This document shows positions 1 through 64,000 of a stretch of 64,000 bases of DNA, in pieces. Positions within the stretch are counted from its first letter, which is position 1, and the number at the start of each line of letters is the position of its first letter. Below the pieces are notes generated by a model that searched no databases, was not told the DNA's origin, and saw nothing but the letters and a program-made list of their open reading frames with translations. The DNA is taken from contig JAUNPS010000029.1 of the NCBI GenBank assembly GCA_030536575.1, positions 1 through 64,000 of the forward strand. Direction: 5' to 3'. The position numbers and the translations under genes were made by a program. The DNA comes from Eubacteriales bacterium (GTDB lineage Bacteria > Bacillota > Clostridia > Lachnospirales > Lachnospiraceae).

Positions 1-28
1 TAATTCTTTTCGAATTTTTCAAGGATAT

Positions 29-53
29 GTCACTGTTCAGTTATCAAGGTTCT
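29..53 (-). other. rRNA-operon-like leader sequence
   Basis: The minus strand here contains an ACCTTGATAACTGAACA-type stretch, similar to sequences found around 16S genes of Firmicutes, where they take part in processing or antitermination. It lies about 20 bases past the promoter at 70-98. The 16S gene itself is not in the window, so this rests on similarity and position. Confidence 0.45.
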
Positions 54-69
54 TCATTTCAGCCTGTTT

Positions 70-98
70 AAGATATCATACTTGTTCTCTTTTGTCAA
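70..98 (-). promoter_or_regulatory. Probable rRNA operon promoter
   Basis: On the minus strand a perfect -35 TTGACA (93-98) is followed after 17 bases by TATCTT (70-75). It lies just downstream of the two tRNA-Ser genes and points to the left edge. With the rRNA-type leader that follows, it most likely starts an rRNA operon whose genes are outside the window. Confidence 0.6.
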
Positions 99-125
99 GC
101 ACTTTTTTATCTTTTTTCGACTGAG

Positions 126-215
126 CGGAGAAGATGGGATTTGAACCCATGCGCCGCTATTAACGACCTACTCCCTTTCCAGGGGAGCCCCTTCGGCCAG
201 CTTGGGTACTTCTCC
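126..215 (-). tRNA. tRNA-Ser (anticodon GGA)
   Basis: This is a 90-nt cloverleaf on the minus strand. The acceptor arms GGAGAAG and CTTCTCC pair exactly and are followed by discriminator G. The anticodon loop reads TGGAAAG, giving anticodon GGA, which reads UCC/UCU serine codons. A long variable arm (class II) and the T-loop GTTCAAATC are present. CCA is not encoded. It is the second gene of a two-tRNA unit. Confidence 0.97.
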
Positions 216-261
216 AAAATATGCCCGATTTAAAAAATCAGTATTAAGTTTTACGCTTAAA

Positions 262-347
262 CGGAGAGGGTGGGATTCGAACCCACGCGCCCTTGCGGAC
301 AAACGGTTTTCAAGACCGCCTCGTTATGACCACTTCGATACCTCTCC
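262..347 (-). tRNA. tRNA-Ser (anticodon TGA)
   Basis: This is an 86-nt class II tRNA on the minus strand. The acceptor arms GGAGAGG and CCTCTCC pair, and the T-loop is GTTCGAATC. The anticodon loop reads CTTGAAA, giving anticodon TGA, which reads UCA serine codons. CCA is not encoded. It comes first in the unit, 46 bases ahead of tRNA-Ser(GGA) and just after the promoter at 394-422. Confidence 0.97.
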
Positions 348-393
348 ATGATGCACTCTTTCAATGTTCGCCGCTCGCTTCAGCGCAAGTAGA

Positions 394-422
394 ATAATAC
401 CACCATTCTCCCCGCTTGTCAA
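394..422 (-). promoter_or_regulatory. Promoter of the tRNA-Ser pair
   Basis: TTGACA (417-422) and TATTAT (394-399) on the minus strand are separated by exactly 17 bases. The predicted start is about 40 bases above the tRNA-Ser(TGA) 5' end. Confidence 0.8.
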
Positions 423-500
423 CCATTTTTTTAAAATTTTTTCAACTTTTTCAAAAGTCGTTATTGTTTATACAGCTTTCCCGCGCCGACCGTCCATTTT

Positions 501-1238
501 CTACAGCACCTGACTCAAAAACTCCACCGCCCGCGCATTCTTCGTATGATTAAACACCTCATCCGGACTCCCTTCCTCCGCGATCTTCCCATCATACATA
601 AACCACACCCGGTCGCTGACCTCCCGCGCAAACCCCATCTCATGGGTCACAATCACCGTCGTCATCCCCGACAGCGCCAGCCCCTTAATCACCTCCAGCA
701 CGCCCTTCACCATCTCCGGATCCAGCGCACTCGTCGGCTCGTCAAACAGCAGCACCTTCGGATCCATCGCCATTGCCCGCACAATCGCCAGCCTCTGCTT
801 CTGCCCTCCGGAAAGCTTCCGCGGATACTCCGCCGCCTTATCCCCAAGGCCCACCTTCTCCAGCAGCTCCACCGCCTTGGCCTCAGCCTCTTCCTTCGTC
901 ATCAGCTTATTGCACACCGGCGCCAGCGTCACATTCTCCAAAACCGAAAGATGCGGAAACACATTAAAATGCTGGAACACCATCCCCATCTTCCTGCGGT
1001 GGATCGTCGGGTTCACGGATTTATCCGCAATGTTCACCCCTTCGAAAATCACCTGCCCCTCCGTAGGCGTCTCCAAAAGATTCATACACCGCAGAAGCGT
1101 ACTCTTCCCGCACCCGCTGGGCCCGATAATCGAAATCACCTCCCGCTCCCGGATCTCCTCGCTGATCCCTTTCAAAACCTTCAGCTCTCCAAAAGACTTA
1201 TGCAGATTTACAATTTTAATCAAAGCCTCGTCAGCCAT
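501..1238 (-). CDS. Polar amino acid ABC transporter, ATP-binding protein
   Basis: This is the ATPase subunit of a polar amino acid importer (GlnQ/HisP/ArtP type), which powers uptake at the inner face of the membrane. Visible motifs are the Walker [10 protein letters not shown], the signature [10 protein letters not shown] and the Walker [13 protein letters not shown] followed by the switch histidine region. The length of about 245 residues is normal. Two in-frame ATGs (1244 and 1238) follow an AGGAGG; the second gives the better spacing of ten bases and is chosen. The start overlaps the end of the permease gene, so the two are translationally coupled. It is the last gene of the unit M20 hydrolase, binding protein, permease, ATPase. 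The exact amino acid cannot be told. Confidence 0.93.
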
Positions 1239-1890
1239 TCGCATTCAGCCTCCTCTCGAACACCTTCAGCACCCGCGTCAGCGTCACCGTCACGCACAGG
1301 TAAATCGCGCCCACGATCATCAGCGGCTCAATCGCCAGAAACATATTGGACTGCACCACCTTAAACGACGTCATCAGTTCCCCGATGAAGAACACCGACG
1401 CCATGGAACTTTCCTTAATCATAACAATAAACTCATTCCCCAGGGCCGGCAGGATATTCTTAATCGCCTGCGGAAAAATCACCTTCCGCATAATCTTGCC
1501 TTCCGTCATCCCAAGGCTTAGGGCCGCTTCCCGCTGGCCGCTGTCCACCGCCTGGATGCCCGCCCGGATACACTCGGCCACATATGCGCTCGAATTAATA
1601 ATCAGGGCAATCAAAACGCACAGTAAATCCGAAATGTCCTTAAACAGATACGGCAGCCCCAGCCAGAACAGGTAGAGCTGCAAAAGCAGCGGCGTCCCCC
1701 GCAGAACTTCCACATACACGGACGCCGCCACATTCAGTATTTTCCGCTTCGACAGCTTTCCCAGGGCAATGAAAATCCCCAGGAACGTGCCGAAAATAAT
1801 CGAAACAGCCGAGATCCAGAGGGTATTCCCCAGACCGCTTAAAAAGACCATTCCATATCTTGATAAAATTTTGACCAGATTCGCAATCAT
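1231..1890 (-). CDS. Polar amino acid ABC transporter, permease
   Basis: This 219-residue protein is a HisM/GlnP-type permease with about five hydrophobic segments. It carries the cytoplasmic EAA loop ([12 protein letters not shown] around residue 122) that docks to the ATPase. It starts with ATG after GAGGAG and lies 30 bases after the binding-protein gene. It overlaps the ATPase gene by 8 bases at its stop. Only one permease gene is present, so a homodimer is likely. Confidence 0.93.
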
Positions 1891-1920
1891 GCTGTCTCAC
1901 TCCTCCGGGCAGCCCCTTCG

Positions 1921-2748
1921 TTACTCATCGAGTCCCAGTGCCGCCGCCTGCTCGGTGGCCTCTTCCCACCAAGTCTCATACAGGCCTTCTTCCTTCACTT
2001 CTTCCAGAATTTTGTTCACTTCTTCGATCAGCTCCGTCTCGCCTTTCGGGCATGCAATGACCGAGGTGTCCACTGTCTCCTCGAAAAGAGCTTCCGCCAT
2101 CGCCAGGTCGTCGTTTGCCTGGACAAACAGTTCGCCATTGCTGTAGTAAACCGCTACCGCGTCGCATTTCCCGGCCTGCAGGGCCAAAATCGCATTGTTT
2201 ACGCTGTCAAAAGGCTTCGTCACCGGATCTTCGATCTGCGCATTGGTATACATATCCTGCAGGCTGCCGTTCTGATAAGCAATGGTCTTTCCAGCCAGAG
2301 ACTCCAGATCCGGATACTTATCAACATCCTCTTTCCGCACAACAAATCCATGCACCGCGTCCGTATCCTGGTAAGACTCCGACAGCTCCATGGACTCCGC
2401 CCGCTCCGGCGTATAGCCAAGCCCGGAAATCGCCATCGGATATTTTCCCGTCGCGATACCGGTCAGCACCGCGGTAAACTCTAACGGGACAATCTCCAGT
2501 TCCACACCCATTTTTTCCGCAATGTATCTGGCCAGTTCCATATCCGCCCCCTGATACTGCTCCTGCCCCTCTTTCGTGGTGTCGCAGAACTCATAAGGCG
2601 CAAAATACGGCTCCGTAACCACCTGAAGCTTTCCTTCCTCTTTAATCTGTTCCAGCAAATTATCCGCCGCAAACGCATTCAGGCTGGAAAAAGCCGTAAC
2701 CACCATAGCCGCTGTCGCTGCAAGCGCCGTCATCTTCTTAATTTTCAT
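1921..2748 (-). CDS. Amino acid ABC transporter substrate-binding protein
   Basis: This 275-residue protein is a family 3 solute-binding protein of the polar amino acid type. It captures substrate outside the membrane for the adjoining permease. Residues 1-28 form a clear Sec signal with an AFA-ADN cleavage site. The mature part has the usual two-lobed features, such as a GADMELARYIAEKMG helix start and the AYQNGSLQD hinge region. There is no lipobox cysteine, which is unusual for a binding protein of a Gram-positive cell (see findings). The start follows GAGGAGG. It sits between the M20 hydrolase and permease genes. Confidence 0.92.
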   Translation of the reverse strand: MKIKKMTALAATAAMVVTAFSSLNAFAADNLLEQIKEEGKLQVVTEPYFAPYEFCDTTKEGQEQYQGADMELARYIAEKMGVELEIVPLEFTAVLTGIATGKYPMAISGLGYTPERAESMELSESYQDTDAVHGFVVRKEDVDKYPDLESLAGKTIAYQNGSLQDMYTNAQIEDPVTKPFDSVNNAILALQAGKCDAVAVYYSNGELFVQANDDLAMAEALFEETVDTSVIACPKGETELIEEVNKILEEVKEEGLYETWWEEATEQAAALGLDE

Positions 2749-2768
2749 AATCGTTCTCCTCCTCTTTT

Positions 2769-3962
2769 TTAACGTTCTTTATGCTGTTTTAACTGTGCCC
2801 GAAATGCATCGTCACAGAAAACATCCAATGCTGTGGCCGCCATGGCCTTCGCCCCGATATGCAGAAGCTTGTAAGCATAAGGGGAATTGACAACTTCCAG
2901 ATACTCCGCATCATGGGTTTCCGCGGTACTGACCTCCCCCGTCCCCAGATAGCCATAGGCCGTCGGACAGGAATAGGAAACATTTCCGATATCCGTGCTC
3001 CCTGAATGGTAAATATCCTCTTTTACAAAGTCCGTGATGCCCTGGGCCTGCATATTTTCCCGGAATTTTTCCTGCAAGGCCGGGATGGAACGGTAATCAT
3101 AAAAGGTGTTCGGGCAGCGCTCCCATTCCAGCTCGGCTCCAGTCATCAGCGCCGCACCTCTGGCACAGTTCACCACCTTTTCCACCACGGTTTCCAGATA
3201 ATTTTTATCGGCTGCCCGGACAAAATACTGCATCACACAGTGATCCGGGACAATGTTGCACGCGAGGCCGCCTTCTTTGATAATGCCGTGAATCCGCACA
3301 TCCGAAGTCACGTGCTGGCGCAATGCATTGACCCCCATAAACGTCAGGTTACAGGCATCCAGCGCATTAATCCCCTCCTCCGGCCTGCCCGAAGCATGGG
3401 CGGCGCGTCCATGGAAGGTAAAAGTCACATCCGTGCAGGCCAATGCCACGCATTCCACCGCATTATAAGATCCCAGATGAATCTGAAACGCCGCGTCAAT
3501 GTCGTCGAAACCGCCCTTTGCCGCGATATCAATCTTCCGCCCGCAGGTCTCCTCCGCCGGCGTCCCAATGTAAACAATCTTTCCCTTAAAATGGCTTTTG
3601 ATTTTCTGCAATGCTGCCGCCGCCTGGAAGGTACTGGCCGCAATCCAGTTATGCCCGCAGGCATGCCCATTCTGATTATGATCCGGCCCATATCCCGGAA
3701 GAGCGTCATATTCGGCCAGAAACGCCACTTTCGGCCCTTCGTCGTCCCCATACTCGCAGCGGAAAGCCGTCGGCACCCCGCAGTAAGGGAAGGTCACATC
3801 GAATCCCAGTTTTTTCATTTCATCCGTTAGGAATTTAGAAGAATAGAATTCCTGGTCGCCCAGCTCCGGGTGGCAGAAAATTTCATTGCTCACAAATTCG
3901 CCCAGGGACGCAATCTCGTCCTCCGCCGCATACAGCAGCTCTTTTAATTCATTGATCCGCAT
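2769..3962 (-). CDS. M20 family amidohydrolase (AbgB-like)
   Basis: This 397-residue protein is a zinc-dependent M20D amidohydrolase, most like p-aminobenzoyl-glutamate hydrolase subunit B and related N-acyl-amino-acid hydrolases. Metal-site motifs seen are HACGHN (about residue 100), GTPAEETCG, a QIHLGS stretch and a late HSGSTDIGN. A dimerisation domain interrupts the catalytic one, as is usual. It is the first gene of an operon with an amino acid importer, suggesting that an N-acylated or conjugated amino acid is taken up and cleaved, or is cleaved to feed the importer's substrate class. It is expressed from the promoter at 4099-4127 through a leader with a terminator. The substrate is inferred only by family. 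Confidence 0.87.
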   Translation of the reverse strand: MRINELKELLYAAEDEIASLGEFVSNEIFCHPELGDQEFYSSKFLTDEMKKLGFDVTFPYCGVPTAFRCEYGDDEGPKVAFLAEYDALPGYGPDHNQNGHACGHNWIAASTFQAAAALQKIKSHFKGKIVYIGTPAEETCGRKIDIAAKGGFDDIDAAFQIHLGSYNAVECVALACTDVTFTFHGRAAHASGRPEEGINALDACNLTFMGVNALRQHVTSDVRIHGIIKEGGLACNIVPDHCVMQYFVRAADKNYLETVVEKVVNCARGAALMTGAELEWERCPNTFYDYRSIPALQEKFRENMQAQGITDFVKEDIYHSGSTDIGNVSYSCPTAYGYLGTGEVSTAETHDAEYLEVVNSPYAYKLLHIGAKAMAATALDVFCDDAFRAQLKQHKER

Positions 3963-4016
3963 ATTTTTCCTCTTTTATCACTTTATCATGTTATCACAGC
4001 GCAGTATTTAGTCCTG

Positions 4017-4055
4017 AAAAAAGGTGCTATTCAGATAGAACCTGCCTAACACCTT
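4017..4055 (-). terminator. Terminator hairpin in the M20 leader
   Basis: On the minus strand AGGT-T-CTAT, a CTGA loop, then ATAG-C-ACCT is followed by TTTTT. An upstream AAGGTG (4050-4055) can also pair with the same 3' arm. It lies after the promoter at 4099-4127 and before the M20 gene, so it may attenuate that operon. It also lies downstream of ispD and could end ispD transcripts. Confidence 0.65.
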
Positions 4056-4098
4056 CGTCCGCATTATGGTATTATGAATTGGTAAGAAACATACTAGC

Positions 4099-4127
4099 AG
4101 TATAATGCCTTTTTCCCACACTGTCAA
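4099..4127 (-). promoter_or_regulatory. Promoter of the M20/amino acid ABC operon
   Basis: TTGACA (4122-4127) and TATACT (4099-4104) on the minus strand are 17 bases apart. A start near 4092 would give a leader of about 130 bases that carries the hairpin at 4017-4055. Confidence 0.8.
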
Positions 4128-4136
4128 CCCTGAATT

Positions 4137-4832
4137 TTACCGCTTCGCAAAAATTTCCGCAATTTCCAGGTCTTCCGGCGTCGTAATTTTCAGATTCCGG
4201 TAAGAGCCTTCCGTAAGCCGCACCCGCTCCCCGGTCATGCATTCCAGCACCATCGCATCGTCCGTCACATCCGACCGCCCGCTGTCCATCAGCTTCTGAT
4301 AGGCGTCCCGAATCTTCGCAAAGGCAAATACCTGGGGTGTCTGCACCGTCCAGACCAGGCTTCTTTGAGGGGTCTCCGCCGCAAATCCGCCCCCATCGCT
4401 GATCTTAACCGTATCTTTCGCAGGCATCCCCACCACGCAGGCCTGATAAGTCCGCACGTCATCCCTGGCCCGCTCCAGCATTTCCTGATCCACGAACGGC
4501 CGTGCCCCATCATGAATGTATACAAAATCACAATCCGAAATCGCACAAAGTCCATTGTATACAGAGTGAAAACGCTCGGCCCCTCCGGCCACAATCCGTG
4601 ACACCTTCGTCAATCCATAGCGCTCCACGATCTCCTTCTCACAATAGGAAATCTCATCCTCCCCGGTCACCAGAATGATTTCGTCCATAAACGGGCATTC
4701 CTGAAACTGCTTCAGCGAATAAAATAACACGGGTTTCCCCTGAATCAGAAGATATTGCTTCTGTACTTTGCTGTGCATACGCTTTCCCTGGCCCGCCGCA
4801 AGGACGATGGCCACGTGCTTTTCTCTCTCCAT
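4137..4832 (-). CDS. ispD: 2-C-methyl-D-erythritol 4-phosphate cytidylyltransferase
   Basis: IspD joins CTP and methylerythritol phosphate in the third step of the MEP route to isoprenoids. The 231-residue protein has the nucleotide-binding N-terminus AIVLAAGQGKRM, a conserved lysine-glutamine pair (KVQKQYL) and the VYIHDGARPF motif. The frame is open further upstream, but the ATG at 4832 fits the family start. It shares one base with the tsaD stop (TGATG), so the two are translationally coupled. It is the last gene of the tsa/rnz cluster. Confidence 0.93.
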   Translation of the reverse strand: MEREKHVAIVLAAGQGKRMHSKVQKQYLLIQGKPVLFYSLKQFQECPFMDEIILVTGEDEISYCEKEIVERYGLTKVSRIVAGGAERFHSVYNGLCAISDCDFVYIHDGARPFVDQEMLERARDDVRTYQACVVGMPAKDTVKISDGGGFAAETPQRSLVWTVQTPQVFAFAKIRDAYQKLMDSGRSDVTDDAMVLECMTGERVRLTEGSYRNLKITTPEDLEIAEIFAKR

Positions 4833-5860
4833 CAGCGTTCCCCCAGCTTCAGATTCGGAACCGCATTCAGATCCAGGCCGCTGCGGACTCCTTTCCGATA
4901 TTCGTAATAGGCCGCCGCCCCGATCATCGCCGCATTGTCCGTACACAGAATCGGCGACGGATGATAAAACTGAATCTTCCGTCTCCGGCAGGCCTCCTCC
5001 ATCGCGGCCCGCAGATGCGTATTCGAAGCAACGCCCCCGGCAATGGCAAATTTCCGGAACCCATATTCCTTACAGGCATTCATCGCATGGCCCACCAGCA
5101 CATCGATCACCGCTTTCTGGAACGAGGCCGCCACATCCGCCGTATTCACCGGCTCATTTTTCATTTTGCAGCCGTTTAAGTAATTCAGCACCGCGGACTT
5201 CAGGCCGCTGAAACTAAAGTCGTATTCCGAGCCGCCCACATGCCCCCGCGGGAAAGGGATCGCATCCGGATTCCCCTCGTCGGACAATTTATCAATCTTC
5301 GGGCCGCCGGGATACCCCAGGCCGATGGCCCGCGCCACCTTGTCGAAGGCTTCCCCTGCCGCGTCGTCCCGCGTCCTGCCAAGAATCTCATATTCCCCGT
5401 AATCCTTCACCAGCACCAGATGCGTATGGCCGCCGGACACTACCAGACAGGCGAAGGGCGGCTCCAGATCCGGATTTTCGATATAATTTGCCGAAATATG
5501 CCCTTCAATGTGGTGCACGCCGATCAGCGGAATTCCGCTCGCAAAACTAATCGCCTTCGCCTCCGCAACGCCCACCAGCAGCGCGCCCACCAGCCCCGGC
5601 CCATAAGTCACTGCAATGGCGTCCATTTCCTTTAACTCCATGTCCGCCGTCTCCAGCGCCTCCGTGATCACCTGATTGATTTTCTCGATATGTTTTCTGG
5701 ATGCAATCTCCGGCACCACGCCCCCATACAGCTTATGCAGGTCGATCTGGGAAGAAATCACATTCGATAAAACGGTTCGCCCGTTCACCACCACCGCTGC
5801 CGCCGTCTCGTCGCAGGAGCTTTCAATCGCCAGTATTTTGATCTCTTTTTTCTCGTCCAT
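4832..5860 (-). CDS. tsaD: tRNA t6A37 threonylcarbamoyltransferase TsaD
   Basis: TsaD transfers the threonylcarbamoyl group to A37 of tRNAs reading ANN codons, acting with TsaB and TsaE. The 342-residue protein shows the signature [14 protein letters not shown] at residues 11-24, the metal-binding HIEGH segment and SGGHTHL. It also has a C-terminal [10 protein letters not shown] motif. TsaB and TsaE are encoded just upstream in the same direction, so all three partners come from one cluster. It lies three bases after rnz and runs into ispD. Confidence 0.97.
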
Positions 5861-5863
5861 CGC

Positions 5864-6775
5864 TCAATCCTCTTCAAATGCCAGCTCTGCGGATTTCCCG
5901 TCCTTTCCCGGAAGGGCGTTCGGGAAAATTTTCCGCACATCGTCCATGTATTCCTCCGGCCGGATCAGGGACGGGCTGTAATGCGTCAGCCACATTTCCC
6001 GTACCTGAGCATCCCTGGCCAGCCTGGCGGCCTCCTTAAAGGTCATGTGCTTATATTCCACCGCTTTGGCTTCTTTGTCCGGCTCGCCGTACATGCCTTC
6101 GCAGATAAACAGGTCGGAGTCCGCCGCATTTTCCGAAATCGCCTTTACGGGGCGCGTATCGGTGCAGTAGGTCACTTTGATGCCTTTTCGCGGCGGCCCA
6201 AGAACCATATCGGGGGTGTAGATCTGTCCGTCGATCTCCACCGTATTGCCCCGTTGGAGGGGATTCCAATATGGAAGGGGGATCCCGGCCGCTTTCGCTC
6301 TTTCCACGTCAAAACGCCCTGCACGTTCGATTTCAATCGTATAGCCGTAGCAGAGCACGTTATGGTTTACTTTAAAGGCTTTGATTTTGTAGCCGTTCTG
6401 TTCGAAGGTCTCCTCCGGCCCCTGGATCTCAAGGAATTTCAGCGGAAAGGGCAGTTCCGGGGCAATCACGCGCAGGGCGTTCACCACCCGTTCCAGCCCT
6501 TTGGGCCCGATCAGCGTAAGCGGTTCGTGCCGCTCCGCATTTCCCATGGTAAGCAGGAGGCCTGGAAGCCCGCTGATATGATCCCCGTGATAATGGGTGA
6601 AACAGATCGTATCGATGGGCTTAAATCCCCAGCCTTTTTCTTTAATGGCAATCTGGGTTCCTTCCCCGCAGTCGATCAGCAGATTGCTCCCATTATAACG
6701 GCACATCAGCGCCGTCAGCCATCTGCGGGGCAGCGGCATCATGCCGCCCGTTCCCAGTAAACATACATCCAGCAT
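5864..6775 (-). CDS. rnz: Ribonuclease Z
   Basis: RNase Z cuts the 3' trailer of tRNA precursors that lack an encoded CCA. That fits the two CCA-less serine tRNAs in this window. The 303-residue protein has the metallo-beta-lactamase motif FTHYHGDHISGLPG at about residues 58-71, TYCTDTR and a late LTHYSP histidine motif. The length matches the short bacterial form. It is nearly contiguous with tsaD. Confidence 0.95.
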   Translation of the reverse strand: MLDVCLLGTGGMMPLPRRWLTALMCRYNGSNLLIDCGEGTQIAIKEKGWGFKPIDTICFTHYHGDHISGLPGLLLTMGNAERHEPLTLIGPKGLERVVNALRVIAPELPFPLKFLEIQGPEETFEQNGYKIKAFKVNHNVLCYGYTIEIERAGRFDVERAKAAGIPLPYWNPLQRGNTVEIDGQIYTPDMVLGPPRKGIKVTYCTDTRPVKAISENAADSDLFICEGMYGEPDKEAKAVEYKHMTFKEAARLARDAQVREMWLTHYSPSLIRPEEYMDDVRKIFPNALPGKDGKSAELAFEED

Positions 6776-6854
6776 AATTCTTCCTCATTTTCTGTCATAA
6801 TCATTTTCTGCTGATTAGTTTAACATAGAAAATCCCGGAAGTAAAGGCGGAGGG

Positions 6855-7079
6855 TCAAATCCATGTTTTTTTCTCCCACACGTCCGCAGGGATCCGAAGC
6901 CCCTCCTCCAGCTTTTCACAGCAGGCTTCGCACAGGTCAAAGCTGTGGCATTCGCCGTCTTTCCGCGAAAAATAGCCCCATTCCTTCTCTATGTGGAGGA
7001 AGTCCTCCGTGCAGATTTCTCCGCTTCTGGCCAGCTTTTTTCCGCATTGGTTGCAGTAAATGTCGTTGTTTTTCCGCAT
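6855..7079 (-). CDS. Small zinc-ribbon protein
   Basis: This is a 74-residue protein of unknown function. A CNQCG knuckle near the N-terminus and an LCEACCEK knuckle near residue 50 look like a four-cysteine zinc site. The frame extends upstream, but the ATG at 7079 has a GGGAGG site six bases ahead and begins the conserved-looking part. It sits between rimI and rnz. Confidence 0.75.
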   Translation of the reverse strand: MRKNNDIYCNQCGKKLARSGEICTEDFLHIEKEWGYFSRKDGECHSFDLCEACCEKLEEGLRIPADVWEKKTWI

Positions 7080-7174
7080 GGTTATCCTCCCGTATTCTGC
7101 GATTGCCCGGTTATCTGACTGTTTTATTATAAACGAAGGAACCGCGGAAGTATAGAGGAAAGAAAAGGCAGCCA

Positions 7175-7609
7175 TCAGCGTTTCCACATGATGACTGCGT
7201 CCTCGACGGGTTTTTCGTAAAAGTTTTTCCGGATTCCCTCGGAACAAAAGCCCAGTTTTTCATACAGACGGAGGGCGGCTTCATTGCTTTTGCGCACTTC
7301 CAAAGTAAACTGGGTAACCCCTTCTTTCCCCGCCAGTTCCATCAGGAAACGCAGCATATTTTCCGCAATTCCTCTGCGGCGGAAGTCTTCGCCCACAGCC
7401 ACATTGGTAATATCCCCTTCTTCAAACGAACGCCACAGGCCGCAGTATCCGGCCACATTTCCGTCCCACAGGGCGGTAACGTAAAGATTTCCCGCGGCCT
7501 GCATGGAGGAACGGAAGCCTTCAAGCGTCCAGGGGCAGGAAAAAATAGCGCGTTCGATCGCTTCCACCTGCTCCAGGTCTTCTTCGCGCATCGGACGTAA
7601 TTCTAACAT
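7175..7609 (-). CDS. rimI: Ribosomal protein bS18-type N-acetyltransferase RimI
   Basis: RimI acetylates protein N-termini, classically ribosomal protein S18. The 144-residue GNAT protein has the acetyl-CoA loop in its RRRGIAENML segment (about residues 77-86) and a C-terminal AALRLYEKLGF motif. Its first codons overlap the end of tsaB by 7 bases. The order tsaE-tsaB-rimI-tsaD is common in Firmicutes and supports the name. Confidence 0.9.
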   Translation of the reverse strand: MLELRPMREEDLEQVEAIERAIFSCPWTLEGFRSSMQAAGNLYVTALWDGNVAGYCGLWRSFEEGDITNVAVGEDFRRRGIAENMLRFLMELAGKEGVTQFTLEVRKSNEAALRLYEKLGFCSEGIRKNFYEKPVEDAVIMWKR

Positions 7610-8307
7610 GGGTTCTGCCGCTCCCTTTCCTGTTCCGCCTGGGACATGCGCAGATAAACGGGCTGATGGGCGGCGGCGGTTTCCGTCTTGCCCTCCCGGT
7701 AATATTTCTGCGCCAGAACGGCCACGGCGGCCGCCCGCTGTTTATTCATATGGGCCGGCGCATAAGCATGAGGAACCCGGATCAGCTCCTCGATTTTTTC
7801 CTGATAGACCGGAACGCCGTCCCCAAGGAACAGCACTTCCCGGCCCATTTCGTTTAATTTTTCCACAATGTCGGAAACCGGAACCGGGGCCTGGGGCTCC
7901 AGCACGCGCAGCTCCCGCCCCTGGAATTCATAGATTCCCGTGTAGACCTGGCTTCTTCTGGCGTCCATCAGCGGGCAGACCAGCTTGTCGGTGTCGTACA
8001 GGTTATAAGCCAGCGCGTCCACGGTCGGGACGGAAATCAGCGGCTTTTCCAGCGCAAGGCCAAGGCCTTTCGCGGTGGCGGAGCCGATCCGAAGCCCGGT
8101 AAAAGAGCCTGGGCCAGCCGCTACCGCAATGGCGTCAATGCTCTGTAAGTCCAGCTCGATCATTTTTGAAATTTCTCCCAGCATGGGAAGCAGAGTCTGA
8201 GAGTGCGTTTTTTTGTAGTTTACCGTGTACTCGGCCAGCATGGTTTCGTCTTCGACGACGGCCACGGAGGCTACGAGCCCGGAACTGTCGATCGCCAGTA
8301 TTTTCAT
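7603..8307 (-). CDS. tsaB: tRNA t6A biosynthesis protein TsaB
   Basis: TsaB is the catalytically inactive paralogue and partner of TsaD in t6A formation. The 234-residue protein starts with ILAIDSSG and has the AAGPGSFTGLRIG motif at about residues 65-77, both diagnostic of the family. It overlaps tsaE by 4 bases and rimI by 7, so the genes are coupled. Confidence 0.96.
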   Translation of the reverse strand: MKILAIDSSGLVASVAVVEDETMLAEYTVNYKKTHSQTLLPMLGEISKMIELDLQSIDAIAVAAGPGSFTGLRIGSATAKGLGLALEKPLISVPTVDALAYNLYDTDKLVCPLMDARRSQVYTGIYEFQGRELRVLEPQAPVPVSDIVEKLNEMGREVLFLGDGVPVYQEKIEELIRVPHAYAPAHMNKQRAAAVAVLAQKYYREGKTETAAAHQPVYLRMSQAEQERERQNPC

Positions 8308-8738
8308 GATACGTTCCCTTCTGTAATGGTTATTTTCCGGTAGTCAAAGCCCTTGTCCAGATCTTTTTCGATAGTGACGCGAATCACCTCTTCCGGAAGG
8401 ATTTCTTCGATCAGATTCGCCCATTCGATCAGGCAGACGCCTTCCCCATAGAAGTAATCCTCGTATCCGATCTCGTCCATCTCTTCCACGTCCCCGATGC
8501 GGTACACGTCAAAATGGTACAGGGGCAGACGGCCTTCTTCATAAATCTGGACAATGGTGAAGGTGGGGCTGTTCACCGGCTCGGTGATTCCCAGGCCTTT
8601 GGCCAGTCCCTGGGTGAAGACGGTTTTCCCGACGCCCAGGTCGCCCGTGAGGGTGTAAATCTGGCCCGGAAGGGCTTTTTTTCCAATGCTTTCGCCTGTC
8701 TGAAAGGTTTCTTCTGCGCTGTAGGTTTCAATGATCAT
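8304..8738 (-). CDS. tsaE: tRNA t6A biosynthesis ATPase TsaE
   Basis: TsaE is the small P-loop ATPase needed for turnover of the TsaB-TsaD complex. The 144-residue protein has Walker A GDLGVGKT at about residues 33-40, an NSPTFTIV switch, the YHFDVYR motif and an LIEWANLI segment. It overlaps tsaB downstream and the YcxB-like gene upstream by 11 bases. Confidence 0.96.
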   Translation of the reverse strand: MIIETYSAEETFQTGESIGKKALPGQIYTLTGDLGVGKTVFTQGLAKGLGITEPVNSPTFTIVQIYEEGRLPLYHFDVYRIGDVEEMDEIGYEDYFYGEGVCLIEWANLIEEILPEEVIRVTIEKDLDKGFDYRKITITEGNVS

Positions 8739-9231
8739 GTAATTTCACCTTTTCTGCCGCCGCATGCGCGCGGATCATTTTTACAATTTCCGGATACTGA
8801 TCTCCCATGGATTCTTTTGGCCAGACGAAAGCATAGCGCTTTGCAGTGTAGACCAGAAGGTTGTGCTTCGTTTCCCGTACTTTGTACAGGCTGTCCCACT
8901 CCACGTCTGCCTGCTTATCGCCTTGAATCGTGCGGATGCCCTCTTCCGTCAGAATATAGCTGAGGGGATTTTTAAAAACCGGGTTCAGCTTGACCTGCTT
9001 GACCGAGCGGAAATACAGGCTCACAGGCAGGTAGAAGATGAACCAAACGCCAAAGGCCGCGTACAGAATGGTCTGCCAGGTCTGGACATCCCCAAAAGTA
9101 ACCACGGCGACAACAAAGGCGGAAATGCCGAAAAAGGTGCCGACGAAGCCGGAGGCGCCGCTGTAAGCGTGGCGGAGCATAAAATCAAACATTGCTTTTT
9201 GTGTCATTTTTACATCGAATTTAATTTCCAT
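8728..9231 (-). CDS. YcxB-like membrane protein
   Basis: This 167-residue protein has two transmembrane segments (about residues 28-50 and 53-75) followed by a soluble C-terminal domain. In that domain a VEWDSLYKVRETK stretch matches YcxB-type proteins. The function is unknown. It is the first gene of the tsaE-tsaB-rimI unit and is probably made from the promoter embedded in the hairpin just upstream (9278-9306). AGG eight bases before the ATG serves as a weak ribosome site. Confidence 0.75.
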   Translation of the reverse strand: MEIKFDVKMTQKAMFDFMLRHAYSGASGFVGTFFGISAFVVAVVTFGDVQTWQTILYAAFGVWFIFYLPVSLYFRSVKQVKLNPVFKNPLSYILTEEGIRTIQGDKQADVEWDSLYKVRETKHNLLVYTAKRYAFVWPKESMGDQYPEIVKMIRAHAAAEKVKLHDH

Positions 9232-9252
9232 GTTTTTTTCCTATACCTCCAT

Positions 9253-9289
9253 AAAAAACGATGTGCCATAATTTTTCATTATAGCACAC
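9253..9289 (-). terminator. Terminator after the NUDIX gene
   Basis: A 12-pair stem (9261-9272 with 9278-9289, including G-T pairs) with a five-base loop is followed by TTTTTT on the minus strand. It lies 12 bases after the NUDIX stop codon. Its 5' arm contains the -10 box of a promoter for the next genes. Confidence 0.8.
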
Positions 9290-9306
9290 CGCTTCGCGGC
9301 TTACAA
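9278..9306 (-). promoter_or_regulatory. Promoter overlapping the terminator, for ycxB-like/tsaE/tsaB
   Basis: TTGTAA (9301-9306) and TATAAT (9278-9283) on the minus strand are 17 bases apart. The -35 box overlaps the NUDIX stop codon and the -10 box lies in the terminator's 5' arm. Transcripts started here would lack that arm and escape termination. Confidence 0.6.
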
Positions 9307-9927
9307 CCGTTCATCTTTTTCTTTTAGAAATGCAAAGGGGTCATCCGTATCCTCCAGAAAATGCATCAGCATATAGGCGCACATAATCGCCACACGCTCT
9401 TCCTTCAAAATGCGGCGCACCTCCGCCCGATCCGCAAGGACAATCTCCAGTTCTTCATTATCCTCCAGATAACGGGTGTCCACCTGCCCGCTGGCATAGC
9501 CATAAGCCGTGGCGCAGCACTCGTCCGTCATCCCAATCGTGGTAAAATACGCTTTTTCGTACATCGGGTCAACCTTCAGCGGTTCGAAGGTCAGGCCAGT
9601 TTCCTCCTTCAGTTCCCGGATCGCGGTCTGATGGAATTCTTCGCCCGGATCGACCAGGCCCGCCGGAAATTCATAAATATAATCGTCCAGCGTATAGCGG
9701 TACTGACGGATCAGAACCACGCGGTCGCGCTTTTCCCCGTAAAGGCTGTAGATCACTACGCCGTCGGGCTTCTGGTCCCTGGTGGAAATCTTCATATCCG
9801 AGATTTCCCTGGCTCTGGACGCAACGAAATAATTCACCTGGCCGCCTTTGCGGTTTCTGGCGTCGAGCTGGTACATATTTAAGAACTTACTGTCTGTCAG
9901 TTTCTGAATTCCTTTGATTTCCGGCAT
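9301..9927 (-). CDS. NUDIX hydrolase, ADP-ribose pyrophosphatase-like
   Basis: This 208-residue protein cleaves a nucleoside diphosphate linked to another moiety. ADP-ribose is the likely substrate by similarity to the NudF class. A complete NUDIX box runs from G(LVDPG)E to RELKEETGL around residues 113-135. An ATG at 9936 touches the AGGAG, so the ATG at 9927, eight bases from it, is the better start. It is followed by a terminator and preceded by ribU. Confidence 0.88.
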   Translation of the reverse strand: MPEIKGIQKLTDSKFLNMYQLDARNRKGGQVNYFVASRAREISDMKISTRDQKPDGVVIYSLYGEKRDRVVLIRQYRYTLDDYIYEFPAGLVDPGEEFHQTAIRELKEETGLTFEPLKVDPMYEKAYFTTIGMTDECCATAYGYASGQVDTRYLEDNEELEIVLADRAEVRRILKEERVAIMCAYMLMHFLEDTDDPFAFLKEKDERL

Positions 9928-9989
9928 TTTCTGCATCTCCTAACAATTCCCCTGGTTCTTTCAATCCATGCCCGGTCATGTAAATTCCT

Positions 9990-10613
9990 TTATCCTTTTA
10001 AAATCGGGCTGATACGCTTATATAATAACATCGTAATGACGGATACGACAACACCTTTTATGATATTAAACGGCGCCACCGCGAACAGCGCGAACGTCGT
10101 CACATTCGTAATCGCAGCGTTTACGGCGGTTCCCATACCTACCAGCGCTTCCATCGGCATGCCAAAAGCCGTCGCATAGGCAGGAAGCAGAACCAGTGCA
10201 TTCAGGAAACAGCCCACAACGGTCATGAAAACCGTACCGCAGATCAGGCCAATCACCGCATTCTTTCTGGTCTTTTTCTTTTTATAAATCCACGCCGCCG
10301 GGACAACCAGTGAGCATCCGATCAGGAAGTTCGCCAGATCGCCGACTCCCGCGGTCGTCGTTCCCTCAATAATCAAGTGCAGCAAAATCTTAATGAATTC
10401 AATCATCGCTCCGGCCGCCGGCCCCATCGCAAACGCGCCGATCAGAACCGGCACTTCGCTCAGGTCAATCTTATAAAAGCTCGGCGCAAACCAAAGCGGG
10501 ATCTCAAACATCATCAGGACGACCGATACAGCGCCCAGCATGCCGACCTGAACCATGGTTCGCAAATTTCTGTTTGTAGTTACTTTACCTGCTGTTTTTG
10601 TGTTCGTACTCAT
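9990..10613 (-). CDS. ribU: Riboflavin ECF transporter, substrate-specific component RibU
   Basis: RibU is the membrane S component that binds riboflavin and works with a shared energising module. The 207-residue protein has about six hydrophobic segments. Family features include the FYKIDLSEVPVLIGAF segment (about residues 47-62) and the GPAAGAMIEFIK helix start. The identification is strengthened by the FMN riboswitch in its leader. A terminator between riboswitch and gene makes shut-off by FMN likely. GGAGT precedes the ATG. No ECF ATPase genes are nearby. Confidence 0.93.
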   Translation of the reverse strand: MSTNTKTAGKVTTNRNLRTMVQVGMLGAVSVVLMMFEIPLWFAPSFYKIDLSEVPVLIGAFAMGPAAGAMIEFIKILLHLIIEGTTTAGVGDLANFLIGCSLVVPAAWIYKKKKTRKNAVIGLICGTVFMTVVGCFLNALVLLPAYATAFGMPMEALVGMGTAVNAAITNVTTFALFAVAPFNIIKGVVVSVITMLLYKRISPILKG

Positions 10614-10667
10614 TTTAAGCTACTCCTTTTCTGCATCTTTTTTTGGAAAATTCCTGCTTTTTAGGGA

Positions 10668-10699
10668 AAAGAAATTCCCCGGACGTGATTCGTCCGGGG
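10668..10699 (-). terminator. Riboswitch-controlled terminator before ribU
   Basis: CCCCGGACG and CGTCCGGGG form a 9-pair GC-rich stem with a five-base loop on the minus strand, followed by AATTTCTTTT. It lies between the FMN aptamer and the ribU start and is the expression platform. Confidence 0.88.
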
Positions 10700-10735
10700 A
10701 TCGATTACGATACAAAGCCAGCAACGTAAACCCTT

Positions 10736-10858
10736 TTCTTCTCTCATCCAGACTATACTGTCGGTTCCGGAATTCTCAGCCCCTGAGTCACCGGATCAGC
10801 CGCTTGCGCGGGTCGCGGACTATACCGCCGGTGGGGAATTACACCCCGCCCCGAAGAA
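10736..10858 (-). promoter_or_regulatory. FMN riboswitch (RFN element)
   Basis: On the minus strand the closing helix TTCTTC/GAAGAA encloses the conserved blocks GGGGCGGGGTG, CCCCACCGGCGGTA, the GATCCGGTGACTC region and AGTCTGGATGAGAGAAG. This is the full RFN consensus. The element precedes ribU and its terminator, so FMN binding should stop transcription. Confidence 0.97.
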
Positions 10859-10877
10859 TTTTCTTTTTTACATGGCC

Positions 10878-10906
10878 ATTATAAACCATTCTGGCGGGAT
10901 AATCAA
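10878..10906 (-). promoter_or_regulatory. Promoter of ribU
   Basis: TTGATT (10901-10906) and TATAAT (10878-10883) are 17 bases apart on the minus strand. A start near 10871 falls just ahead of the FMN aptamer. Confidence 0.75.
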
Positions 10907-10910
10907 GGGA

Positions 10911-11210
10911 AATTTTTATTACGCATTTCTTGTGGGAATTTTTACCGGAGCTGGCTATATGGTTGAGTCGAATAAAGAACATGGCGAGGGACGGAGCGAT
11001 GTGGTCGTGCACGACTCGTTTAATGAGCGGGTTGCGGTTTTTGAGGCGAAATATTCCAGAACATTGAATGGAATGGCGGAAAACTGCGGGGAGGCTCTCC
11101 GACAGATTGATGAACAAATGTATGCGAAGGAATATGAAGACGAATATGATGATATTTCGTGCTATGGGATTTCGTTTTTTAAAAAGCGCTGTCTGGTAAA
11201 AAAGAAGTGA
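10911..11210 (+). pseudogene. Remnant of an AAA-ATPase/PD-(D/E)XK protein, C-terminal part
   Basis: The plus-strand frame ends in a stretch typical of the C-terminal PDDEXK_9 domain of AAA-ATPase-like proteins. Visible are FYYAFLVGIFTGAGY, GRSDVVVHD, VAVFEAKYS, a QIDEQMYA helix and the closing CYGISFFKKRCLVKK. The N-terminal ATPase is missing. The possible ATG at 10872 falls in the ribU promoter region, so it is probably not a real start. An intact protein of the same general class lies at 12851-14440. The nuclease residues D and E-x-K are still present, so decay is recent or only by truncation. Confidence 0.75.
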
Positions 11211-11219
11211 TTTAGAAAA

Positions 11220-11268
11220 CGCCCCTACCGTATGTGAGAAACATGTTCGGTAGGGGCGCTCTCTTTTT
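11220..11268. terminator. Bidirectional terminator
   Basis: CGCCCCTACCG and CGGTAGGGGCG form an 11-pair stem around a 17-base loop. TCTCTTTTT follows on the plus strand and TTTTCT on the minus strand. It separates the plus-strand remnant from the minus-strand surface protein gene ending at 11270. Confidence 0.85.
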
Positions 11269-11269
11269 A

Positions 11270-12649
11270 TCAGCCTTGTCCGCCCAATGGGTATGACGTA
11301 TCCGTATAACAATTCGTTACCGTGTTCGATGACCAATAGCCATCACCATAGATAGCTCCGACAATCGTATTCGTCAGCTTACAATTCCCGGTAAGGGAAC
11401 ACGTATTTATCGTACTATATTTCGATTGTCCTACGATACCGCCCGACGTCCATGCAAACAACTGTACAGAAATACTCTCGCAATTTATAATACTGCCATT
11501 TTCCTGAAGACCGGCAATTCCGCCAGCCATGCCGAAACGATCATACATGCTATCGTCGCCTGCCCCGGCAATCACGCTTCCGCTTGCCTTACAATTTTCT
11601 ATGGTCCCGGAATTATATCCGCACAGGCTTCCGGCAGTGGCATTGTGGAAATTCATTACGATTCCGGATGTGGAGCAGTTGTAAATTTTTCCGCAATTTA
11701 TGGCTGTGATTCCACCGATATAGCCATCGCTGGATTCCATCGGAAACTGGAAGTTACTGAGCTTCAGATTCTTTACCTGTCCCGTCTCAGCAATCGCTGC
11801 AAAGATGCCCGCATTTCCCGACTGTCTGAAATACAGATTTTTAATCGTCTTATTCCCGCCGTCATACACGCCGGTAAAGCCGTCGTCTGTTGAAAACAGC
11901 GGAGTAAAGTTTGCGCTGTCGCCGTCGATGTTTGCTGTCTGACGGAAATAACGGCCATTGTACTTCCGTACATTGTTTAACTGCTTCAGATTTTTTACCA
12001 GATACGGCGATTTTTTCGAGCCGTCGCCTCCGGCAAAATCTTTTGTGGTATAGAACATCACCGCGTCGGAACTGGTTTTTGTGGCTCCTGCTGTAATCCG
12101 AAGCGTGTACATGCCGGAACTCACGTATTTGCCGCTTTTGCCTTTCCCGTCCCACTTCAGGGAGTAAAATTTATTTTCTTTACATTTGGCAAAGGTCTTG
12201 GTATACACGACTTTTCCGTTTCCGTTTAGAAATTCTGCTTTTACCTGTGTCGACGTATTGTCCAGCATAAAGGTTCCCGTCACTTTGGAAACGCCTTTTA
12301 CAAAATCGCCGCCGGTCGTATTCGCCAGGCTGATTTTTACTGCGTTCGCGTCCGCATTCTTTACTTTTACGCTGCAGGTTAAGGTTTTTCCGGATACTTT
12401 GGCTTTGATCGTCGCTTTTCCGGCCTTTACGCCTTTTACAACGCCTTTCGTGCTTACGGTCGCAATGGCTTTACTGCTGGTACTCCATGAAACATTCGCT
12501 TTCGTGTTCTGTACCTTCAGTGTTCTTTTCTCTCCAACCGTCAGTGTTATGGAACGGCTGCTCAATTTCGGGCTGGCCGCTTCCACACTCCCCGACGGAA
12601 GCAGAAGAAGGCACAAAAAGAAAACCCACTTCACCCATTTTTTCCACAT
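11270..12649 (-). CDS. Secreted Big_2/GLUG-repeat surface protein
   Basis: This 459-residue protein has a signal peptide at residues 1-24 (cleavage near VEAAS). A Big_2 Ig-like domain follows at about 26-98, ending TIKAKVSGKTLTCSVKV. A FlgD-like Ig fold covers about 100-200. The C-terminal half has GLUG-type motifs (GGITAINCGKIYNCSTSG, GGIAGLQENGSIINC, GGIVGQSKYSTINTC) that probably form a beta-helix. No LPXTG or other anchor is visible, so cell attachment is unclear. It is probably an adhesion or matrix protein. It starts after GGAG and has its own promoter and terminator. Confidence 0.82.
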   Translation of the reverse strand: MWKKWVKWVFFLCLLLLPSGSVEAASPKLSSRSITLTVGEKRTLKVQNTKANVSWSTSSKAIATVSTKGVVKGVKAGKATIKAKVSGKTLTCSVKVKNADANAVKISLANTTGGDFVKGVSKVTGTFMLDNTSTQVKAEFLNGNGKVVYTKTFAKCKENKFYSLKWDGKGKSGKYVSSGMYTLRITAGATKTSSDAVMFYTTKDFAGGDGSKKSPYLVKNLKQLNNVRKYNGRYFRQTANIDGDSANFTPLFSTDDGFTGVYDGGNKTIKNLYFRQSGNAGIFAAIAETGQVKNLKLSNFQFPMESSDGYIGGITAINCGKIYNCSTSGIVMNFHNATAGSLCGYNSGTIENCKASGSVIAGAGDDSMYDRFGMAGGIAGLQENGSIINCESISVQLFAWTSGGIVGQSKYSTINTCSLTGNCKLTNTIVGAIYGDGYWSSNTVTNCYTDTSYPLGGQG

Positions 12650-12684
12650 GTTTCTATCACTCCTTCAAAATATTTTCTGATTTT

Positions 12685-12713
12685 ATTTTATCGTTTATGA
12701 TATAGACAGTCAA
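12685..12713 (-). promoter_or_regulatory. Promoter of the Big_2/GLUG protein gene
   Basis: TTGACT (12708-12713) and TAAAAT (12685-12690) on the minus strand are 17 bases apart, about 36 bases above the start codon. The 135-bp repeat begins 25 bases further upstream. Confidence 0.7.
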
Positions 12714-12737
12714 TCATAAAATATCTTGAGTATTCCT

Positions 12738-12872
12738 GTTCACTCGTACCTCGTTCCAGTAACGATTCACAGGCTCATTTTAAGTTTTGCTTCGCAAAAG
12801 AGCCTGCTCACACCTGAATCACGTTCTTACGTACCTGAGCAGCTAAGTGCTCAGGTACTGTCTGAATAGTAA
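12738..12872 (+). repeat. 135-bp dispersed repeat, copy 1
   Basis: This stretch matches 22695-22829 base for base, with about ten differences and no gaps, in the same orientation. It contains three pairing segments: TTTTGC-TTC-GCAAAA, AGGCTC with GAGCCT around it, and GTACCTGAGCA with TGCTCAGGTAC (11 pairs). Its right end supplies the last codons (Ser-Asp-Ser-Thr-stop) of the gene at 12851-14440. It lies just above a surface-protein promoter. Confidence 0.9.
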
Positions 12873-14440
12873 CTATATTTCTCAATCATGCATTCGTGTT
12901 TTTTGTTCTTCTTATCATAGCAAATTCCCACAAGCAAAAGATCATCCATATATTCCTTCAATGCACCGGCATAATTTTTACCTCTAATCTGCTGGATCGC
13001 TCCCTGTGCAGAACGATCCCATTTTAGTTCTACAATCATCGCCGGTTTATCTGCATACTTTCTGGGAATAAAAGCCAAATCCGCAAAACCTTTTCCTGCC
13101 GGGCATTCACGAATGAACGTGTAATCTTTCTGGGCAGCATAATAAGCAATCGTTATCACACAACTTAACGAATTTTCATCATTATATGTCAATATGGATG
13201 TATTTGACTCATGAACCCTATCCAGTTCAGCCGCCACAGTGTCCGTATCCATTCTGATGGTAGCTTCTAATAAATCATCCGAGGCTTTCAATACAGCAGA
13301 AATTTCTTCCCAGTTACTATTTTCTACCGCATTTTTAAATTCATCTGCTACTTCCTGATTCGGAATATATACTTCTTTTTTCTCTGAATCATATGCCAAA
13401 TATCCGAGATGAATCAGCAATGTCAGGACATCATCTTTGGTTTTCATATTTAGCATGTCATTCTGGAACGTCCTCGTATTGATCTTACACCGCATGCCCC
13501 CAAGCATATAAAAAATTGCCTCTTTCAGTCCGTCCAGATTCATCTCAATATAATGCTTTAGGGATTCATAGGTTTCTGTTTCTGTCCAGTAATCGCCAAA
13601 CTCTCCATTTCGAACCGCCTGAATCACGGAATTGGGACTGTATACCGACTGAATTTTACTGAAAGAATAGCCGTCATACCATCGTTTCGCTTCGTCAAAA
13701 TCCAGTTCATAATTTTGACAAAGTCCTTGCACTTCCTTTTCCGTAAACCCTACATATTCAGCCAGATTCTGCGGCTGGAGCATTGTATATTCCCGAAAAT
13801 CCGTTAATGCAGACTGTGTTCCATATTTTTTAATCGGCAATATTCCGGTCATGTATGCCGCCTCAATCATTTTATCTGTTAGACTGCTCTTAAATAATCC
13901 TCGCAATAATTGCAGATATTCTTTTTGCAATTCAACATCTTCTTTTGCTTCCCGGAACAATGCATCCCATTCATCAATAATAATGATGAATTTATTTCCA
14001 GTCGCCTCACTGACATCACTCAATGCAATTGGAAATGAACGTTGTTCTTCCGTCACTGCTGGAAAAATTTTTCTTAATTCGCCTATAACTTCTTCCTGCA
14101 AATAGCGTACCGTATGTCTGATCTCATCTGTTGTCGATATGAACCAGGTAATATCCAGATAGATTACATAATATTGATTCAAATACCGGTTAAAATCTTC
14201 TGAACCTGCTATTTGCAAATCCTGAAACAATTCCCTTGAATCGCAGCTTTTATCATAGTATGCGCATAACATCTGCGTCGCAAATGATTTTCCAAATCTT
14301 CGCGGTCTGCTCACACACGTCAGCTTTTCTTTCGTTCCGAGTGTGCGATTGATAGATTCTATCAGTTTTGACTTATCAACATATAATCCTTTGCGTATAG
14401 ACTGAAAGCCAGCATTTCCCAAATTAAGATATCTGCCCAT
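12851..14440 (-). CDS. AAA-ATPase-like protein with C-terminal PD-(D/E)XK nuclease domain
   Basis: This 529-residue protein of the AAA-ATPase_like/PDDEXK_9 family is abundant in gut Clostridia and Bacteroidetes, and its role is unknown. Walker A is in SRPRRFGKSFATQ (about residues 44-56) and Walker B in FIIIIDEWDALF (about 150-161). The C-terminal nuclease-like part has GKGFADLAFIP and MIVELKWDRSA (about 448-480), giving the D and E-x-K residues. The region looks richer in A and T than its neighbours, which suggests transfer. The last four residues come from the 135-bp repeat. GGGGAGG precedes the ATG. Confidence 0.85.
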   Translation of the reverse strand: MGRYLNLGNAGFQSIRKGLYVDKSKLIESINRTLGTKEKLTCVSRPRRFGKSFATQMLCAYYDKSCDSRELFQDLQIAGSEDFNRYLNQYYVIYLDITWFISTTDEIRHTVRYLQEEVIGELRKIFPAVTEEQRSFPIALSDVSEATGNKFIIIIDEWDALFREAKEDVELQKEYLQLLRGLFKSSLTDKMIEAAYMTGILPIKKYGTQSALTDFREYTMLQPQNLAEYVGFTEKEVQGLCQNYELDFDEAKRWYDGYSFSKIQSVYSPNSVIQAVRNGEFGDYWTETETYESLKHYIEMNLDGLKEAIFYMLGGMRCKINTRTFQNDMLNMKTKDDVLTLLIHLGYLAYDSEKKEVYIPNQEVADEFKNAVENSNWEEISAVLKASDDLLEATIRMDTDTVAAELDRVHESNTSILTYNDENSLSCVITIAYYAAQKDYTFIRECPAGKGFADLAFIPRKYADKPAMIVELKWDRSAQGAIQQIRGKNYAGALKEYMDDLLLVGICYDKKNKKHECMIEKYSYYSDST

Positions 14441-14493
14441 TTCTGCCTCCCCGGTATTCGATCAATTGTTCCGTAACTCCTGTTTCATGCCTC

Positions 14494-15456
14494 TTATTGT
14501 ACTTCATATTCTCCCCAAATCTGATCAAAAATCCTCGCACAGCCCACGGTATCCCGATGCGGAATCACCGGACTCTCAATCCGCCCCTCCCGGACACACC
14601 GCATCGCCTCCCGGATCTCATAGACAAACCCATTTTCCTCGTCCCCAATAAAATGCTCCGTCTCCTCCCGTCCCTCATACAGGATACACTCCTTCCCATA
14701 ATGCGGATTCGGCAGCTCGATCCGTCCCTTTGATCCGGAAATAATCAAAACCTCCCGCGCCATCGCCGACAGCGTAAACTGCAGCGCCGCCATCCCGTGC
14801 GGGAACCGCAGCAGCACCTGATCCATCACATCCACCTGCATTTCCTCACGCTCCATCATCGTCTTCACCTCGATCACAGGCTCTCCCATCAGATACTGCA
14901 TCAGCTCAATCGCATAAACCCCCGTATCATACATCGTCCCGCCGCCCAGCTCCGGATTAAAATACAGATTCCCCGCATCCCTGGGCGGGCAGGAACCCAG
15001 CGTGCAGACACCCATCTTCACCTCTCCGATCCGTCCCTCCCGGATCCACTCCATCGCCTTTCGCGTCTTCGGCAAAAACCGCGCCCACATGGCCTCCATT
15101 GCAAAAATCTGCTTTTCCTCCGAAATCCGGAAAACTTCCTCGGCCTCCGCCGCGCTCCGGGCCATCGACTTCTCGCAAAGTACCGGGACGCCCCGCTCCA
15201 GACACAGCCTCATCAGCTCACAATGCGCCTGGATCGTCGTCGCAATGTAAACCAGATCCAGCTCCTCCTGCTCCAACATCGCCTCATAGCTGTCATACCA
15301 GCGCGCAACGCCATTCTTCTTGGCAAAGCTTTGAGCTCGCTCCAGGCTTTTGCTGGCTACGGCAGCGACAGCGGCGCCTTCGATTTGAGAGACGGCATTG
15401 CAGAATTTGACGGCAATAGAGCCGGCTCCCATGATTCCGATGCGAAATTCTTTCAT
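14494..15456 (-). CDS. Gfo/Idh/MocA family oxidoreductase
   Basis: This 320-residue NAD(P)-dependent dehydrogenase probably acts on a sugar or cyclitol. The Rossmann motif IGIMGAGSIAVKF is at residues 7-19. The CEKSMARSAAEAEE segment near residue 93 holds the family's conserved lysine. A GGGTMYDTGVYAIELMQ stretch near 170 matches the C-terminal domain. It stands alone between the AAA-ATPase gene and tuf. The substrate cannot be told. Confidence 0.87.
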   Translation of the reverse strand: MKEFRIGIMGAGSIAVKFCNAVSQIEGAAVAAVASKSLERAQSFAKKNGVARWYDSYEAMLEQEELDLVYIATTIQAHCELMRLCLERGVPVLCEKSMARSAAEAEEVFRISEEKQIFAMEAMWARFLPKTRKAMEWIREGRIGEVKMGVCTLGSCPPRDAGNLYFNPELGGGTMYDTGVYAIELMQYLMGEPVIEVKTMMEREEMQVDVMDQVLLRFPHGMAALQFTLSAMAREVLIISGSKGRIELPNPHYGKECILYEGREETEHFIGDEENGFVYEIREAMRCVREGRIESPVIPHRDTVGCARIFDQIWGEYEVQ

Positions 15457-15614
15457 TTGTTTGCTCCTTTCTAAACTTCAGACTGCTTCTTAGATAGAGC
15501 TTAACATAAATGACTTCTTCCTTCAAGAAAAATGATACCGACCCACGGTGCACGAAATACGCTTGAAAGCAAACCGGAATCATATGGTTCTGCCTAATAT
15601 CCATGCCGCAACAG

Positions 15615-15643
15615 AAAAACCCCAGAAACCAAAGTCTCTGGGG
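15615..15643 (-). terminator. Terminator of the str operon
   Basis: On the minus strand CCCCAGA and TCTGGGG pair around a ten-base loop and are followed by TTTTTC. It lies about 40 bases after the tuf stop. Confidence 0.85.
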
Positions 15644-15684
15644 CCCTCTTACGCTTGGACACAAAATTTATCTGATTCTTCGAA

Positions 15685-16878
15685 TTACTCGATAATAGAA
15701 GCAACACGGCCAGATCCAACAGTACGTCCACCTTCACGAATAGCGAAAGTAAGACCCTGCTCCATAGCGATCGGATGGATCAGCTCGATGGTCATTTCTA
15801 CGTTATCACCAGGCATGCACATTTCGGTGCCAGCCGGAAGTTCGATTACGCCGGTTACGTCCGTTGTACGGAAGTAGAACTGCGGTCTGTAGTTGTTGAA
15901 GAACGGAGTATGACGTCCACCTTCATCTTTGGTCAGAACGTAAACCTGTGCGGTAAATTTCTTATGGCAGGTAACAGAACCGGGTTTAGCCAGAACCTGA
16001 CCACGAACGATATCGGTTCTCTGAACGCCACGAAGCAGTGCGCCGATGTTATCACCAGCCTGAGCCTCATCCAGCAGTTTCCGGAACATTTCGATACCGG
16101 TTACAACGGTTTTTCTCTTGTCTTCTTTTACGCCGAGGATTTCAACTTCATCGTTCAGATGCAGTACACCACGCTCAACACGGCCGGTAGCAACCGTACC
16201 ACGTCCGGTAATGGTGAATACGTCCTCAACCGGCATCAGGAACGGCTTGTCGGTGTCACGTTCCGGATTCGGAATCCACTCGTCAACAGCCTGCATCAGC
16301 TCAAGGATCTTGTCGCCCCATTCGCCAGACGGATCTTCCAGAGCCTTCAGAGCGGAACCCTGGATAATCGGAGTGTCATCGCCCGGGAACTCATACTCGT
16401 TCAGCAGCTCACGGATTTCCATGTCTACCAGTTCAAGCAGTTCTTCGTCGTCTACCATGTCGCATTTGTTCATGAATACAACGATATACGGTACACCTAC
16501 CTGACGGGACAGAAGGATGTGCTCTTTAGTCTGAGCCATAACACCATCGGTAGCAGCTACTACAAGGATCGCGCCGTCCATCTGAGCAGCACCAGTGATC
16601 ATGTTCTTTACATAGTCAGCGTGGCCTGGGCAGTCAACGTGTGCGTAATGTCTGTTTTCGGTTTCGTACTCAACGTGAGCGGTAGAGATGGTGATACCAC
16701 GCTCTCTCTCTTCCGGAGCTTTATCGATGTTATCAAAAGCTACTGCTTCACCAAGCTGCAGTCTGTCGTGCAGGGTCTTGGTAATTGCTGCGGTCAGGGT
16801 TGTTTTACCATGGTCAACGTGTCCGATTGTACCAATATTACAATGTGGTTTTGTTCTTTCGAACTTAGCTTTTGCCAT
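15685..16878 (-). CDS. tuf: Elongation factor Tu
   Basis: EF-Tu brings aminoacyl-tRNA to the ribosome as a GTP complex. The 397-residue protein starts [12 protein letters not shown] and has the G motifs [17 protein letters not shown] and NKCD. The C-terminal barrel ends with [10 protein letters not shown]. The frame opens 8 codons earlier, but AGGAGG lies nine bases before the ATG at 16878. It is the last gene of rpsL-rpsG-fusA-tuf. The spacer to fusA has two perfect hairpins. Confidence 0.99.
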
Positions 16879-16904
16879 TTTTAATTTCCTCCTTAACAAC
16901 ATGC

Positions 16905-16916
16905 GCCCCTTGGGGC
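16905..16916 (-). promoter_or_regulatory. Small GC hairpin in the tuf leader
   Basis: GCCCC-AA-GGGGC lies a few bases above the tuf ribosome site on the minus strand. It is too tight to be sure of, but it sits where it could affect tuf translation or mRNA processing. Confidence 0.35.
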
Positions 16917-16946
16917 TTTAAATTTGTTTTCCTTATAATACTAGGC

Positions 16947-16976
16947 TATCTTAGATTATATTTCAAATCTAAGATA
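16947..16976 (-). promoter_or_regulatory. Hairpin in the fusA-tuf spacer
   Basis: TATCTTAGATT and AATCTAAGATA form a perfect 11-pair AT-rich stem with an eight-base loop. No T-run follows, so it is not a normal terminator. It could be a processing or stability element between fusA and tuf. Confidence 0.45.
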
Positions 16977-17021
16977 TTTTCAAGCCTAATTTTTGATTTT
17001 TCGCAATTCTGGGGCACGAAT

Positions 17022-19139
17022 TTATTTGGATTTCGCACTCAGAACCTTTTCCTGTACGGACTTCGGTACCTGCTCGTATCTTTCGAAGAACATGGAGTAG
17101 TTACCACGGCCCTGGGTCTTGGAACGCAGGTCGGTAGAGTAACCGAACATCTCTGCCAGCGGAACATAGCCTTTTACCATCTTACCGCCGCCGATATCTT
17201 CCATACCCTCAATCCGTCCGCGACGGGAGTTAATATCACCGATGACATCGCCCATGTACTCTTCCGGCATCGTCACTTCGACTTTCATGATCGGCTCAAG
17301 GAGCACCGGAGCACCCTTCTGCATTGCTTCCTTGAATGCAAGGGAACCTGCGATGTGGAAGGCCATTTCACTGGAGTCGACTTCATGGTAGGAACCGTCG
17401 AAAACGTTCGCATGGACGCCCAGTACCGGGAATCCGCCGAGGATACCGGCTTTGGTGGCTTCTTCGATACCTTCGCCGACTGCCGGGATGTATTCCTTCG
17501 GGATCGCGCCGCCGACAACGGTTGATTCGAACTTGAAGGTTTCTTCGCCGTTCGGATCCATCGGGCTGAAGATAACTTTACAGTGACCATACTGTCCACG
17601 ACCACCGGACTGCTTCGCATATTTGCTGTCCACAGTAACCTCTTTGGTGATCGCTTCTTTATAAGCAACCTGCGGTGCGCCAACGTTTGCTTCTACTTTG
17701 AATTCACGGAGCAGACGGTCAACAATGATTTCCAGATGCAGCTCACCCATACCAGCGATAATCGTCTGGCCGGTTTCCTGATCGGTGTGCGCACGGAAAG
17801 TCGGGTCTTCTTCTGCGAGTTTCGCAAGAGCTTCGCCCATCTTGCCCTGTCCGGCTTTGGTCTTCGGCTCAATGGCCAGCTCGATAACCGGTTCCGGGAA
17901 CTCCATGGACTCCAGGATTACCGGATGCTGCTCGTCGCAGATGGTATCGCCGGTGGTGGTCAGCTTAAAGCCTACGGCTGCTGCGATATCGCCGGAATAT
18001 ACCTTATCCAGTTCCTGTCTCTTATTGGCATGCATCTGAAGGATACGGCCAACACGTTCTTTTTTTCCTTTGGTCGCATTCAGTACGTAGGAACCTGAGT
18101 TCATCGTACCGGAATACACACGGAAGAATGCCAGTTTCCCAACAAACGGGTCTGCCATGATCTTGAATGCAAGAGCGGAGAACGGCTCTTCATCCGAGGA
18201 ATGTCTTTCTACTTCATTGCCGTCCATATCCGTACCCTTGATGGCCGGGATATCGGTCGGAGCCGGCATGTACTCCAGGATCGCATCCAGCAGTTTCTGA
18301 ACGCCTTTGTTCCGGTAAGCGCTTCCGCAGCATACCGGGATCGCCTGGCATTCGCAGGTCGCTTTCCGGAGGACTTTCTTCATATCTTCTACGGAAGGTT
18401 CTTCCCCTTCCAGATACTGCATCATCAGGTCGTCATCCAGTTCGCAGATTTTTTCGATCAGTTCTGTGCGGTACAGTTCTGCGTCGTCTGCCATATCTTC
18501 CGGGATGTCGGTGATGCTGATATCGTCGCCCTTGTCATCATTATAGATGTAGGCTTTCATTTCAAACAGGTCAATGATGCCTTTGAATTCGTCTTCCTTA
18601 CCGATCGGAAGCTGTAAGCAAATGGCATTCTTGCCCAGTCTTGTTCTGATCTGATCTACTGCGCCGTAGAAGTTCGCGCCCATGATATCCATCTTGTTGA
18701 TGAATGCCATACGCGGTACGTTGTAGGTATCTGCCTGACGCCATACATTTTCAGACTGTGGTTCAACACCGCCCTTTGCGCAGAAAACGCCGACTGCACC
18801 ATCCAGCACACGCAGAGAACGCTCAACCTCTACAGTAAAGTCAACGTGCCCCGGAGTATCGATGATATTGATTCGATGTTCCAGTGCGCCCGGCTTCGGT
18901 TTACAGTTTTCTTCCAAAGTCCAGTGACAGGTTGTAGCGGCTGAAGTGATGGTAATACCTCTTTCCTGTTCCTGCTCCATCCAGTCCATGGTGGCAGTAC
19001 CTTCATGAGTATCACCGATTTTGTAGTTTACGCCAGTGTAATACAGGATACGCTCAGTCAATGTGGTCTTACCAGCATCGATATGAGCCATAATACCAAT
19101 ATTTCTGGTTCTCTCTAAGGGATATTCTCTTCCAGCCAA
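17022..19139 (-). CDS. fusA: Elongation factor G
   Basis: EF-G drives translocation on the ribosome. The 705-residue protein has the GTPase motifs [17 protein letters not shown] and NKMD and runs through all five EF-G domains. The start codon is TTG at 19139, with GGAGG eight bases ahead; the normal family N-terminus [15 protein letters not shown] supports this choice. It lies between rpsG and tuf in the str operon. Confidence 0.99.
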
Positions 19140-19210
19140 GGTTCTTTCCTCCTAATTTTATACGCCAAACAAAGCTGTAATTCTGATCTGTCTTTTCCAG
19201 GGCAGAAAGA

Positions 19211-19681
19211 TTAGAAACGGTAATGTGCGAAAGCTTTGTTTGCTTCTGCCATTTTGTGCATGTCTTCTTTTTTCTTCACGGATGCGCCGGTGTTGTTCGC
19301 AGCGTCCAGAATCTCGTTCGCAAGTCTTTCCTCCATGGTCTTCTCGCCTCTCTTGCGGGAATAGGTGGTCAGCCAGCGAAGAGCCAGAGCCCGGCGTCTG
19401 TCAGCTCTTACCTCGATGGGCACCTGGTAGGTGGCTCCACCGATACGTCTTGCTTTTACTTCCAGAACAGGCATGATGTTGTTCATGGCCTCTTCAAATA
19501 CTTCGATAGCAGGCTTGTCGGATTTTGCTGCTACACGTTCGAATGCTCCGTATACAATTTTCTGTGCTACGCCTTTCTTACCATCTAACATGATGTTATT
19601 GATAAGCTTCGTAACCACTTTGTTATTGTAGATCGGATCTGCTAATACGTCTCTTTTCTGAGTATGTCCTTTACGTGGCAC
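19211..19681 (-). CDS. rpsG: 30S ribosomal protein S7
   Basis: S7 nucleates assembly of the 30S head and binds 16S rRNA. The 156-residue protein reads (V)[12 protein letters not shown] at the N-terminus. The open frame begins 9 codons earlier, but the GTG at 19681 has GGAGG eight bases ahead and gives the family length. It is the second gene of the str operon. The 204-base spacer to rpsL is long and may hold a control site, though I see none I can name. Confidence 0.98.
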
Positions 19682-19885
19682 GGTACTTCCCTCCTTAATA
19701 AGCTTCACGGCTGCAATGGCCGTTTCATTAAATCATCGGTACTCACAATGTGTCGTTCTATTGTGTTCATGCCAGTGTTTCTATATTCAACCTGCAACCA
19801 CCTGGTGAATAGATTTCCGGCATTCGTAATAGTTCTGTTAGTGAATCGATTCGGTTATTTTGGTTTGACTTACGCGGATGCGCGA

Positions 19886-20308
19886 TTATTTCTTGGCGTC
19901 TTTGGGTCTCTTAGCGCCGTATTTGGAACGGGCCTGTCTTCTCTTGGCAACGCCTGCGGTATCCAGTGTACCACGGATGATGTGGTATCTCGTACCGGGT
20001 AAGTCCTTTACTCTTCCGCCACGGATCAGTACAACGCTGTGCTCCTGAAGGTTGTGGCCTTCTCCCGGAATATAGCTTGTTACTTCGATGCCGTTGGAGA
20101 GACGTACTCTGGCGATCTTTCTGAGAGCGGAGTTCGGTTTCTTCGGTGTGGCAGTCTTAACGGCTGTACATACACCTCTTTTTTGTGGTGCAGATACATC
20201 TGTGGATTTCTTTTTCAGAGAGTTGAAACCTTTCTGAAGAGCCGGTGCGGTCGATTTCTTTTCAGATGTCTGTCTGCCTTTTCTGACTAACTGGTTAAAT
20301 GTTGGCAT
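19886..20308 (-). CDS. rpsL: 30S ribosomal protein S12
   Basis: S12 guards decoding accuracy and is the classic streptomycin target. The 140-residue protein starts [12 protein letters not shown] and contains the [11 protein letters not shown] segment, with the lysine linked to streptomycin resistance in its wild-type form, and the [11 protein letters not shown] loop. AGGAGG lies eight bases before the ATG. It is the first gene of the str operon, behind a consensus promoter. It is not next to rpoC as is usual in Clostridia. Confidence 0.99.
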
Positions 20309-20424
20309 TCTTTTCACCTCCTGTAGTTCTCACAGGGTTTTATCTGTTCCCTGCGGACGTGGTTGCTGTCTTCTTTTGAGATTGGGCGCGCGAAAAAAGC
20401 TGTTTTTACACGCACACAATTTGT

Positions 20425-20453
20425 ATTATACGGATTTTCCCCGGAACTGTCAA
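20425..20453 (-). promoter_or_regulatory. Promoter of the str operon
   Basis: A full-consensus TTGACA (20448-20453) and TATAAT (20425-20430) on the minus strand are 17 bases apart. It gives a leader of about 110 bases before rpsL. The same intergenic stretch (20309-20724) also holds the 107-bp repeat and a terminator. Confidence 0.88.
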
Positions 20454-20506
20454 GCCTGTTTCTTGTATTTTTTATCATACTTATAAGCCCTGCGGGCGCA
20501 CCTACA

Positions 20507-20613
20507 GTTCACACATTGCCAGCTTTTCTGGTTTTTAACCACTGTGGCATAACCGAACGTCACCGTGCCGCCAAAAACCTTCCGGGGAACGGGGCAACGT
20601 CATCGTCTACGGA
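20507..20613 (+). repeat. 107-bp dispersed repeat, copy A
   Basis: It matches the reverse complement of 24549-24655 with about six differences and no gaps. It begins GTTCACAC and ends TCTACGGA. Beyond the right end only loose similarity to copy B remains. Both copies can be read as a peptide frame, but no start or ribosome site fits, so I treat them as DNA or RNA elements. Confidence 0.88.
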
Positions 20614-20646
20614 ATTCCTGGCAGATTCATTTTGCCACACAAAGAA

Positions 20647-20686
20647 GAACGCCTCCAGGTTTTATGCCTGAAAGCGTTCTTTTTTT
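20647..20686. terminator. Bidirectional terminator
   Basis: GAACGC and GCGTTC enclose a second pairing CAGG/CCTG. TTTTTTT follows on the plus strand and TTCTTT on the minus strand. It lies 46 bases after the stop of the surface protein gene at 20725. Confidence 0.8.
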
Positions 20687-20724
20687 CGTGAGACTTTTTT
20701 TGCAGCTCCATCCTAAATATAATC

Positions 20725-22497
20725 TCAGGATTTTACAAAAATCACCGTCTGTCCTTTCTTATTGAACAGCTTCTTATAAGCGGTGTATTTTCTTCTCGGA
20801 ACATAAATGCGGGCATTTTTCTTGATCCCCTTCAGCGCATTTGTGCCGACCGATTCCAGTTTTGTCGTCTTCACGGTAATCTTATTCAGACGTGAACAGC
20901 CATAGAAAGCCTGCTTGCCGATGGTCTGGACATTCGCTCCGACTACCATAGTCTTCACTGACGTTTTCTTGTAGAAAGCCTTCGCCGCTACAGCCGTTAC
21001 CTTGTAGTTCGTTCCAAGAATCTTCACTGTGCTGGGAATGGTCACAGAAGTCTTTCCCGCATTTACCATACCTACCACCTGAGCGGTCTTTTTGCCGGTA
21101 GAGGTAATCTTATATTTCAGATTTCCGGAAGTATAAGTCTTCTTGGTGTCAATCGCAATCTTATAGGTAATGGTTCTGTGGCCGGTATAGTTTCCTTTCC
21201 CCTTCACCGTGACGGTGGCGGTTCCGACCTTCACATTGTTTGCGTAGGTCAAAGTATAATCTATATTTTTTGTCAGTTTTGTCCCGTTTACGGTCACAGT
21301 CACAGAGGGCTTACGGGCTTTTCCCGTATAGGCCATCGTTTTGCTGGAAAGCGTAATCACAGCCTTTGACAGAGGATAGGTCAAAGCCGGTGTGGTCTCC
21401 GTATAAGTTGCGCCGCAGTCCGTACAGGTATGTCTGACCAGACCCATTTTCCCAAGTTCTGCCTCCAGAAGTACCTCATCTTCAAAACTATGCGCTTTGG
21501 GAGAATTGTCATATTTCACTCCGGACATCTTAAAGATCGCATAATTGGACTTGCTGATGGAAAGCTTCAGTTGGCTGACGCCTTCTGTATTTACGGTAAC
21601 GGTCTGATTGATCATGAGATCAGAAAGATCTACGGACTTCATCTTATTGCCATCGCAATAGACTGTAAGCGTACTGCTCTCCTCTCCGCTCGTTCCGTCT
21701 ACATGGCCTACCGTAAAGGTTACGCTCTTGTACTCCTTATTCAGGTTATAGAGGGCGTCTCCCTTTCCGGACAGCCCGTTATAATAACTCTTTCCCATTA
21801 CGTCAAAATGGGCTTCGCTTCCCGGCTTCTCCGTATAGCTTTCAAAGCCTCCGTTCTGATAAGGAGCAAGGTATACGTCGCAGTATGTCTGCTTGGGAAT
21901 GGTTTCCTGATAAGAATAGCCGCATTCTGTACAGGTGTGCGTATATGTACCGTCCTCAACGACGGATACGCTCTTGGTCATCTCTGACTCGAAGCGGTGC
22001 AGCCCCTCTGCTCTTACGTTCGCAATGGCATAAGAACTTCTTGCATAAGCCGTACCCGCCTTATGGCTAATACGGAAATAAATCTGTTTCTTTCCTGCGG
22101 TAGGGATCGTAACGGACTGGGTACTCATCGTTCCGGTCAGTTCCATCGTCTTTACCAGCTCCTGATCCACATAGACCTTCAGTTCATTCGATCTTGTACC
22201 GCCGCCGTCAACATGTCCTACCAGGAAGCTGACGCTGGAAGCCTTCTGATCCAGATTGTATACGATATAAGTTGTATTGTTATACCACTCGTCTCTGGTA
22301 ACGCCATAATAATAAGGCACACCCTTCATAGAAAAGCTTGCTTCCTGGTCGCCAACGTATATTTTTTTCGTTACCCAGGTTTCATACGGTTCCATGTTGT
22401 GTGCGGATGCATTTGCTTTCACGGGTGTCATTGCACACAAAAGCATCAGCGCGCAGAAGAACAAAAATGTCTCTCCTGTTCTCTTTAATCTCTTCAT
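20725..22497 (-). CDS. Secreted NPCBM-like/BspA-like surface protein
   Basis: This 590-residue protein has a signal peptide at residues 1-30 (cleavage near NASA). Two related beta-sandwich domains at about 40-165 and 205-330 resemble NPCBM carbohydrate-binding modules, each with an LxGHVDG-type core. Each is followed by a two-cysteine knuckle (HTCTECGYSYQET, HTCTDCGATYTET). An MBG-like Ig domain follows (about 365-440), and a BspA-type leucine-rich region closes the protein. No sortase motif is visible. It is probably a glycan-binding surface protein. It shares the cysteine knuckle and MBG module with the giant protein at 53749. Confidence 0.8.
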   Translation of the reverse strand: MKRLKRTGETFLFFCALMLLCAMTPVKANASAHNMEPYETWVTKKIYVGDQEASFSMKGVPYYYGVTRDEWYNNTTYIVYNLDQKASSVSFLVGHVDGGGTRSNELKVYVDQELVKTMELTGTMSTQSVTIPTAGKKQIYFRISHKAGTAYARSSYAIANVRAEGLHRFESEMTKSVSVVEDGTYTHTCTECGYSYQETIPKQTYCDVYLAPYQNGGFESYTEKPGSEAHFDVMGKSYYNGLSGKGDALYNLNKEYKSVTFTVGHVDGTSGEESSTLTVYCDGNKMKSVDLSDLMINQTVTVNTEGVSQLKLSISKSNYAIFKMSGVKYDNSPKAHSFEDEVLLEAELGKMGLVRHTCTDCGATYTETTPALTYPLSKAVITLSSKTMAYTGKARKPSVTVTVNGTKLTKNIDYTLTYANNVKVGTATVTVKGKGNYTGHRTITYKIAIDTKKTYTSGNLKYKITSTGKKTAQVVGMVNAGKTSVTIPSTVKILGTNYKVTAVAAKAFYKKTSVKTMVVGANVQTIGKQAFYGCSRLNKITVKTTKLESVGTNALKGIKKNARIYVPRRKYTAYKKLFNKKGQTVIFVKS

Positions 22498-22605
22498 AAT
22501 TACACATTCTCCCTTCTATTTGTTTCCATTCATGTAAAATATGACTTATCCCGCTCTAACTTTTCCCACACCTCCCACACTTCCGGCAACCCGTTTTTTA
22601 ATTAT

Positions 22606-22634
22606 ATTTTAATTCCTTCATATACTTTTGTCAA
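22606..22634 (-). promoter_or_regulatory. Promoter of the NPCBM/BspA-like gene
   Basis: TTGACA (22629-22634) and TAAAAT (22606-22611) on the minus strand are 17 bases apart. The -10 box is the same as at the other surface-protein promoter (12685-12713), and again the 135-bp repeat lies just upstream, 60 bases away. The leader is about 105 bases, with nothing else recognised in it. Confidence 0.68.
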
Positions 22635-22694
22635 ATCCTTTTGTTGTGATGGCTATTTGTTGGCTATTTGTACCTAATGATTATCATGACATTG

Positions 22695-22829
22695 GTTCAC
22701 TCGTATCTCGTTCCAGTAACGATTCACAGGCTTATTTTAAATTTTGCTTCGCAAAAGAGCTTGCTCACTCCTGAATCACTTTCTTACGTACCTGAGCTAC
22801 TAAGTACTCAGGTACTGTCTGAATCGTAA
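22695..22829 (+). repeat. 135-bp dispersed repeat, copy 2
   Basis: It is the second copy of the repeat at 12738-12872, in the same orientation. Its right end again encodes the final Ser-Asp-Ser-Thr-stop of the upstream gene, here the MATE transporter. In the AGGCTC/GAGCCT helix both changes keep pairing (as G-U) when read on the plus strand. In the outer hairpin one change is tolerated only on the minus strand, so the sense strand is unsettled. Confidence 0.9.
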
Positions 22830-24169
22830 TCGCGGGTCAATTTCCGGATCCAGTTGCCGTAATGGACTTCCAGGAAGGCCGGAACGCACTTGAATATCTG
22901 ATCCGCATTCAGACAGCACACGACCACTTCTGGGGAGGCTTTGACCACAAATGCCATAACAAAAGACAAAGGCAGCACGATCAGCCAAATACTGATCAAA
23001 TCCATTTTTACCACGAACATGGCGTTTCCGCCTCCGCGGATGATTCCGTTATTCGTTGGCATCTGATAAGACATGCCGACGCATACAACGCTCAGGATGA
23101 TCAGGAAATGGTTTGCCATCTCTCTGGTCTGGGGGCTTAAGCTGTACAGGCTCAGCACCGGAATTCTCAGGAAATATAGGGAAATCCCGGAAAGTACGCC
23201 GATCAGGACGAATATACGCTGCAATTTTTTCGCATATTCTTTTACCAATGCAAGATCTCCGGTTCCAATGGTTTTTCCTATTATAATAGAAGCGGCGGAT
23301 GCTGCGCCGACGGCGGTGGATTTCACCATCAGGAAGAGGTTTGAGGCGGCGCTGTTGGCGGCAATTGCGGCGGAAGTCATGTGGCCCAGGATGGCGGTCT
23401 GCAAGGCGGTGTTGACGCCCCAAAGGCCCTGGACGGCCAGCATCGGGGCTGTCGTTTTAAAGTAATCCTTTGCCAGAATCCGGTCAAACCGCAGATAATC
23501 CCGGACGTGCAGATGCAGCTTCTTTTCTTTCCGGGCAATGTACAGAATCAGCACCGTGCACTCCGTAATCCGGGCCGTCAGCGTCCCGATTGCCGCGCCC
23601 TGCACCCCCAGTCTGGGCGCTCCGAAATTTCCGAAAATCAAAACATAATTGATTCCGCAGTTTACAAAAAAAGTCAGTACGGACAGCCAAAATGCAATCC
23701 GGACTTCCTCTGTACTCCGCAGCGTCGCCAGCAGAAGCTGCGTTACCGCAAAAAACAGATAGGTAAATCGAATCAAGCCCAGATATTTCACGCCCTCGGC
23801 GCTGATCGCCTGGTCGGAAGTAAAGAGCGCCAGCGCCTGATTCGGAAACAACGTCACCGCCGCAAACAGCAGCAGCGCAATCACCAGCGCACTCCGCATC
23901 GCAATCGCCGCAATCCTCTTCACCGGTTCCGGCTGCCGCTTCCCCCAATACTGGCTTCCAATAATCACCAGCCCGTCCCCCAGCGCCCCCATAAGCTGCT
24001 GAAACACAAACTGAATCTGGTTCACCGCCGCGACGCCCGCCAGCGCCGTCTCACTGTACGCCCCCAGCATCAGATTATCCGTCAGATTCACGCTCAGCGT
24101 AATCACATTCTGCAGAACCAGCGCAATATAAATAGGAAAAAACTTCTTATAAAAAGGCTTCTCATTCAT
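22808..24169 (-). CDS. MATE family efflux transporter
   Basis: This 453-residue membrane protein with about twelve hydrophobic segments is a multidrug/toxin exporter driven by Na+ or H+. It has an N-terminal LNLTDNLMLGAYSETALAG-like stretch typical of the DinF/NorM class. An ATG at 24190 is possible, but the ATG at 24169 (MNEKPFYKKFFPIYIAL) has a GGGAG ahead and gives the usual MATE length. The last four residues are provided by the 135-bp repeat. The substrate is unknown. Confidence 0.88.
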   Translation of the reverse strand: MNEKPFYKKFFPIYIALVLQNVITLSVNLTDNLMLGAYSETALAGVAAVNQIQFVFQQLMGALGDGLVIIGSQYWGKRQPEPVKRIAAIAMRSALVIALLLFAAVTLFPNQALALFTSDQAISAEGVKYLGLIRFTYLFFAVTQLLLATLRSTEEVRIAFWLSVLTFFVNCGINYVLIFGNFGAPRLGVQGAAIGTLTARITECTVLILYIARKEKKLHLHVRDYLRFDRILAKDYFKTTAPMLAVQGLWGVNTALQTAILGHMTSAAIAANSAASNLFLMVKSTAVGAASAASIIIGKTIGTGDLALVKEYAKKLQRIFVLIGVLSGISLYFLRIPVLSLYSLSPQTREMANHFLIILSVVCVGMSYQMPTNNGIIRGGGNAMFVVKMDLISIWLIVLPLSFVMAFVVKASPEVVVCCLNADQIFKCVPAFLEVHYGNWIRKLTRDYDSDST

Positions 24170-24238
24170 TCTTCCCGCACTCCCTCTCATTCATCACCCC
24201 ATCTTACCACCTTTCCCCCAACTCCGCAACAGTTACAA

Positions 24239-24655
24239 GTTCACACCTTCGCCAGCCTTTTGGTACTTCCCAGTCTTCTATGTACAGTTACCGGGAAGGC
24301 GGAAAGCTTACGGGGACGTGTTTCGAGGGGCGCACTTCACCGGAATCTCCGTTCCCAACGGAGATGTAGGCGTGCCGTATACGGCAAGGAAGAATGTCGA
24401 AATCGCCCCTTACTAAGACTTTCCGGTGAATCGGATACCATGCTCGCATGGCAAGGCGCATGAAATTAAGAAGGCTTTCCTGAGCGTTCTAGTCGCAGTT
24501 AGAGGAAGCTTCGCCTCAGTGTGCGAAAAAGCTGCCAGTGGCAGGTTTTCCGTAGACGATGACGTTGCCCCGTTCCCCGGAAGGTTTTCGACGGCACGGT
24601 GACGTTCGTTTATGCCATAGTGGTTAAAAACCAGAAAAGCTGGCGACGTGTGAAC
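24239..24655 (-). mobile_element. 417-bp element with inverted ends (MITE-like)
   Basis: The left end reads GTTCACACCTTCGCCAGC on the plus strand and the right end reads GTTCACACGTCGCCAGC on the minus strand, giving imperfect inverted ends of about 25 bases. Inside are perfect stems ATCTCCGTT/AACGGAGAT and CCATGC/GCATGG. The right 107 bases are repeat copy B. There is no transposase and I see no clear target duplication. This element fills most of the 24191-24701 stretch, where no gene is credible. Confidence 0.55.
24549..24655 (-). repeat. 107-bp dispersed repeat, copy B
   Basis: This is the inverted partner of 20507-20613, about 94% alike by eye. It forms the right end of the 417-bp element. 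Between the two inverted copies lie the surface protein gene and the MATE gene. Confidence 0.88.
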
Positions 24656-24701
24656 AGCAACCACATCACCCTCCTTTTCCCTTATAAATTTCTTAATACG
24701 C

Positions 24702-24730
24702 TGGACAAACCTCCCCCGAAATGCTATGAT
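24702..24730 (+). promoter_or_regulatory. Promoter of the VanZ-like gene
   Basis: TGGACA (24702-24707) and TATGAT (24725-24730) on the plus strand are 17 bases apart, with GGAGG at 24741-24745 and the ATG at 24754. Confidence 0.75.
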
Positions 24731-24753
24731 ATCCGCAACTGGAGGCGATAAAC

Positions 24754-25722
24754 ATGAGAAAATTTTTAAAACCCCTATCATTTTTACCAGCGATCCTGTT
24801 AATGTACCTGATCTTTTCCTTTTCCAGCCAAACCGGCGAAGAATCCTCCGCCCTCAGCCTGAAAGTCAGCGCCAAAATCGTCCGCACCGCCGACTACGTC
24901 TTTGACGCCGGCCTCGAAGACTGGCAAGTCGATACCTACGCCCAAAAGATAAATTTCATCACCCGAAAGCTCGCCCACATGACCGAATACTTTGCCCTGG
25001 CCATCGCCGTATCCTTCCCATTATATGTATACGGCCTGCACGGCATCCTCCTGATGCTGATCGCCGGGATCGTCTGTGTCGGCTTCGCCTGCGGGGATGA
25101 ATTCCACCAAAGCATGGTGGCCGGGCGCTCGCCCTCGGTCCGCGACGTCGCCATCGACAGCTTCGGCGTCTTCTGGGGAATCGTCGTCGTCCGGATCATC
25201 GGCTGGACCGGCCGGATGACCATCTTCCGGCCCAAAAAGAAAAAGCCGAAAAAAAGCAAGCAAAAAAACCATTACCAGGAATCCGAAACTTATAACCAAA
25301 ACTACTACAAGGATAACCGACCGAACGGATACGCCGCAAATTCCTACGGACAGGCCGCCACACCGCCCTATCCGCAAAATAACGGCTACGCCCAAGCCCC
25401 TTACGGGCAGACCGCCACGCCGCCCTACCAGCAGAGTAACGGTTACACCCAAGCCCCTTACGGGCAGGCCCCCTACCAACAAAGTAACGGCTACAATGGC
25501 GCCTACGGCCCCACCCCACCGCCGCCCTACTCACAAAATGGCGGCTACACCGGGCCCCCCTACCCCCAGAACCCCGGCTACTCCCAAAACCCCCAGCAGC
25601 TCTACCACGCAGACACTCCTTCCTACGAAGAACCCTACGCTGCTGACGACTACCAGGATCATTCCGAACATGAGCACTCCAAAAAGAAACCCCGCGAAAA
25701 AGACTGGTTCTTCGACCTGTAA
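24754..25722 (+). CDS. VanZ-like membrane protein with long Pro/Tyr/Gln-rich tail
   Basis: Residues 1-155 of this 322-residue protein form a VanZ domain. It has a first membrane helix (about 9-25) then FSSQTGEESS, the RKLAHMTEYFALA motif, and GDEFHQSMVAGRSPSVRD with its conserved acidic and histidine residues. A basic stretch (about 168-178) marks the cytoplasmic or wall side. The rest is low complexity, with repeated NGYxQAPYGQ and TPPYPQ units, closing with an acidic/basic end. VanZ of enterococci gives low-level teicoplanin resistance, but most family members have no known role. The tail is not part of the normal family. It is the only long plus-strand gene in the window. Confidence 0.88.
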   Translation: MRKFLKPLSFLPAILLMYLIFSFSSQTGEESSALSLKVSAKIVRTADYVFDAGLEDWQVDTYAQKINFITRKLAHMTEYFALAIAVSFPLYVYGLHGILLMLIAGIVCVGFACGDEFHQSMVAGRSPSVRDVAIDSFGVFWGIVVVRIIGWTGRMTIFRPKKKKPKKSKQKNHYQESETYNQNYYKDNRPNGYAANSYGQAATPPYPQNNGYAQAPYGQTATPPYQQSNGYTQAPYGQAPYQQSNGYNGAYGPTPPPPYSQNGGYTGPPYPQNPGYSQNPQQLYHADTPSYEEPYAADDYQDHSEHEHSKKKPREKDWFFDL

Positions 25723-25739
25723 CTGAACGATTCGATTCC

Positions 25740-25775
25740 AAAAAGGACTGACAGTTTCACACCGCCAGTCCTTTC
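25740..25775. terminator. Bidirectional terminator
   Basis: AAAGGACTG and CAGTCCTTT pair around a 15-base loop. TTTTT follows on the minus strand and TTTCTCTGTTCT on the plus strand. It ends both the VanZ-like gene and the large minus-strand catabolic operon. Confidence 0.85.
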
Positions 25776-25783
25776 TCTGTTCT

Positions 25784-27028
25784 CTATTCTACTTCCGGCC
25801 CCAAAAGCTCCAGCCTCGGCTCCCTTTCCACCACCTCAGCCAACGCCTCCGAAACCAGAATCTCCTCCAATTCCAACGTACTCCGAATCTTCACAATCCG
25901 CAGCTTCTCCTTCTCACACCCCCTCAAACACTTCACGGCAACCTTCACCGCCTCCGCCTCATCCCTGGCAACCAGCGGAATCTTACAATCCTCCAAAGCC
26001 TTCACCGCAATCGCATTCGCATACATCGCCTGAAAATCCAGCTGCCGAACCACCTTCTCCGTCACCACATCAAAGAGCCCCAGCCCAATCCCATTCCCAT
26101 GCGACGCCTCCGAAACATCCAGAAGCACCATCTTACCAATCTCCGGCACCTCCAGCACAAACTCCTTCAGAATACTGCTCCTCCCAAGGATATTCGGGTC
26201 GAACCCTGCCCCGGAAATATCCTTTCCAATGGCCTCCACCACCAGTACGTCGATCTTCGGAATCATCAAAAGCGGCATATTCTTCTTCGCCTGCCGAACC
26301 AGCTCCACTTCCCGCTCGATCAGGCTCTCTGCCGGAACCAGCTCCACCTGGCTTGTCTCGTCATACGCATTTTCCAGAACCGCCACGCCAAATCCCACCG
26401 GCGCCTGCCCCAGGATCATCCGCGCCGCCTCCTTGATCGTCTCCCCAAAACAGGAAAACTCCGCTTCATGCATTGCAGAACACCCTTTCCGGTTTCCCAA
26501 GCCGATCACCAGCATCTTGCACAGCCCGCTCTGAATATCCGAAACGAAATCCGTATGAAGCTTCACCCGGTTAATCGGCACGATCAAGTCCGCTTCCAGC
26601 GCCGTCCGGTCAAAAAACACCTCAATCCCGGACGCCGTCTCACCCAGCTTCACAACCTCGGTTTTCGTAACCACCGGCACGCCCATCGCGGCTTCCGTAA
26701 TCCCATAACTCTCCAAAACCGCGCGCTGTCCTTCCTCTGTCCCGCCGCCATGGCTTCCCATCGCCGAAACGATAAACGGCTTCGCGCCCAGCTTTTCCAG
26801 CTCCTCCAGCGTCGTCTTCACGATCAGCGGCAGATTCCGGATTCCCCGGCTGCCTACGCCCACCGCCACACGCATGCCCGGCTTCACCTTCCCGGCAATT
26901 TCCGGCTTTCCAAACTCCTTTCGGATTTCCCCGGCAATGTCCGTCAAAACCGGACGTGCAAACTTCTGGCGTACCCGGTACATCCGCGGCAGCTTCATTG
27001 CCTCATCTTCCGGCAGTAAAAGAGACAT
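25784..27028 (-). CDS. LarA-like DUF2088 protein, possible 2-hydroxyacid racemase
   Basis: This 414-residue protein has the N-terminal DUF2088 domain of the nickel-dependent lactate racemase superfamily. Visible are VAVGVGSRGIRNLP, the SAMGSHGGGTEEGQ motif (about residues 90-103) and a C-terminal part with MVLLDVSEASHGNG. LarA uses a nickel-pincer cofactor, but no lar maturation genes are seen here and the binding lysine cannot be confirmed by eye. It is the last gene of the catabolic operon, 14 bases after the aconitase-X small subunit. A D-2-hydroxyacid dehydrogenase in the same operon supports a 2-hydroxy acid substrate. The activity is inferred. Confidence 0.72.
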   Translation of the reverse strand: MSLLLPEDEAMKLPRMYRVRQKFARPVLTDIAGEIRKEFGKPEIAGKVKPGMRVAVGVGSRGIRNLPLIVKTTLEELEKLGAKPFIVSAMGSHGGGTEEGQRAVLESYGITEAAMGVPVVTKTEVVKLGETASGIEVFFDRTALEADLIVPINRVKLHTDFVSDIQSGLCKMLVIGLGNRKGCSAMHEAEFSCFGETIKEAARMILGQAPVGFGVAVLENAYDETSQVELVPAESLIEREVELVRQAKKNMPLLMIPKIDVLVVEAIGKDISGAGFDPNILGRSSILKEFVLEVPEIGKMVLLDVSEASHGNGIGLGLFDVVTEKVVRQLDFQAMYANAIAVKALEDCKIPLVARDEAEAVKVAVKCLRGCEKEKLRIVKIRSTLELEEILVSEALAEVVEREPRLELLGPEVE

Positions 27029-27042
27029 TTAAACGCCCTCCC

Positions 27043-27450
27043 TTATTCCAGAATTTCAATGGTTCCCTCATCAGCATTGATCCGAATCCGGTCGCCGTCC
27101 TTCACCGTCTGATAAAACGCCGGCTCCACCTTATCCACCATCGGGATATCCATAATGATCGCACTGGAAACCAGCACCGTCTCCGGATACTGGATGATCA
27201 TCCCTTTCGGCGCATTCCCGCGCTTATTCAGCTGGAACAGCCCGTCTGCCTGCACGACCGAACTCCCTTTTCCGCTGGGGAAAATCAGAATCTTTCCCGC
27301 AATGCTTTTCCCTTCCAGCGCATGGGCCGGTTCGATCACCACGCCGGTCTCCGGCTCGATCAGATAAAACATGATATCATCCCCGGACAGCACGGCTTCT
27401 CCTTCCGCGACTCCTTCGGATATTTTATGGCATTGAAACACTTTTCCCAT
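27043..27450 (-). CDS. Aconitase X swivel (small) subunit, DUF126
   Basis: This 135-residue protein is the swivelling domain of an AcnX dehydratase, made as a separate subunit. Visible landmarks are GDDIMFYLIEPETGVV, FPSGKGSSV (about residues 59-67) and a KGMIIQYPE segment. The ATG at 27450 shares one base with the stop of the large-subunit gene (TGATG), and GGAGG lies seven bases before it. The two subunits are thus translationally coupled. Confidence 0.87.
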   Translation of the reverse strand: MGKVFQCHKISEGVAEGEAVLSGDDIMFYLIEPETGVVIEPAHALEGKSIAGKILIFPSGKGSSVVQADGLFQLNKRGNAPKGMIIQYPETVLVSSAIIMDIPMVDKVEPAFYQTVKDGDRIRINADEGTIEILE

Positions 27451-28655
27451 CACACTACCTCCCCGGTCAACGCAGCTTCGATACAGGTGTCCAGATCCCG
27501 GATAACGAAATCAATGCCCCGCCGTTTCGGATAATACGCACATTTCGGCGATTCCGTCACGCCAACCTTTCCTTTCAGGTGCCGCCAGCAGGGCTGATCC
27601 GGACAGGTATCCGGCACAAGAAAACCGCCCGCTTCCTCGATCACTTCCGTGATTCCCATCCGATCCGCCAGCTCCTTCACATGGTAAGAAACCAGAATCC
27701 ACATTTCCTTCTTTAATTTTTTCCCACGCACGCGCTCGGCGATATGCGCCGCCTGATCCAGCGTAAAATGCGGGCATCCAAACATTGCAAAATCGATTTC
27801 CCGGTTTCCTTTCAGAGAAATCTCTTCCAGGATTTCTTCCAGATCCTGATTCGTGATGACAACCTTCCGCTTCGGCTCTTTGCCGCCAAAAGCCTGCTCT
27901 AACGTCTGTGCCTCCGGCGTAAAGCCCACAATATGATACATTCCGTAAGCGCCGGACGTATTTAACTGCGCGCCCAGGTTCGTCAGAGCCTCTTTTCCAA
28001 TATGCTTCGGAAGCCCGGTGAAAACCGGAATTCCGCTTCCAATCTTCTTTCCGCAGTAGCCCAGCAGATGATATTCAAAATCCGATTTCATATCCGCCTG
28101 GACTTCTACCAGAATATCCCCATACCGGTTCTCGTCCAGCAGAAGGCCATATTCCGGCACAACGCCGGTGATCGCCGCGCAAAGCGCACTGTTCGCGCCC
28201 TCCCGGTTACTCCTAGCCCCCCAGACCGCATTCACATAGGGCGTGGCGCTTGACTCGGAAAATGCACAGATTTCCCCGAAATTCGGTACATTCGTCGCCA
28301 CATAAGGCGTACAGTTGTACGTCAATGTCGCCCCAAGCGCCTTATAAGCATTATGCGTTCTCTGCATCAAATCCGCGTCTTCGTCGGACACCATCCGCCG
28401 CTCCTTAAAAAAGGACAGGCAGAATCCCGGATTCACGGTCGGAGATACCTTACAGTGCGCCCCGCCCGCCAGCAATTTTTCCGCAAACCACAGATCCGCA
28501 TCCTGATTGCTGAGCGCCACATGGGCCCGCGTAATCGGCACCATCCGCTTCGCGTCAAAGGACTCCCCGATGGCTGCCTGGATTTTCATTGCATAGGCAG
28601 CCCCGGTTCCATATTTTCCATGGAGCATATCCATCTCTTCTCTTGTTAATTCCAT
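27450..28655 (-). CDS. Aconitase X catalytic (large) subunit, DUF521
   Basis: This 401-residue protein is the catalytic part of an AcnX enzyme, a dehydratase. Characterised bacterial members dehydrate cis-3-hydroxy-L-proline, and archaeal members act on mevalonate 5-phosphate. Seen are the N-terminal MHGKYG-like stretch (MLHGKYGTGAAYAM), NPGFCLSFF, and TYNCTPYVATNVPNFGE with its cysteine. A SSATPYVNAVWGARSNREG motif, a central CPHFT and a late CPDQPCW follow. An upstream TTG is possible, but the ATG at 28655 has AGAGGAG seven bases ahead. It follows the flavoenzyme gene by 37 bases. Confidence 0.87.
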   Translation of the reverse strand: MELTREEMDMLHGKYGTGAAYAMKIQAAIGESFDAKRMVPITRAHVALSNQDADLWFAEKLLAGGAHCKVSPTVNPGFCLSFFKERRMVSDEDADLMQRTHNAYKALGATLTYNCTPYVATNVPNFGEICAFSESSATPYVNAVWGARSNREGANSALCAAITGVVPEYGLLLDENRYGDILVEVQADMKSDFEYHLLGYCGKKIGSGIPVFTGLPKHIGKEALTNLGAQLNTSGAYGMYHIVGFTPEAQTLEQAFGGKEPKRKVVITNQDLEEILEEISLKGNREIDFAMFGCPHFTLDQAAHIAERVRGKKLKKEMWILVSYHVKELADRMGITEVIEEAGGFLVPDTCPDQPCWRHLKGKVGVTESPKCAYYPKRRGIDFVIRDLDTCIEAALTGEVV

Positions 28656-28692
28656 TCGACTACTCCTCTCCAATCCCAGGGGATTCCCCGCT

Positions 28693-30633
28693 TTATAAGC
28701 TTACCGCCGCGTCATAGCCGCCGTGAACCGCACCCAGAATCTGTCCCATATGGTCGCAGTCCCCGATCTTCCGAAAATCGTCCGCCGTATCCCGGAAGCC
28801 CTCCGCTTCTTCGCTCAGGGGCAGATAACCCGTGGCATAGATCACCGTATCCGCCAAAAGCGTCTGCTGCGTTCCATCGGGAAGCGCCACCCGAACGCCG
28901 GACTCCTCCACTTCCAGACAGCGTGTCGAGCGCAGAACGGTAAGATTCGGGTATTTTTCAATCTCAAGCTGGAGGGTACGGAAATGAACATACGGCGCAT
29001 CCTGTGCGATTTCCGGACGCATTTCCACAACAGTCACCTGTTTTCCCTGCATAGCCAGTTCGATCGCATCTTCCACGCCGACCAGGCCTCCTCCAATCAT
29101 AACCACCTGCTGGCCAATCTGCCCTTCCTTTTCGTAGATTTCACTGGCCGGCATCGCCTTTTCCAGTCCGGGAATCGGCGGAATGAGCGGTCTGGAGCCA
29201 ATCGCGCAGATCACCGCGTCGAAATCTTCCTTCCCAATCATCTCCGGCGTTGCTTCTATATTATAGTGCACCGGAATCTTTCTCTTCTCCACTCTCCGGA
29301 TCAGCACATCCCGGAATTTCTCCACATCCTTTTTAAAGGACGGACGGCAGGCCAGATTCAGCGCCCCGCCAAGCTGGCCGCTCTTTTCATAAATCTCTAC
29401 CTGGTGTCCGAGGTCATGGGCCTTGATCGCCGCCTCCATACCCGCGGGGCCGCCCCCGATGATGCAGACACGCTTCGGCTTCGGTTCCTCCCGCAGCAAA
29501 AGGGCCTCGTATTCTCTCCCCCGCTCCGGATTGACCGAACAGCGCATTGCTCCGATCGGCATTTTTACATAAGGAACAAAACTCTGGCTGATACAGTAAG
29601 AACACCGGATGCACGGCGTAATGTCATCCGCCCTGCCTTCCTTGATCTTTTTGGGAAGATCGGTATCCGCAATGATTCCTCTGGCAATCGCTACCATATC
29701 CGCTTTTCCGCTGGCAATGGTATCTTCCATCACCGCCGGGTCGTCCATTGCACCCACCACCGTAACCGGAATCGAAACAGCCTCCTTAATTTTCGCGGCG
29801 AAAGGCACATTCATCCCATGCGGCCGGAACTGACTGGGGTACATGCGAACCACGCCGTCTTTATTATGGAACGTCGAAGCGGATACATGGATCATATCTG
29901 CTTTTTGTTCCAGAATCTTCGCGACTTCCACCATATCGTCGATGGTCAGCCCGTTTCCATAAGCTTCCTCGCAGGAAATGCGGACATCCACCACGAAATC
30001 CTTTCCACAGACTTCCTTAATCCGTTCCAAAATCATCATCGTAAAGCGGCACCGGTTTTCAATGCTTCCGCCGTACTGATCCGTCCGCTGATTATTTAAC
30101 GGAGACAGAAACTGCGCCGGAAGCCAGCCATGTCCGGCATGTACCATCACAATGTCAATGCCGCCGCATTTCGCAACCAGCGCCCCATGTGCATAGGCGT
30201 CCACAATCTCCTGAATCATCGCCTCGTCCAGCTCATAAACCGGATTCTGATAAACCCCGTCTCCGGCGCTGGGCCCGTAAACCTTCCCCTCCGGAAGGTA
30301 TTTCGGATTTGCCCGCCGCCCCGAATGCACCAGTTCAATGGAAGCCAGCGCTCCATAGCGATGGATCCGATCCGTAAATTCCTTGATATTCGTCGCGCAG
30401 TTTTCATCATCCAGGCAGAAATTATCCGCATGGCACATGCCGGTCTTTCCATGCACCAGCACTTCCCCCAGGCACACGATTCCCGCGCCGCCCTGGGCTT
30501 TCTGGGCCACATAAGTCAGATTTTTCACGCTTGTCTGGATACTCGGCCCCATCGGCGCCGTCTCGATCCGGTTTTTCACGGTCAGATTTCCAATCTTCAG
30601 CGGCGTAAACAGCTTCATTTCATTCTTCTTCAT
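28693..30633 (-). CDS. Fe-S flavoenzyme, dienoyl-CoA reductase / old yellow enzyme type
   Basis: Residues 1-360 of this 646-residue protein form an FMN TIM barrel (LFTPLKIGNLTVKNRI; HGWLPAQFLSPLNNQR near 166; a YGGSIENR motif). A cysteine cluster CIRCSYC with a further cysteine in MRCSVNP (about 345-370) should hold a 4Fe-4S cluster. An FAD/NAD half follows with GGGPAGMEAA and a second GGGLVGVEDAIELA. Relatives include 2,4-dienoyl-CoA reductase, BaiCD/BaiH, trimethylamine dehydrogenase and N-methylproline demethylases. It overlaps the last ATPase gene by 14 bases. It may reduce an enoate or remove an N-methyl group; the substrate is unknown. Confidence 0.88.
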   Translation of the reverse strand: MKKNEMKLFTPLKIGNLTVKNRIETAPMGPSIQTSVKNLTYVAQKAQGGAGIVCLGEVLVHGKTGMCHADNFCLDDENCATNIKEFTDRIHRYGALASIELVHSGRRANPKYLPEGKVYGPSAGDGVYQNPVYELDEAMIQEIVDAYAHGALVAKCGGIDIVMVHAGHGWLPAQFLSPLNNQRTDQYGGSIENRCRFTMMILERIKEVCGKDFVVDVRISCEEAYGNGLTIDDMVEVAKILEQKADMIHVSASTFHNKDGVVRMYPSQFRPHGMNVPFAAKIKEAVSIPVTVVGAMDDPAVMEDTIASGKADMVAIARGIIADTDLPKKIKEGRADDITPCIRCSYCISQSFVPYVKMPIGAMRCSVNPERGREYEALLLREEPKPKRVCIIGGGPAGMEAAIKAHDLGHQVEIYEKSGQLGGALNLACRPSFKKDVEKFRDVLIRRVEKRKIPVHYNIEATPEMIGKEDFDAVICAIGSRPLIPPIPGLEKAMPASEIYEKEGQIGQQVVMIGGGLVGVEDAIELAMQGKQVTVVEMRPEIAQDAPYVHFRTLQLEIEKYPNLTVLRSTRCLEVEESGVRVALPDGTQQTLLADTVIYATGYLPLSEEAEGFRDTADDFRKIGDCDHMGQILGAVHGGYDAAVSL

Positions 30634-31615
30634 GTTCTCCTCCCTGCTCTCCTTTTCCCTGCCTGTGGCAGCTTACAAAATGTCCCGGTTCCGCCTCGAT
30701 GCGTTCCGGTACGCATTCCTTACACGCTTCGGCAGCAAATTTGCATCTTGGATGGAACGGACAGCCAGACGGCATATGCGACAAATCCGGCACGGTTCCT
30801 TCAATCACTTTCAGTTCTTCGTCTTCGGTCTGCAGCGTGGGAATGCACTCCATCAGCCCTTTCGTGTACGGATGAAGAGGATTCTTAAAAATACTCCTGG
30901 TATCGCCTTCCTCCACAACGCGCCCGCCGTAAAAGACCGCAATCCGGGTCGCCACATTCGCCACAACGCCTAGGTCATGGGTCACGATCACTACGCTGGT
31001 TCCAAGCTCCTCCCGGATGTTATTCAGGATACCGAGAATCTGCGCCTGGATCGTTACGTCCAGGGCCGTCGTCGGCTCATCCGCCAGCAGAAGTTCCGGC
31101 TCGCAGGAAAGCGCCATGGCGATCATCACCCGCTGGCACATTCCCCCGGAAAGCTGATGCGGATAACTCTTCATCCGCTCCTCCGGGTCCGGAATCCCCA
31201 CCAGCCGCAAAAGCCGGACCGCTTCCTCTCTGGCAACTTCTTTCCGAAGCTTTTTATGCTTCACAATCATTTCCACAATCTGGTTTCCCACTTTAATCAC
31301 CGGGTCCAGGCTGCTCATCGGGTCCTGAAAGATCATCGCGATCCGGTTCCCGCGGATATGGTTAAATTCCTTCTCATTCTTTCCCAGAATATTTTCCCCG
31401 TGGAAGAGGATCTGTCCGTCGATGATCGCCGGAGGCGTCTCCACCAGGTTCAGAATGCAGGACAGCGTGACGCTCTTTCCGCATCCGGATTCGCCGACGA
31501 TCCCCAGCGTCTCCCCTTTGTCCACATACAGGTTCGCGTCATTGACCGCATGGACGTTTCCGGCCTTTGAAGGGAATTCTACTTTTAAATGCTGGATCTC
31601 CAATAAATGTTCCAT
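30620..31615 (-). CDS. Dipeptide/oligopeptide ABC transporter ATP-binding protein (DppD type)
   Basis: This 331-residue protein has Walker A GESGCGKS, signature [13 protein letters not shown] and Walker [13 protein letters not shown]. The C-terminal extension has the [10 protein letters not shown] cysteine motif typical of the peptide/nickel subfamily. GGGAGG precedes the ATG. It pairs with the OppF-type ATPase at 32459 and completes a five-part importer. Confidence 0.93.
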
Positions 31616-31633
31616 CGTGGATTCCTCCCTTCC

Positions 31634-32458
31634 CTAATTTTCCCGCAGCTTCGGGTCAAGCACGTCCCGCAGCCCGTCTCCCAAAAGGTTAAACGCCAGC
31701 GTCGTCAGCGTGATCATCAGGCCTCCGAAACAGGCCACCCACGGCGCCTGAAACAGCACATCCTTGCCTTCATTGATCACGGCTCCCCAGGAGGGTGTGG
31801 GCGGCGCGATCCCCAGCCCCAGAAATCCCAGGGAAGATTCCGCCATGATACAGCCGCCGATCGTAGAGGACAGCGTAATAAAGATCTGCGGCAATGCATT
31901 GGGAATCACATGGCGGAAAATAATATAAGCATTGCCCGCGCCCATGGTCTGGGAAGCCCGGATGAACGTCCGCTCCCGGATCGACAGCACTTCACTCCGC
32001 GCGATCCGGTAAAAGTTCGGGATCACCGGAATGCCGATAGCCAGGCACATATTAAACTCCGTTTTTCCAAAGGAAATCGCGATGATCATCGACAGCAGAA
32101 TCGGCGGGAACGACATCATGATATCCATCAGACGTCCCACGAAAAAATCCAGACACCCCCGGAAGTACCCGCACAGAAGGCCGATCGCCGTTCCGGACAG
32201 CAGCGCGATCAGAACCGATATAAACGAAACCTTTATGGAAATCCGCGCGCCGTAGATCAGCCTTGTCCAGACATCCTTCCCATAGGCGTCCGTTCCCATG
32301 ATGTGTTTCAGGGAAGGCGGATTCAGCATTTCGCTCAAACTGTTCGCCGCGTAATCATACGGGGTCAGGATCGGGGCCGCTACCGCCAGGAAAACCATGA
32401 TCAGAATGATGACTGCCCCGGCCACGATCATTTTATTGTGCAAAAGTCGTTTCAGCAT
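31634..32458 (-). CDS. Dipeptide/oligopeptide ABC transporter permease (DppC type)
   Basis: This 274-residue protein begins with a membrane helix near residues 10-30. A short external part reads HIMGTDAYGKDVWTRLIYGARIS, a DppC/OppC hallmark. A BPD_transp_1 domain follows, with an EAA-type loop in the IRASQTMGAGNAYI segment. Its ATG directly follows the stop of the OppF-type gene, with the ribosome site inside that gene. Confidence 0.94.
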   Translation of the reverse strand: MLKRLLHNKMIVAGAVIILIMVFLAVAAPILTPYDYAANSLSEMLNPPSLKHIMGTDAYGKDVWTRLIYGARISIKVSFISVLIALLSGTAIGLLCGYFRGCLDFFVGRLMDIMMSFPPILLSMIIAISFGKTEFNMCLAIGIPVIPNFYRIARSEVLSIRERTFIRASQTMGAGNAYIIFRHVIPNALPQIFITLSSTIGGCIMAESSLGFLGLGIAPPTPSWGAVINEGKDVLFQAPWVACFGGLMITLTTLAFNLLGDGLRDVLDPKLREN

Positions 32459-33487
32459 TTACGCTTCCCCCTTCCCCACGCTGTTTCGGCGTCCGGCCAG
32501 CTTCAGCTCCAGCGTATCGTATTTATGACAGGCTACCTGATGGCCATTTCCAATATCCGTCAGTTTTGGCTCTTTATATTTACAGTCCTCCGAAGCATAG
32601 GGACAGCGCGTATGGAAAATACAGCCGCCCGGCACATCGAAAAGACTGGGAACATCCCCTTTCAGCGCGTCCATCTGAATCTTATCGTCCGGGTCCGGCA
32701 CCGGAACGGCGGACAGCAGCGCATAGGTATACGGGTGCCGGCAGTTGGAAAACAGCTCTTCCTTTGGCGCGATCTCCACAATATGCCCGAAATACATGAC
32801 CCCAATCGTATCCGATACATACTTTACCACCGACAGATTATGGGAAATGAACAGATACGTCAGGCTCAGGTCTTTCTGAAGACGGCCAAGCAGGTTCAAA
32901 ATCTGCGCCTGCATGGACACATCCAGCGCGGAAACCGCCTCGTCGCAGATCACAAACTCCGGATTCAGCGCCAGGCTCCGGGCAATGCTGACCCGCTGTC
33001 TCTGGCCTCCGGAAAGCTGATGGGGCATGCGTGTCAGCAGGTTCGTCGGAATCCCAACCAGGCTGCACAGTTCTTCCACGCGCTCCCGCTTCTGTTCTTT
33101 CGTCCCGTATTTATGAATATCCAGCGGCTCCCGGATGATCTCCTCGATATCCAGATAAGGGTCCAGGGACTCATAAGGGTCCTGGAAAATCACCTGCATT
33201 TCCCGCCGTACATTCCGAAGCCTTGCTCCGGATAAATGGCTGATATTCTCGCCGCGATAGAAAACCTGTCCTTCCGTCGGTTTATAGAGGGACAAGATCA
33301 GGCGTGACAGCGTGCTCTTCCCGCAGCCGGATTCGCCCACAAGCCCGAACGTCTCGCCTCTGCGGATACAAAAGGATACGCCGTCGACAGCTTTGACAAA
33401 GGATTTTTTCCGCATGGCGTTGGGAAACCATTTTTTTACGTCTTTTACTTCCAGTATAATTTCTCTTTTCTCTTCTTCCTGCTTCAT
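32459..33487 (-). CDS. Dipeptide/oligopeptide ABC transporter ATP-binding protein (OppF type)
   Basis: This 342-residue protein has Walker [10 protein letters not shown], signature LSGGQRQRVSIAR and Walker B FVICDEAVSALD. The C-terminal cysteine motif CIFHTRCPYA is followed by CKYKEPKL. The open frame reaches 33556 into the previous gene, but the ATG at 33487 has an AAGGGA site and starts the family N-terminus. It lies between the two permease genes. Confidence 0.93.
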   Translation of the reverse strand: MKQEEEKREIILEVKDVKKWFPNAMRKKSFVKAVDGVSFCIRRGETFGLVGESGCGKSTLSRLILSLYKPTEGQVFYRGENISHLSGARLRNVRREMQVIFQDPYESLDPYLDIEEIIREPLDIHKYGTKEQKRERVEELCSLVGIPTNLLTRMPHQLSGGQRQRVSIARSLALNPEFVICDEAVSALDVSMQAQILNLLGRLQKDLSLTYLFISHNLSVVKYVSDTIGVMYFGHIVEIAPKEELFSNCRHPYTYALLSAVPVPDPDDKIQMDALKGDVPSLFDVPGGCIFHTRCPYASEDCKYKEPKLTDIGNGHQVACHKYDTLELKLAGRRNSVGKGEA

Positions 33488-33518
33488 AGAAATCCCTTCC
33501 CCTTTCCGGTCCGCATCG

Positions 33519-34466
33519 TTAGTTTGCCGAATCCTGAACCCGGATTCGGGGGTCAAAAACGCCGTACAGAATGTCCGTCACCAGCATACACAGAATCATG
33601 AACACGGCCAGGAAAATCGCCGTACCCTGGATCACCGCGTAATCTCTGGCATTGATGGCGTCCACCAGAAGTTTGCCGACTCCCGGACGGGAGAAGACGC
33701 TTTCCGTCACCACCGCGCCGCCCAGATACCCCGCAAAGGTTCCGCCTACCACCGTGATGATGGGCGTCAGGGCGTTCCGAAGGGCATGGCCGAAGATCAC
33801 CGCGCTTTTTGACAGGCCTTTGGCCTTACAGACTTTGATAAAATTATCGCCCAGAATCTTCAGCATCGCCGTCCGGGTCGTTCTGGCGATGGATGAAGCG
33901 GAACCGATTCCTACGACGATGACCGGGCCAATCAGGCCCAGCCACCGTTTATCCGCATCCAGATTAATGGAAATAACCGGTATCCACTTCAGCTTTACGC
34001 CGAAAATCACAATAAACACTAATCCGATGAAAAAGGAAGGCATGGACATTAAGACGGTGTTGGCCCCCATCACAAAAACATCGAAGGGGCTGCCGCGTTT
34101 CAAAGCCGCCGCAATACCTGCCGTAACCCCCAGAAGAACCGCGAACAGCACGCCAAAGACTGTCAATTCCAGCGTATAAGGCAGCTTCGCCAGAATCATG
34201 TCCATGACCGGCTCATTTCCCTGCATGGAGGTTCCCAGATCTCCCCGAAGCGCATTGCCGATCGTCCGTCCGAGCTGTACGATCATCGGATCATTGTATC
34301 CGTGCTCTTCTTTGTACTGCTCGATCTGTTCGTCGCTGGCATTGGCCCCGAACTTCACCGTCACCGGATCGCCTGGAATCGAGCGGATGATAAAGAAGAC
34401 GACGACCATGCTTCCCAGGATCGTGGGGATGGCAAATAGTAACCGCTTAAAGATATACCTTTTCAT
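33519..34466 (-). CDS. Dipeptide/oligopeptide ABC transporter permease (DppB type)
   Basis: This 315-residue protein has the N-terminal helix FAIPTILGSMVVVFFIIRS and the RSIPGDPVTVKFG segment typical of DppB/OppB. About six membrane segments follow. The binding-protein gene ends 24 bases upstream. The C-terminus (VFDPRIRV) fits the family. Confidence 0.94.
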   Translation of the reverse strand: MKRYIFKRLLFAIPTILGSMVVVFFIIRSIPGDPVTVKFGANASDEQIEQYKEEHGYNDPMIVQLGRTIGNALRGDLGTSMQGNEPVMDMILAKLPYTLELTVFGVLFAVLLGVTAGIAAALKRGSPFDVFVMGANTVLMSMPSFFIGLVFIVIFGVKLKWIPVISINLDADKRWLGLIGPVIVVGIGSASSIARTTRTAMLKILGDNFIKVCKAKGLSKSAVIFGHALRNALTPIITVVGGTFAGYLGGAVVTESVFSRPGVGKLLVDAINARDYAVIQGTAIFLAVFMILCMLVTDILYGVFDPRIRVQDSAN

Positions 34467-34490
34467 GTTTCAGCTCCTCTGCGTGCTGGT

Positions 34491-36026
34491 TTATTCCGTG
34501 ATGTCAACCAGATTCCATTTGATATAATTGCGTACATCCCGCTCCACATTCGTCACCGTATTGCGGGTTAAGGTCGTGCTCATATACTCTGCACATACGA
34601 TCGAAGGCATATCTTCCGTCAGGATATCCTGCGCTTTTCCGTACCATTCGGTCTTTTCTTCCAGATCAGCGGTCGCTTCCGCATTTTCCAGACATTCGTC
34701 ATATTCCGGGTTCTGGTACATATCCCAGTTTCTGCCCGGCGCCTGATCGCTTGCGAAGCACGGGAGCCAGTCGCTTCCCATAAAGCCGTCGCCGTTAATC
34801 ATAAACCACATCTGGGCTTCCCCTGCACGTACTTTTTCAATATAGGTCGCATATTCGGCCAGATCCAGTTCCATATTTACGCCCACAGCCGCCAGATACT
34901 GCTGGATAACCATCAGAGGGCCTTTGGACATGGTGTCATTGACTGCGGAGCAGGTTACGGTAAAGCCATCCGGATAACCCGCTTCGGCCAGCATTTCCTT
35001 ACATTTTTCCGGATCATAGGTCGGGGTCAGGGTTGCTTTGGAATACATGCAGTCCGAAGGCACATAGCCGGAGGGCAGCTTCTGATTTCCCTGGAAATAC
35101 GCGTCGATCAGTTCTTCGTAATTGATCGCGTAGGACAGTGCCTGTCTCACTTCTTTGTTGCTGAGGATTTCATCAGTACAGTTCATGCCCAGGTAATAGT
35201 TCTGGTTATCGGAAATCTGGGTCAGCGTTCCCACTTCGGAATCCTGGTATTTCTTGATGTTGTTCGCATCGCTTAATCCGGTGATATCGATCTCTCCGGC
35301 GTCAAAAGCATTTACGGCATTGATTTCATCAGCCAGCAGCGTCACCGTAATTTTATCGACTTTCGCAGTCTCGCCCCAGTAATCTTCGAATTTCTTTACG
35401 GTATAGCTTTCCGCAATTTTCCCGGATTCATATTCGAATGCGCCGGTTCCCACCGGGGTCTGCCCCAATCCGGTTCCAAGCTCCTCGCCCGCTTTTTTCG
35501 AGGTTACGAAAGTATACCAGGATGCGAAATCCATCAGAACGTTCACGTCCGGCTCTTTCAGGTTCAAGACAAAGGTATACGGGTCGGAAGTATCCATGGA
35601 TTCAATGTTGGAAACCTTTGCTTTTTCCGGAGCGGTCACCGCGCCCACGTCCGGATCCGACAGGCGTTCCAGGCTGTAAGCCACATCTTCGGAGGTCATC
35701 TCGCCATAGCCTGCATGGAACTGCACGCCCTGTCTCAGGTGGAAGGTGTACGTCTTATAATCCTCGGAAACTTCATAGGACTCTGCCAGATACGGCTGAA
35801 TTTCTTTGTTCTCATCCAGCGTCAGCAGGGTCTCGTAGATCGCCGTCCCCACCTTACATCCGCTGGCATCCGACCACTGTGCATAGTCGAAAGAAGCTTT
35901 TTCCCAGTTCGTCGCTACTTTGAGAACCTTCTCGCTTTCCGCGGATACGTTCAGGGCGGACATCACCAATCCTACCGTCATGGCTGCTGCTGTGATGAGT
36001 GCTGCCAGTTTGTTCCTCTTTTTCAT
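34491..36026 (-). CDS. Dipeptide/oligopeptide-type substrate-binding protein
   Basis: This 511-residue family 5 binding protein captures the substrate of the adjacent importer. It has a signal peptide (about residues 1-30, cleavage near NVSA-ES) followed by the usual YETLLTLDE and YTFHLRQGVQFHAG motifs. The open frame reaches 36170, but the ATG at 36026 has AAGGAG ahead and starts the signal sequence. There is no lipobox cysteine, as in the other binding protein of this window. Family 5 proteins bind peptides, nickel chelates, glycosides and other compounds, so the ligand is open. Confidence 0.92.
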   Translation of the reverse strand: MKKRNKLAALITAAAMTVGLVMSALNVSAESEKVLKVATNWEKASFDYAQWSDASGCKVGTAIYETLLTLDENKEIQPYLAESYEVSEDYKTYTFHLRQGVQFHAGYGEMTSEDVAYSLERLSDPDVGAVTAPEKAKVSNIESMDTSDPYTFVLNLKEPDVNVLMDFASWYTFVTSKKAGEELGTGLGQTPVGTGAFEYESGKIAESYTVKKFEDYWGETAKVDKITVTLLADEINAVNAFDAGEIDITGLSDANNIKKYQDSEVGTLTQISDNQNYYLGMNCTDEILSNKEVRQALSYAINYEELIDAYFQGNQKLPSGYVPSDCMYSKATLTPTYDPEKCKEMLAEAGYPDGFTVTCSAVNDTMSKGPLMVIQQYLAAVGVNMELDLAEYATYIEKVRAGEAQMWFMINGDGFMGSDWLPCFASDQAPGRNWDMYQNPEYDECLENAEATADLEEKTEWYGKAQDILTEDMPSIVCAEYMSTTLTRNTVTNVERDVRNYIKWNLVDITE

Positions 36027-36093
36027 AATATCTACTCCTTTTTTCTTTATTTTAATATCAGCGCCGGATAGGCTTTCTGATACTAATTCGAAT

Positions 36094-37716
36094 TTATATC
36101 TTTTTGTAAACCGTTTTCCCGCCGCATACCGTTTCCAGTACCACCGTGTCTTTGATCTCCTTCGGGTCAATCGTAAAGAGATCCCGGTCCAAAATCTGAA
36201 AATCCGCGTATTTTCCCGGCTCCAGAGAGCCTAAAGCAGCTTCCGCGTGATTCTGGTACGCCGCGTTTCTTGTATAAAAACAGATCGCGTCTTTTAAATC
36301 CAATGCAAGTTCCGGCCGGCAAAGCTTTCCTTCCCGGTTTTCCCGGTTCACCAGATAATGAAGGCCCCAGATCCAGTTCATCGGCAGAGCCGGGCCGTCC
36401 GAGCCCTGGGAAATCCTCATGCCCATCTGAAGCGGCGTTTTTAAATCGGTTCCTCCTCCAAAGACATAACCGCCCACTGCCTGGGCCGCCAGCTCGATGC
36501 CATTGGCCGCGCAGTCCGCAATGTTTTGCGTTACCAATGCGCTGCCATGAAGTAAAAAGTGCCGAAGATCCCTTCCCGGAAGCTGCCTCTCCGCCTCCGT
36601 CAGCGCCGCAACCGCCGCGTCAATCCCTTTTCCTCCGGTCAGATGGATGCCCATCTGCCATCCCCGCCGGTGCAGCTCCAGGATGGTTTTTCTCATATCC
36701 GCGATCTGCTCCTGGTCTGTTTCTCCGGGAAACATACAGTAACCGCTTTTCCCGTCCCTGCTCCAGCCGTCGTCTCCAAAAATTTTTACCGTATCGGCGC
36801 GCACCCAGTCCCGGTTTTGAAACTTTGGAAGCTCCATTTCTTCCAGTCCTCCCAGAATCGCATCGCTGGACTGGACGCCGTTTTTCCCGGCCAACAGGTT
36901 CAGAAACACTCTGGCAGTCAGCCCTTCCTTCTCGGAAAGACGCTCATAAGCGCGAATCGCCGGCTGCCCGAAGGTTCCGAAACAGAGATCGTCTCCGCCG
37001 ATTCCCACAATATCCGTGTGGGACGTAATTCCATAACTGTTCAGTTTTCTCTGCATGCGCCGGATGCAGGCTTCCATTTCTTCCTCGGAAAGGTGATACG
37101 CCGCCCGGCCGATCCGCGCCTGGGTGCCAAAATCCGTGAAAAGCCCGGTAGGGGAACCGTCCGGAAACCGGTACATGGTTCCTTCCTCCTTCGAAAAGAT
37201 GGTGTCTTTTGTGATTCCTGCCAATTCCAGCGCTCTGGCGCTTACCAGAATGCGGTGCAGCCCTCCGTCATGCAGGATCACCGGATGGCCTTTCGCACCC
37301 TCCGCGATATCCCGCCAGTCCGGAAGCCGCTTTTCTTCCCGCCACTCCCGGATACCGTCCAGCTTAAAGCCCCAGCCGATCATCCAGGCATCTTCCGGCA
37401 AATGATTTGCCTTTTCCGCAAGCAGCCCGTTCAGCTCTGCAAGATTCCCCGCGTCTTCCGGCTCGCATGTCACAAATTCCGGCGCCATAGAAAGTCCCGC
37501 ATAGGCCGCATGGATATGGGAATCGAACGTCCCCGGAAGCACCAGCCGTCCTTCCAGCGAAACGGTTTCGGTTTCCTTCCCACGCCATTTTTCCGCTTCC
37601 TCTTCGCTGCCGCAAAAAAGAATTCTGCCGTCTTTTACCGCCATAGCCTGGACAAAATCAAACGTTTCGTTTACAGTCGCAATTTTCCCGTTTTTATAGA
37701 TCGTATCTGCTGCCAT
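36094..37716 (-). CDS. YtcJ-like amidohydrolase
   Basis: This 540-residue protein of the amidohydrolase 3 family contains metal-dependent deacylases and related hydrolases. Seen are the FDSHIHAAYAG metal motif (about residues 64-74), ILHDGGLHRI, and a late SQGSDGPALP with the catalytic aspartate. The C-terminal ALGSLEPGKYADFQIL closes the beta domain. No signal peptide is present, so it acts in the cytoplasm on what the importer brings in. It lies between the aminotransferase and the binding-protein gene. Confidence 0.87.
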   Translation of the reverse strand: MAADTIYKNGKIATVNETFDFVQAMAVKDGRILFCGSEEEAEKWRGKETETVSLEGRLVLPGTFDSHIHAAYAGLSMAPEFVTCEPEDAGNLAELNGLLAEKANHLPEDAWMIGWGFKLDGIREWREEKRLPDWRDIAEGAKGHPVILHDGGLHRILVSARALELAGITKDTIFSKEEGTMYRFPDGSPTGLFTDFGTQARIGRAAYHLSEEEMEACIRRMQRKLNSYGITSHTDIVGIGGDDLCFGTFGQPAIRAYERLSEKEGLTARVFLNLLAGKNGVQSSDAILGGLEEMELPKFQNRDWVRADTVKIFGDDGWSRDGKSGYCMFPGETDQEQIADMRKTILELHRRGWQMGIHLTGGKGIDAAVAALTEAERQLPGRDLRHFLLHGSALVTQNIADCAANGIELAAQAVGGYVFGGGTDLKTPLQMGMRISQGSDGPALPMNWIWGLHYLVNRENREGKLCRPELALDLKDAICFYTRNAAYQNHAEAALGSLEPGKYADFQILDRDLFTIDPKEIKDTVVLETVCGGKTVYKKI

Positions 37717-37750
37717 ATGCCCTCCCGAAAGGTCTGCCTGCAGTCTTCTT

Positions 37751-38827
37751 TTACTGCATTTCGTTTACAATCGCTTTTAACGCTGCCACAACCTTCTCAT
37801 TCTGCTCTGGCGTCCCAATGGTAATACGCAGATGCGGGAAATACCCTGCCACATAAATTTTTCGTTCTTCCAGCTTTTGTGCCAGGACTCCATTATTCAT
37901 CCCCGTCTTTATGTAGACAAAATTTGCCTTCGATGGAAAGACCTCCCAGCCAATCTCCCCAAGCTCTTTTGCGTAATACGCCCTGCCTTCCGCCACATTG
38001 GCGATACTCTTTTTCCGATATTCCTCGTCGTCCAGCGCCGCCAGCGCTCCAGCCATCCCGATTCGGTTAATGCTGAACACATTCTCCGCTTTCATCAGTT
38101 CCTTCTGTACCGCTTCCGAAGAAAGCGCATAGCCGATCCGCGCGCCCGCCATTCCGTACAATTTCGAAAACGTCTGCAAAATAATCAGATTTTCATATTC
38201 CGGAATCAAATCCGCCCCACTCCGGTACGCCTCGTCATCCGCAAAAGCAATGTAGGCTTCATCCAGAACCACCAGAATTTCTTCCGGAACCCGCTTCAGA
38301 AACGCTTCGATCTCTTCGTGGGTGTAGGCGCATCCGGACGGATTGTTCGGATTGCAGAGGAAAATAATTTTTGTTTTTTCCGTAACCGCCTGCAGAATCC
38401 CTTCCAGATCAAAAAATCCATTCTCCAGCAGCGGCAGCTTCACCGCCGCCCCGCCGTTCTGTTCCGTCGTGGACGCATAAGCCCCAAACGTCGGCACACA
38501 AAAAATCGTCTCGTCTCCCGGACAGATGAACGTATCACCCACCAGCTTAATAACCGCGCTCGCACCGTTTTCAATCGTCACATTGGACGGTTTTAAGCCA
38601 TATTTTTCCGCCAGTTTCGCCCGAAGCGTATAGCCATAGGCATCCGGATAACGGTAAGCCTTTCCCGCTTCTTCCGCCATAGCCTTTGCCGCCAGCGGAG
38701 AAGTTCCCAGCGCATTTTCGTTAAAATCCAGCCGGATTTCTTCCCCGTCCGGATCGATGTACATCACGTCGTCCGCCAGCCCGTTTTCCGGCAGTCCCTG
38801 TAAATAAGGTTTTGCCAACTGTTTCAT
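37751..38827 (-). CDS. HisC-like class I/II aminotransferase
   Basis: This 358-residue PLP enzyme resembles histidinol-phosphate aminotransferase. Landmarks are LDFNENALGTSP, ENGASAVIKL, FLCNPNNPSG, VLDEAYIAF and the cofactor lysine in TFSKLYGMAG (about residue 225). No other histidine gene is present, so a catabolic or broad amino acid role is more likely than histidine synthesis. An ATG at 38833 touches the ribosome site; the ATG at 38827 has proper spacing. It lies 15 bases after the dehydrogenase gene. Confidence 0.88.
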   Translation of the reverse strand: MKQLAKPYLQGLPENGLADDVMYIDPDGEEIRLDFNENALGTSPLAAKAMAEEAGKAYRYPDAYGYTLRAKLAEKYGLKPSNVTIENGASAVIKLVGDTFICPGDETIFCVPTFGAYASTTEQNGGAAVKLPLLENGFFDLEGILQAVTEKTKIIFLCNPNNPSGCAYTHEEIEAFLKRVPEEILVVLDEAYIAFADDEAYRSGADLIPEYENLIILQTFSKLYGMAGARIGYALSSEAVQKELMKAENVFSINRIGMAGALAALDDEEYRKKSIANVAEGRAYYAKELGEIGWEVFPSKANFVYIKTGMNNGVLAQKLEERKIYVAGYFPHLRITIGTPEQNEKVVAALKAIVNEMQ

Positions 38828-38842
38828 AACCATTCCTTCTTT

Positions 38843-39853
38843 CTATCCGTTGATGACGCTCTTTGGCGTTCCCCCAAGCCATGCTTTGAGATTTTCCACC
38901 ATCACGTCCACTTCTTTGAATCTCGCCGAATCCGGCAGCCACGCGATATGCGGCGTCACCACCACATTTTCCAGGTCGAACAGGGGCACATGGCCTTTCG
39001 GCGGTTCCTGCCGGATCACATCCAGCCCCGCCCCATAGACTTTTCCGGACTGCAGGGCTTCGATCAGGTCTTCCTCCTGGATCAGCGCTCCCCGCGCCGT
39101 ATTGATCAGAATCACACCGTCTTTCATCTTCGCAATCGTCTCTTTGCAGATCATCCCTTCGCTTTCCCGGTTTGCCGGGGCATGCAGGGAAATCACATCG
39201 CTGCGCCCCAGAAGTTCGTCCAACGATACCTGTTCGATTCCGTCGTATTCCGGCCCGTTTTTCTTATGGCGGCTATAGGCGATCACGTTCATGCCGAACG
39301 CCTGGGCCATTCTCGCAAAGCGAAGGCCAATGTGGCCAAGACCGATGACGCCTACGGTTTTTCCTTCCAGATCAATCTGCGGCGTATAAATTTTCGTAAA
39401 ATCGTCCAGGCTGGATTTCTCATGAAATTCCGTCGTTTTCAGACGGTCGCTGTGCATCCCGGCCCGGTGGCATACTTCCAGGAGCAATGCAAAAGCGTAC
39501 TGGGCAATCGTATATTCTCCGTAAACCGTATTCGTCACCACCAATCCATGCTCCCTGGACGGCCCAAAATCCACGTCCGCAAATCCATGGGCCGGAACCG
39601 CCAGATATTTCAGCTTCGGATGCCGGGCCAGATATGCTTCGGACAGAATCGTCGAATTAATGTAAACGCCCAGAGCAATTTCCGCATCCTCCAGATATCC
39701 GCTGATCTCTTCCGGTGAAAAGAAATGATCCTCATAAACAATCTGATAGGAAATCTCCGGCAATTCTTTCATCCGCTGTTCCCACCGCTCCACCACCTGT
39801 TCCCGGGGCAGAAGTCCGCCTGCCGGATCTCCTTGAAAAATAACTGCTTTCAT
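38843..39853 (-). CDS. D-isomer-specific 2-hydroxyacid dehydrogenase
   Basis: This 336-residue NAD(P)-dependent enzyme interconverts a 2-hydroxy acid and its 2-oxo acid. It has the Rossmann motif GVIGLGHIG (about residues 164-172). The catalytic residues are an arginine in NTARGALIQ, a glutamate in DVIRQEPP and a histidine in TPHIAW. It is flanked by the phosphotriesterase-like and aminotransferase genes. With the aminotransferase it could link a 2-hydroxy acid to an amino acid through the oxo acid. Confidence 0.92.
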   Translation of the reverse strand: MKAVIFQGDPAGGLLPREQVVERWEQRMKELPEISYQIVYEDHFFSPEEISGYLEDAEIALGVYINSTILSEAYLARHPKLKYLAVPAHGFADVDFGPSREHGLVVTNTVYGEYTIAQYAFALLLEVCHRAGMHSDRLKTTEFHEKSSLDDFTKIYTPQIDLEGKTVGVIGLGHIGLRFARMAQAFGMNVIAYSRHKKNGPEYDGIEQVSLDELLGRSDVISLHAPANRESEGMICKETIAKMKDGVILINTARGALIQEEDLIEALQSGKVYGAGLDVIRQEPPKGHVPLFDLENVVVTPHIAWLPDSARFKEVDVMVENLKAWLGGTPKSVING

Positions 39854-39883
39854 ATGCTCCTCCTTTCCGCACAGGCCCGTTTT

Positions 39884-40966
39884 TTAGTAGGCCAGAATCC
39901 TCGCCGGGTTTCGAACGGTGATATCGCGAATCGCCGTATCCGCCACTTCTCCGTATTTCTTCAGCATTGGAATCGCGTATTTCGTCATTCGGCAATAGCC
40001 TTCCCCGCCGAACCTTCTGCACATGGTTTTCACACACAGGTCGGTTCCCATGACAATCTGTCTGCTCCAGCCTTCCGCAATAAGCTGTCTGACCCCAGCC
40101 AGGCGCATCCAGTCCGGAATCGGAACGCTTCCCTTGTTTTCCAGTCCAATGTCGCCGGATAAAACTTCTACCGACACATTCGCGCCAGCTTCCAGAATCT
40201 GATGCGCGCTGTCCAGATCCAGCCCCCAAAGTTCCGGGTACAGCAGCATTTCCTTTAAAGGACGCTTGACAGCCGTCCGGGTGTGGGCAATGACAATTTT
40301 CGTCGGATCCATCCCCTCTTCCAGCAGAATCTGAATGATTCTCGCCGGGTCACCGCCCGCGTCATAGCAGGGATGCACGGTAATGGACATCCCGGTATCC
40401 TTCGCCACCTGGCCTCCGGCGCGCAGGGCTCTCTCCTCCTGTTCGGAAAACTCTTCCAGGCCGATCTTGACGCATCCCGGTTTTACTCCTGTGCCGTCGA
40501 TGCCCTCTGTGATTTCTCCCATCATATGATTATAAAAATCCTTGATTTCCCAGTCCGCGAACTTTCCTTCCCAGGAAGACTGTACGTAAAATCCCGTGGC
40601 CGTTATCACATGGACACCCGTCTTCTCGGAAATCCGTTTTACCGCCGCCACATCCAGCCGGATCCCCGGAACGCTTAATTCCACCATGGCCTGTCCGCCG
40701 GATTCCTTATACTCCATCACCTCTCCGGTCATGGCCTCCTCGTCCTCCAGGTTCATCGCATCCAGAACCAGCGGGAAATTCCGCTTCAGGAGCCCGATGT
40801 TTTCCAGGGATACCGGGTCGTCGTAGTTGACCGGTAAATTCTGCGGCATAAAAGGCTTGCATTTCGCCCCCATATCCGCCCCATTGAACATGATGTGTTC
40901 GTGCATATCCGTGTAGCCAAGTTCCTCCGGCGCAATGTCGCCGCATACGGTTGTAATCTTTTTCAT
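39884..40966 (-). CDS. Phosphotriesterase-like metal hydrolase (lactonase/esterase family)
   Basis: This 360-residue TIM-barrel protein of the PTE family has the two-metal site HEHIMF (about residues 22-27), a bridging-lysine region VKIGLEE, and the histidines of VHPCYD and IVIAHTR. The aspartate of MGTDLC completes the site. Natural members are mostly lactonases or N-acyl/ester hydrolases rather than phosphotriesterases. AGGAGG lies close before the ATG. It is the first enzyme gene after the AraC regulator, separated from it by a hairpin with a T-run. Confidence 0.85.
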   Translation of the reverse strand: MKKITTVCGDIAPEELGYTDMHEHIMFNGADMGAKCKPFMPQNLPVNYDDPVSLENIGLLKRNFPLVLDAMNLEDEEAMTGEVMEYKESGGQAMVELSVPGIRLDVAAVKRISEKTGVHVITATGFYVQSSWEGKFADWEIKDFYNHMMGEITEGIDGTGVKPGCVKIGLEEFSEQEERALRAGGQVAKDTGMSITVHPCYDAGGDPARIIQILLEEGMDPTKIVIAHTRTAVKRPLKEMLLYPELWGLDLDSAHQILEAGANVSVEVLSGDIGLENKGSVPIPDWMRLAGVRQLIAEGWSRQIVMGTDLCVKTMCRRFGGEGYCRMTKYAIPMLKKYGEVADTAIRDITVRNPARILAY

Positions 40967-40988
40967 TTGCCTTCTCCTCCTTGAAATC

Positions 40989-41025
40989 TAAAAAAGGGCC
41001 TGCGTATCTTTCGATACACAAACCC
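40989..41025 (-). terminator. Terminator-like hairpin between araC-type gene and PTE-like gene
   Basis: A 13-pair stem with several G-T pairs, a GAAA loop and a following TTTTTT lies on the minus strand. It follows the AraC gene stop by 12 bases. Only about 20 bases separate its T-run from the next start codon, which leaves no room for a promoter, so some read-through or control is likely. Confidence 0.75.
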
Positions 41026-41037
41026 ATTTGTTTGAAT

Positions 41038-42336
41038 TCATTCTTTTTTCTCTAAAAGAAACTGCTTTGGTGACAATCCTGTCCGGTTTTTAAATACCGT
41101 GCAAAAGTAACTGGTACTGCTAAACCCGACCCTTTCCGCGATTTCATTCAGTGACAGATTCTCATTCTTTAACAGGCTCTTAGCCTTTTCGATTCGGTAA
41201 CCGGCCAGATACTGGCTGAAACTTACCTGATACAGACGGCGGAAGACCTGTCCGAAATGCTCCGGATTATAGTGGTTTAACTCTGCCAGCATGCCAATCC
41301 CGAATTCCGGCTGCGCGTAATACTGGCTGATGAACCGTTCGATCTGAAACCGCAGTCTCTCGTCAGCGGACATTTTCATTTTTTCCTGCTGGCGGCGGAT
41401 TTCTTCCAGGAGCTTTCCCAGAATACGGCGAATGTCTTCCAGGAACGAACAGCGCAGCACTTTCTCAAAGGATTCATAGAACAGACTGTCCAGTTGGTAG
41501 CTCTCTTCGTCGTGGATTTCGTAGGATTCCCGCAGGCGGTGGATCAGACCGCTTACGTGGAGCTTCACCTGATGCGGGTCCTGACAGGTTCTGGCCAGGT
41601 AGGCCGTCATGGCCTCGATTTCGTTTTCAACCTCTGTCCAGCTTCCATTCTCTACACTGGCGAGCAGTCCTGCCGTATACTCCTGAAATTTTTGCTTTTC
41701 AAAGTGCTGTTCCGGCTTTGGCTGCGTGTGACAGAAGGTGTAAGAGCCGCTCCCTTTGGTAAACAGATACGGAAATGCATTTTTACATTCTTCATAACAA
41801 TATGGGAAGCGCATCAGAGAATTACAGAAACCGCTGATCGTAATCGAAATCATCGTGTTCGTCTTCCGGCGGACATTTTCGATCATCTTTTCGGCCAGTT
41901 CTCCCAGCTTTTGATTCATGTTTTCTTCCGAAATGTCCCAGCGCTGTTTCATACAGAGAAACACGCCCAGAGTATCTGTCCCCTTATAGTTCGCGAGAAC
42001 GTGGCGGATTTCCATGGCATTCAGCGTCTCTTCCAGGTGATGCATAATCGTTCCCTTGATGGAATAGTTGTTAAAATCCGGAAAATGCTGGAAAATATCA
42101 ATATACTCATCCACACGGACAAGGAGCATATAATCCGGTAAGCTTTCCAGCCGCAGCAGTTTCAGAATCTGATCCAGATTTCCATACTGCAAGTTTCCAT
42201 AAATGACACTGTAACCGAATTCCTGGCAATACAGTTCATAATTTCCTTCCCCGTTAATCCGGTCAATGTTATACCGCCGGAACAGGTGCGGAATATCCGT
42301 CGTCGCTGCATCCGTTTTCTTCTGTATGGCTTCCAT
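41038..42336 (-). CDS. AraC family transcriptional regulator
   Basis: This 432-residue protein ends in an AraC-type double helix-turn-helix (about residues 335-430: YQVSFSQYLAGYRIEKAKSL, SLNEIAERVGFSSTSYF, then KNRTGLSPKQF). The long N-terminal part has no REC domain I can recognise and probably senses a ligand or mediates dimers. An ATG at 42363 has no ribosome site; the ATG at 42336 follows GGAAGGAG. It is placed directly above the catabolic operon and is the best candidate for its activator. Confidence 0.87.
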   Translation of the reverse strand: MEAIQKKTDAATTDIPHLFRRYNIDRINGEGNYELYCQEFGYSVIYGNLQYGNLDQILKLLRLESLPDYMLLVRVDEYIDIFQHFPDFNNYSIKGTIMHHLEETLNAMEIRHVLANYKGTDTLGVFLCMKQRWDISEENMNQKLGELAEKMIENVRRKTNTMISITISGFCNSLMRFPYCYEECKNAFPYLFTKGSGSYTFCHTQPKPEQHFEKQKFQEYTAGLLASVENGSWTEVENEIEAMTAYLARTCQDPHQVKLHVSGLIHRLRESYEIHDEESYQLDSLFYESFEKVLRCSFLEDIRRILGKLLEEIRRQQEKMKMSADERLRFQIERFISQYYAQPEFGIGMLAELNHYNPEHFGQVFRRLYQVSFSQYLAGYRIEKAKSLLKNENLSLNEIAERVGFSSTSYFCTVFKNRTGLSPKQFLLEKKE

Positions 42337-42449
42337 TATATACACTCCTTCCTTTTGCGTCATTAAAAAAAAGCCTGTTTCTTTTCAAAATTTCAGTTCG
42401 TTTTTTCAAATTCATCTATACCACTTTTTTCTTTCAAAGCAAAGAGGCC

Positions 42450-42779
42450 TCATCGTTTCGCCTCTTTCTGTGCCAAATCCATGATTTCTTCATCCGAAAA
42501 ACACAGGAACCGCAGGAATTGATAGTGGCGTTTTGCCTCTTTTTCCCAGTTCTGCGCAGCCGGACAAGGCAGATGTTTCCAATAGGTGCCGCTTCCGTGC
42601 ACCTGGACGATCCAGTTTCTTCGCAGCATTTCCGCATAGGCCGCCTGCACCGTGCCCCGCGCCACCTGAAACTGCCTGCCGATTTTCCGTTCGCCTGGAA
42701 GCTTATCGCCCGCCTGAAGTTTCCCCTGCGCTTCCAGTTCCTCAAAATAGCGGACAATTTCAAAGTATTTTGTTTCCAT
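42450..42779 (-). CDS. Short GntR family regulator (YtrA-like)
   Basis: This 109-residue protein has a winged helix at about residues 10-70 with KLPGERKIGRQFQVARGTVQ and the WIVQVHGSGTYW wing. Only about 40 residues follow the wing, too short for a normal effector domain. Its first 20 bases overlap the end of the longer GntR gene. It is possibly a partner or antagonist of that protein. Confidence 0.8.
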   Translation of the reverse strand: METKYFEIVRYFEELEAQGKLQAGDKLPGERKIGRQFQVARGTVQAAYAEMLRRNWIVQVHGSGTYWKHLPCPAAQNWEKEAKRHYQFLRFLCFSDEEIMDLAQKEAKR

Positions 42780-43737
42780 CTTTCTTTTCCTCTTCTAAAA
42801 TCTGCTGAATCTGATGGCGCACCGCCTGTTCCGGGTTGTAGATAACCGGGACGAGCCGGCAGTTCTGGTCGATCAGGTAGCGGACGATTTCCGCGGTTTT
42901 CAGTTCTTCGGTCTTCAGGAAAAAGGCCGGGAGAATGCAGGTTGCCCGATTCCATTCCACTTCCCGGATCTGTGCCAGCTCTTCCACCGAGAAAAACATA
43001 TTCGTCTTATGAATCCCCATCCGGTAGAGCAGATTGCACACCTCGTCCAGAAATGCGTTTGTTTCATAGAGGATGACCAGCAGATCTTTTTTCGGGATAT
43101 TGGAAATCCACTGGCGGCATCTGTCATGAAGCGCAATCTTCAGCGGACGCACGGTCATGCCCTGTCCTTCCGTCTTACTCTGCACCTCCGGATAACAGCG
43201 TTCCGCAACCAGCAACAGTTTATCCCGCCTGCGGATCTTTTCCCTGCACTTGGCGTCTTCCAATGCTTCCGGCCTGTATAGATCCACCGGGACGCCGCTC
43301 TCCCGCTCCAGCTGAACCTGCATATCCTGCTGGTCTTCCCAGACCGTGTCCACGTAGCCGATGCGGATCTTCGCGTGCCAGCCCTCCGGATAGCCGCAGA
43401 AATTTCCCAGAATCCGCAGCATTTCTTCCGGGCTGCATCCCTGCGCGGAACATTTCGAGAATAAAAGTTCCGTATAATACAGGGCCTTTTGTCTCCGTTC
43501 CATGTGGAAATTCTGGTCAATGTAGGTGCCGCTGCCCTGGATCTTATGTACGAATCCCAAATCTTCCAGACTCCGCAGCGCTTTTCGCACGGTTCCAATG
43601 GAAACCCCAAAGAGCCGCCCCAATTCTTTTTCCGTCGGAAGGGCCTCCCCTTCCTTCCAGACTCCCGTATAGATCTGCTCGATCACCTTCTGCGCCATTT
43701 GCTGATAGACCGGAAACTTTTCTTTTTCATTCTCCAA
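42760..43737 (-). CDS. GntR family regulator with unassigned C-terminal domain
   Basis: This 325-residue protein has a GntR winged helix at about residues 8-75 ([20 protein letters not shown], then [11 protein letters not shown]). The C-terminal part looks like an alpha/beta sensor domain and does not read as a FCD or UTRA domain. The start appears to be TTG at 43737, overlapping the YjbQ-like gene by 11 bases; no ATG is available near the right place. It is co-directional with the short GntR and AraC genes and the catabolic operon. Confidence 0.8.
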
Positions 43738-44143
43738 TCACTTTCACCAGCACTTTCGCATCTTTTTTCCCGTCAAAATCATAGTACAAGATCTGCTCCC
43801 AGGTTCCGAAATCCAGCCGTCCTTTCGTGAGGCCGCACACCGCTTCCCGCCCCATGATGCAGCGCTTCAGATGGGCGTCCGCATTTTTCTCGAAAACGTT
43901 GTGATGGTACTGGCTGTAAGGCCGCTCCGGCGCGAGCTTTTCCACCAGGATTTCAAAATCCTTTTCCAGTCCTTCTTCGTCGTCATTGATAAAAATGCTG
44001 GAGGTCACATTCATCGGATTGACCAGAACCATCCCTTCCTGGATTCCGCTCTCCTCCACAGCTTCCTGCACCTGCCCGGTAATATTCTGGATTTCCCGGC
44101 GCTTTCCGGTTTTGAGATGGAGTTCTTTCCGAAATGATTTCAT
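43727..44143 (-). CDS. YjbQ/UPF0047 family protein
   Basis: This 138-residue protein has the family motifs [15 protein letters not shown] (about residues 77-91), [14 protein letters not shown] and a [19 protein letters not shown] end. E. coli YjbQ shows thiamine-phosphate synthase side activity, but the physiological role is unsettled. It lies between the rpoC terminator and two GntR genes, and overlaps the first of them. Whether it belongs to the catabolic unit is unclear. Confidence 0.85.
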
Positions 44144-44171
44144 CTGCTCTGCTGTCTCCTTTTTCTGATTG

Positions 44172-44211
44172 CAAAAGGAGGCCCGGACAGCCCAGCCATC
44201 CAGTACCTCCT
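44172..44211 (-). terminator. Terminator of rpoBC
   Basis: AGGAGG/CCTCCT with an inner CTGGA/TCCGG helix is followed by TTTT on the minus strand, starting 8 bases after the rpoC stop. Confidence 0.7.
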
Positions 44212-44218
44212 CATACCT

Positions 44219-47917
<3,699 letters not shown>

Positions 47918-47939
47918 GGATGCTTTCCCTCCCTAATCT

Positions 47940-51791
<3,852 letters not shown>

Positions 51792-51895
51792 TGACATTTC
51801 ACCCCTGTTCTTTCTATATAAAACTACAATAATGCGTAATCACTTTTGGGCATACTTATGCCTTGGGCATAATCTTGCACAATAGTGCACTATCC

Positions 51896-51924
51896 ACTAT
51901 AACACAAACACGAAAAGGTGTCAA
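51896..51924 (-). promoter_or_regulatory. Promoter of rpoBC
   Basis: TTGACA (51919-51924) and TATAGT (51896-51901) on the minus strand are 17 bases apart. The leader of about 100 bases contains a TTATGCC-CAA-GGCATAA hairpin. Confidence 0.82.
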
Positions 51925-51933
51925 GACGGCTTT

Positions 51934-53688
51934 TTAATTTTTTTCAGCCATCTGATTCATCCGGTTCAGCGCCATGCCGACGCCTAACAGGCACCAGAAA
52001 AAGGGCGCGGTCACGCTCATTGAATCGTTTGCAAGTCCCAGAATCAGATAGCCCAGCACGGCAATCGCGGCCGCGCATCCGGCCTTCGCCTCAAAAGCGT
52101 CCATTTTCCTGTTTCGATAAATCCTCCAGGAATTCCACAAATAAGCCAGCCAGAAAACCAGCGTCACAGCCAGAGAGAGTACCCCTGTCTGGACTCCCAT
52201 CTGCAAATAAAGGCTGTGCGGCTTTGTGAGGATTTCTTCATAGACTTTTCTGTTTGTGTTGACTTTCGCCAGATAATCATTCTGCGGAAATACCAGTGCA
52301 AAGGTATCCGGCCCGCTTCCAAGCAGGAGATTGTTTTTCAAAAGTCCAACGCAGCGGCTCCAGATATACATTCGTTCCCCAAACAGCCGCTCATACCCTT
52401 CCATTCCGCAGGCATCCGCCGTCTCGATCGTATCCGCTTTTCCATAAATGGTCACATAGGTAAATCCATGTGCCGCGTCTTTCACGAAATAAAAAGGTTC
52501 CTCTTTATAATGCAGAATCAAATAAATCAAACCCTGCTGCTGATACGCTTCCCAAACAAGATTTTTCGTCCCGTCCCTGTCCAGCCGGTAACAATTTTCT
52601 TCCTCCTGTGCAATCAGCGCAATTTTCGTCCCGTCCTCCTCCCGTGCAATAATCAGCGCCGCATCCTTGCCCTGTGCTTCCGCATTCACCCGGATTTTCC
52701 CGTCCGGCAGCGTCAGCTCAATGGCGTCCTCTTCCACTTGAATATCCTGAAGCGAATAAGTCAACCGGCTGACCGGATTTTTCCAGAGATATCCGGCGCC
52801 CGCCGTCAGGAGCAGCACGCCCGAAGCTCCGGCAATCATCCAGGATTTTTTCCCTTTCACGCACAGCAGTACCCCGGCAATGAGCATGACCGGAATCGTA
52901 ACGATCGCCGCTTTTGACCCCGTCCCCACAAGGCAGATCAAAAGCAATGCGCCGATCCCCGCGCAGATTCCTTTCTTCCACTTTTCTTTCGCGTCCGCTG
53001 CCAGGCAAAAAAGGATAGGCAGCATCAGTAAAATATAAACAACCGCATAATTCGGATTATAAAAAGACATATAGACCGGATTTACCTTGCTTTCTGCGAA
53101 CTGGTAAGACAGTGTCTGGCCTTCCAGCCCGGTTCCAGCCGTCAGGAGTGCCTGTCCGGCCGAACTGTTCCAAAAATCATAGCCGAGTATCTGGCCAATC
53201 CCCAAAATTCCCTGGATTGCTGCCCCAAACGCCAATGCCCAGAAAACCGTTCGGACATCCTCTCCGTTTTCCAATACCTGACCGGCATAAAACGCAGCGA
53301 TTCCATAAGATACCAATGTCCAGATTCCCTCATAATTTTCGATCATCCCATTTACCGCAAACGACCGATTATCCGAAACAGCCGCGGATACAAACGCCAG
53401 AACCAGATAAATTCCCAGCCAAATCCAGCTCTTCCACCCTTTCGGATATTTTTTCCGAACCACAATCCGGATTCCGAGATTCACCAGCATCCAGCCAGCC
53501 AAAATCATGAGCATTCTTGTTCGCCACCAGGCAAAAAAATCACCCTGGCTTGTAAGATCCGGAAACCACGGGTAATCTGCAAGCCCTGTCTCCACGATTT
53601 TCAGGTGTACCACAAACGGCAGCACCGCGGCGAGCAGAATCAAAGGTAGTAATTCAGCGATCCGTTCTGTTTTCTTTTTCCTGCGCAT
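51934..53688 (-). CDS. O-antigen ligase family membrane protein
   Basis: This 584-residue protein has about ten or more hydrophobic segments. A long soluble loop lies in the middle, with a DGTKIALIAQEEENC-type beta region. A conserved LLLGSGPDTFALVFPQNDY stretch (about residues 465-483) and a following PHSLYLQMGVQTGVL motif match the Wzy_C/O-antigen ligase family. It is likely involved in surface polysaccharide ligation or polymerisation. The frame opens 19 codons earlier, but the ATG at 53688 has GAGGAG ahead. It lies just after the giant surface-protein gene and its terminator. Confidence 0.85.
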   Translation of the reverse strand: MRRKKKTERIAELLPLILLAAVLPFVVHLKIVETGLADYPWFPDLTSQGDFFAWWRTRMLMILAGWMLVNLGIRIVVRKKYPKGWKSWIWLGIYLVLAFVSAAVSDNRSFAVNGMIENYEGIWTLVSYGIAAFYAGQVLENGEDVRTVFWALAFGAAIQGILGIGQILGYDFWNSSAGQALLTAGTGLEGQTLSYQFAESKVNPVYMSFYNPNYAVVYILLMLPILFCLAADAKEKWKKGICAGIGALLLICLVGTGSKAAIVTIPVMLIAGVLLCVKGKKSWMIAGASGVLLLTAGAGYLWKNPVSRLTYSLQDIQVEEDAIELTLPDGKIRVNAEAQGKDAALIIAREEDGTKIALIAQEEENCYRLDRDGTKNLVWEAYQQQGLIYLILHYKEEPFYFVKDAAHGFTYVTIYGKADTIETADACGMEGYERLFGERMYIWSRCVGLLKNNLLLGSGPDTFALVFPQNDYLAKVNTNRKVYEEILTKPHSLYLQMGVQTGVLSLAVTLVFWLAYLWNSWRIYRNRKMDAFEAKAGCAAAIAVLGYLILGLANDSMSVTAPFFWCLLGVGMALNRMNQMAEKN

Positions 53689-53706
53689 ACGTCTCCTCTT
53701 TGAATG

Positions 53707-53740
53707 GAAAGAGGCTCCGGAGTTTTCACCCCGAAGCCTC
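53707..53740 (-). terminator. Terminator of the giant surface-protein gene
   Basis: GAGGCTTCGGGG and CTCCGGAGCCTC form a 12-pair stem with a six-base loop on the minus strand, followed by TTTCC. The T-run is short, so termination may be partial. Confidence 0.65.
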
Positions 53741-53748
53741 CTCACCCG

Positions 53749-56700
53749 TTATTTTACTTTTACCTTGCAGGTAACTTTCTTCTTACCCGACACAATGGTG
53801 ATGGTTGCGGTTCCTTTCTTTTTCGCAGTGATCTTTCCTTTACTGCTTACGGTTGCAACCTTCTTGTTCGAGGACTTGAAGGTCAGTTTATCCTGGCTGT
53901 TTTTCGGTGTCACCGTCACCTTGAGCTGAAGGGTCTTCCCTTTCTTCAGGGTTACGGAGGTCTTGTTTACCTTCAGTTTCGTTGTGGCGATCTTCTTTAC
54001 GGTTACTTTGATTTTTGCGGTCTTTCCGCTCTTCAGTGTAACGGTAATGGTCGCGGTTCCGGCTTTCTTTCCGGTAATCTTGCCTTTGCTGCTTACGGTT
54101 GCCACCGATGTTTTGTTGGATTTCCAGCTCTTGATGCTGTCGCCTTTGGCGAAGGTCACTTTCGGGGCGGTGATGCTCTTGCCCGCGGTGACGGTTACGC
54201 TGGTCTTGGCGACTTTGATCGTTGCTGTCAGCTTGGCAATCTTTTTGGTTTCGGTAGCCTTGCATACGGAACAGGTTCTGGTCTGTGTACCTGTTTTGAG
54301 AACTGTTGCTTCGGTGGTTACTTTATATTCACCAAAGGAGTGCTCTCCGGTTGCCGGGATTGCGGTTGCGGCTTTCTTGTCTCCGCATACGCTGCACTCT
54401 TCGTGCTGGCTTCCCGCTTCGCCGCAGGTTGCGGCTTTGTCTACCACTACCTGATAGGTATGCTTTCCTGTGGCGGCAATCGTGGTCGCGGCCTTCTTGT
54501 CTCCGCATACGCTGCACTCTTCGTGCTGGCTTCCCGCTTCGCCGCAGGTTGCTGCTTTGTCCACCACTACCTGATAGGTATGCTTTCCTGTGGCGGCAAT
54601 CGTTTCTGTCTTTGTCTCACCGCACGTCGCACAGGTATACGTCTTTACTCCTGCTGCTCCGCATGTCGCGGCTTTCGTGACCTTCCCTGCATCCCAGGTA
54701 TGACCTGTCGCTGCAATCGTCATCGCGGCTTTCTTGTTTCCGCATACGCTGCACTCTTCGTGCTGGCTTCCTGCCGTTGTACAGGTCGCAGCCTTGTCTA
54801 CGACTACCTTATACGTATGCTGGCCAGTTGCGGCAATGCTTTCCGTTTTCGTCCCACCGCACGTCGCACAGGTATACGTCTTTACTCCTGCTGCTCCGCA
54901 TGTCGCGGCTTTCGTGACCTTCCCTGCATCCCAGGTATGACCTGTCGCTGCAATCGTCATCGCGGCTTTCTTGTTTCCGCATACGCTGCACTCTTCGTGC
55001 TGGCTTCCTGCCGTTGTACAGGTCGCAGCCTTGTCTACGACTACCTTATACGTATGCTGGCCAGTTGCGGCAATGCTTTCCGTTTTCGTCCCACCGCACG
55101 TCGCACAGGTATACGTCTTTACTCCTGCTGCTCCGCATGTTGCGGCTTTTGTAACCTTGCCTGCATCCCAAGTATGACCTGTCGCTGCAATTGTCGTTAC
55201 ATCTGTCTTTGCGTCGCATCTCGTACAATGGTGAGATTTGCTTCCCTCTGTCGTACAGGTCGCAGCCTTATCAATCTTCCAGTCTGTGGAATAGGAATGA
55301 CCAAGCGCTTTGATTGTCTGCGTCTGTTCCTCGCCACAGGAGCATTTCTGCACAATTTTTCCTTCCGTTGTACAGGTCGCTGCCGTTTCGGATACGGTCT
55401 GCCAGTCATGCTGGTGGATCTGGAAGGTTCCGGTAATTGTACCGGTAAAGTTATTCTGGCCTGTAATGGTGATCGTTGCCGCACCGCTTGCATTTCCCTG
55501 AATATTGTCAGCGTATGTGCAGGTGAACTCACTGTCTGTCAGGCTCCGGCCGTTAAAGGTCAGTTCCGGCTTCGGCGTTAAGGCGCTGCCGGTGTAGTTC
55601 TGGGTCGGAATCGCGGAAAGCGTCACACTCTCCATGGATGCGGGATTGATGGTAAACGGAATGGTTTCCGTGCCGTAATAGTCGCCTTTTCCGGTCACTG
55701 TTACGCTTGCATTCCCTGCATCGGTATTGTTTTCATACAGAAGTTCATAATCTGTGCCTTCCGTCAATACATTCTCGCCGTCCACGACCGTGATTGTCGG
55801 CTCTAACGGGCTGCCCGTATAAACAAGATTTTCTGCTCCGAGCAATGTGATCGTTGTATCCAGAAGATTCCGTTCTGCTCCGGCTGCTGCCATCAGTTCA
55901 ACTGTACCGCTGCCGGACACTGTACCATAATAGGTTTTTCCTGCTTCTAAAATGTAAACAGGTGCGGTCTGCTGCGACACCGATTTGTAATTTTCGTCAT
56001 ACAGGATGGAACCAATGCTGCTTCCGTCCTGATCGGAAATGGTATAAGTGCCGCTCGTTTCCGGCGTAAACGCGAATACTCTAGTGGATTCCTCATCACC
56101 AAATGCGATCGTTATTTTTTCGCTCGTCGTAACTTTCGGAAGTTCTTCTTTCTGAACTGCCGGAATATCCAGCGCAGCATAATAACCGCCGCAGGTAACG
56201 CTGATCCGGTATGTGCTCTTGTTTACGAATTCTGCCGATTCATAGATTCCGTTTCCGTGCTGATCGCCAACATCTCCAAACGGAGACGAAAGGGTTTCTG
56301 TCGTCTGATTCGAGTAGGTTACGGTCACTTCCATTCCGTTAAGATCCGGCTCGACCATTCCATAGAACGCATAAGAATCATTCGGCTCTTTCGTGATTTC
56401 CAGACCTGTCACCGTATACTTTTCACCCACATGGAACGTAACGTTTCCTGCTTCTTCATAGTCACTCCATGATACACGGATAAAATAGGTCTTTCCTTTC
56501 TGGGTGGTAAAGTTTTCATACAGACCATAGTCCTCATATCGGTCTAATAATGCACGGATGGAATATGTTCCATTCTCCGATTCGGATTCTCCACCAAGGA
56601 AATACTCACCATTCGTTTCCGCAGTAAAGCAGAAATATTCGGTTCCCTCTCCGGAAAGCGTCAAAGTCTTTTCCTGCCCTACCGCAAGTGATTCAATGCT

Positions 56701-59700
56701 TTCCTGCTTCAAGACAGACATTTCTGCCGAAGCAGTCAGTTCTCCGCAGGATACATCGATCTGATAAATCTTTTCCGTATCTGTTTCACGAATCGGATTT
56801 TCACTGAGAGACACGTTGAAAATGTTCCCGTCACTATCACTACCGATTTCTCCCCACAAGACGTTGCTTTCTGTCTCTCCATTTGTATAAGTAATCTGCA
56901 GGCAATAGTTCATCAGGATAAGTTCCTGTGAGAAGAGACCTTCAATCGGAGCATAATAACATTTTCCTTCCTGTATCGTGATACTCTCCGGCACCCGTTT
57001 CTGGTATTCATTTAGAACGACCTGGCACCCTCCTTCTCCGTAAATCGATACAGAATACGTATATTCTACGCCTGCCTGCAATTCATCTCTCAGCCGGATG
57101 GTTTCGCCTGCTCCACCTTCCTGATCGGCAATCCACTCTTCATCTCCATAGCATTTAACGTACCAGTCGGCGGTGTTCTCGGAACTTGTAAACGTATAAG
57201 TTCCCGTATGCTCCGGCGTAAAGGTATAGATAACCCTCACATAATCACCTTCACAGGTAATCTGAACCGTTTCGCCCAAAGTCAGCTCGCCGCCTTCTGG
57301 CTCGGTGCTTCCTCCGGAATTCCGTTTACTAATCGCGACGATTCCTGACGCGCTTCCTTCGACAATGAGCAGATAGGTTTCAGAGGCATTCAGAGAACCG
57401 TATGAGCGATACCAGCAGCCATCTTCCTGGTACTGATACATGAAATAGGCATCTTCTGCACCTGTCGTCGTAATGTTATACGTTCCGCTCTCCTGCGGCG
57501 TAAACTGGAACAGTTGTCTTCCACTCTCACACGTTACGGTCTGATCTGTCGAAATAACCGGAAGGCTCGCAACATCCAGCGCTTTTACCTCGAACTCTAC
57601 GGTTCCCATCTTCGGTTCGGCGCCATTTAAGTATGCGGCTGCCTGATAAGTACCGGCCGCCAACATAATTGCACTTCCGGATCTCAGGCTCATCGACTCA
57701 ACCGCTTCTCCATCTTTGCTCAAATCAAACCGGAACCAGTTTCCATAAACGTCGCTTTCTTCTCCACGAATACTGTTTTCTGTCTCATCGCTGTAGGTAA
57801 TATCCACCTGGATATCATTATTCCTGTAGGTATCCACTCCTGCAATGTATTCTTTATCATTGGAAAGAGCAATCTTCTCTACAGCCGACACCTTCTTAAT
57901 CGTGATCCGATAGGTGTCGCGTCCGGAATACGGCGTAATCATGAAATAGTACGTCTGGCTTTCGTTCAAATTCAGGTACAGACAGTAATTTCCGGAACGA
58001 CCGGTGATTTCTTCCATCTGTTCTCCCTGTTTTTCAAAAACTCTGACTTTCAGCCTGGTGTTAAAGCTGATCTCATAAGTCGCTGTTTCATCCGGAACGA
58101 AGGTAAGGCAGGATACTTCCTTATTTCCTTCTACGGATAGGGTTTGGTCCAGAGTTAATGTATTTCCGGCTGCCGCTTCTTCCAGTGTGAGCACTTGAAT
58201 CGGGTAGTCCGCCGAAAACTCTCCGCAGGTGACCGTTACCTTATAGGTTCCGGCAGGAAGTTCGCTGTCTGCGTCAACTTCTTCTCCATCGGCATTTACA
58301 AGGCTGCTTCTGAAATAATTTCCGTAAGAATCTGTGTAAGTAACTATCTGGGAGGTTCCATCCGTATAGGATACTTCCAGTTCAAAGTCACGCAGATTCA
58401 CTGTTTCGAGTCCCTGGATATACTGCGTCCGGCCAACGTCCGCAATCTCGAAGCCGCTCATTTCCGGAATCAGGCTAATATTCAGCTCTCTCGAATAACT
58501 GGAACCGCGCACGCTAAATACGACCGTTTCTCCCGCTTGGAGCGTAATCTGTTCTTTCCACAGATATTTGTCGTTAACATCCCAAAAGTCACCATATTCA
58601 TCCGTATCCATATAATACCACTTCGTATAGATATCCGAGTCACTTTCGAACTGATAGGTGCCTGTTTCAGGTGCTGTAAAGGAATAAATCTGCCACTTCT
58701 CTCCCTTAGCAATTTCATTTGAGCCGACTGCTAATGCTTTCGTTCCTTCAGGAGCCGCGACCACTTCAACGGTAAACGACTGTCTTACTTCCGAATCATT
58801 GCTTGCATAGACGTATACCGTATATGTTTCTCCGGCCTGCCATTGGGTATCATTCATTCCCTGCGTATCCAGCATCAGGCCGTTTCCATATTTGTCGCCT
58901 TCTTCTAAAGTTACTTCCGTCGTCTCACCATTATCATAGGTCAGGGTTGCTTTCAAACCCCAGTCGATAAAGGGATGGTATCCTGCCGGATAGACCGTCA
59001 TATCCGGTTCCTGGATCGTCATAGACTGGACTGACGGCGCTTTTTCTAATTTCCAACCGCTTTGAACACTTCTTATTTCAGCGATATAACATTTTCCAGC
59101 TTCCAATTGGATACTGAAAGCCGCTTTTCCATCTGCCCAGCTTTCACTGGCATCCGTATCGTACCAACAGGAAAATTCTTCATGAAACCACTCAAAATAA
59201 TTGATTCCTGTATAGTCCTCTAAAGATTCCAGGGATTCCAGCAAGTAGGTTCCGCTTTCCTCACACATGATTCCCAGATAGCGAAGCCCACGACTCGTCT
59301 CCGGTAATGCAAGCAGCTCTTCTTTTGAAATTTCATCACCTACCTGCTTTAAAATCGGAAGCTCTATGACGTTAAGAGTCTGAGCCTCCTGGCTTGAATT
59401 CTCACATTCCAGGTAATAGGTTTTTCCGCTGCTTGTATACAGCACATTCGCGCCTTCGACTCTATCACGGTTTTCACCTGAGTAGATCCGAATCTCCATA
59501 TCCGTTTGATCGCAATACGCTTCATACAGTACGCCGATTTCGGGAGTAAAGGAATAATAGGCTGTTGTTCCTGCCGGTACTACACACTCTCCGAGCGTAA
59601 TCGTCTCTGCCAGGTCTTCCATAGAAACGATCTGGATTTCTTCTTCTGCAAGCTTCTGATCTCCAAGATAAAATTCTAAAGTATAGGTTCCTGTTCCATA

Positions 59701-62700
59701 TCTGAACCAAAAGCCGTCTCCGGCCGAACCCCAAGTACATTCCTCGCCATCCGCGTTTCGGATAACGAGTGTAAGGTTTGTCACAGAATTCCAGTAGGAA
59801 TCTGTTTCCTTCCAACCGATCGTTTCGCCGTCACCATCTTCATACCGGAAGATAAACTGCCAGTCTTTCAATGGTTCTGTATAAGCCTCATCCTGGAACT
59901 TCGTTGTTCCAGTTATCACGGTAAGCTCCTGAGGTGTCTTTGAAGAATACAATCCAAAACTAATCTCTTCGCCAAGATAGTTGTCGGAAGTTGCAATCTG
60001 AACGACATAGGTATTTCCTGCTGTCACCGACAATTTCCAGCCATTTTCGAAATATTCTCTACCGCCATTCGAATAAAAATATCCGTATGTTGTTTCGCCA
60101 TCTGCTGCTACATTGTAATAACCTGTGGACTGAGGGATAAAACGGTAGTATACGCCTTCCGCTCCCTGACTGATTATCGAATGATTTTCATTTTCCGTCA
60201 GAGTCGGAAGCTCTTCAGAGGCTATTTTCTGTGCGTTTACCGTTATTTCCGTTCCACTAAGTTCGAATACAAGCTCATAAGTTCCCGCCGGAGCGTTCTT
60301 TTCGCTGTCGAGCGTATATTCCGTTTCGTCGGATGTACTGCGAATGGTTTTCAAAACAAATACATTTCCATATTCGTCAACGGAAGTGTACTGACGGCCA
60401 TCCCACTTGAAGCTGCTTGAATCGCCGTCTTCATAGGAAATTTGGAAATTCAGGCTGGCAACTTCTGCAAGGTTTGCGCAATCCGGATAGCTTAACTCCC
60501 CGACTTGAGAAACTTCTCTGATTTTCTTTCCTTCTGCCGACTGAATAATACAAGAAACCGTTTTCGTTTCGTCTAAATCCCAGGAACGAATACCAAAATA
60601 GTAGGTTTCTCCTTCATACAGATATTGTGAAACCTTCAGCACCCCATCCTCAGAGCTTCTCCTTTCACAAATCCCTTCTAACCCCGCACTAAAGAAGGAA
60701 CCCCAAAGTTCGCCCCAGGAAACCTGATCTGAGATTACTTCATAAACCCCTGATGCATCTGGAACAAATTTCACATAGGTAAATTGTCCATTTGACTCCA
60801 AAGTCATGTCAAAAGACTTTCCTACTTCTACTAATTGTGCATTACCTACCGGGCTTGTAAACTGCATCTGTACTGTTGAAGATGAATCATCTGCATATAC
60901 GGCTATAAAATATTCTTGATCATTCCCCAGCCATAGCTCATATTCCTCTTCAGATCCCGTATTACATCCCATGTTAAATAGATTGTCCCCTGACGAGTTG
61001 TAAAGTTCTGCACTTGTGTAGTTTGCACCGCTGTTTACCATTCTCCATTTATAATATCCTCCTATGGATGGCTTCAGCCTAAACCACGTTTTCCTATCAT
61101 TGGAAATTTCAAATTCATTAGAAAGAACATTTTCTTCCAATAATTGCGTTGTCGTTTTTGTCAGCTTGACTGATACGGTATCGCCTTCTTCCAGATCACT
61201 CATTGTCAAAAGCAATTTCTGTCCGTCAGCAAATACTTTTTCACTCTGAATCTCAGATGTCCACTTGCTATACAGGTAGAACGAGCCTGCTCCACTTACC
61301 TTCAACTCATAGTTTTTTCCGGTCTGTTCGCTTTTTATCTGAGCAGAAATTTCATATAAGCCGCCTTCGGGAATCACCGTCCAGAACTGTACAGTTCCAT
61401 CCTGGCTTTCGAAGGTTCCGGAAAGATTTTCATCTAATTCCCCATCCAATTCCTCGATTGCTTTTACCGTAATTGGAACAACACATTCCACATCAGCTTT
61501 ATAGATGGTAATAGACTGGGAGCCTGCCTTCCATGTGTCGTCTGCATTCAGGTCTCCACTGTAACGCCAATTGAGTCCTGCATAACTATTGTATAGACCA
61601 CACGTTCCCTGGCTACCATCACTAAATGTGAGTGTCACATAAAACTCTTCCACTTCCTGGTCAAGGCCGGAAATAAATTCTGTTTTTGCATTTTCCAATT
61701 CAGCTGCTATTCCAGTAATCGAAATCTCAGGCTGCATTTTCATGGTAAACGCTGTCCGGACTTCAGAATTATAATTATAAATCACAATATCATAGGTCAC
61801 GCCAGCTTCCAAATCTGGAATATACTCTGCATAGCCTGCATGTCCCGCAAAAACGTTACTCCAGTAAACTCCTTCTCCATCTTTTCTGACTTCAATGGAA
61901 AAAACAGCTTCAGTCTGTACATTCAGGTAGTACATCCCGCTTTTGGGTGCCGTAAAAGAAATATGATTTTCACCTGAATAAAGGTTTAATGTTGTCTCTT
62001 TGGCATTCTCCAGCGAAAATTCTTCTTTCTGTGAGATATTCAGCGTAACATCATAAGATTCCGAATCATCTACTCGCATCCCAAAAAGAAAACTTTCATT
62101 TGCTTCCAGGTCAACGCTGAGCATCTGACCGTCTTCCAGGCTCCAGCCGTTCTTTCTAATGCCGTAGTCTTCATATCGATTAATATAAATACTTCCACCG
62201 TTTTCTGCTGTCAGATTAAGCAGGTAAGTTCCGGTTTCTTCAGGTGTAAATGCATAATAGTTCTCTTCCGAGGTAACAGTAACTTCGAAATCCTCTGACA
62301 TTGTCACCTGCGTTGCAATGTCTGAAACAGAGTGAACAATTATATCATAAGCCATATAAACAGTATCTGGATTTTCTTTCCAGACTTTTACCTGCGAAAT
62401 TCCAGGCGTCCAGATTTCCCATCCGGGATATGGCGTTTCAAGCATTTCACCGAAATATTCTGCATTTATCCCTTCTCCGTCTTTGAGTATTTCCGTATAT
62501 CCGTCTGTATAGTTTATCTGAACTATTATTCCAGAAAGATCCAGGTTTTGATCGATACCAGAAGTGAATACCGTTTTCTCCGGCTCCTCAACGAGTTCAA
62601 TCGATTCTTCTTCCGATCTGAAAACTTGGCAATATACGGCCTCCCCTTCATTTCCCCCATAGAATTCTAAAAAGTAAGTAACACCCGCTTCCAGATATTC

Positions 62701-64000
62701 ACGGAATCCCATCTTCATCTCTGACTCAACATCTATAGCATCATATAAGAAGTATGCTCTCATATAACTATCTTCTGGAGCTTGGAAATAAAATGAATAG
62801 TATCCGCTCTCCGCCGGCGTAAAAGATGCATAGGTAGTATAGTTTTCTGAGTCTTGTATTATTATCGTATTTTGTTCGCCTTGTCCATTTACATGGAGTT
62901 CCTGTGGTTCAATTTCATGCTTTTTAATTTGGATACTTCCTGTTTCCTGTAAAATATCGGAGTATTTGTTTACAATCCGGTACACGTGCCCGGCTATCAG
63001 AACACCAGACGATGTTTCGTATCCATCCGGTTCTGAACATATAGCATCATTAAATCCTATCCATCTGTTACCTTTAACATCTATGAAGGAAACATACTTA
63101 AGAGAATACTCGCCCTGATATTTTATCGAATAAACTCCTGTTTCAGATGGAGTAAAGAACAGATACTGCAAGTCTTCACCAGGCTTAAAGGAGTATTCTT
63201 CTCCCAAATTCAGATTAACAGCCCGTTCCAGCGTAAACGTAATGTCGGAAGTTAAACTCCAAATCATCACAAAATAGGTTTCCCCGGCTGTCAGCTCTTT
63301 ATAGCTGCAAAGCTCCTGCTCCGCTGCAGCAGACCATGAGGTAAGCCAGTTTCCTTCCGAATCAATCCATACCGCACTAAACGAAAATTCTTCTGGTGCG
63401 CGAAGGAGATAGGCTCCATCCACCTCAGGCGTAAACTTTACATAATAGTTGTACTCCGCCATCTCAGGTGTAACCGTAAAGGAGTCTCCTTCGGTGATCT
63501 CCACCGCCGTCTCCATAGAGCTGCCCGAATTCTCGTCCGCCTGAGCCTCTATTCCGTCCTCTTCATCAGAAATCAGGCTCAGTCCTTCCATCAAATATAC
63601 CATCTCCGGCTCTGGTTCCGGTTCTTCCGGTTCTGCTTCCGCCTCAGCGGCCATCTCCAGTTCAGTCAGTTCGCTCTCAACAGACTCTTCTTCGACTTTC
63701 TCTACAAATACTGTAAACTCACCGCTTTGGGCTTCTACCAGCCCCACTTCCAGATAATACTTCTGCCCTGCCTCAATCTGATAAGCAAATCCAAAGTTAT
63801 AACCTGTTCCCTCAGCATTCTCGTCATCATTCATAACAAGCTGCTGCTCATTGCCATTATACAGGTTTCCTACCGTATCTGCATTTCCGCTGGATGCAAA
63901 CCGATACTCTCCTGCCTCTGAAGTTTCGAAAGAAAACCAGACAGATGTACCATCTTCAATCTTTACTTGATAATCTACGTCCGTCTCCATCTTGGTTATG
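53749..64000 (-). CDS. Giant modular surface protein, 5' end outside the window
   Basis: More than 3,400 residues are encoded, and the frame stays open to the right edge without a signal peptide, so the real start lies beyond it. The N-terminal 2,700 residues alternate about 18 beta modules with a Y-x-F-T-P-E-x-x-G-x-Y pattern (PPC-like) and about nine Ig-like modules with a Y-x-D/N-G core. Then come two MBG-like domains (about 55430-55860), eight or nine cysteine-knuckle units of the ATCxxxGxxxxxCxxCG type (about 54230-55420), and two Big_2 domains at the C-terminus. No LPXTG motif or catalytic domain is visible. It is probably a fibrous adhesin. The DNA repeats inside it are listed separately. 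Confidence 0.88.
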   Translation of the reverse strand, partial: ITKMETDVDYQVKIEDGTSVWFSFETSEAGEYRFASSGNADTVGNLYNGNEQQLVMNDDENAEGTGYNFGFAYQIEAGQKYYLEVGLVEAQSGEFTVFVEKVEEESVESELTELEMAAEAEAEPEEPEPEPEMVYLMEGLSLISDEEDGIEAQADENSGSSMETAVEITEGDSFTVTPEMAEYNYYVKFTPEVDGAYLLRAPEEFSFSAVWIDSEGNWLTSWSAAAEQELCSYKELTAGETYFVMIWSLTSDITFTLERAVNLNLGEEYSFKPGEDLQYLFFTPSETGVYSIKYQGEYSLKYVSFIDVKGNRWIGFNDAICSEPDGYETSSGVLIAGHVYRIVNKYSDILQETGSIQIKKHEIEPQELHVNGQGEQNTIIIQDSENYTTYASFTPAESGYYSFYFQAPEDSYMRAYFLYDAIDVESEMKMGFREYLEAGVTYFLEFYGGNEGEAVYCQVFRSEEESIELVEEPEKTVFTSGIDQNLDLSGIIVQINYTDGYTEILKDGEGINAEYFGEMLETPYPGWEIWTPGISQVKVWKENPDTVYMAYDIIVHSVSDIATQVTMSEDFEVTVTSEENYYAFTPEETGTYLLNLTAENGGSIYINRYEDYGIRKNGWSLEDGQMLSVDLEANESFLFGMRVDDSESYDVTLNISQKEEFSLENAKETTLNLYSGENHISFTAPKSGMYYLNVQTEAVFSIEVRKDGEGVYWSNVFAGHAGYAEYIPDLEAGVTYDIVIYNYNSEVRTAFTMKMQPEISITGIAAELENAKTEFISGLDQEVEEFYVTLTFSDGSQGTCGLYNSYAGLNWRYSGDLNADDTWKAGSQSITIYKADVECVVPITVKAIEELDGELDENLSGTFESQDGTVQFWTVIPEGGLYEISAQIKSEQTGKNYELKVSGAGSFYLYSKWTSEIQSEKVFADGQKLLLTMSDLEEGDTVSVKLTKTTTQLLEENVLSNEFEISNDRKTWFRLKPSIGGYYKWRMVNSGANYTSAELYNSSGDNLFNMGCNTGSEEEYELWLGNDQEYFIAVYADDSSSTVQMQFTSPVGNAQLVEVGKSFDMTLESNGQFTYVKFVPDASGVYEVISDQVSWGELWGSFFSAGLEGICERRSSEDGVLKVSQYLYEGETYYFGIRSWDLDETKTVSCIIQSAEGKKIREVSQVGELSYPDCANLAEVASLNFQISYEDGDSSSFKWDGRQYTSVDEYGNVFVLKTIRSTSDETEYTLDSEKNAPAGTYELVFELSGTEITVNAQKIASEELPTLTENENHSIISQGAEGVYYRFIPQSTGYYNVAADGETTYGYFYSNGGREYFENGWKLSVTAGNTYVVQIATSDNYLGEEISFGLYSSKTPQELTVITGTTKFQDEAYTEPLKDWQFIFRYEDGDGETIGWKETDSYWNSVTNLTLVIRNADGEECTWGSAGDGFWFRYGTGTYTLEFYLGDQKLAEEEIQIVSMEDLAETITLGECVVPAGTTAYYSFTPEIGVLYEAYCDQTDMEIRIYSGENRDRVEGANVLYTSSGKTYYLECENSSQEAQTLNVIELPILKQVGDEISKEELLALPETSRGLRYLGIMCEESGTYLLESLESLEDYTGINYFEWFHEEFSCWYDTDASESWADGKAAFSIQLEAGKCYIAEIRSVQSGWKLEKAPSVQSMTIQEPDMTVYPAGYHPFIDWGLKATLTYDNGETTEVTLEEGDKYGNGLMLDTQGMNDTQWQAGETYTVYVYASNDSEVRQSFTVEVVAAPEGTKALAVGSNEIAKGEKWQIYSFTAPETGTYQFESDSDIYTKWYYMDTDEYGDFWDVNDKYLWKEQITLQAGETVVFSVRGSSYSRELNISLIPEMSGFEIADVGRTQYIQGLETVNLRDFELEVSYTDGTSQIVTYTDSYGNYFRSSLVNADGEEVDADSELPAGTYKVTVTCGEFSADYPIQVLTLEEAAAGNTLTLDQTLSVEGNKEVSCLTFVPDETATYEISFNTRLKVRVFEKQGEQMEEITGRSGNYCLYLNLNESQTYYFMITPYSGRDTYRITIKKVSAVEKIALSNDKEYIAGVDTYRNNDIQVDITYSDETENSIRGEESDVYGNWFRFDLSKDGEAVESMSLRSGSAIMLAAGTYQAAAYLNGAEPKMGTVEFEVKALDVASLPVISTDQTVTCESGRQLFQFTPQESGTYNITTTGAEDAYFMYQYQEDGCWYRSYGSLNASETYLLIVEGSASGIVAISKRNSGGSTEPEGGELTLGETVQITCEGDYVRVIYTFTPEHTGTYTFTSSENTADWYVKCYGDEEWIADQEGGAGETIRLRDELQAGVEYTYSVSIYGEGGCQVVLNEYQKRVPESITIQEGKCYYAPIEGLFSQELILMNYCLQITYTNGETESNVLWGEIGSDSDGNIFNVSLSENPIRETDTEKIYQIDVSCGELTASAEMSVLKQESIESLAVGQEKTLTLSGEGTEYFCFTAETNGEYFLGGESESENGTYSIRALLDRYEDYGLYENFTTQKGKTYFIRVSWSDYEEAGNVTFHVGEKYTVTGLEITKEPNDSYAFYGMVEPDLNGMEVTVTYSNQTTETLSSPFGDVGDQHGNGIYESAEFVNKSTYRISVTCGGYYAALDIPAVQKEELPKVTTSEKITIAFGDEESTRVFAFTPETSGTYTISDQDGSSIGSILYDENYKSVSQQTAPVYILEAGKTYYGTVSGSGTVELMAAAGAERNLLDTTITLLGAENLVYTGSPLEPTITVVDGENVLTEGTDYELLYENNTDAGNASVTVTGKGDYYGTETIPFTINPASMESVTLSAIPTQNYTGSALTPKPELTFNGRSLTDSEFTCTYADNIQGNASGAATITITGQNNFTGTITGTFQIHQHDWQTVSETAATCTTEGKIVQKCSCGEEQTQTIKALGHSYSTDWKIDKAATCTTEGSKSHHCTRCDAKTDVTTIAATGHTWDAGKVTKAATCGAAGVKTYTCATCGGTKTESIAATGQHTYKVVVDKAATCTTAGSQHEECSVCGNKKAAMTIAATGHTWDAGKVTKAATCGAAGVKTYTCATCGGTKTESIAATGQHTYKVVVDKAATCTTAGSQHEECSVCGNKKAAMTIAATGHTWDAGKVTKAATCGAAGVKTYTCATCGETKTETIAATGKHTYQVVVDKAATCGEAGSQHEECSVCGDKKAATTIAATGKHTYQVVVDKAATCGEAGSQHEECSVCGDKKAATAIPATGEHSFGEYKVTTEATVLKTGTQTRTCSVCKATETKKIAKLTATIKVAKTSVTVTAGKSITAPKVTFAKGDSIKSWKSNKTSVATVSSKGKITGKKAGTATITVTLKSGKTAKIKVTVKKIATTKLKVNKTSVTLKKGKTLQLKVTVTPKNSQDKLTFKSSNKKVATVSSKGKITAKKKGTATITIVSGKKKVTCKVKVK
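54368..54607 (-). repeat. Two tandem 120-bp coding repeats
   Basis: Units 54368-54487 and 54488-54607 are almost identical and encode 40-residue cysteine-knuckle modules of the giant protein (KHTYQVVVDKAATCGEAG type). They keep the reading frame. Confidence 0.9.
54618..55091 (-). repeat. Two tandem 237-bp coding repeats plus a partial third
   Basis: Units 54618-54854 and 54855-55091 are nearly identical; a partial third unit runs to about 55200 with more changes. Each encodes 79 residues, that is two cysteine-knuckle modules. The near identity at DNA level points to recent duplication or gene conversion. Confidence 0.9.

Follow-up and report, generated by a model that had tools for sequence, protein, structure and literature searches.

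An operon in a Lachnospiraceae genome (Eubacteriales bacterium, assembly GCA_030536575.1, contig JAUNPS010000029.1) raises the question of which substrate could bring together a peptide-type importer, two hydrolases, an aminotransferase, two oxidoreductases, an AcnX enzyme and a LarA-like isomerase. The window analysed, the first 64,000 nucleotides of the contig, carries on its minus strand an AraC-family regulator gene and thirteen co-directional ORFs, which the ORF list of the window places from 42363 down to 25784. The gaps along the operon measure 71, 30, 9, 34, -77, 24, -38, 0, 18, -14, 19, -4 and 14 bases, the largest being 71; that of -77 results from a TTG start of the binding-protein gene, and with an alternative start, the ATG at 36026 preceded by AAAGGAG, the gap becomes 67. 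This confirms the tightly spaced, single-strand operon of thirteen genes after the AraC gene described in the initial annotation. The regulator gene itself (41038..42363, minus strand; HTH_18 and HTH_AraC) is present too, but its ORF opens at 42363, the position 42336 given earlier being a later in-frame ATG. Terminators had also been assigned, and hairpins are indeed found, one with a T-run between the AraC gene and gene 1 (40996..41025, minus strand), with gene 1 beginning 30 bases further on, and one at the 3' end of the operon (25742..25774, minus strand). However, terminator-like sites in the region are no commoner than in shuffled sequences (22 vs 21.6), nor are promoter-like sites (14 vs 13.9), and claims about transcription therefore rest on the gene spacing and the two hairpins. 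The first hairpin is possibly a leader attenuator of gene 1. No Rfam family reached its gathering score between positions 20000 and 48000 of the window, leaving no T-box or riboswitch as a clue to the substrate.

The family names proposed earlier for the PTE, dehydrogenase, aminotransferase, Amidohydro_3, importer, flavoenzyme, AcnX and Lar_N genes were borne out by Pfam, and the HisC-like assignment by NCBIfam; all thirteen genes lie on the minus strand. Gene 1 (39884..40966) encodes a PTE-like metallohydrolase with relatives in other genomes (PF02126, 123 bits); the PTE domain is present, and the organophosphate hydrolase equivalog scored 54 bits, missing its cut-off of 500. Gene 2 (38843..39853) encodes a D-2-hydroxyacid dehydrogenase, identified by PF02826/PF00389 and by its PDB neighbours. 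Gene 3 (37751..38833), a class I/II aminotransferase in Pfam, is HisC-like (TIGR01141, 304 bits against a cut-off of 276.55), and its PDB neighbours are HisC and a putative phenylalanine aminotransferase. A YtcJ-type amidohydrolase (gene 4, 36094..37716; PF07969, Amidohydro_3) precedes the importer, which is complete by Pfam: an SBP_bac_5 substrate-binding protein (gene 5, 34491..36026; PF00496, with ATG 36026 taken as the start on account of its ribosome-binding site), a DppB-type permease (gene 6, 33519..34466), a Dpp/Opp ATPase (gene 7, 32459..33556, starting at TTG 33556 or ATG 33487), a DppC-type permease (gene 8, 31634..32458) and a second Dpp/Opp ATPase (gene 9, 30620..31615), both ATPases with oligo_HPY. 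Gene 10 (28693..30633) encodes an OYE/FadH-type flavoenzyme (PF00724, Oxidored_FMN, plus Pyr_redox_2), a candidate enoate (urocanate) reductase.

Genes 11 and 12 encode the two AcnX subunits, the large one (27450..28655; PF04412, 439 bits) starting at ATG 28655 in an ORF that opens at TTG 28673, and the small, swivel one (27043..27453; PF01989, 96 bits), which adjoins the large subunit in all 62 AcnX loci. Known AcnX enzymes remove the proton beside the carboxylate and a 3-hydroxyl (PMC8184944). The AcnX of the window is composed of two subunits, like types IIa/IIb, and has the same three Cys, Glu, Ser, Lys and Tyr as TkAcnX (PMC8184944, PMC10040528): C121, C300, C357, E140, S141, K377 and Y381 align with TkAcnX C110, C283, C342, E129, S130, K361 and Y365, whose active-site roles are those given in PMC8184944. 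It lacks the Asp that marks hydroxyproline dehydratases, where this residue contacts the nitrogen of proline, and its phosphate-binding loop appears shorter, by three residues according to HMMER, which gaps all of Gly48-Val49-Ser50, and by one according to MAFFT, which pairs the others with Leu and Ser. On residues alone, phosphomevalonate dehydratase is a possible reading, since the two alignments of the phosphate loop differ, but it finds no support in the neighbourhoods. At the position of AtAcnX Asp203, the TkAcnX equivalent of which is Ala47 (PMC8184944), the window has Ala53, aligned with that Ala47; in a direct alignment with AtAcnX the Asp meets a gap. Among 22 aligned rows, 20 including the window carry Ala at this position, one second-copy AcnX carries Phe, and Asp occurs only in L156, which is a different AcnX.

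These residues bear on the catabolism of hydroxyproline or proline betaine, first suggested by the combination of AcnX with an OYE-type enzyme; the initial annotation had likewise put forward hydroxyproline and N-methylproline as substrates to try. Both are unlikely, given that nothing here corresponds to the Asp of cis-3-hydroxyproline dehydratase. The NF051439 model, which describes the fused enzyme, scored 218 bits with the large subunit and 47 with the small one against a cut-off of 700, no hydroxyproline enzyme occurs among the subset of neighbours that is annotated, and one regulator at locus L105 matched PrdR at 350 bits, under the cut-off of 795. On residues, cut-offs and neighbours, the hydroxyproline and proline-betaine readings were set aside as highly improbable. 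The window AcnX resembles the description of the bacterial types IIc-IIf, which the 2021 account characterizes as devoid of the known landmark residues (PMC8184944) and whose functions the 2023 account gives as still unknown (PMC10040528).

Gene 13 (25784..27028) encodes a nickel-pincer-nucleotide isomerase of LarA group 22 (NF052515, 506 bits against a cut-off of 400; Lar_N). Since a PDB sequence search gave LarA at E 0.3 as the sole match, the fold was predicted from structure modelling, which yielded a LarA fold. H93, H158, K171 and H187 are invariant across 19 aligned rows, and the protein is predicted to keep the cofactor and catalytic residues of LarA (two His, Lys and the Ni-ligand His), with H158, K171 and H187 equated through the weak pairwise alignment (E 0.3) and H93 matched by eye. 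The genes for the NPN cofactor, LarB, LarC and LarE, are found in the genome. The group-22 proteins tied to AcnX form a subgroup of 53-72% identity, apart from relatives of 35-42% identity without AcnX. In the LarA literature searched for group 22, the main texts gave no function for it; assuming that the NCBIfam group 22 is that of PMC7583248, Table S1 of that paper, which gives neighbour families per LarA group, may already record the link to AcnX.

The single conserved pathway put forward in the initial annotation depended on relatives keeping the gene order, and it fails for the genomes examined: the gene-neighbourhood check found the full thirteen-gene set in none of the relatives, and no locus unites both of its modules. 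What is conserved are two sub-modules, AcnX-LarA and importer-PTE. In the 62 AcnX loci, each spanning at most 21 kb and some clipped by contig ends, AcnX occurs together with a LarA gene in 42, of which 31 have group 22 and 11 another LarA, never both. The same loci contain a HisC-like match in three cases (four under a looser rule), an OYE in just two, and a PTE, YtcJ or SBP5 gene in none. Conversely, 31 group-22 loci of other genomes in the class show no AcnX, and the module of SBP, DppB, ATPase, DppC, ATPase and PTE is present in two other genomes. The importer-PTE-OYE and AcnX-LarA parts might be unrelated modules that share a promoter and serve separate pathways, as each occurs alone, none of the relatives examined has both, and the two other genomes of the genus show no AcnX at E 1e-30. 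Nevertheless, hut linkage is seen in other genomes for each module on its own, suggesting that the two serve one class of substrate, and we regard a composite operon as unlikely.

Genes of the hut pathway, or ones resembling histidine lyase, neighbour AcnX in 13 of 61 loci, compared with 0 of 31 control loci (Fisher p 0.0037). In 23 genomes, picked after the hut contexts had been seen, the HutH family was undetected in four (G779, G780, G793 and G794), which are metagenome or uncultured assemblies; all four are HutU-positive and carry AcnX and LarA within or next to the hut genes. HutH is thus undetected in 4 of 5 hut-linked genomes vs 0 of 18 others in this selected set (p 0.00056), and the only HutH-like gene of the fifth hut-linked genome, L066, scores 312 bits, under the cut-off of 539. 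Among 255 family genomes, HutU was found in 12 and the HutH family in 11 (E up to 1e-60), and a single one, G555, has HutU without HutH, in the gene order AcnXL-AcnXS-HutU. This genome has a completeness of 79%, its AcnX shares 60% identity with that of the window and falls outside the main clade, and its 7.7-kb AcnX contig has no LarA gene. The occurrence of the AcnX-LarA unit with hut genes in genomes without detected HutH hints at a route to urocanate that has gone unrecognised. The other module also occurs among hut genes: in G675 the importer-PTE-OYE half lies in a HutH-HutU-FtcD-HutI cluster, and in L179 a 45% relative of the gene 10 OYE adjoins a HutH gene, another close relative, in L178, being away from hut genes.

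The window operon itself contains no hut genes, and HutH (G000:C47:159854, 675 bits) and HutU are encoded elsewhere in its genome. Consequently, no bypass is needed there, and we do not class the operon as a HutH replacement; what we claim is that the AcnX-LarA unit does the same here as in the relatives. In the AcnX tree, read without support values, the window clusters with L065 (Blautia parvula, which has AcnX and a group-22 gene), L066, L068 and L069, three of these four being hut-linked, and the hut labels are scattered, with 7 changes for 9 labelled tips vs a shuffled mean of 8.6.

As 48 of 61 AcnX loci have no hut or lyase gene, the hut linkage might hold for some lineages only, with AcnX and the nickel isomerase acting on phenyl-, hydroxyphenyl- or indole-lactate, or on several aryl-lactates, to give arylacrylates. 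The phenylalanine-type PDB neighbour of gene 3 agrees with this, as do indolepyruvate-type ferredoxin oxidoreductase genes in 4 of 62 AcnX loci (the one scanned, in L122, scored 562 bits, under the 651 cut-off). However, the HutU-positive genomes without detected HutH and the adjacency of AcnX and HutU are specific to urocanate, and the aligned AcnX proteins, hut-linked or not, hardly differ in the motifs surrounding the active site, so that another aromatic acid seems rather unlikely. A further reading, in which AcnX turns a 2,3-dihydroxy acid into a 2-oxo acid, the nickel enzyme is a C2 epimerase and the hut linkage is incidental, agrees with the known alpha-proton, beta-hydroxyl chemistry of AcnX (PMC8184944) and with the known epimerisation of dihydroxy acids by LarA (PMC11770544). 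It is also in line with frequent neighbours of AcnX, namely TRAP transporters (30/62 loci vs 8/31 control loci), GntR regulators (38/62 vs 1/31) and 2-hydroxyacid dehydrogenases (23/62 vs 8/31), the last being weak evidence, since eight control loci have one too. IlvD-type genes occur in 3 of 62 AcnX loci, but at a higher rate in the controls (3/31), and this reading, which we consider rather unlikely, leaves the 13 hut or lyase neighbourhoods and the HutH-less genomes unexplained. Where LarA is missing, a 2-hydroxyacid dehydrogenase was considered as its substitute; one occurs in 10 of 61 loci, an LDH2-type gene in 3 more and neither in 6, and the idea was given little weight, as such dehydrogenases are also carried by control loci.

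Histidine and urocanate are proposed as the substrate class because the neighbourhoods in relatives point there. We tentatively favour, at somewhat below even probability, a reading in which AcnX makes urocanate from imidazole-lactate with the stereochemistry set by the nickel enzyme, and the window extends this to a route from histidine to imidazole-propionate. The importer and the two hydrolases would supply histidine conjugates or peptides, the HisC-like transaminase would convert histidine to imidazole-pyruvate, and the D-2-hydroxyacid dehydrogenase would form imidazole-lactate. In the two-enzyme core, the group-22 isomerase would act on an aromatic 2-hydroxy acid, in all likelihood imidazole-lactate, by inverting it at C2, and the Fe-S enzyme AcnX would dehydrate one stereoisomer to urocanate, with HutH not needed; the OYE-type reductase would then yield imidazole-propionate. 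All substrates of this route are inferred, as are the sequence of its steps and the way the flux runs. The route retains the initially envisaged processing of a hydroxy acid by transamination, oxidoreduction, racemisation, dehydration and a reduction step, and drops the single conserved pathway. Imidazole-lactate bears a 2-hydroxyl, unlike the 3-hydroxyl of known AcnX substrates, and the chemistry of AcnX would consequently be new. That AcnX converts a plain 2-hydroxy acid to urocanate without CoA or radicals, on the stereoisomer provided by a nickel-pincer racemase, as a HutH-independent entry for anaerobes followed by OYE-type reduction to imidazole-propionate, is possible but doubtful.

As stated initially, no described pathway with the whole set was found in the literature searched. 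By title, start of abstract and term counts, none of the matches listed linked AcnX, a nickel-pincer enzyme or imidazole-lactate dehydration to urocanate; the match for imidazolelactate with urocanate, PMC4192682, is on root exudates. The proposed route shares urocanate as an intermediate with the Hut pathway (HutH-HutU-HutI), the entry being imidazole-lactate via AcnX rather than histidine via HutH. With the reductive HutH-UrdA histidine pathway (PMC13320830) it would have the product imidazole-propionate in common, formed by an OYE-type reductase and not by UrdA. If the urocanate reading is true, genome predictions that take hutH as a requirement for using histidine and for producing imidazole-propionate, like those of PMC13320830, would miss some bacteria, and the dehydration of 2-hydroxy acids would gain a non-radical, CoA-free enzyme. 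The whole would form a CoA-free, reductive, Stickland-like branch of histidine metabolism. In the reductive Stickland aryl-lactate pathway (FldABC), an amino acid is converted to the 2-oxo acid, the 2-hydroxy acid, the acrylate and the propionate. The same logic of steps is proposed here, but the thirteen genes include no CoA-transferase or radical dehydratase, and AcnX would dehydrate without CoA. In the repeated AcnX-LarA pairing, each family constrains the other, and a short list of candidate substrates follows. Ergothioneine or hercynine catabolism was rejected for the window and is possible for the lyase-linked loci L067 and L080, which carry BCCT or MttB-type genes that the window lacks.

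The AraC gene (41038–42363) and the thirteen minus-strand genes following it, down to position 25784, form the layout proposed in the initial annotation, with intergenic gaps of at most 71 bases, and Pfam and NCBIfam searches upheld the family names given there. The last gene matches the NCBIfam family "nickel pincer cofactor-dependent isomerase, group 22" (LarA-like; 506 bits against a cut-off of 400). Hairpins at 41025–40996 and 25742–25774 flank the thirteen genes; simple scans for promoters and terminators gave no excess over shuffled sequence. The first hairpin, which carries a T-run, stops 30 bases ahead of the start of gene 1, and thus no promoter fits behind it; the operon may be transcribed by read-through from upstream, with attenuation. 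Upstream lie an RNA polymerase beta-prime gene (44219–47917) and then a 1285-aa ORF (region 44219–51797), with a 3413-aa ORF further along the window (53749–63990).

Using the AcnX large subunit as query, a pattern scan of a species-genome collection retrieved 62 loci: 61 bacterial (65–87% identity) and one archaeal outgroup (35%). By record title, most bacterial loci come from Bacillota; four belong to Synergistaceae/Synergistales and two carry a deltaproteobacteria label. All 62 loci have the small-subunit gene directly beside that of the large subunit, and seven loci (L075, L089, L094 at 14741–15955, L095, L104, L109 and L125) carry a second AcnX pair close to the main one, 55–59% identical to that of the window. 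No PTE, YtcJ or SBP5 gene like those of the window was found in any of the 62 loci (up to 21 kb per locus), and AcnX was not found in the two other genomes of the genus at an E-value of 1e-30; therefore, the single conserved pathway initially envisaged was not found.

HutU, HutI or FtcD occurs in 7 of the 61 bacterial AcnX loci and a histidine-lyase-like gene in 8, with either present in 13, compared with 0 of 31 control loci (Fisher p 0.0037; 509 kb covered for the controls versus 1119 kb for the 62 AcnX loci). Within a set of 23 genomes of our choosing, the HutH family (PF00221) was undetected in four (those of L068, L069, L118 and L121), all of which encode HutU, with AcnX and LarA within or beside the hut genes. 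The fifth genome with a hut link (L066) encodes a single lyase, whose 312 bits fall under the HutH cut-off of 539. Among 255 Lachnospiraceae genomes, HutU was found in 12 and the HutH family (E up to 1e-60) in 11; the only HutU-positive genome lacking a HutH-family match, G555 (79% complete), encodes AcnXL, AcnXS and HutU consecutively on the same strand, its AcnX being 60% identical to that of the window. In the tree, the window AcnX clusters with those of L065, L066, L068 and L069 (82–86% identity for L065, L066 and L068). On the simplest interpretation, urocanate is provided by AcnX. We infer imidazole-lactate as the most likely precursor, since the LarA proteins paired with AcnX are enzymes of 2-hydroxy acids.

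Alignment to solved structures indicated that the window AcnX retains all three Cys of the cluster as well as the Glu, Ser, Lys and Tyr, whose roles are described in PMC8184944. The Asp that binds the cis-3-hydroxyproline nitrogen is missing; 20 of the 22 aligned rows, the window among them, have Ala there. The phosphomevalonate phosphate-binding loop appears shorter, to an extent that differs between aligners (by three residues in the HMMER alignment, by one in MAFFT). PMC8184944 describes AcnX types IIc–IIf as missing both landmark sets, and PMC10040528 calls their functions unknown. Since site-flanking motifs are near-identical among aligned members linked to LarA, dehydrogenases and lyases, sequence comparison suggests that these members share one substrate.

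In the proposed route, a histidine conjugate or peptide would be imported, and either the PTE-like or the YtcJ-type enzyme would cleave it. The HisC-like enzyme would then act as the transaminase and a reduction would yield imidazole-lactate, the nickel enzyme would invert C2, AcnX would dehydrate the product to urocanate and the OYE-type enzyme would convert this to imidazole-propionate. Alternatively, urocanate could feed the Hut route, as HutH, HutU, HutI and FtcD are encoded elsewhere in the genome. The main chemical doubt about this route is a matter of precedent: the AcnX enzymes known so far use 3-hydroxy acids as substrates. Should that rule hold for this AcnX, a 2,3-dihydroxy acid would gain ground as its substrate.

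PTE homologues (36–49% identity, E up to 1e-40) occur in 2 of 347 other Lachnospiraceae genomes, both with a tandem PTE pair after the same SBP-permease-ATPase-permease-ATPase order. One cluster (G675) reads HutH-HutU-FtcD-HutI-importer-PTE-PTE-OYE; in the other (G550), no hut genes were seen within the 16 kb read. L179 carries, behind an AraC-like gene, a 45% OYE relative next to a HutH gene (679 bits), and in L118 an OYE-type gene immediately follows AcnX inside a hut cluster, but a 46% relative in L178, away from hut genes, counts against an OYE-hut link. OYE-like genes (26–30%) also lie near AcnX of a distant subfamily (L163, L164 and L166).

Among the matches listed, no paper tied urocanate to AcnX, to a nickel-pincer isomerase or to dehydration of imidazole-lactate. 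PMC13320830 describes a Stickland-like route that leads to imidazole-propionate through HutH and UrdA, and classes species according to whether they carry hutH and urdA; unlike that route, the proposed AcnX entry is HutH-independent and, if true, would fall outside the classification as set out there.

Histidine-lyase-like genes adjoin AcnX in L067, L074, L076, L078 and L080, and the two lyases scanned (L067 and L080) are both under the HutH cut-off. A BCCT betaine transporter is present in L067, and MttB-type genes in L067 and L080; catabolism of a betaine (hercynine or ergothioneine) is possible at these five lyase-linked loci. In L119 and L122 (Synergistota), AcnX and the nickel isomerase are adjoined by a 2-hydroxyacid dehydrogenase, an indolepyruvate-type ferredoxin oxidoreductase and an acyl-CoA-ligase-type gene, possibly an oxidative branch for the same acid. 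MmgE/PrpD-type and URO-D-type genes lie beside 2-hydroxyacid dehydrogenase, AcnX, LarA, FtcD and HutI in L121 (2577–8091) and L185.
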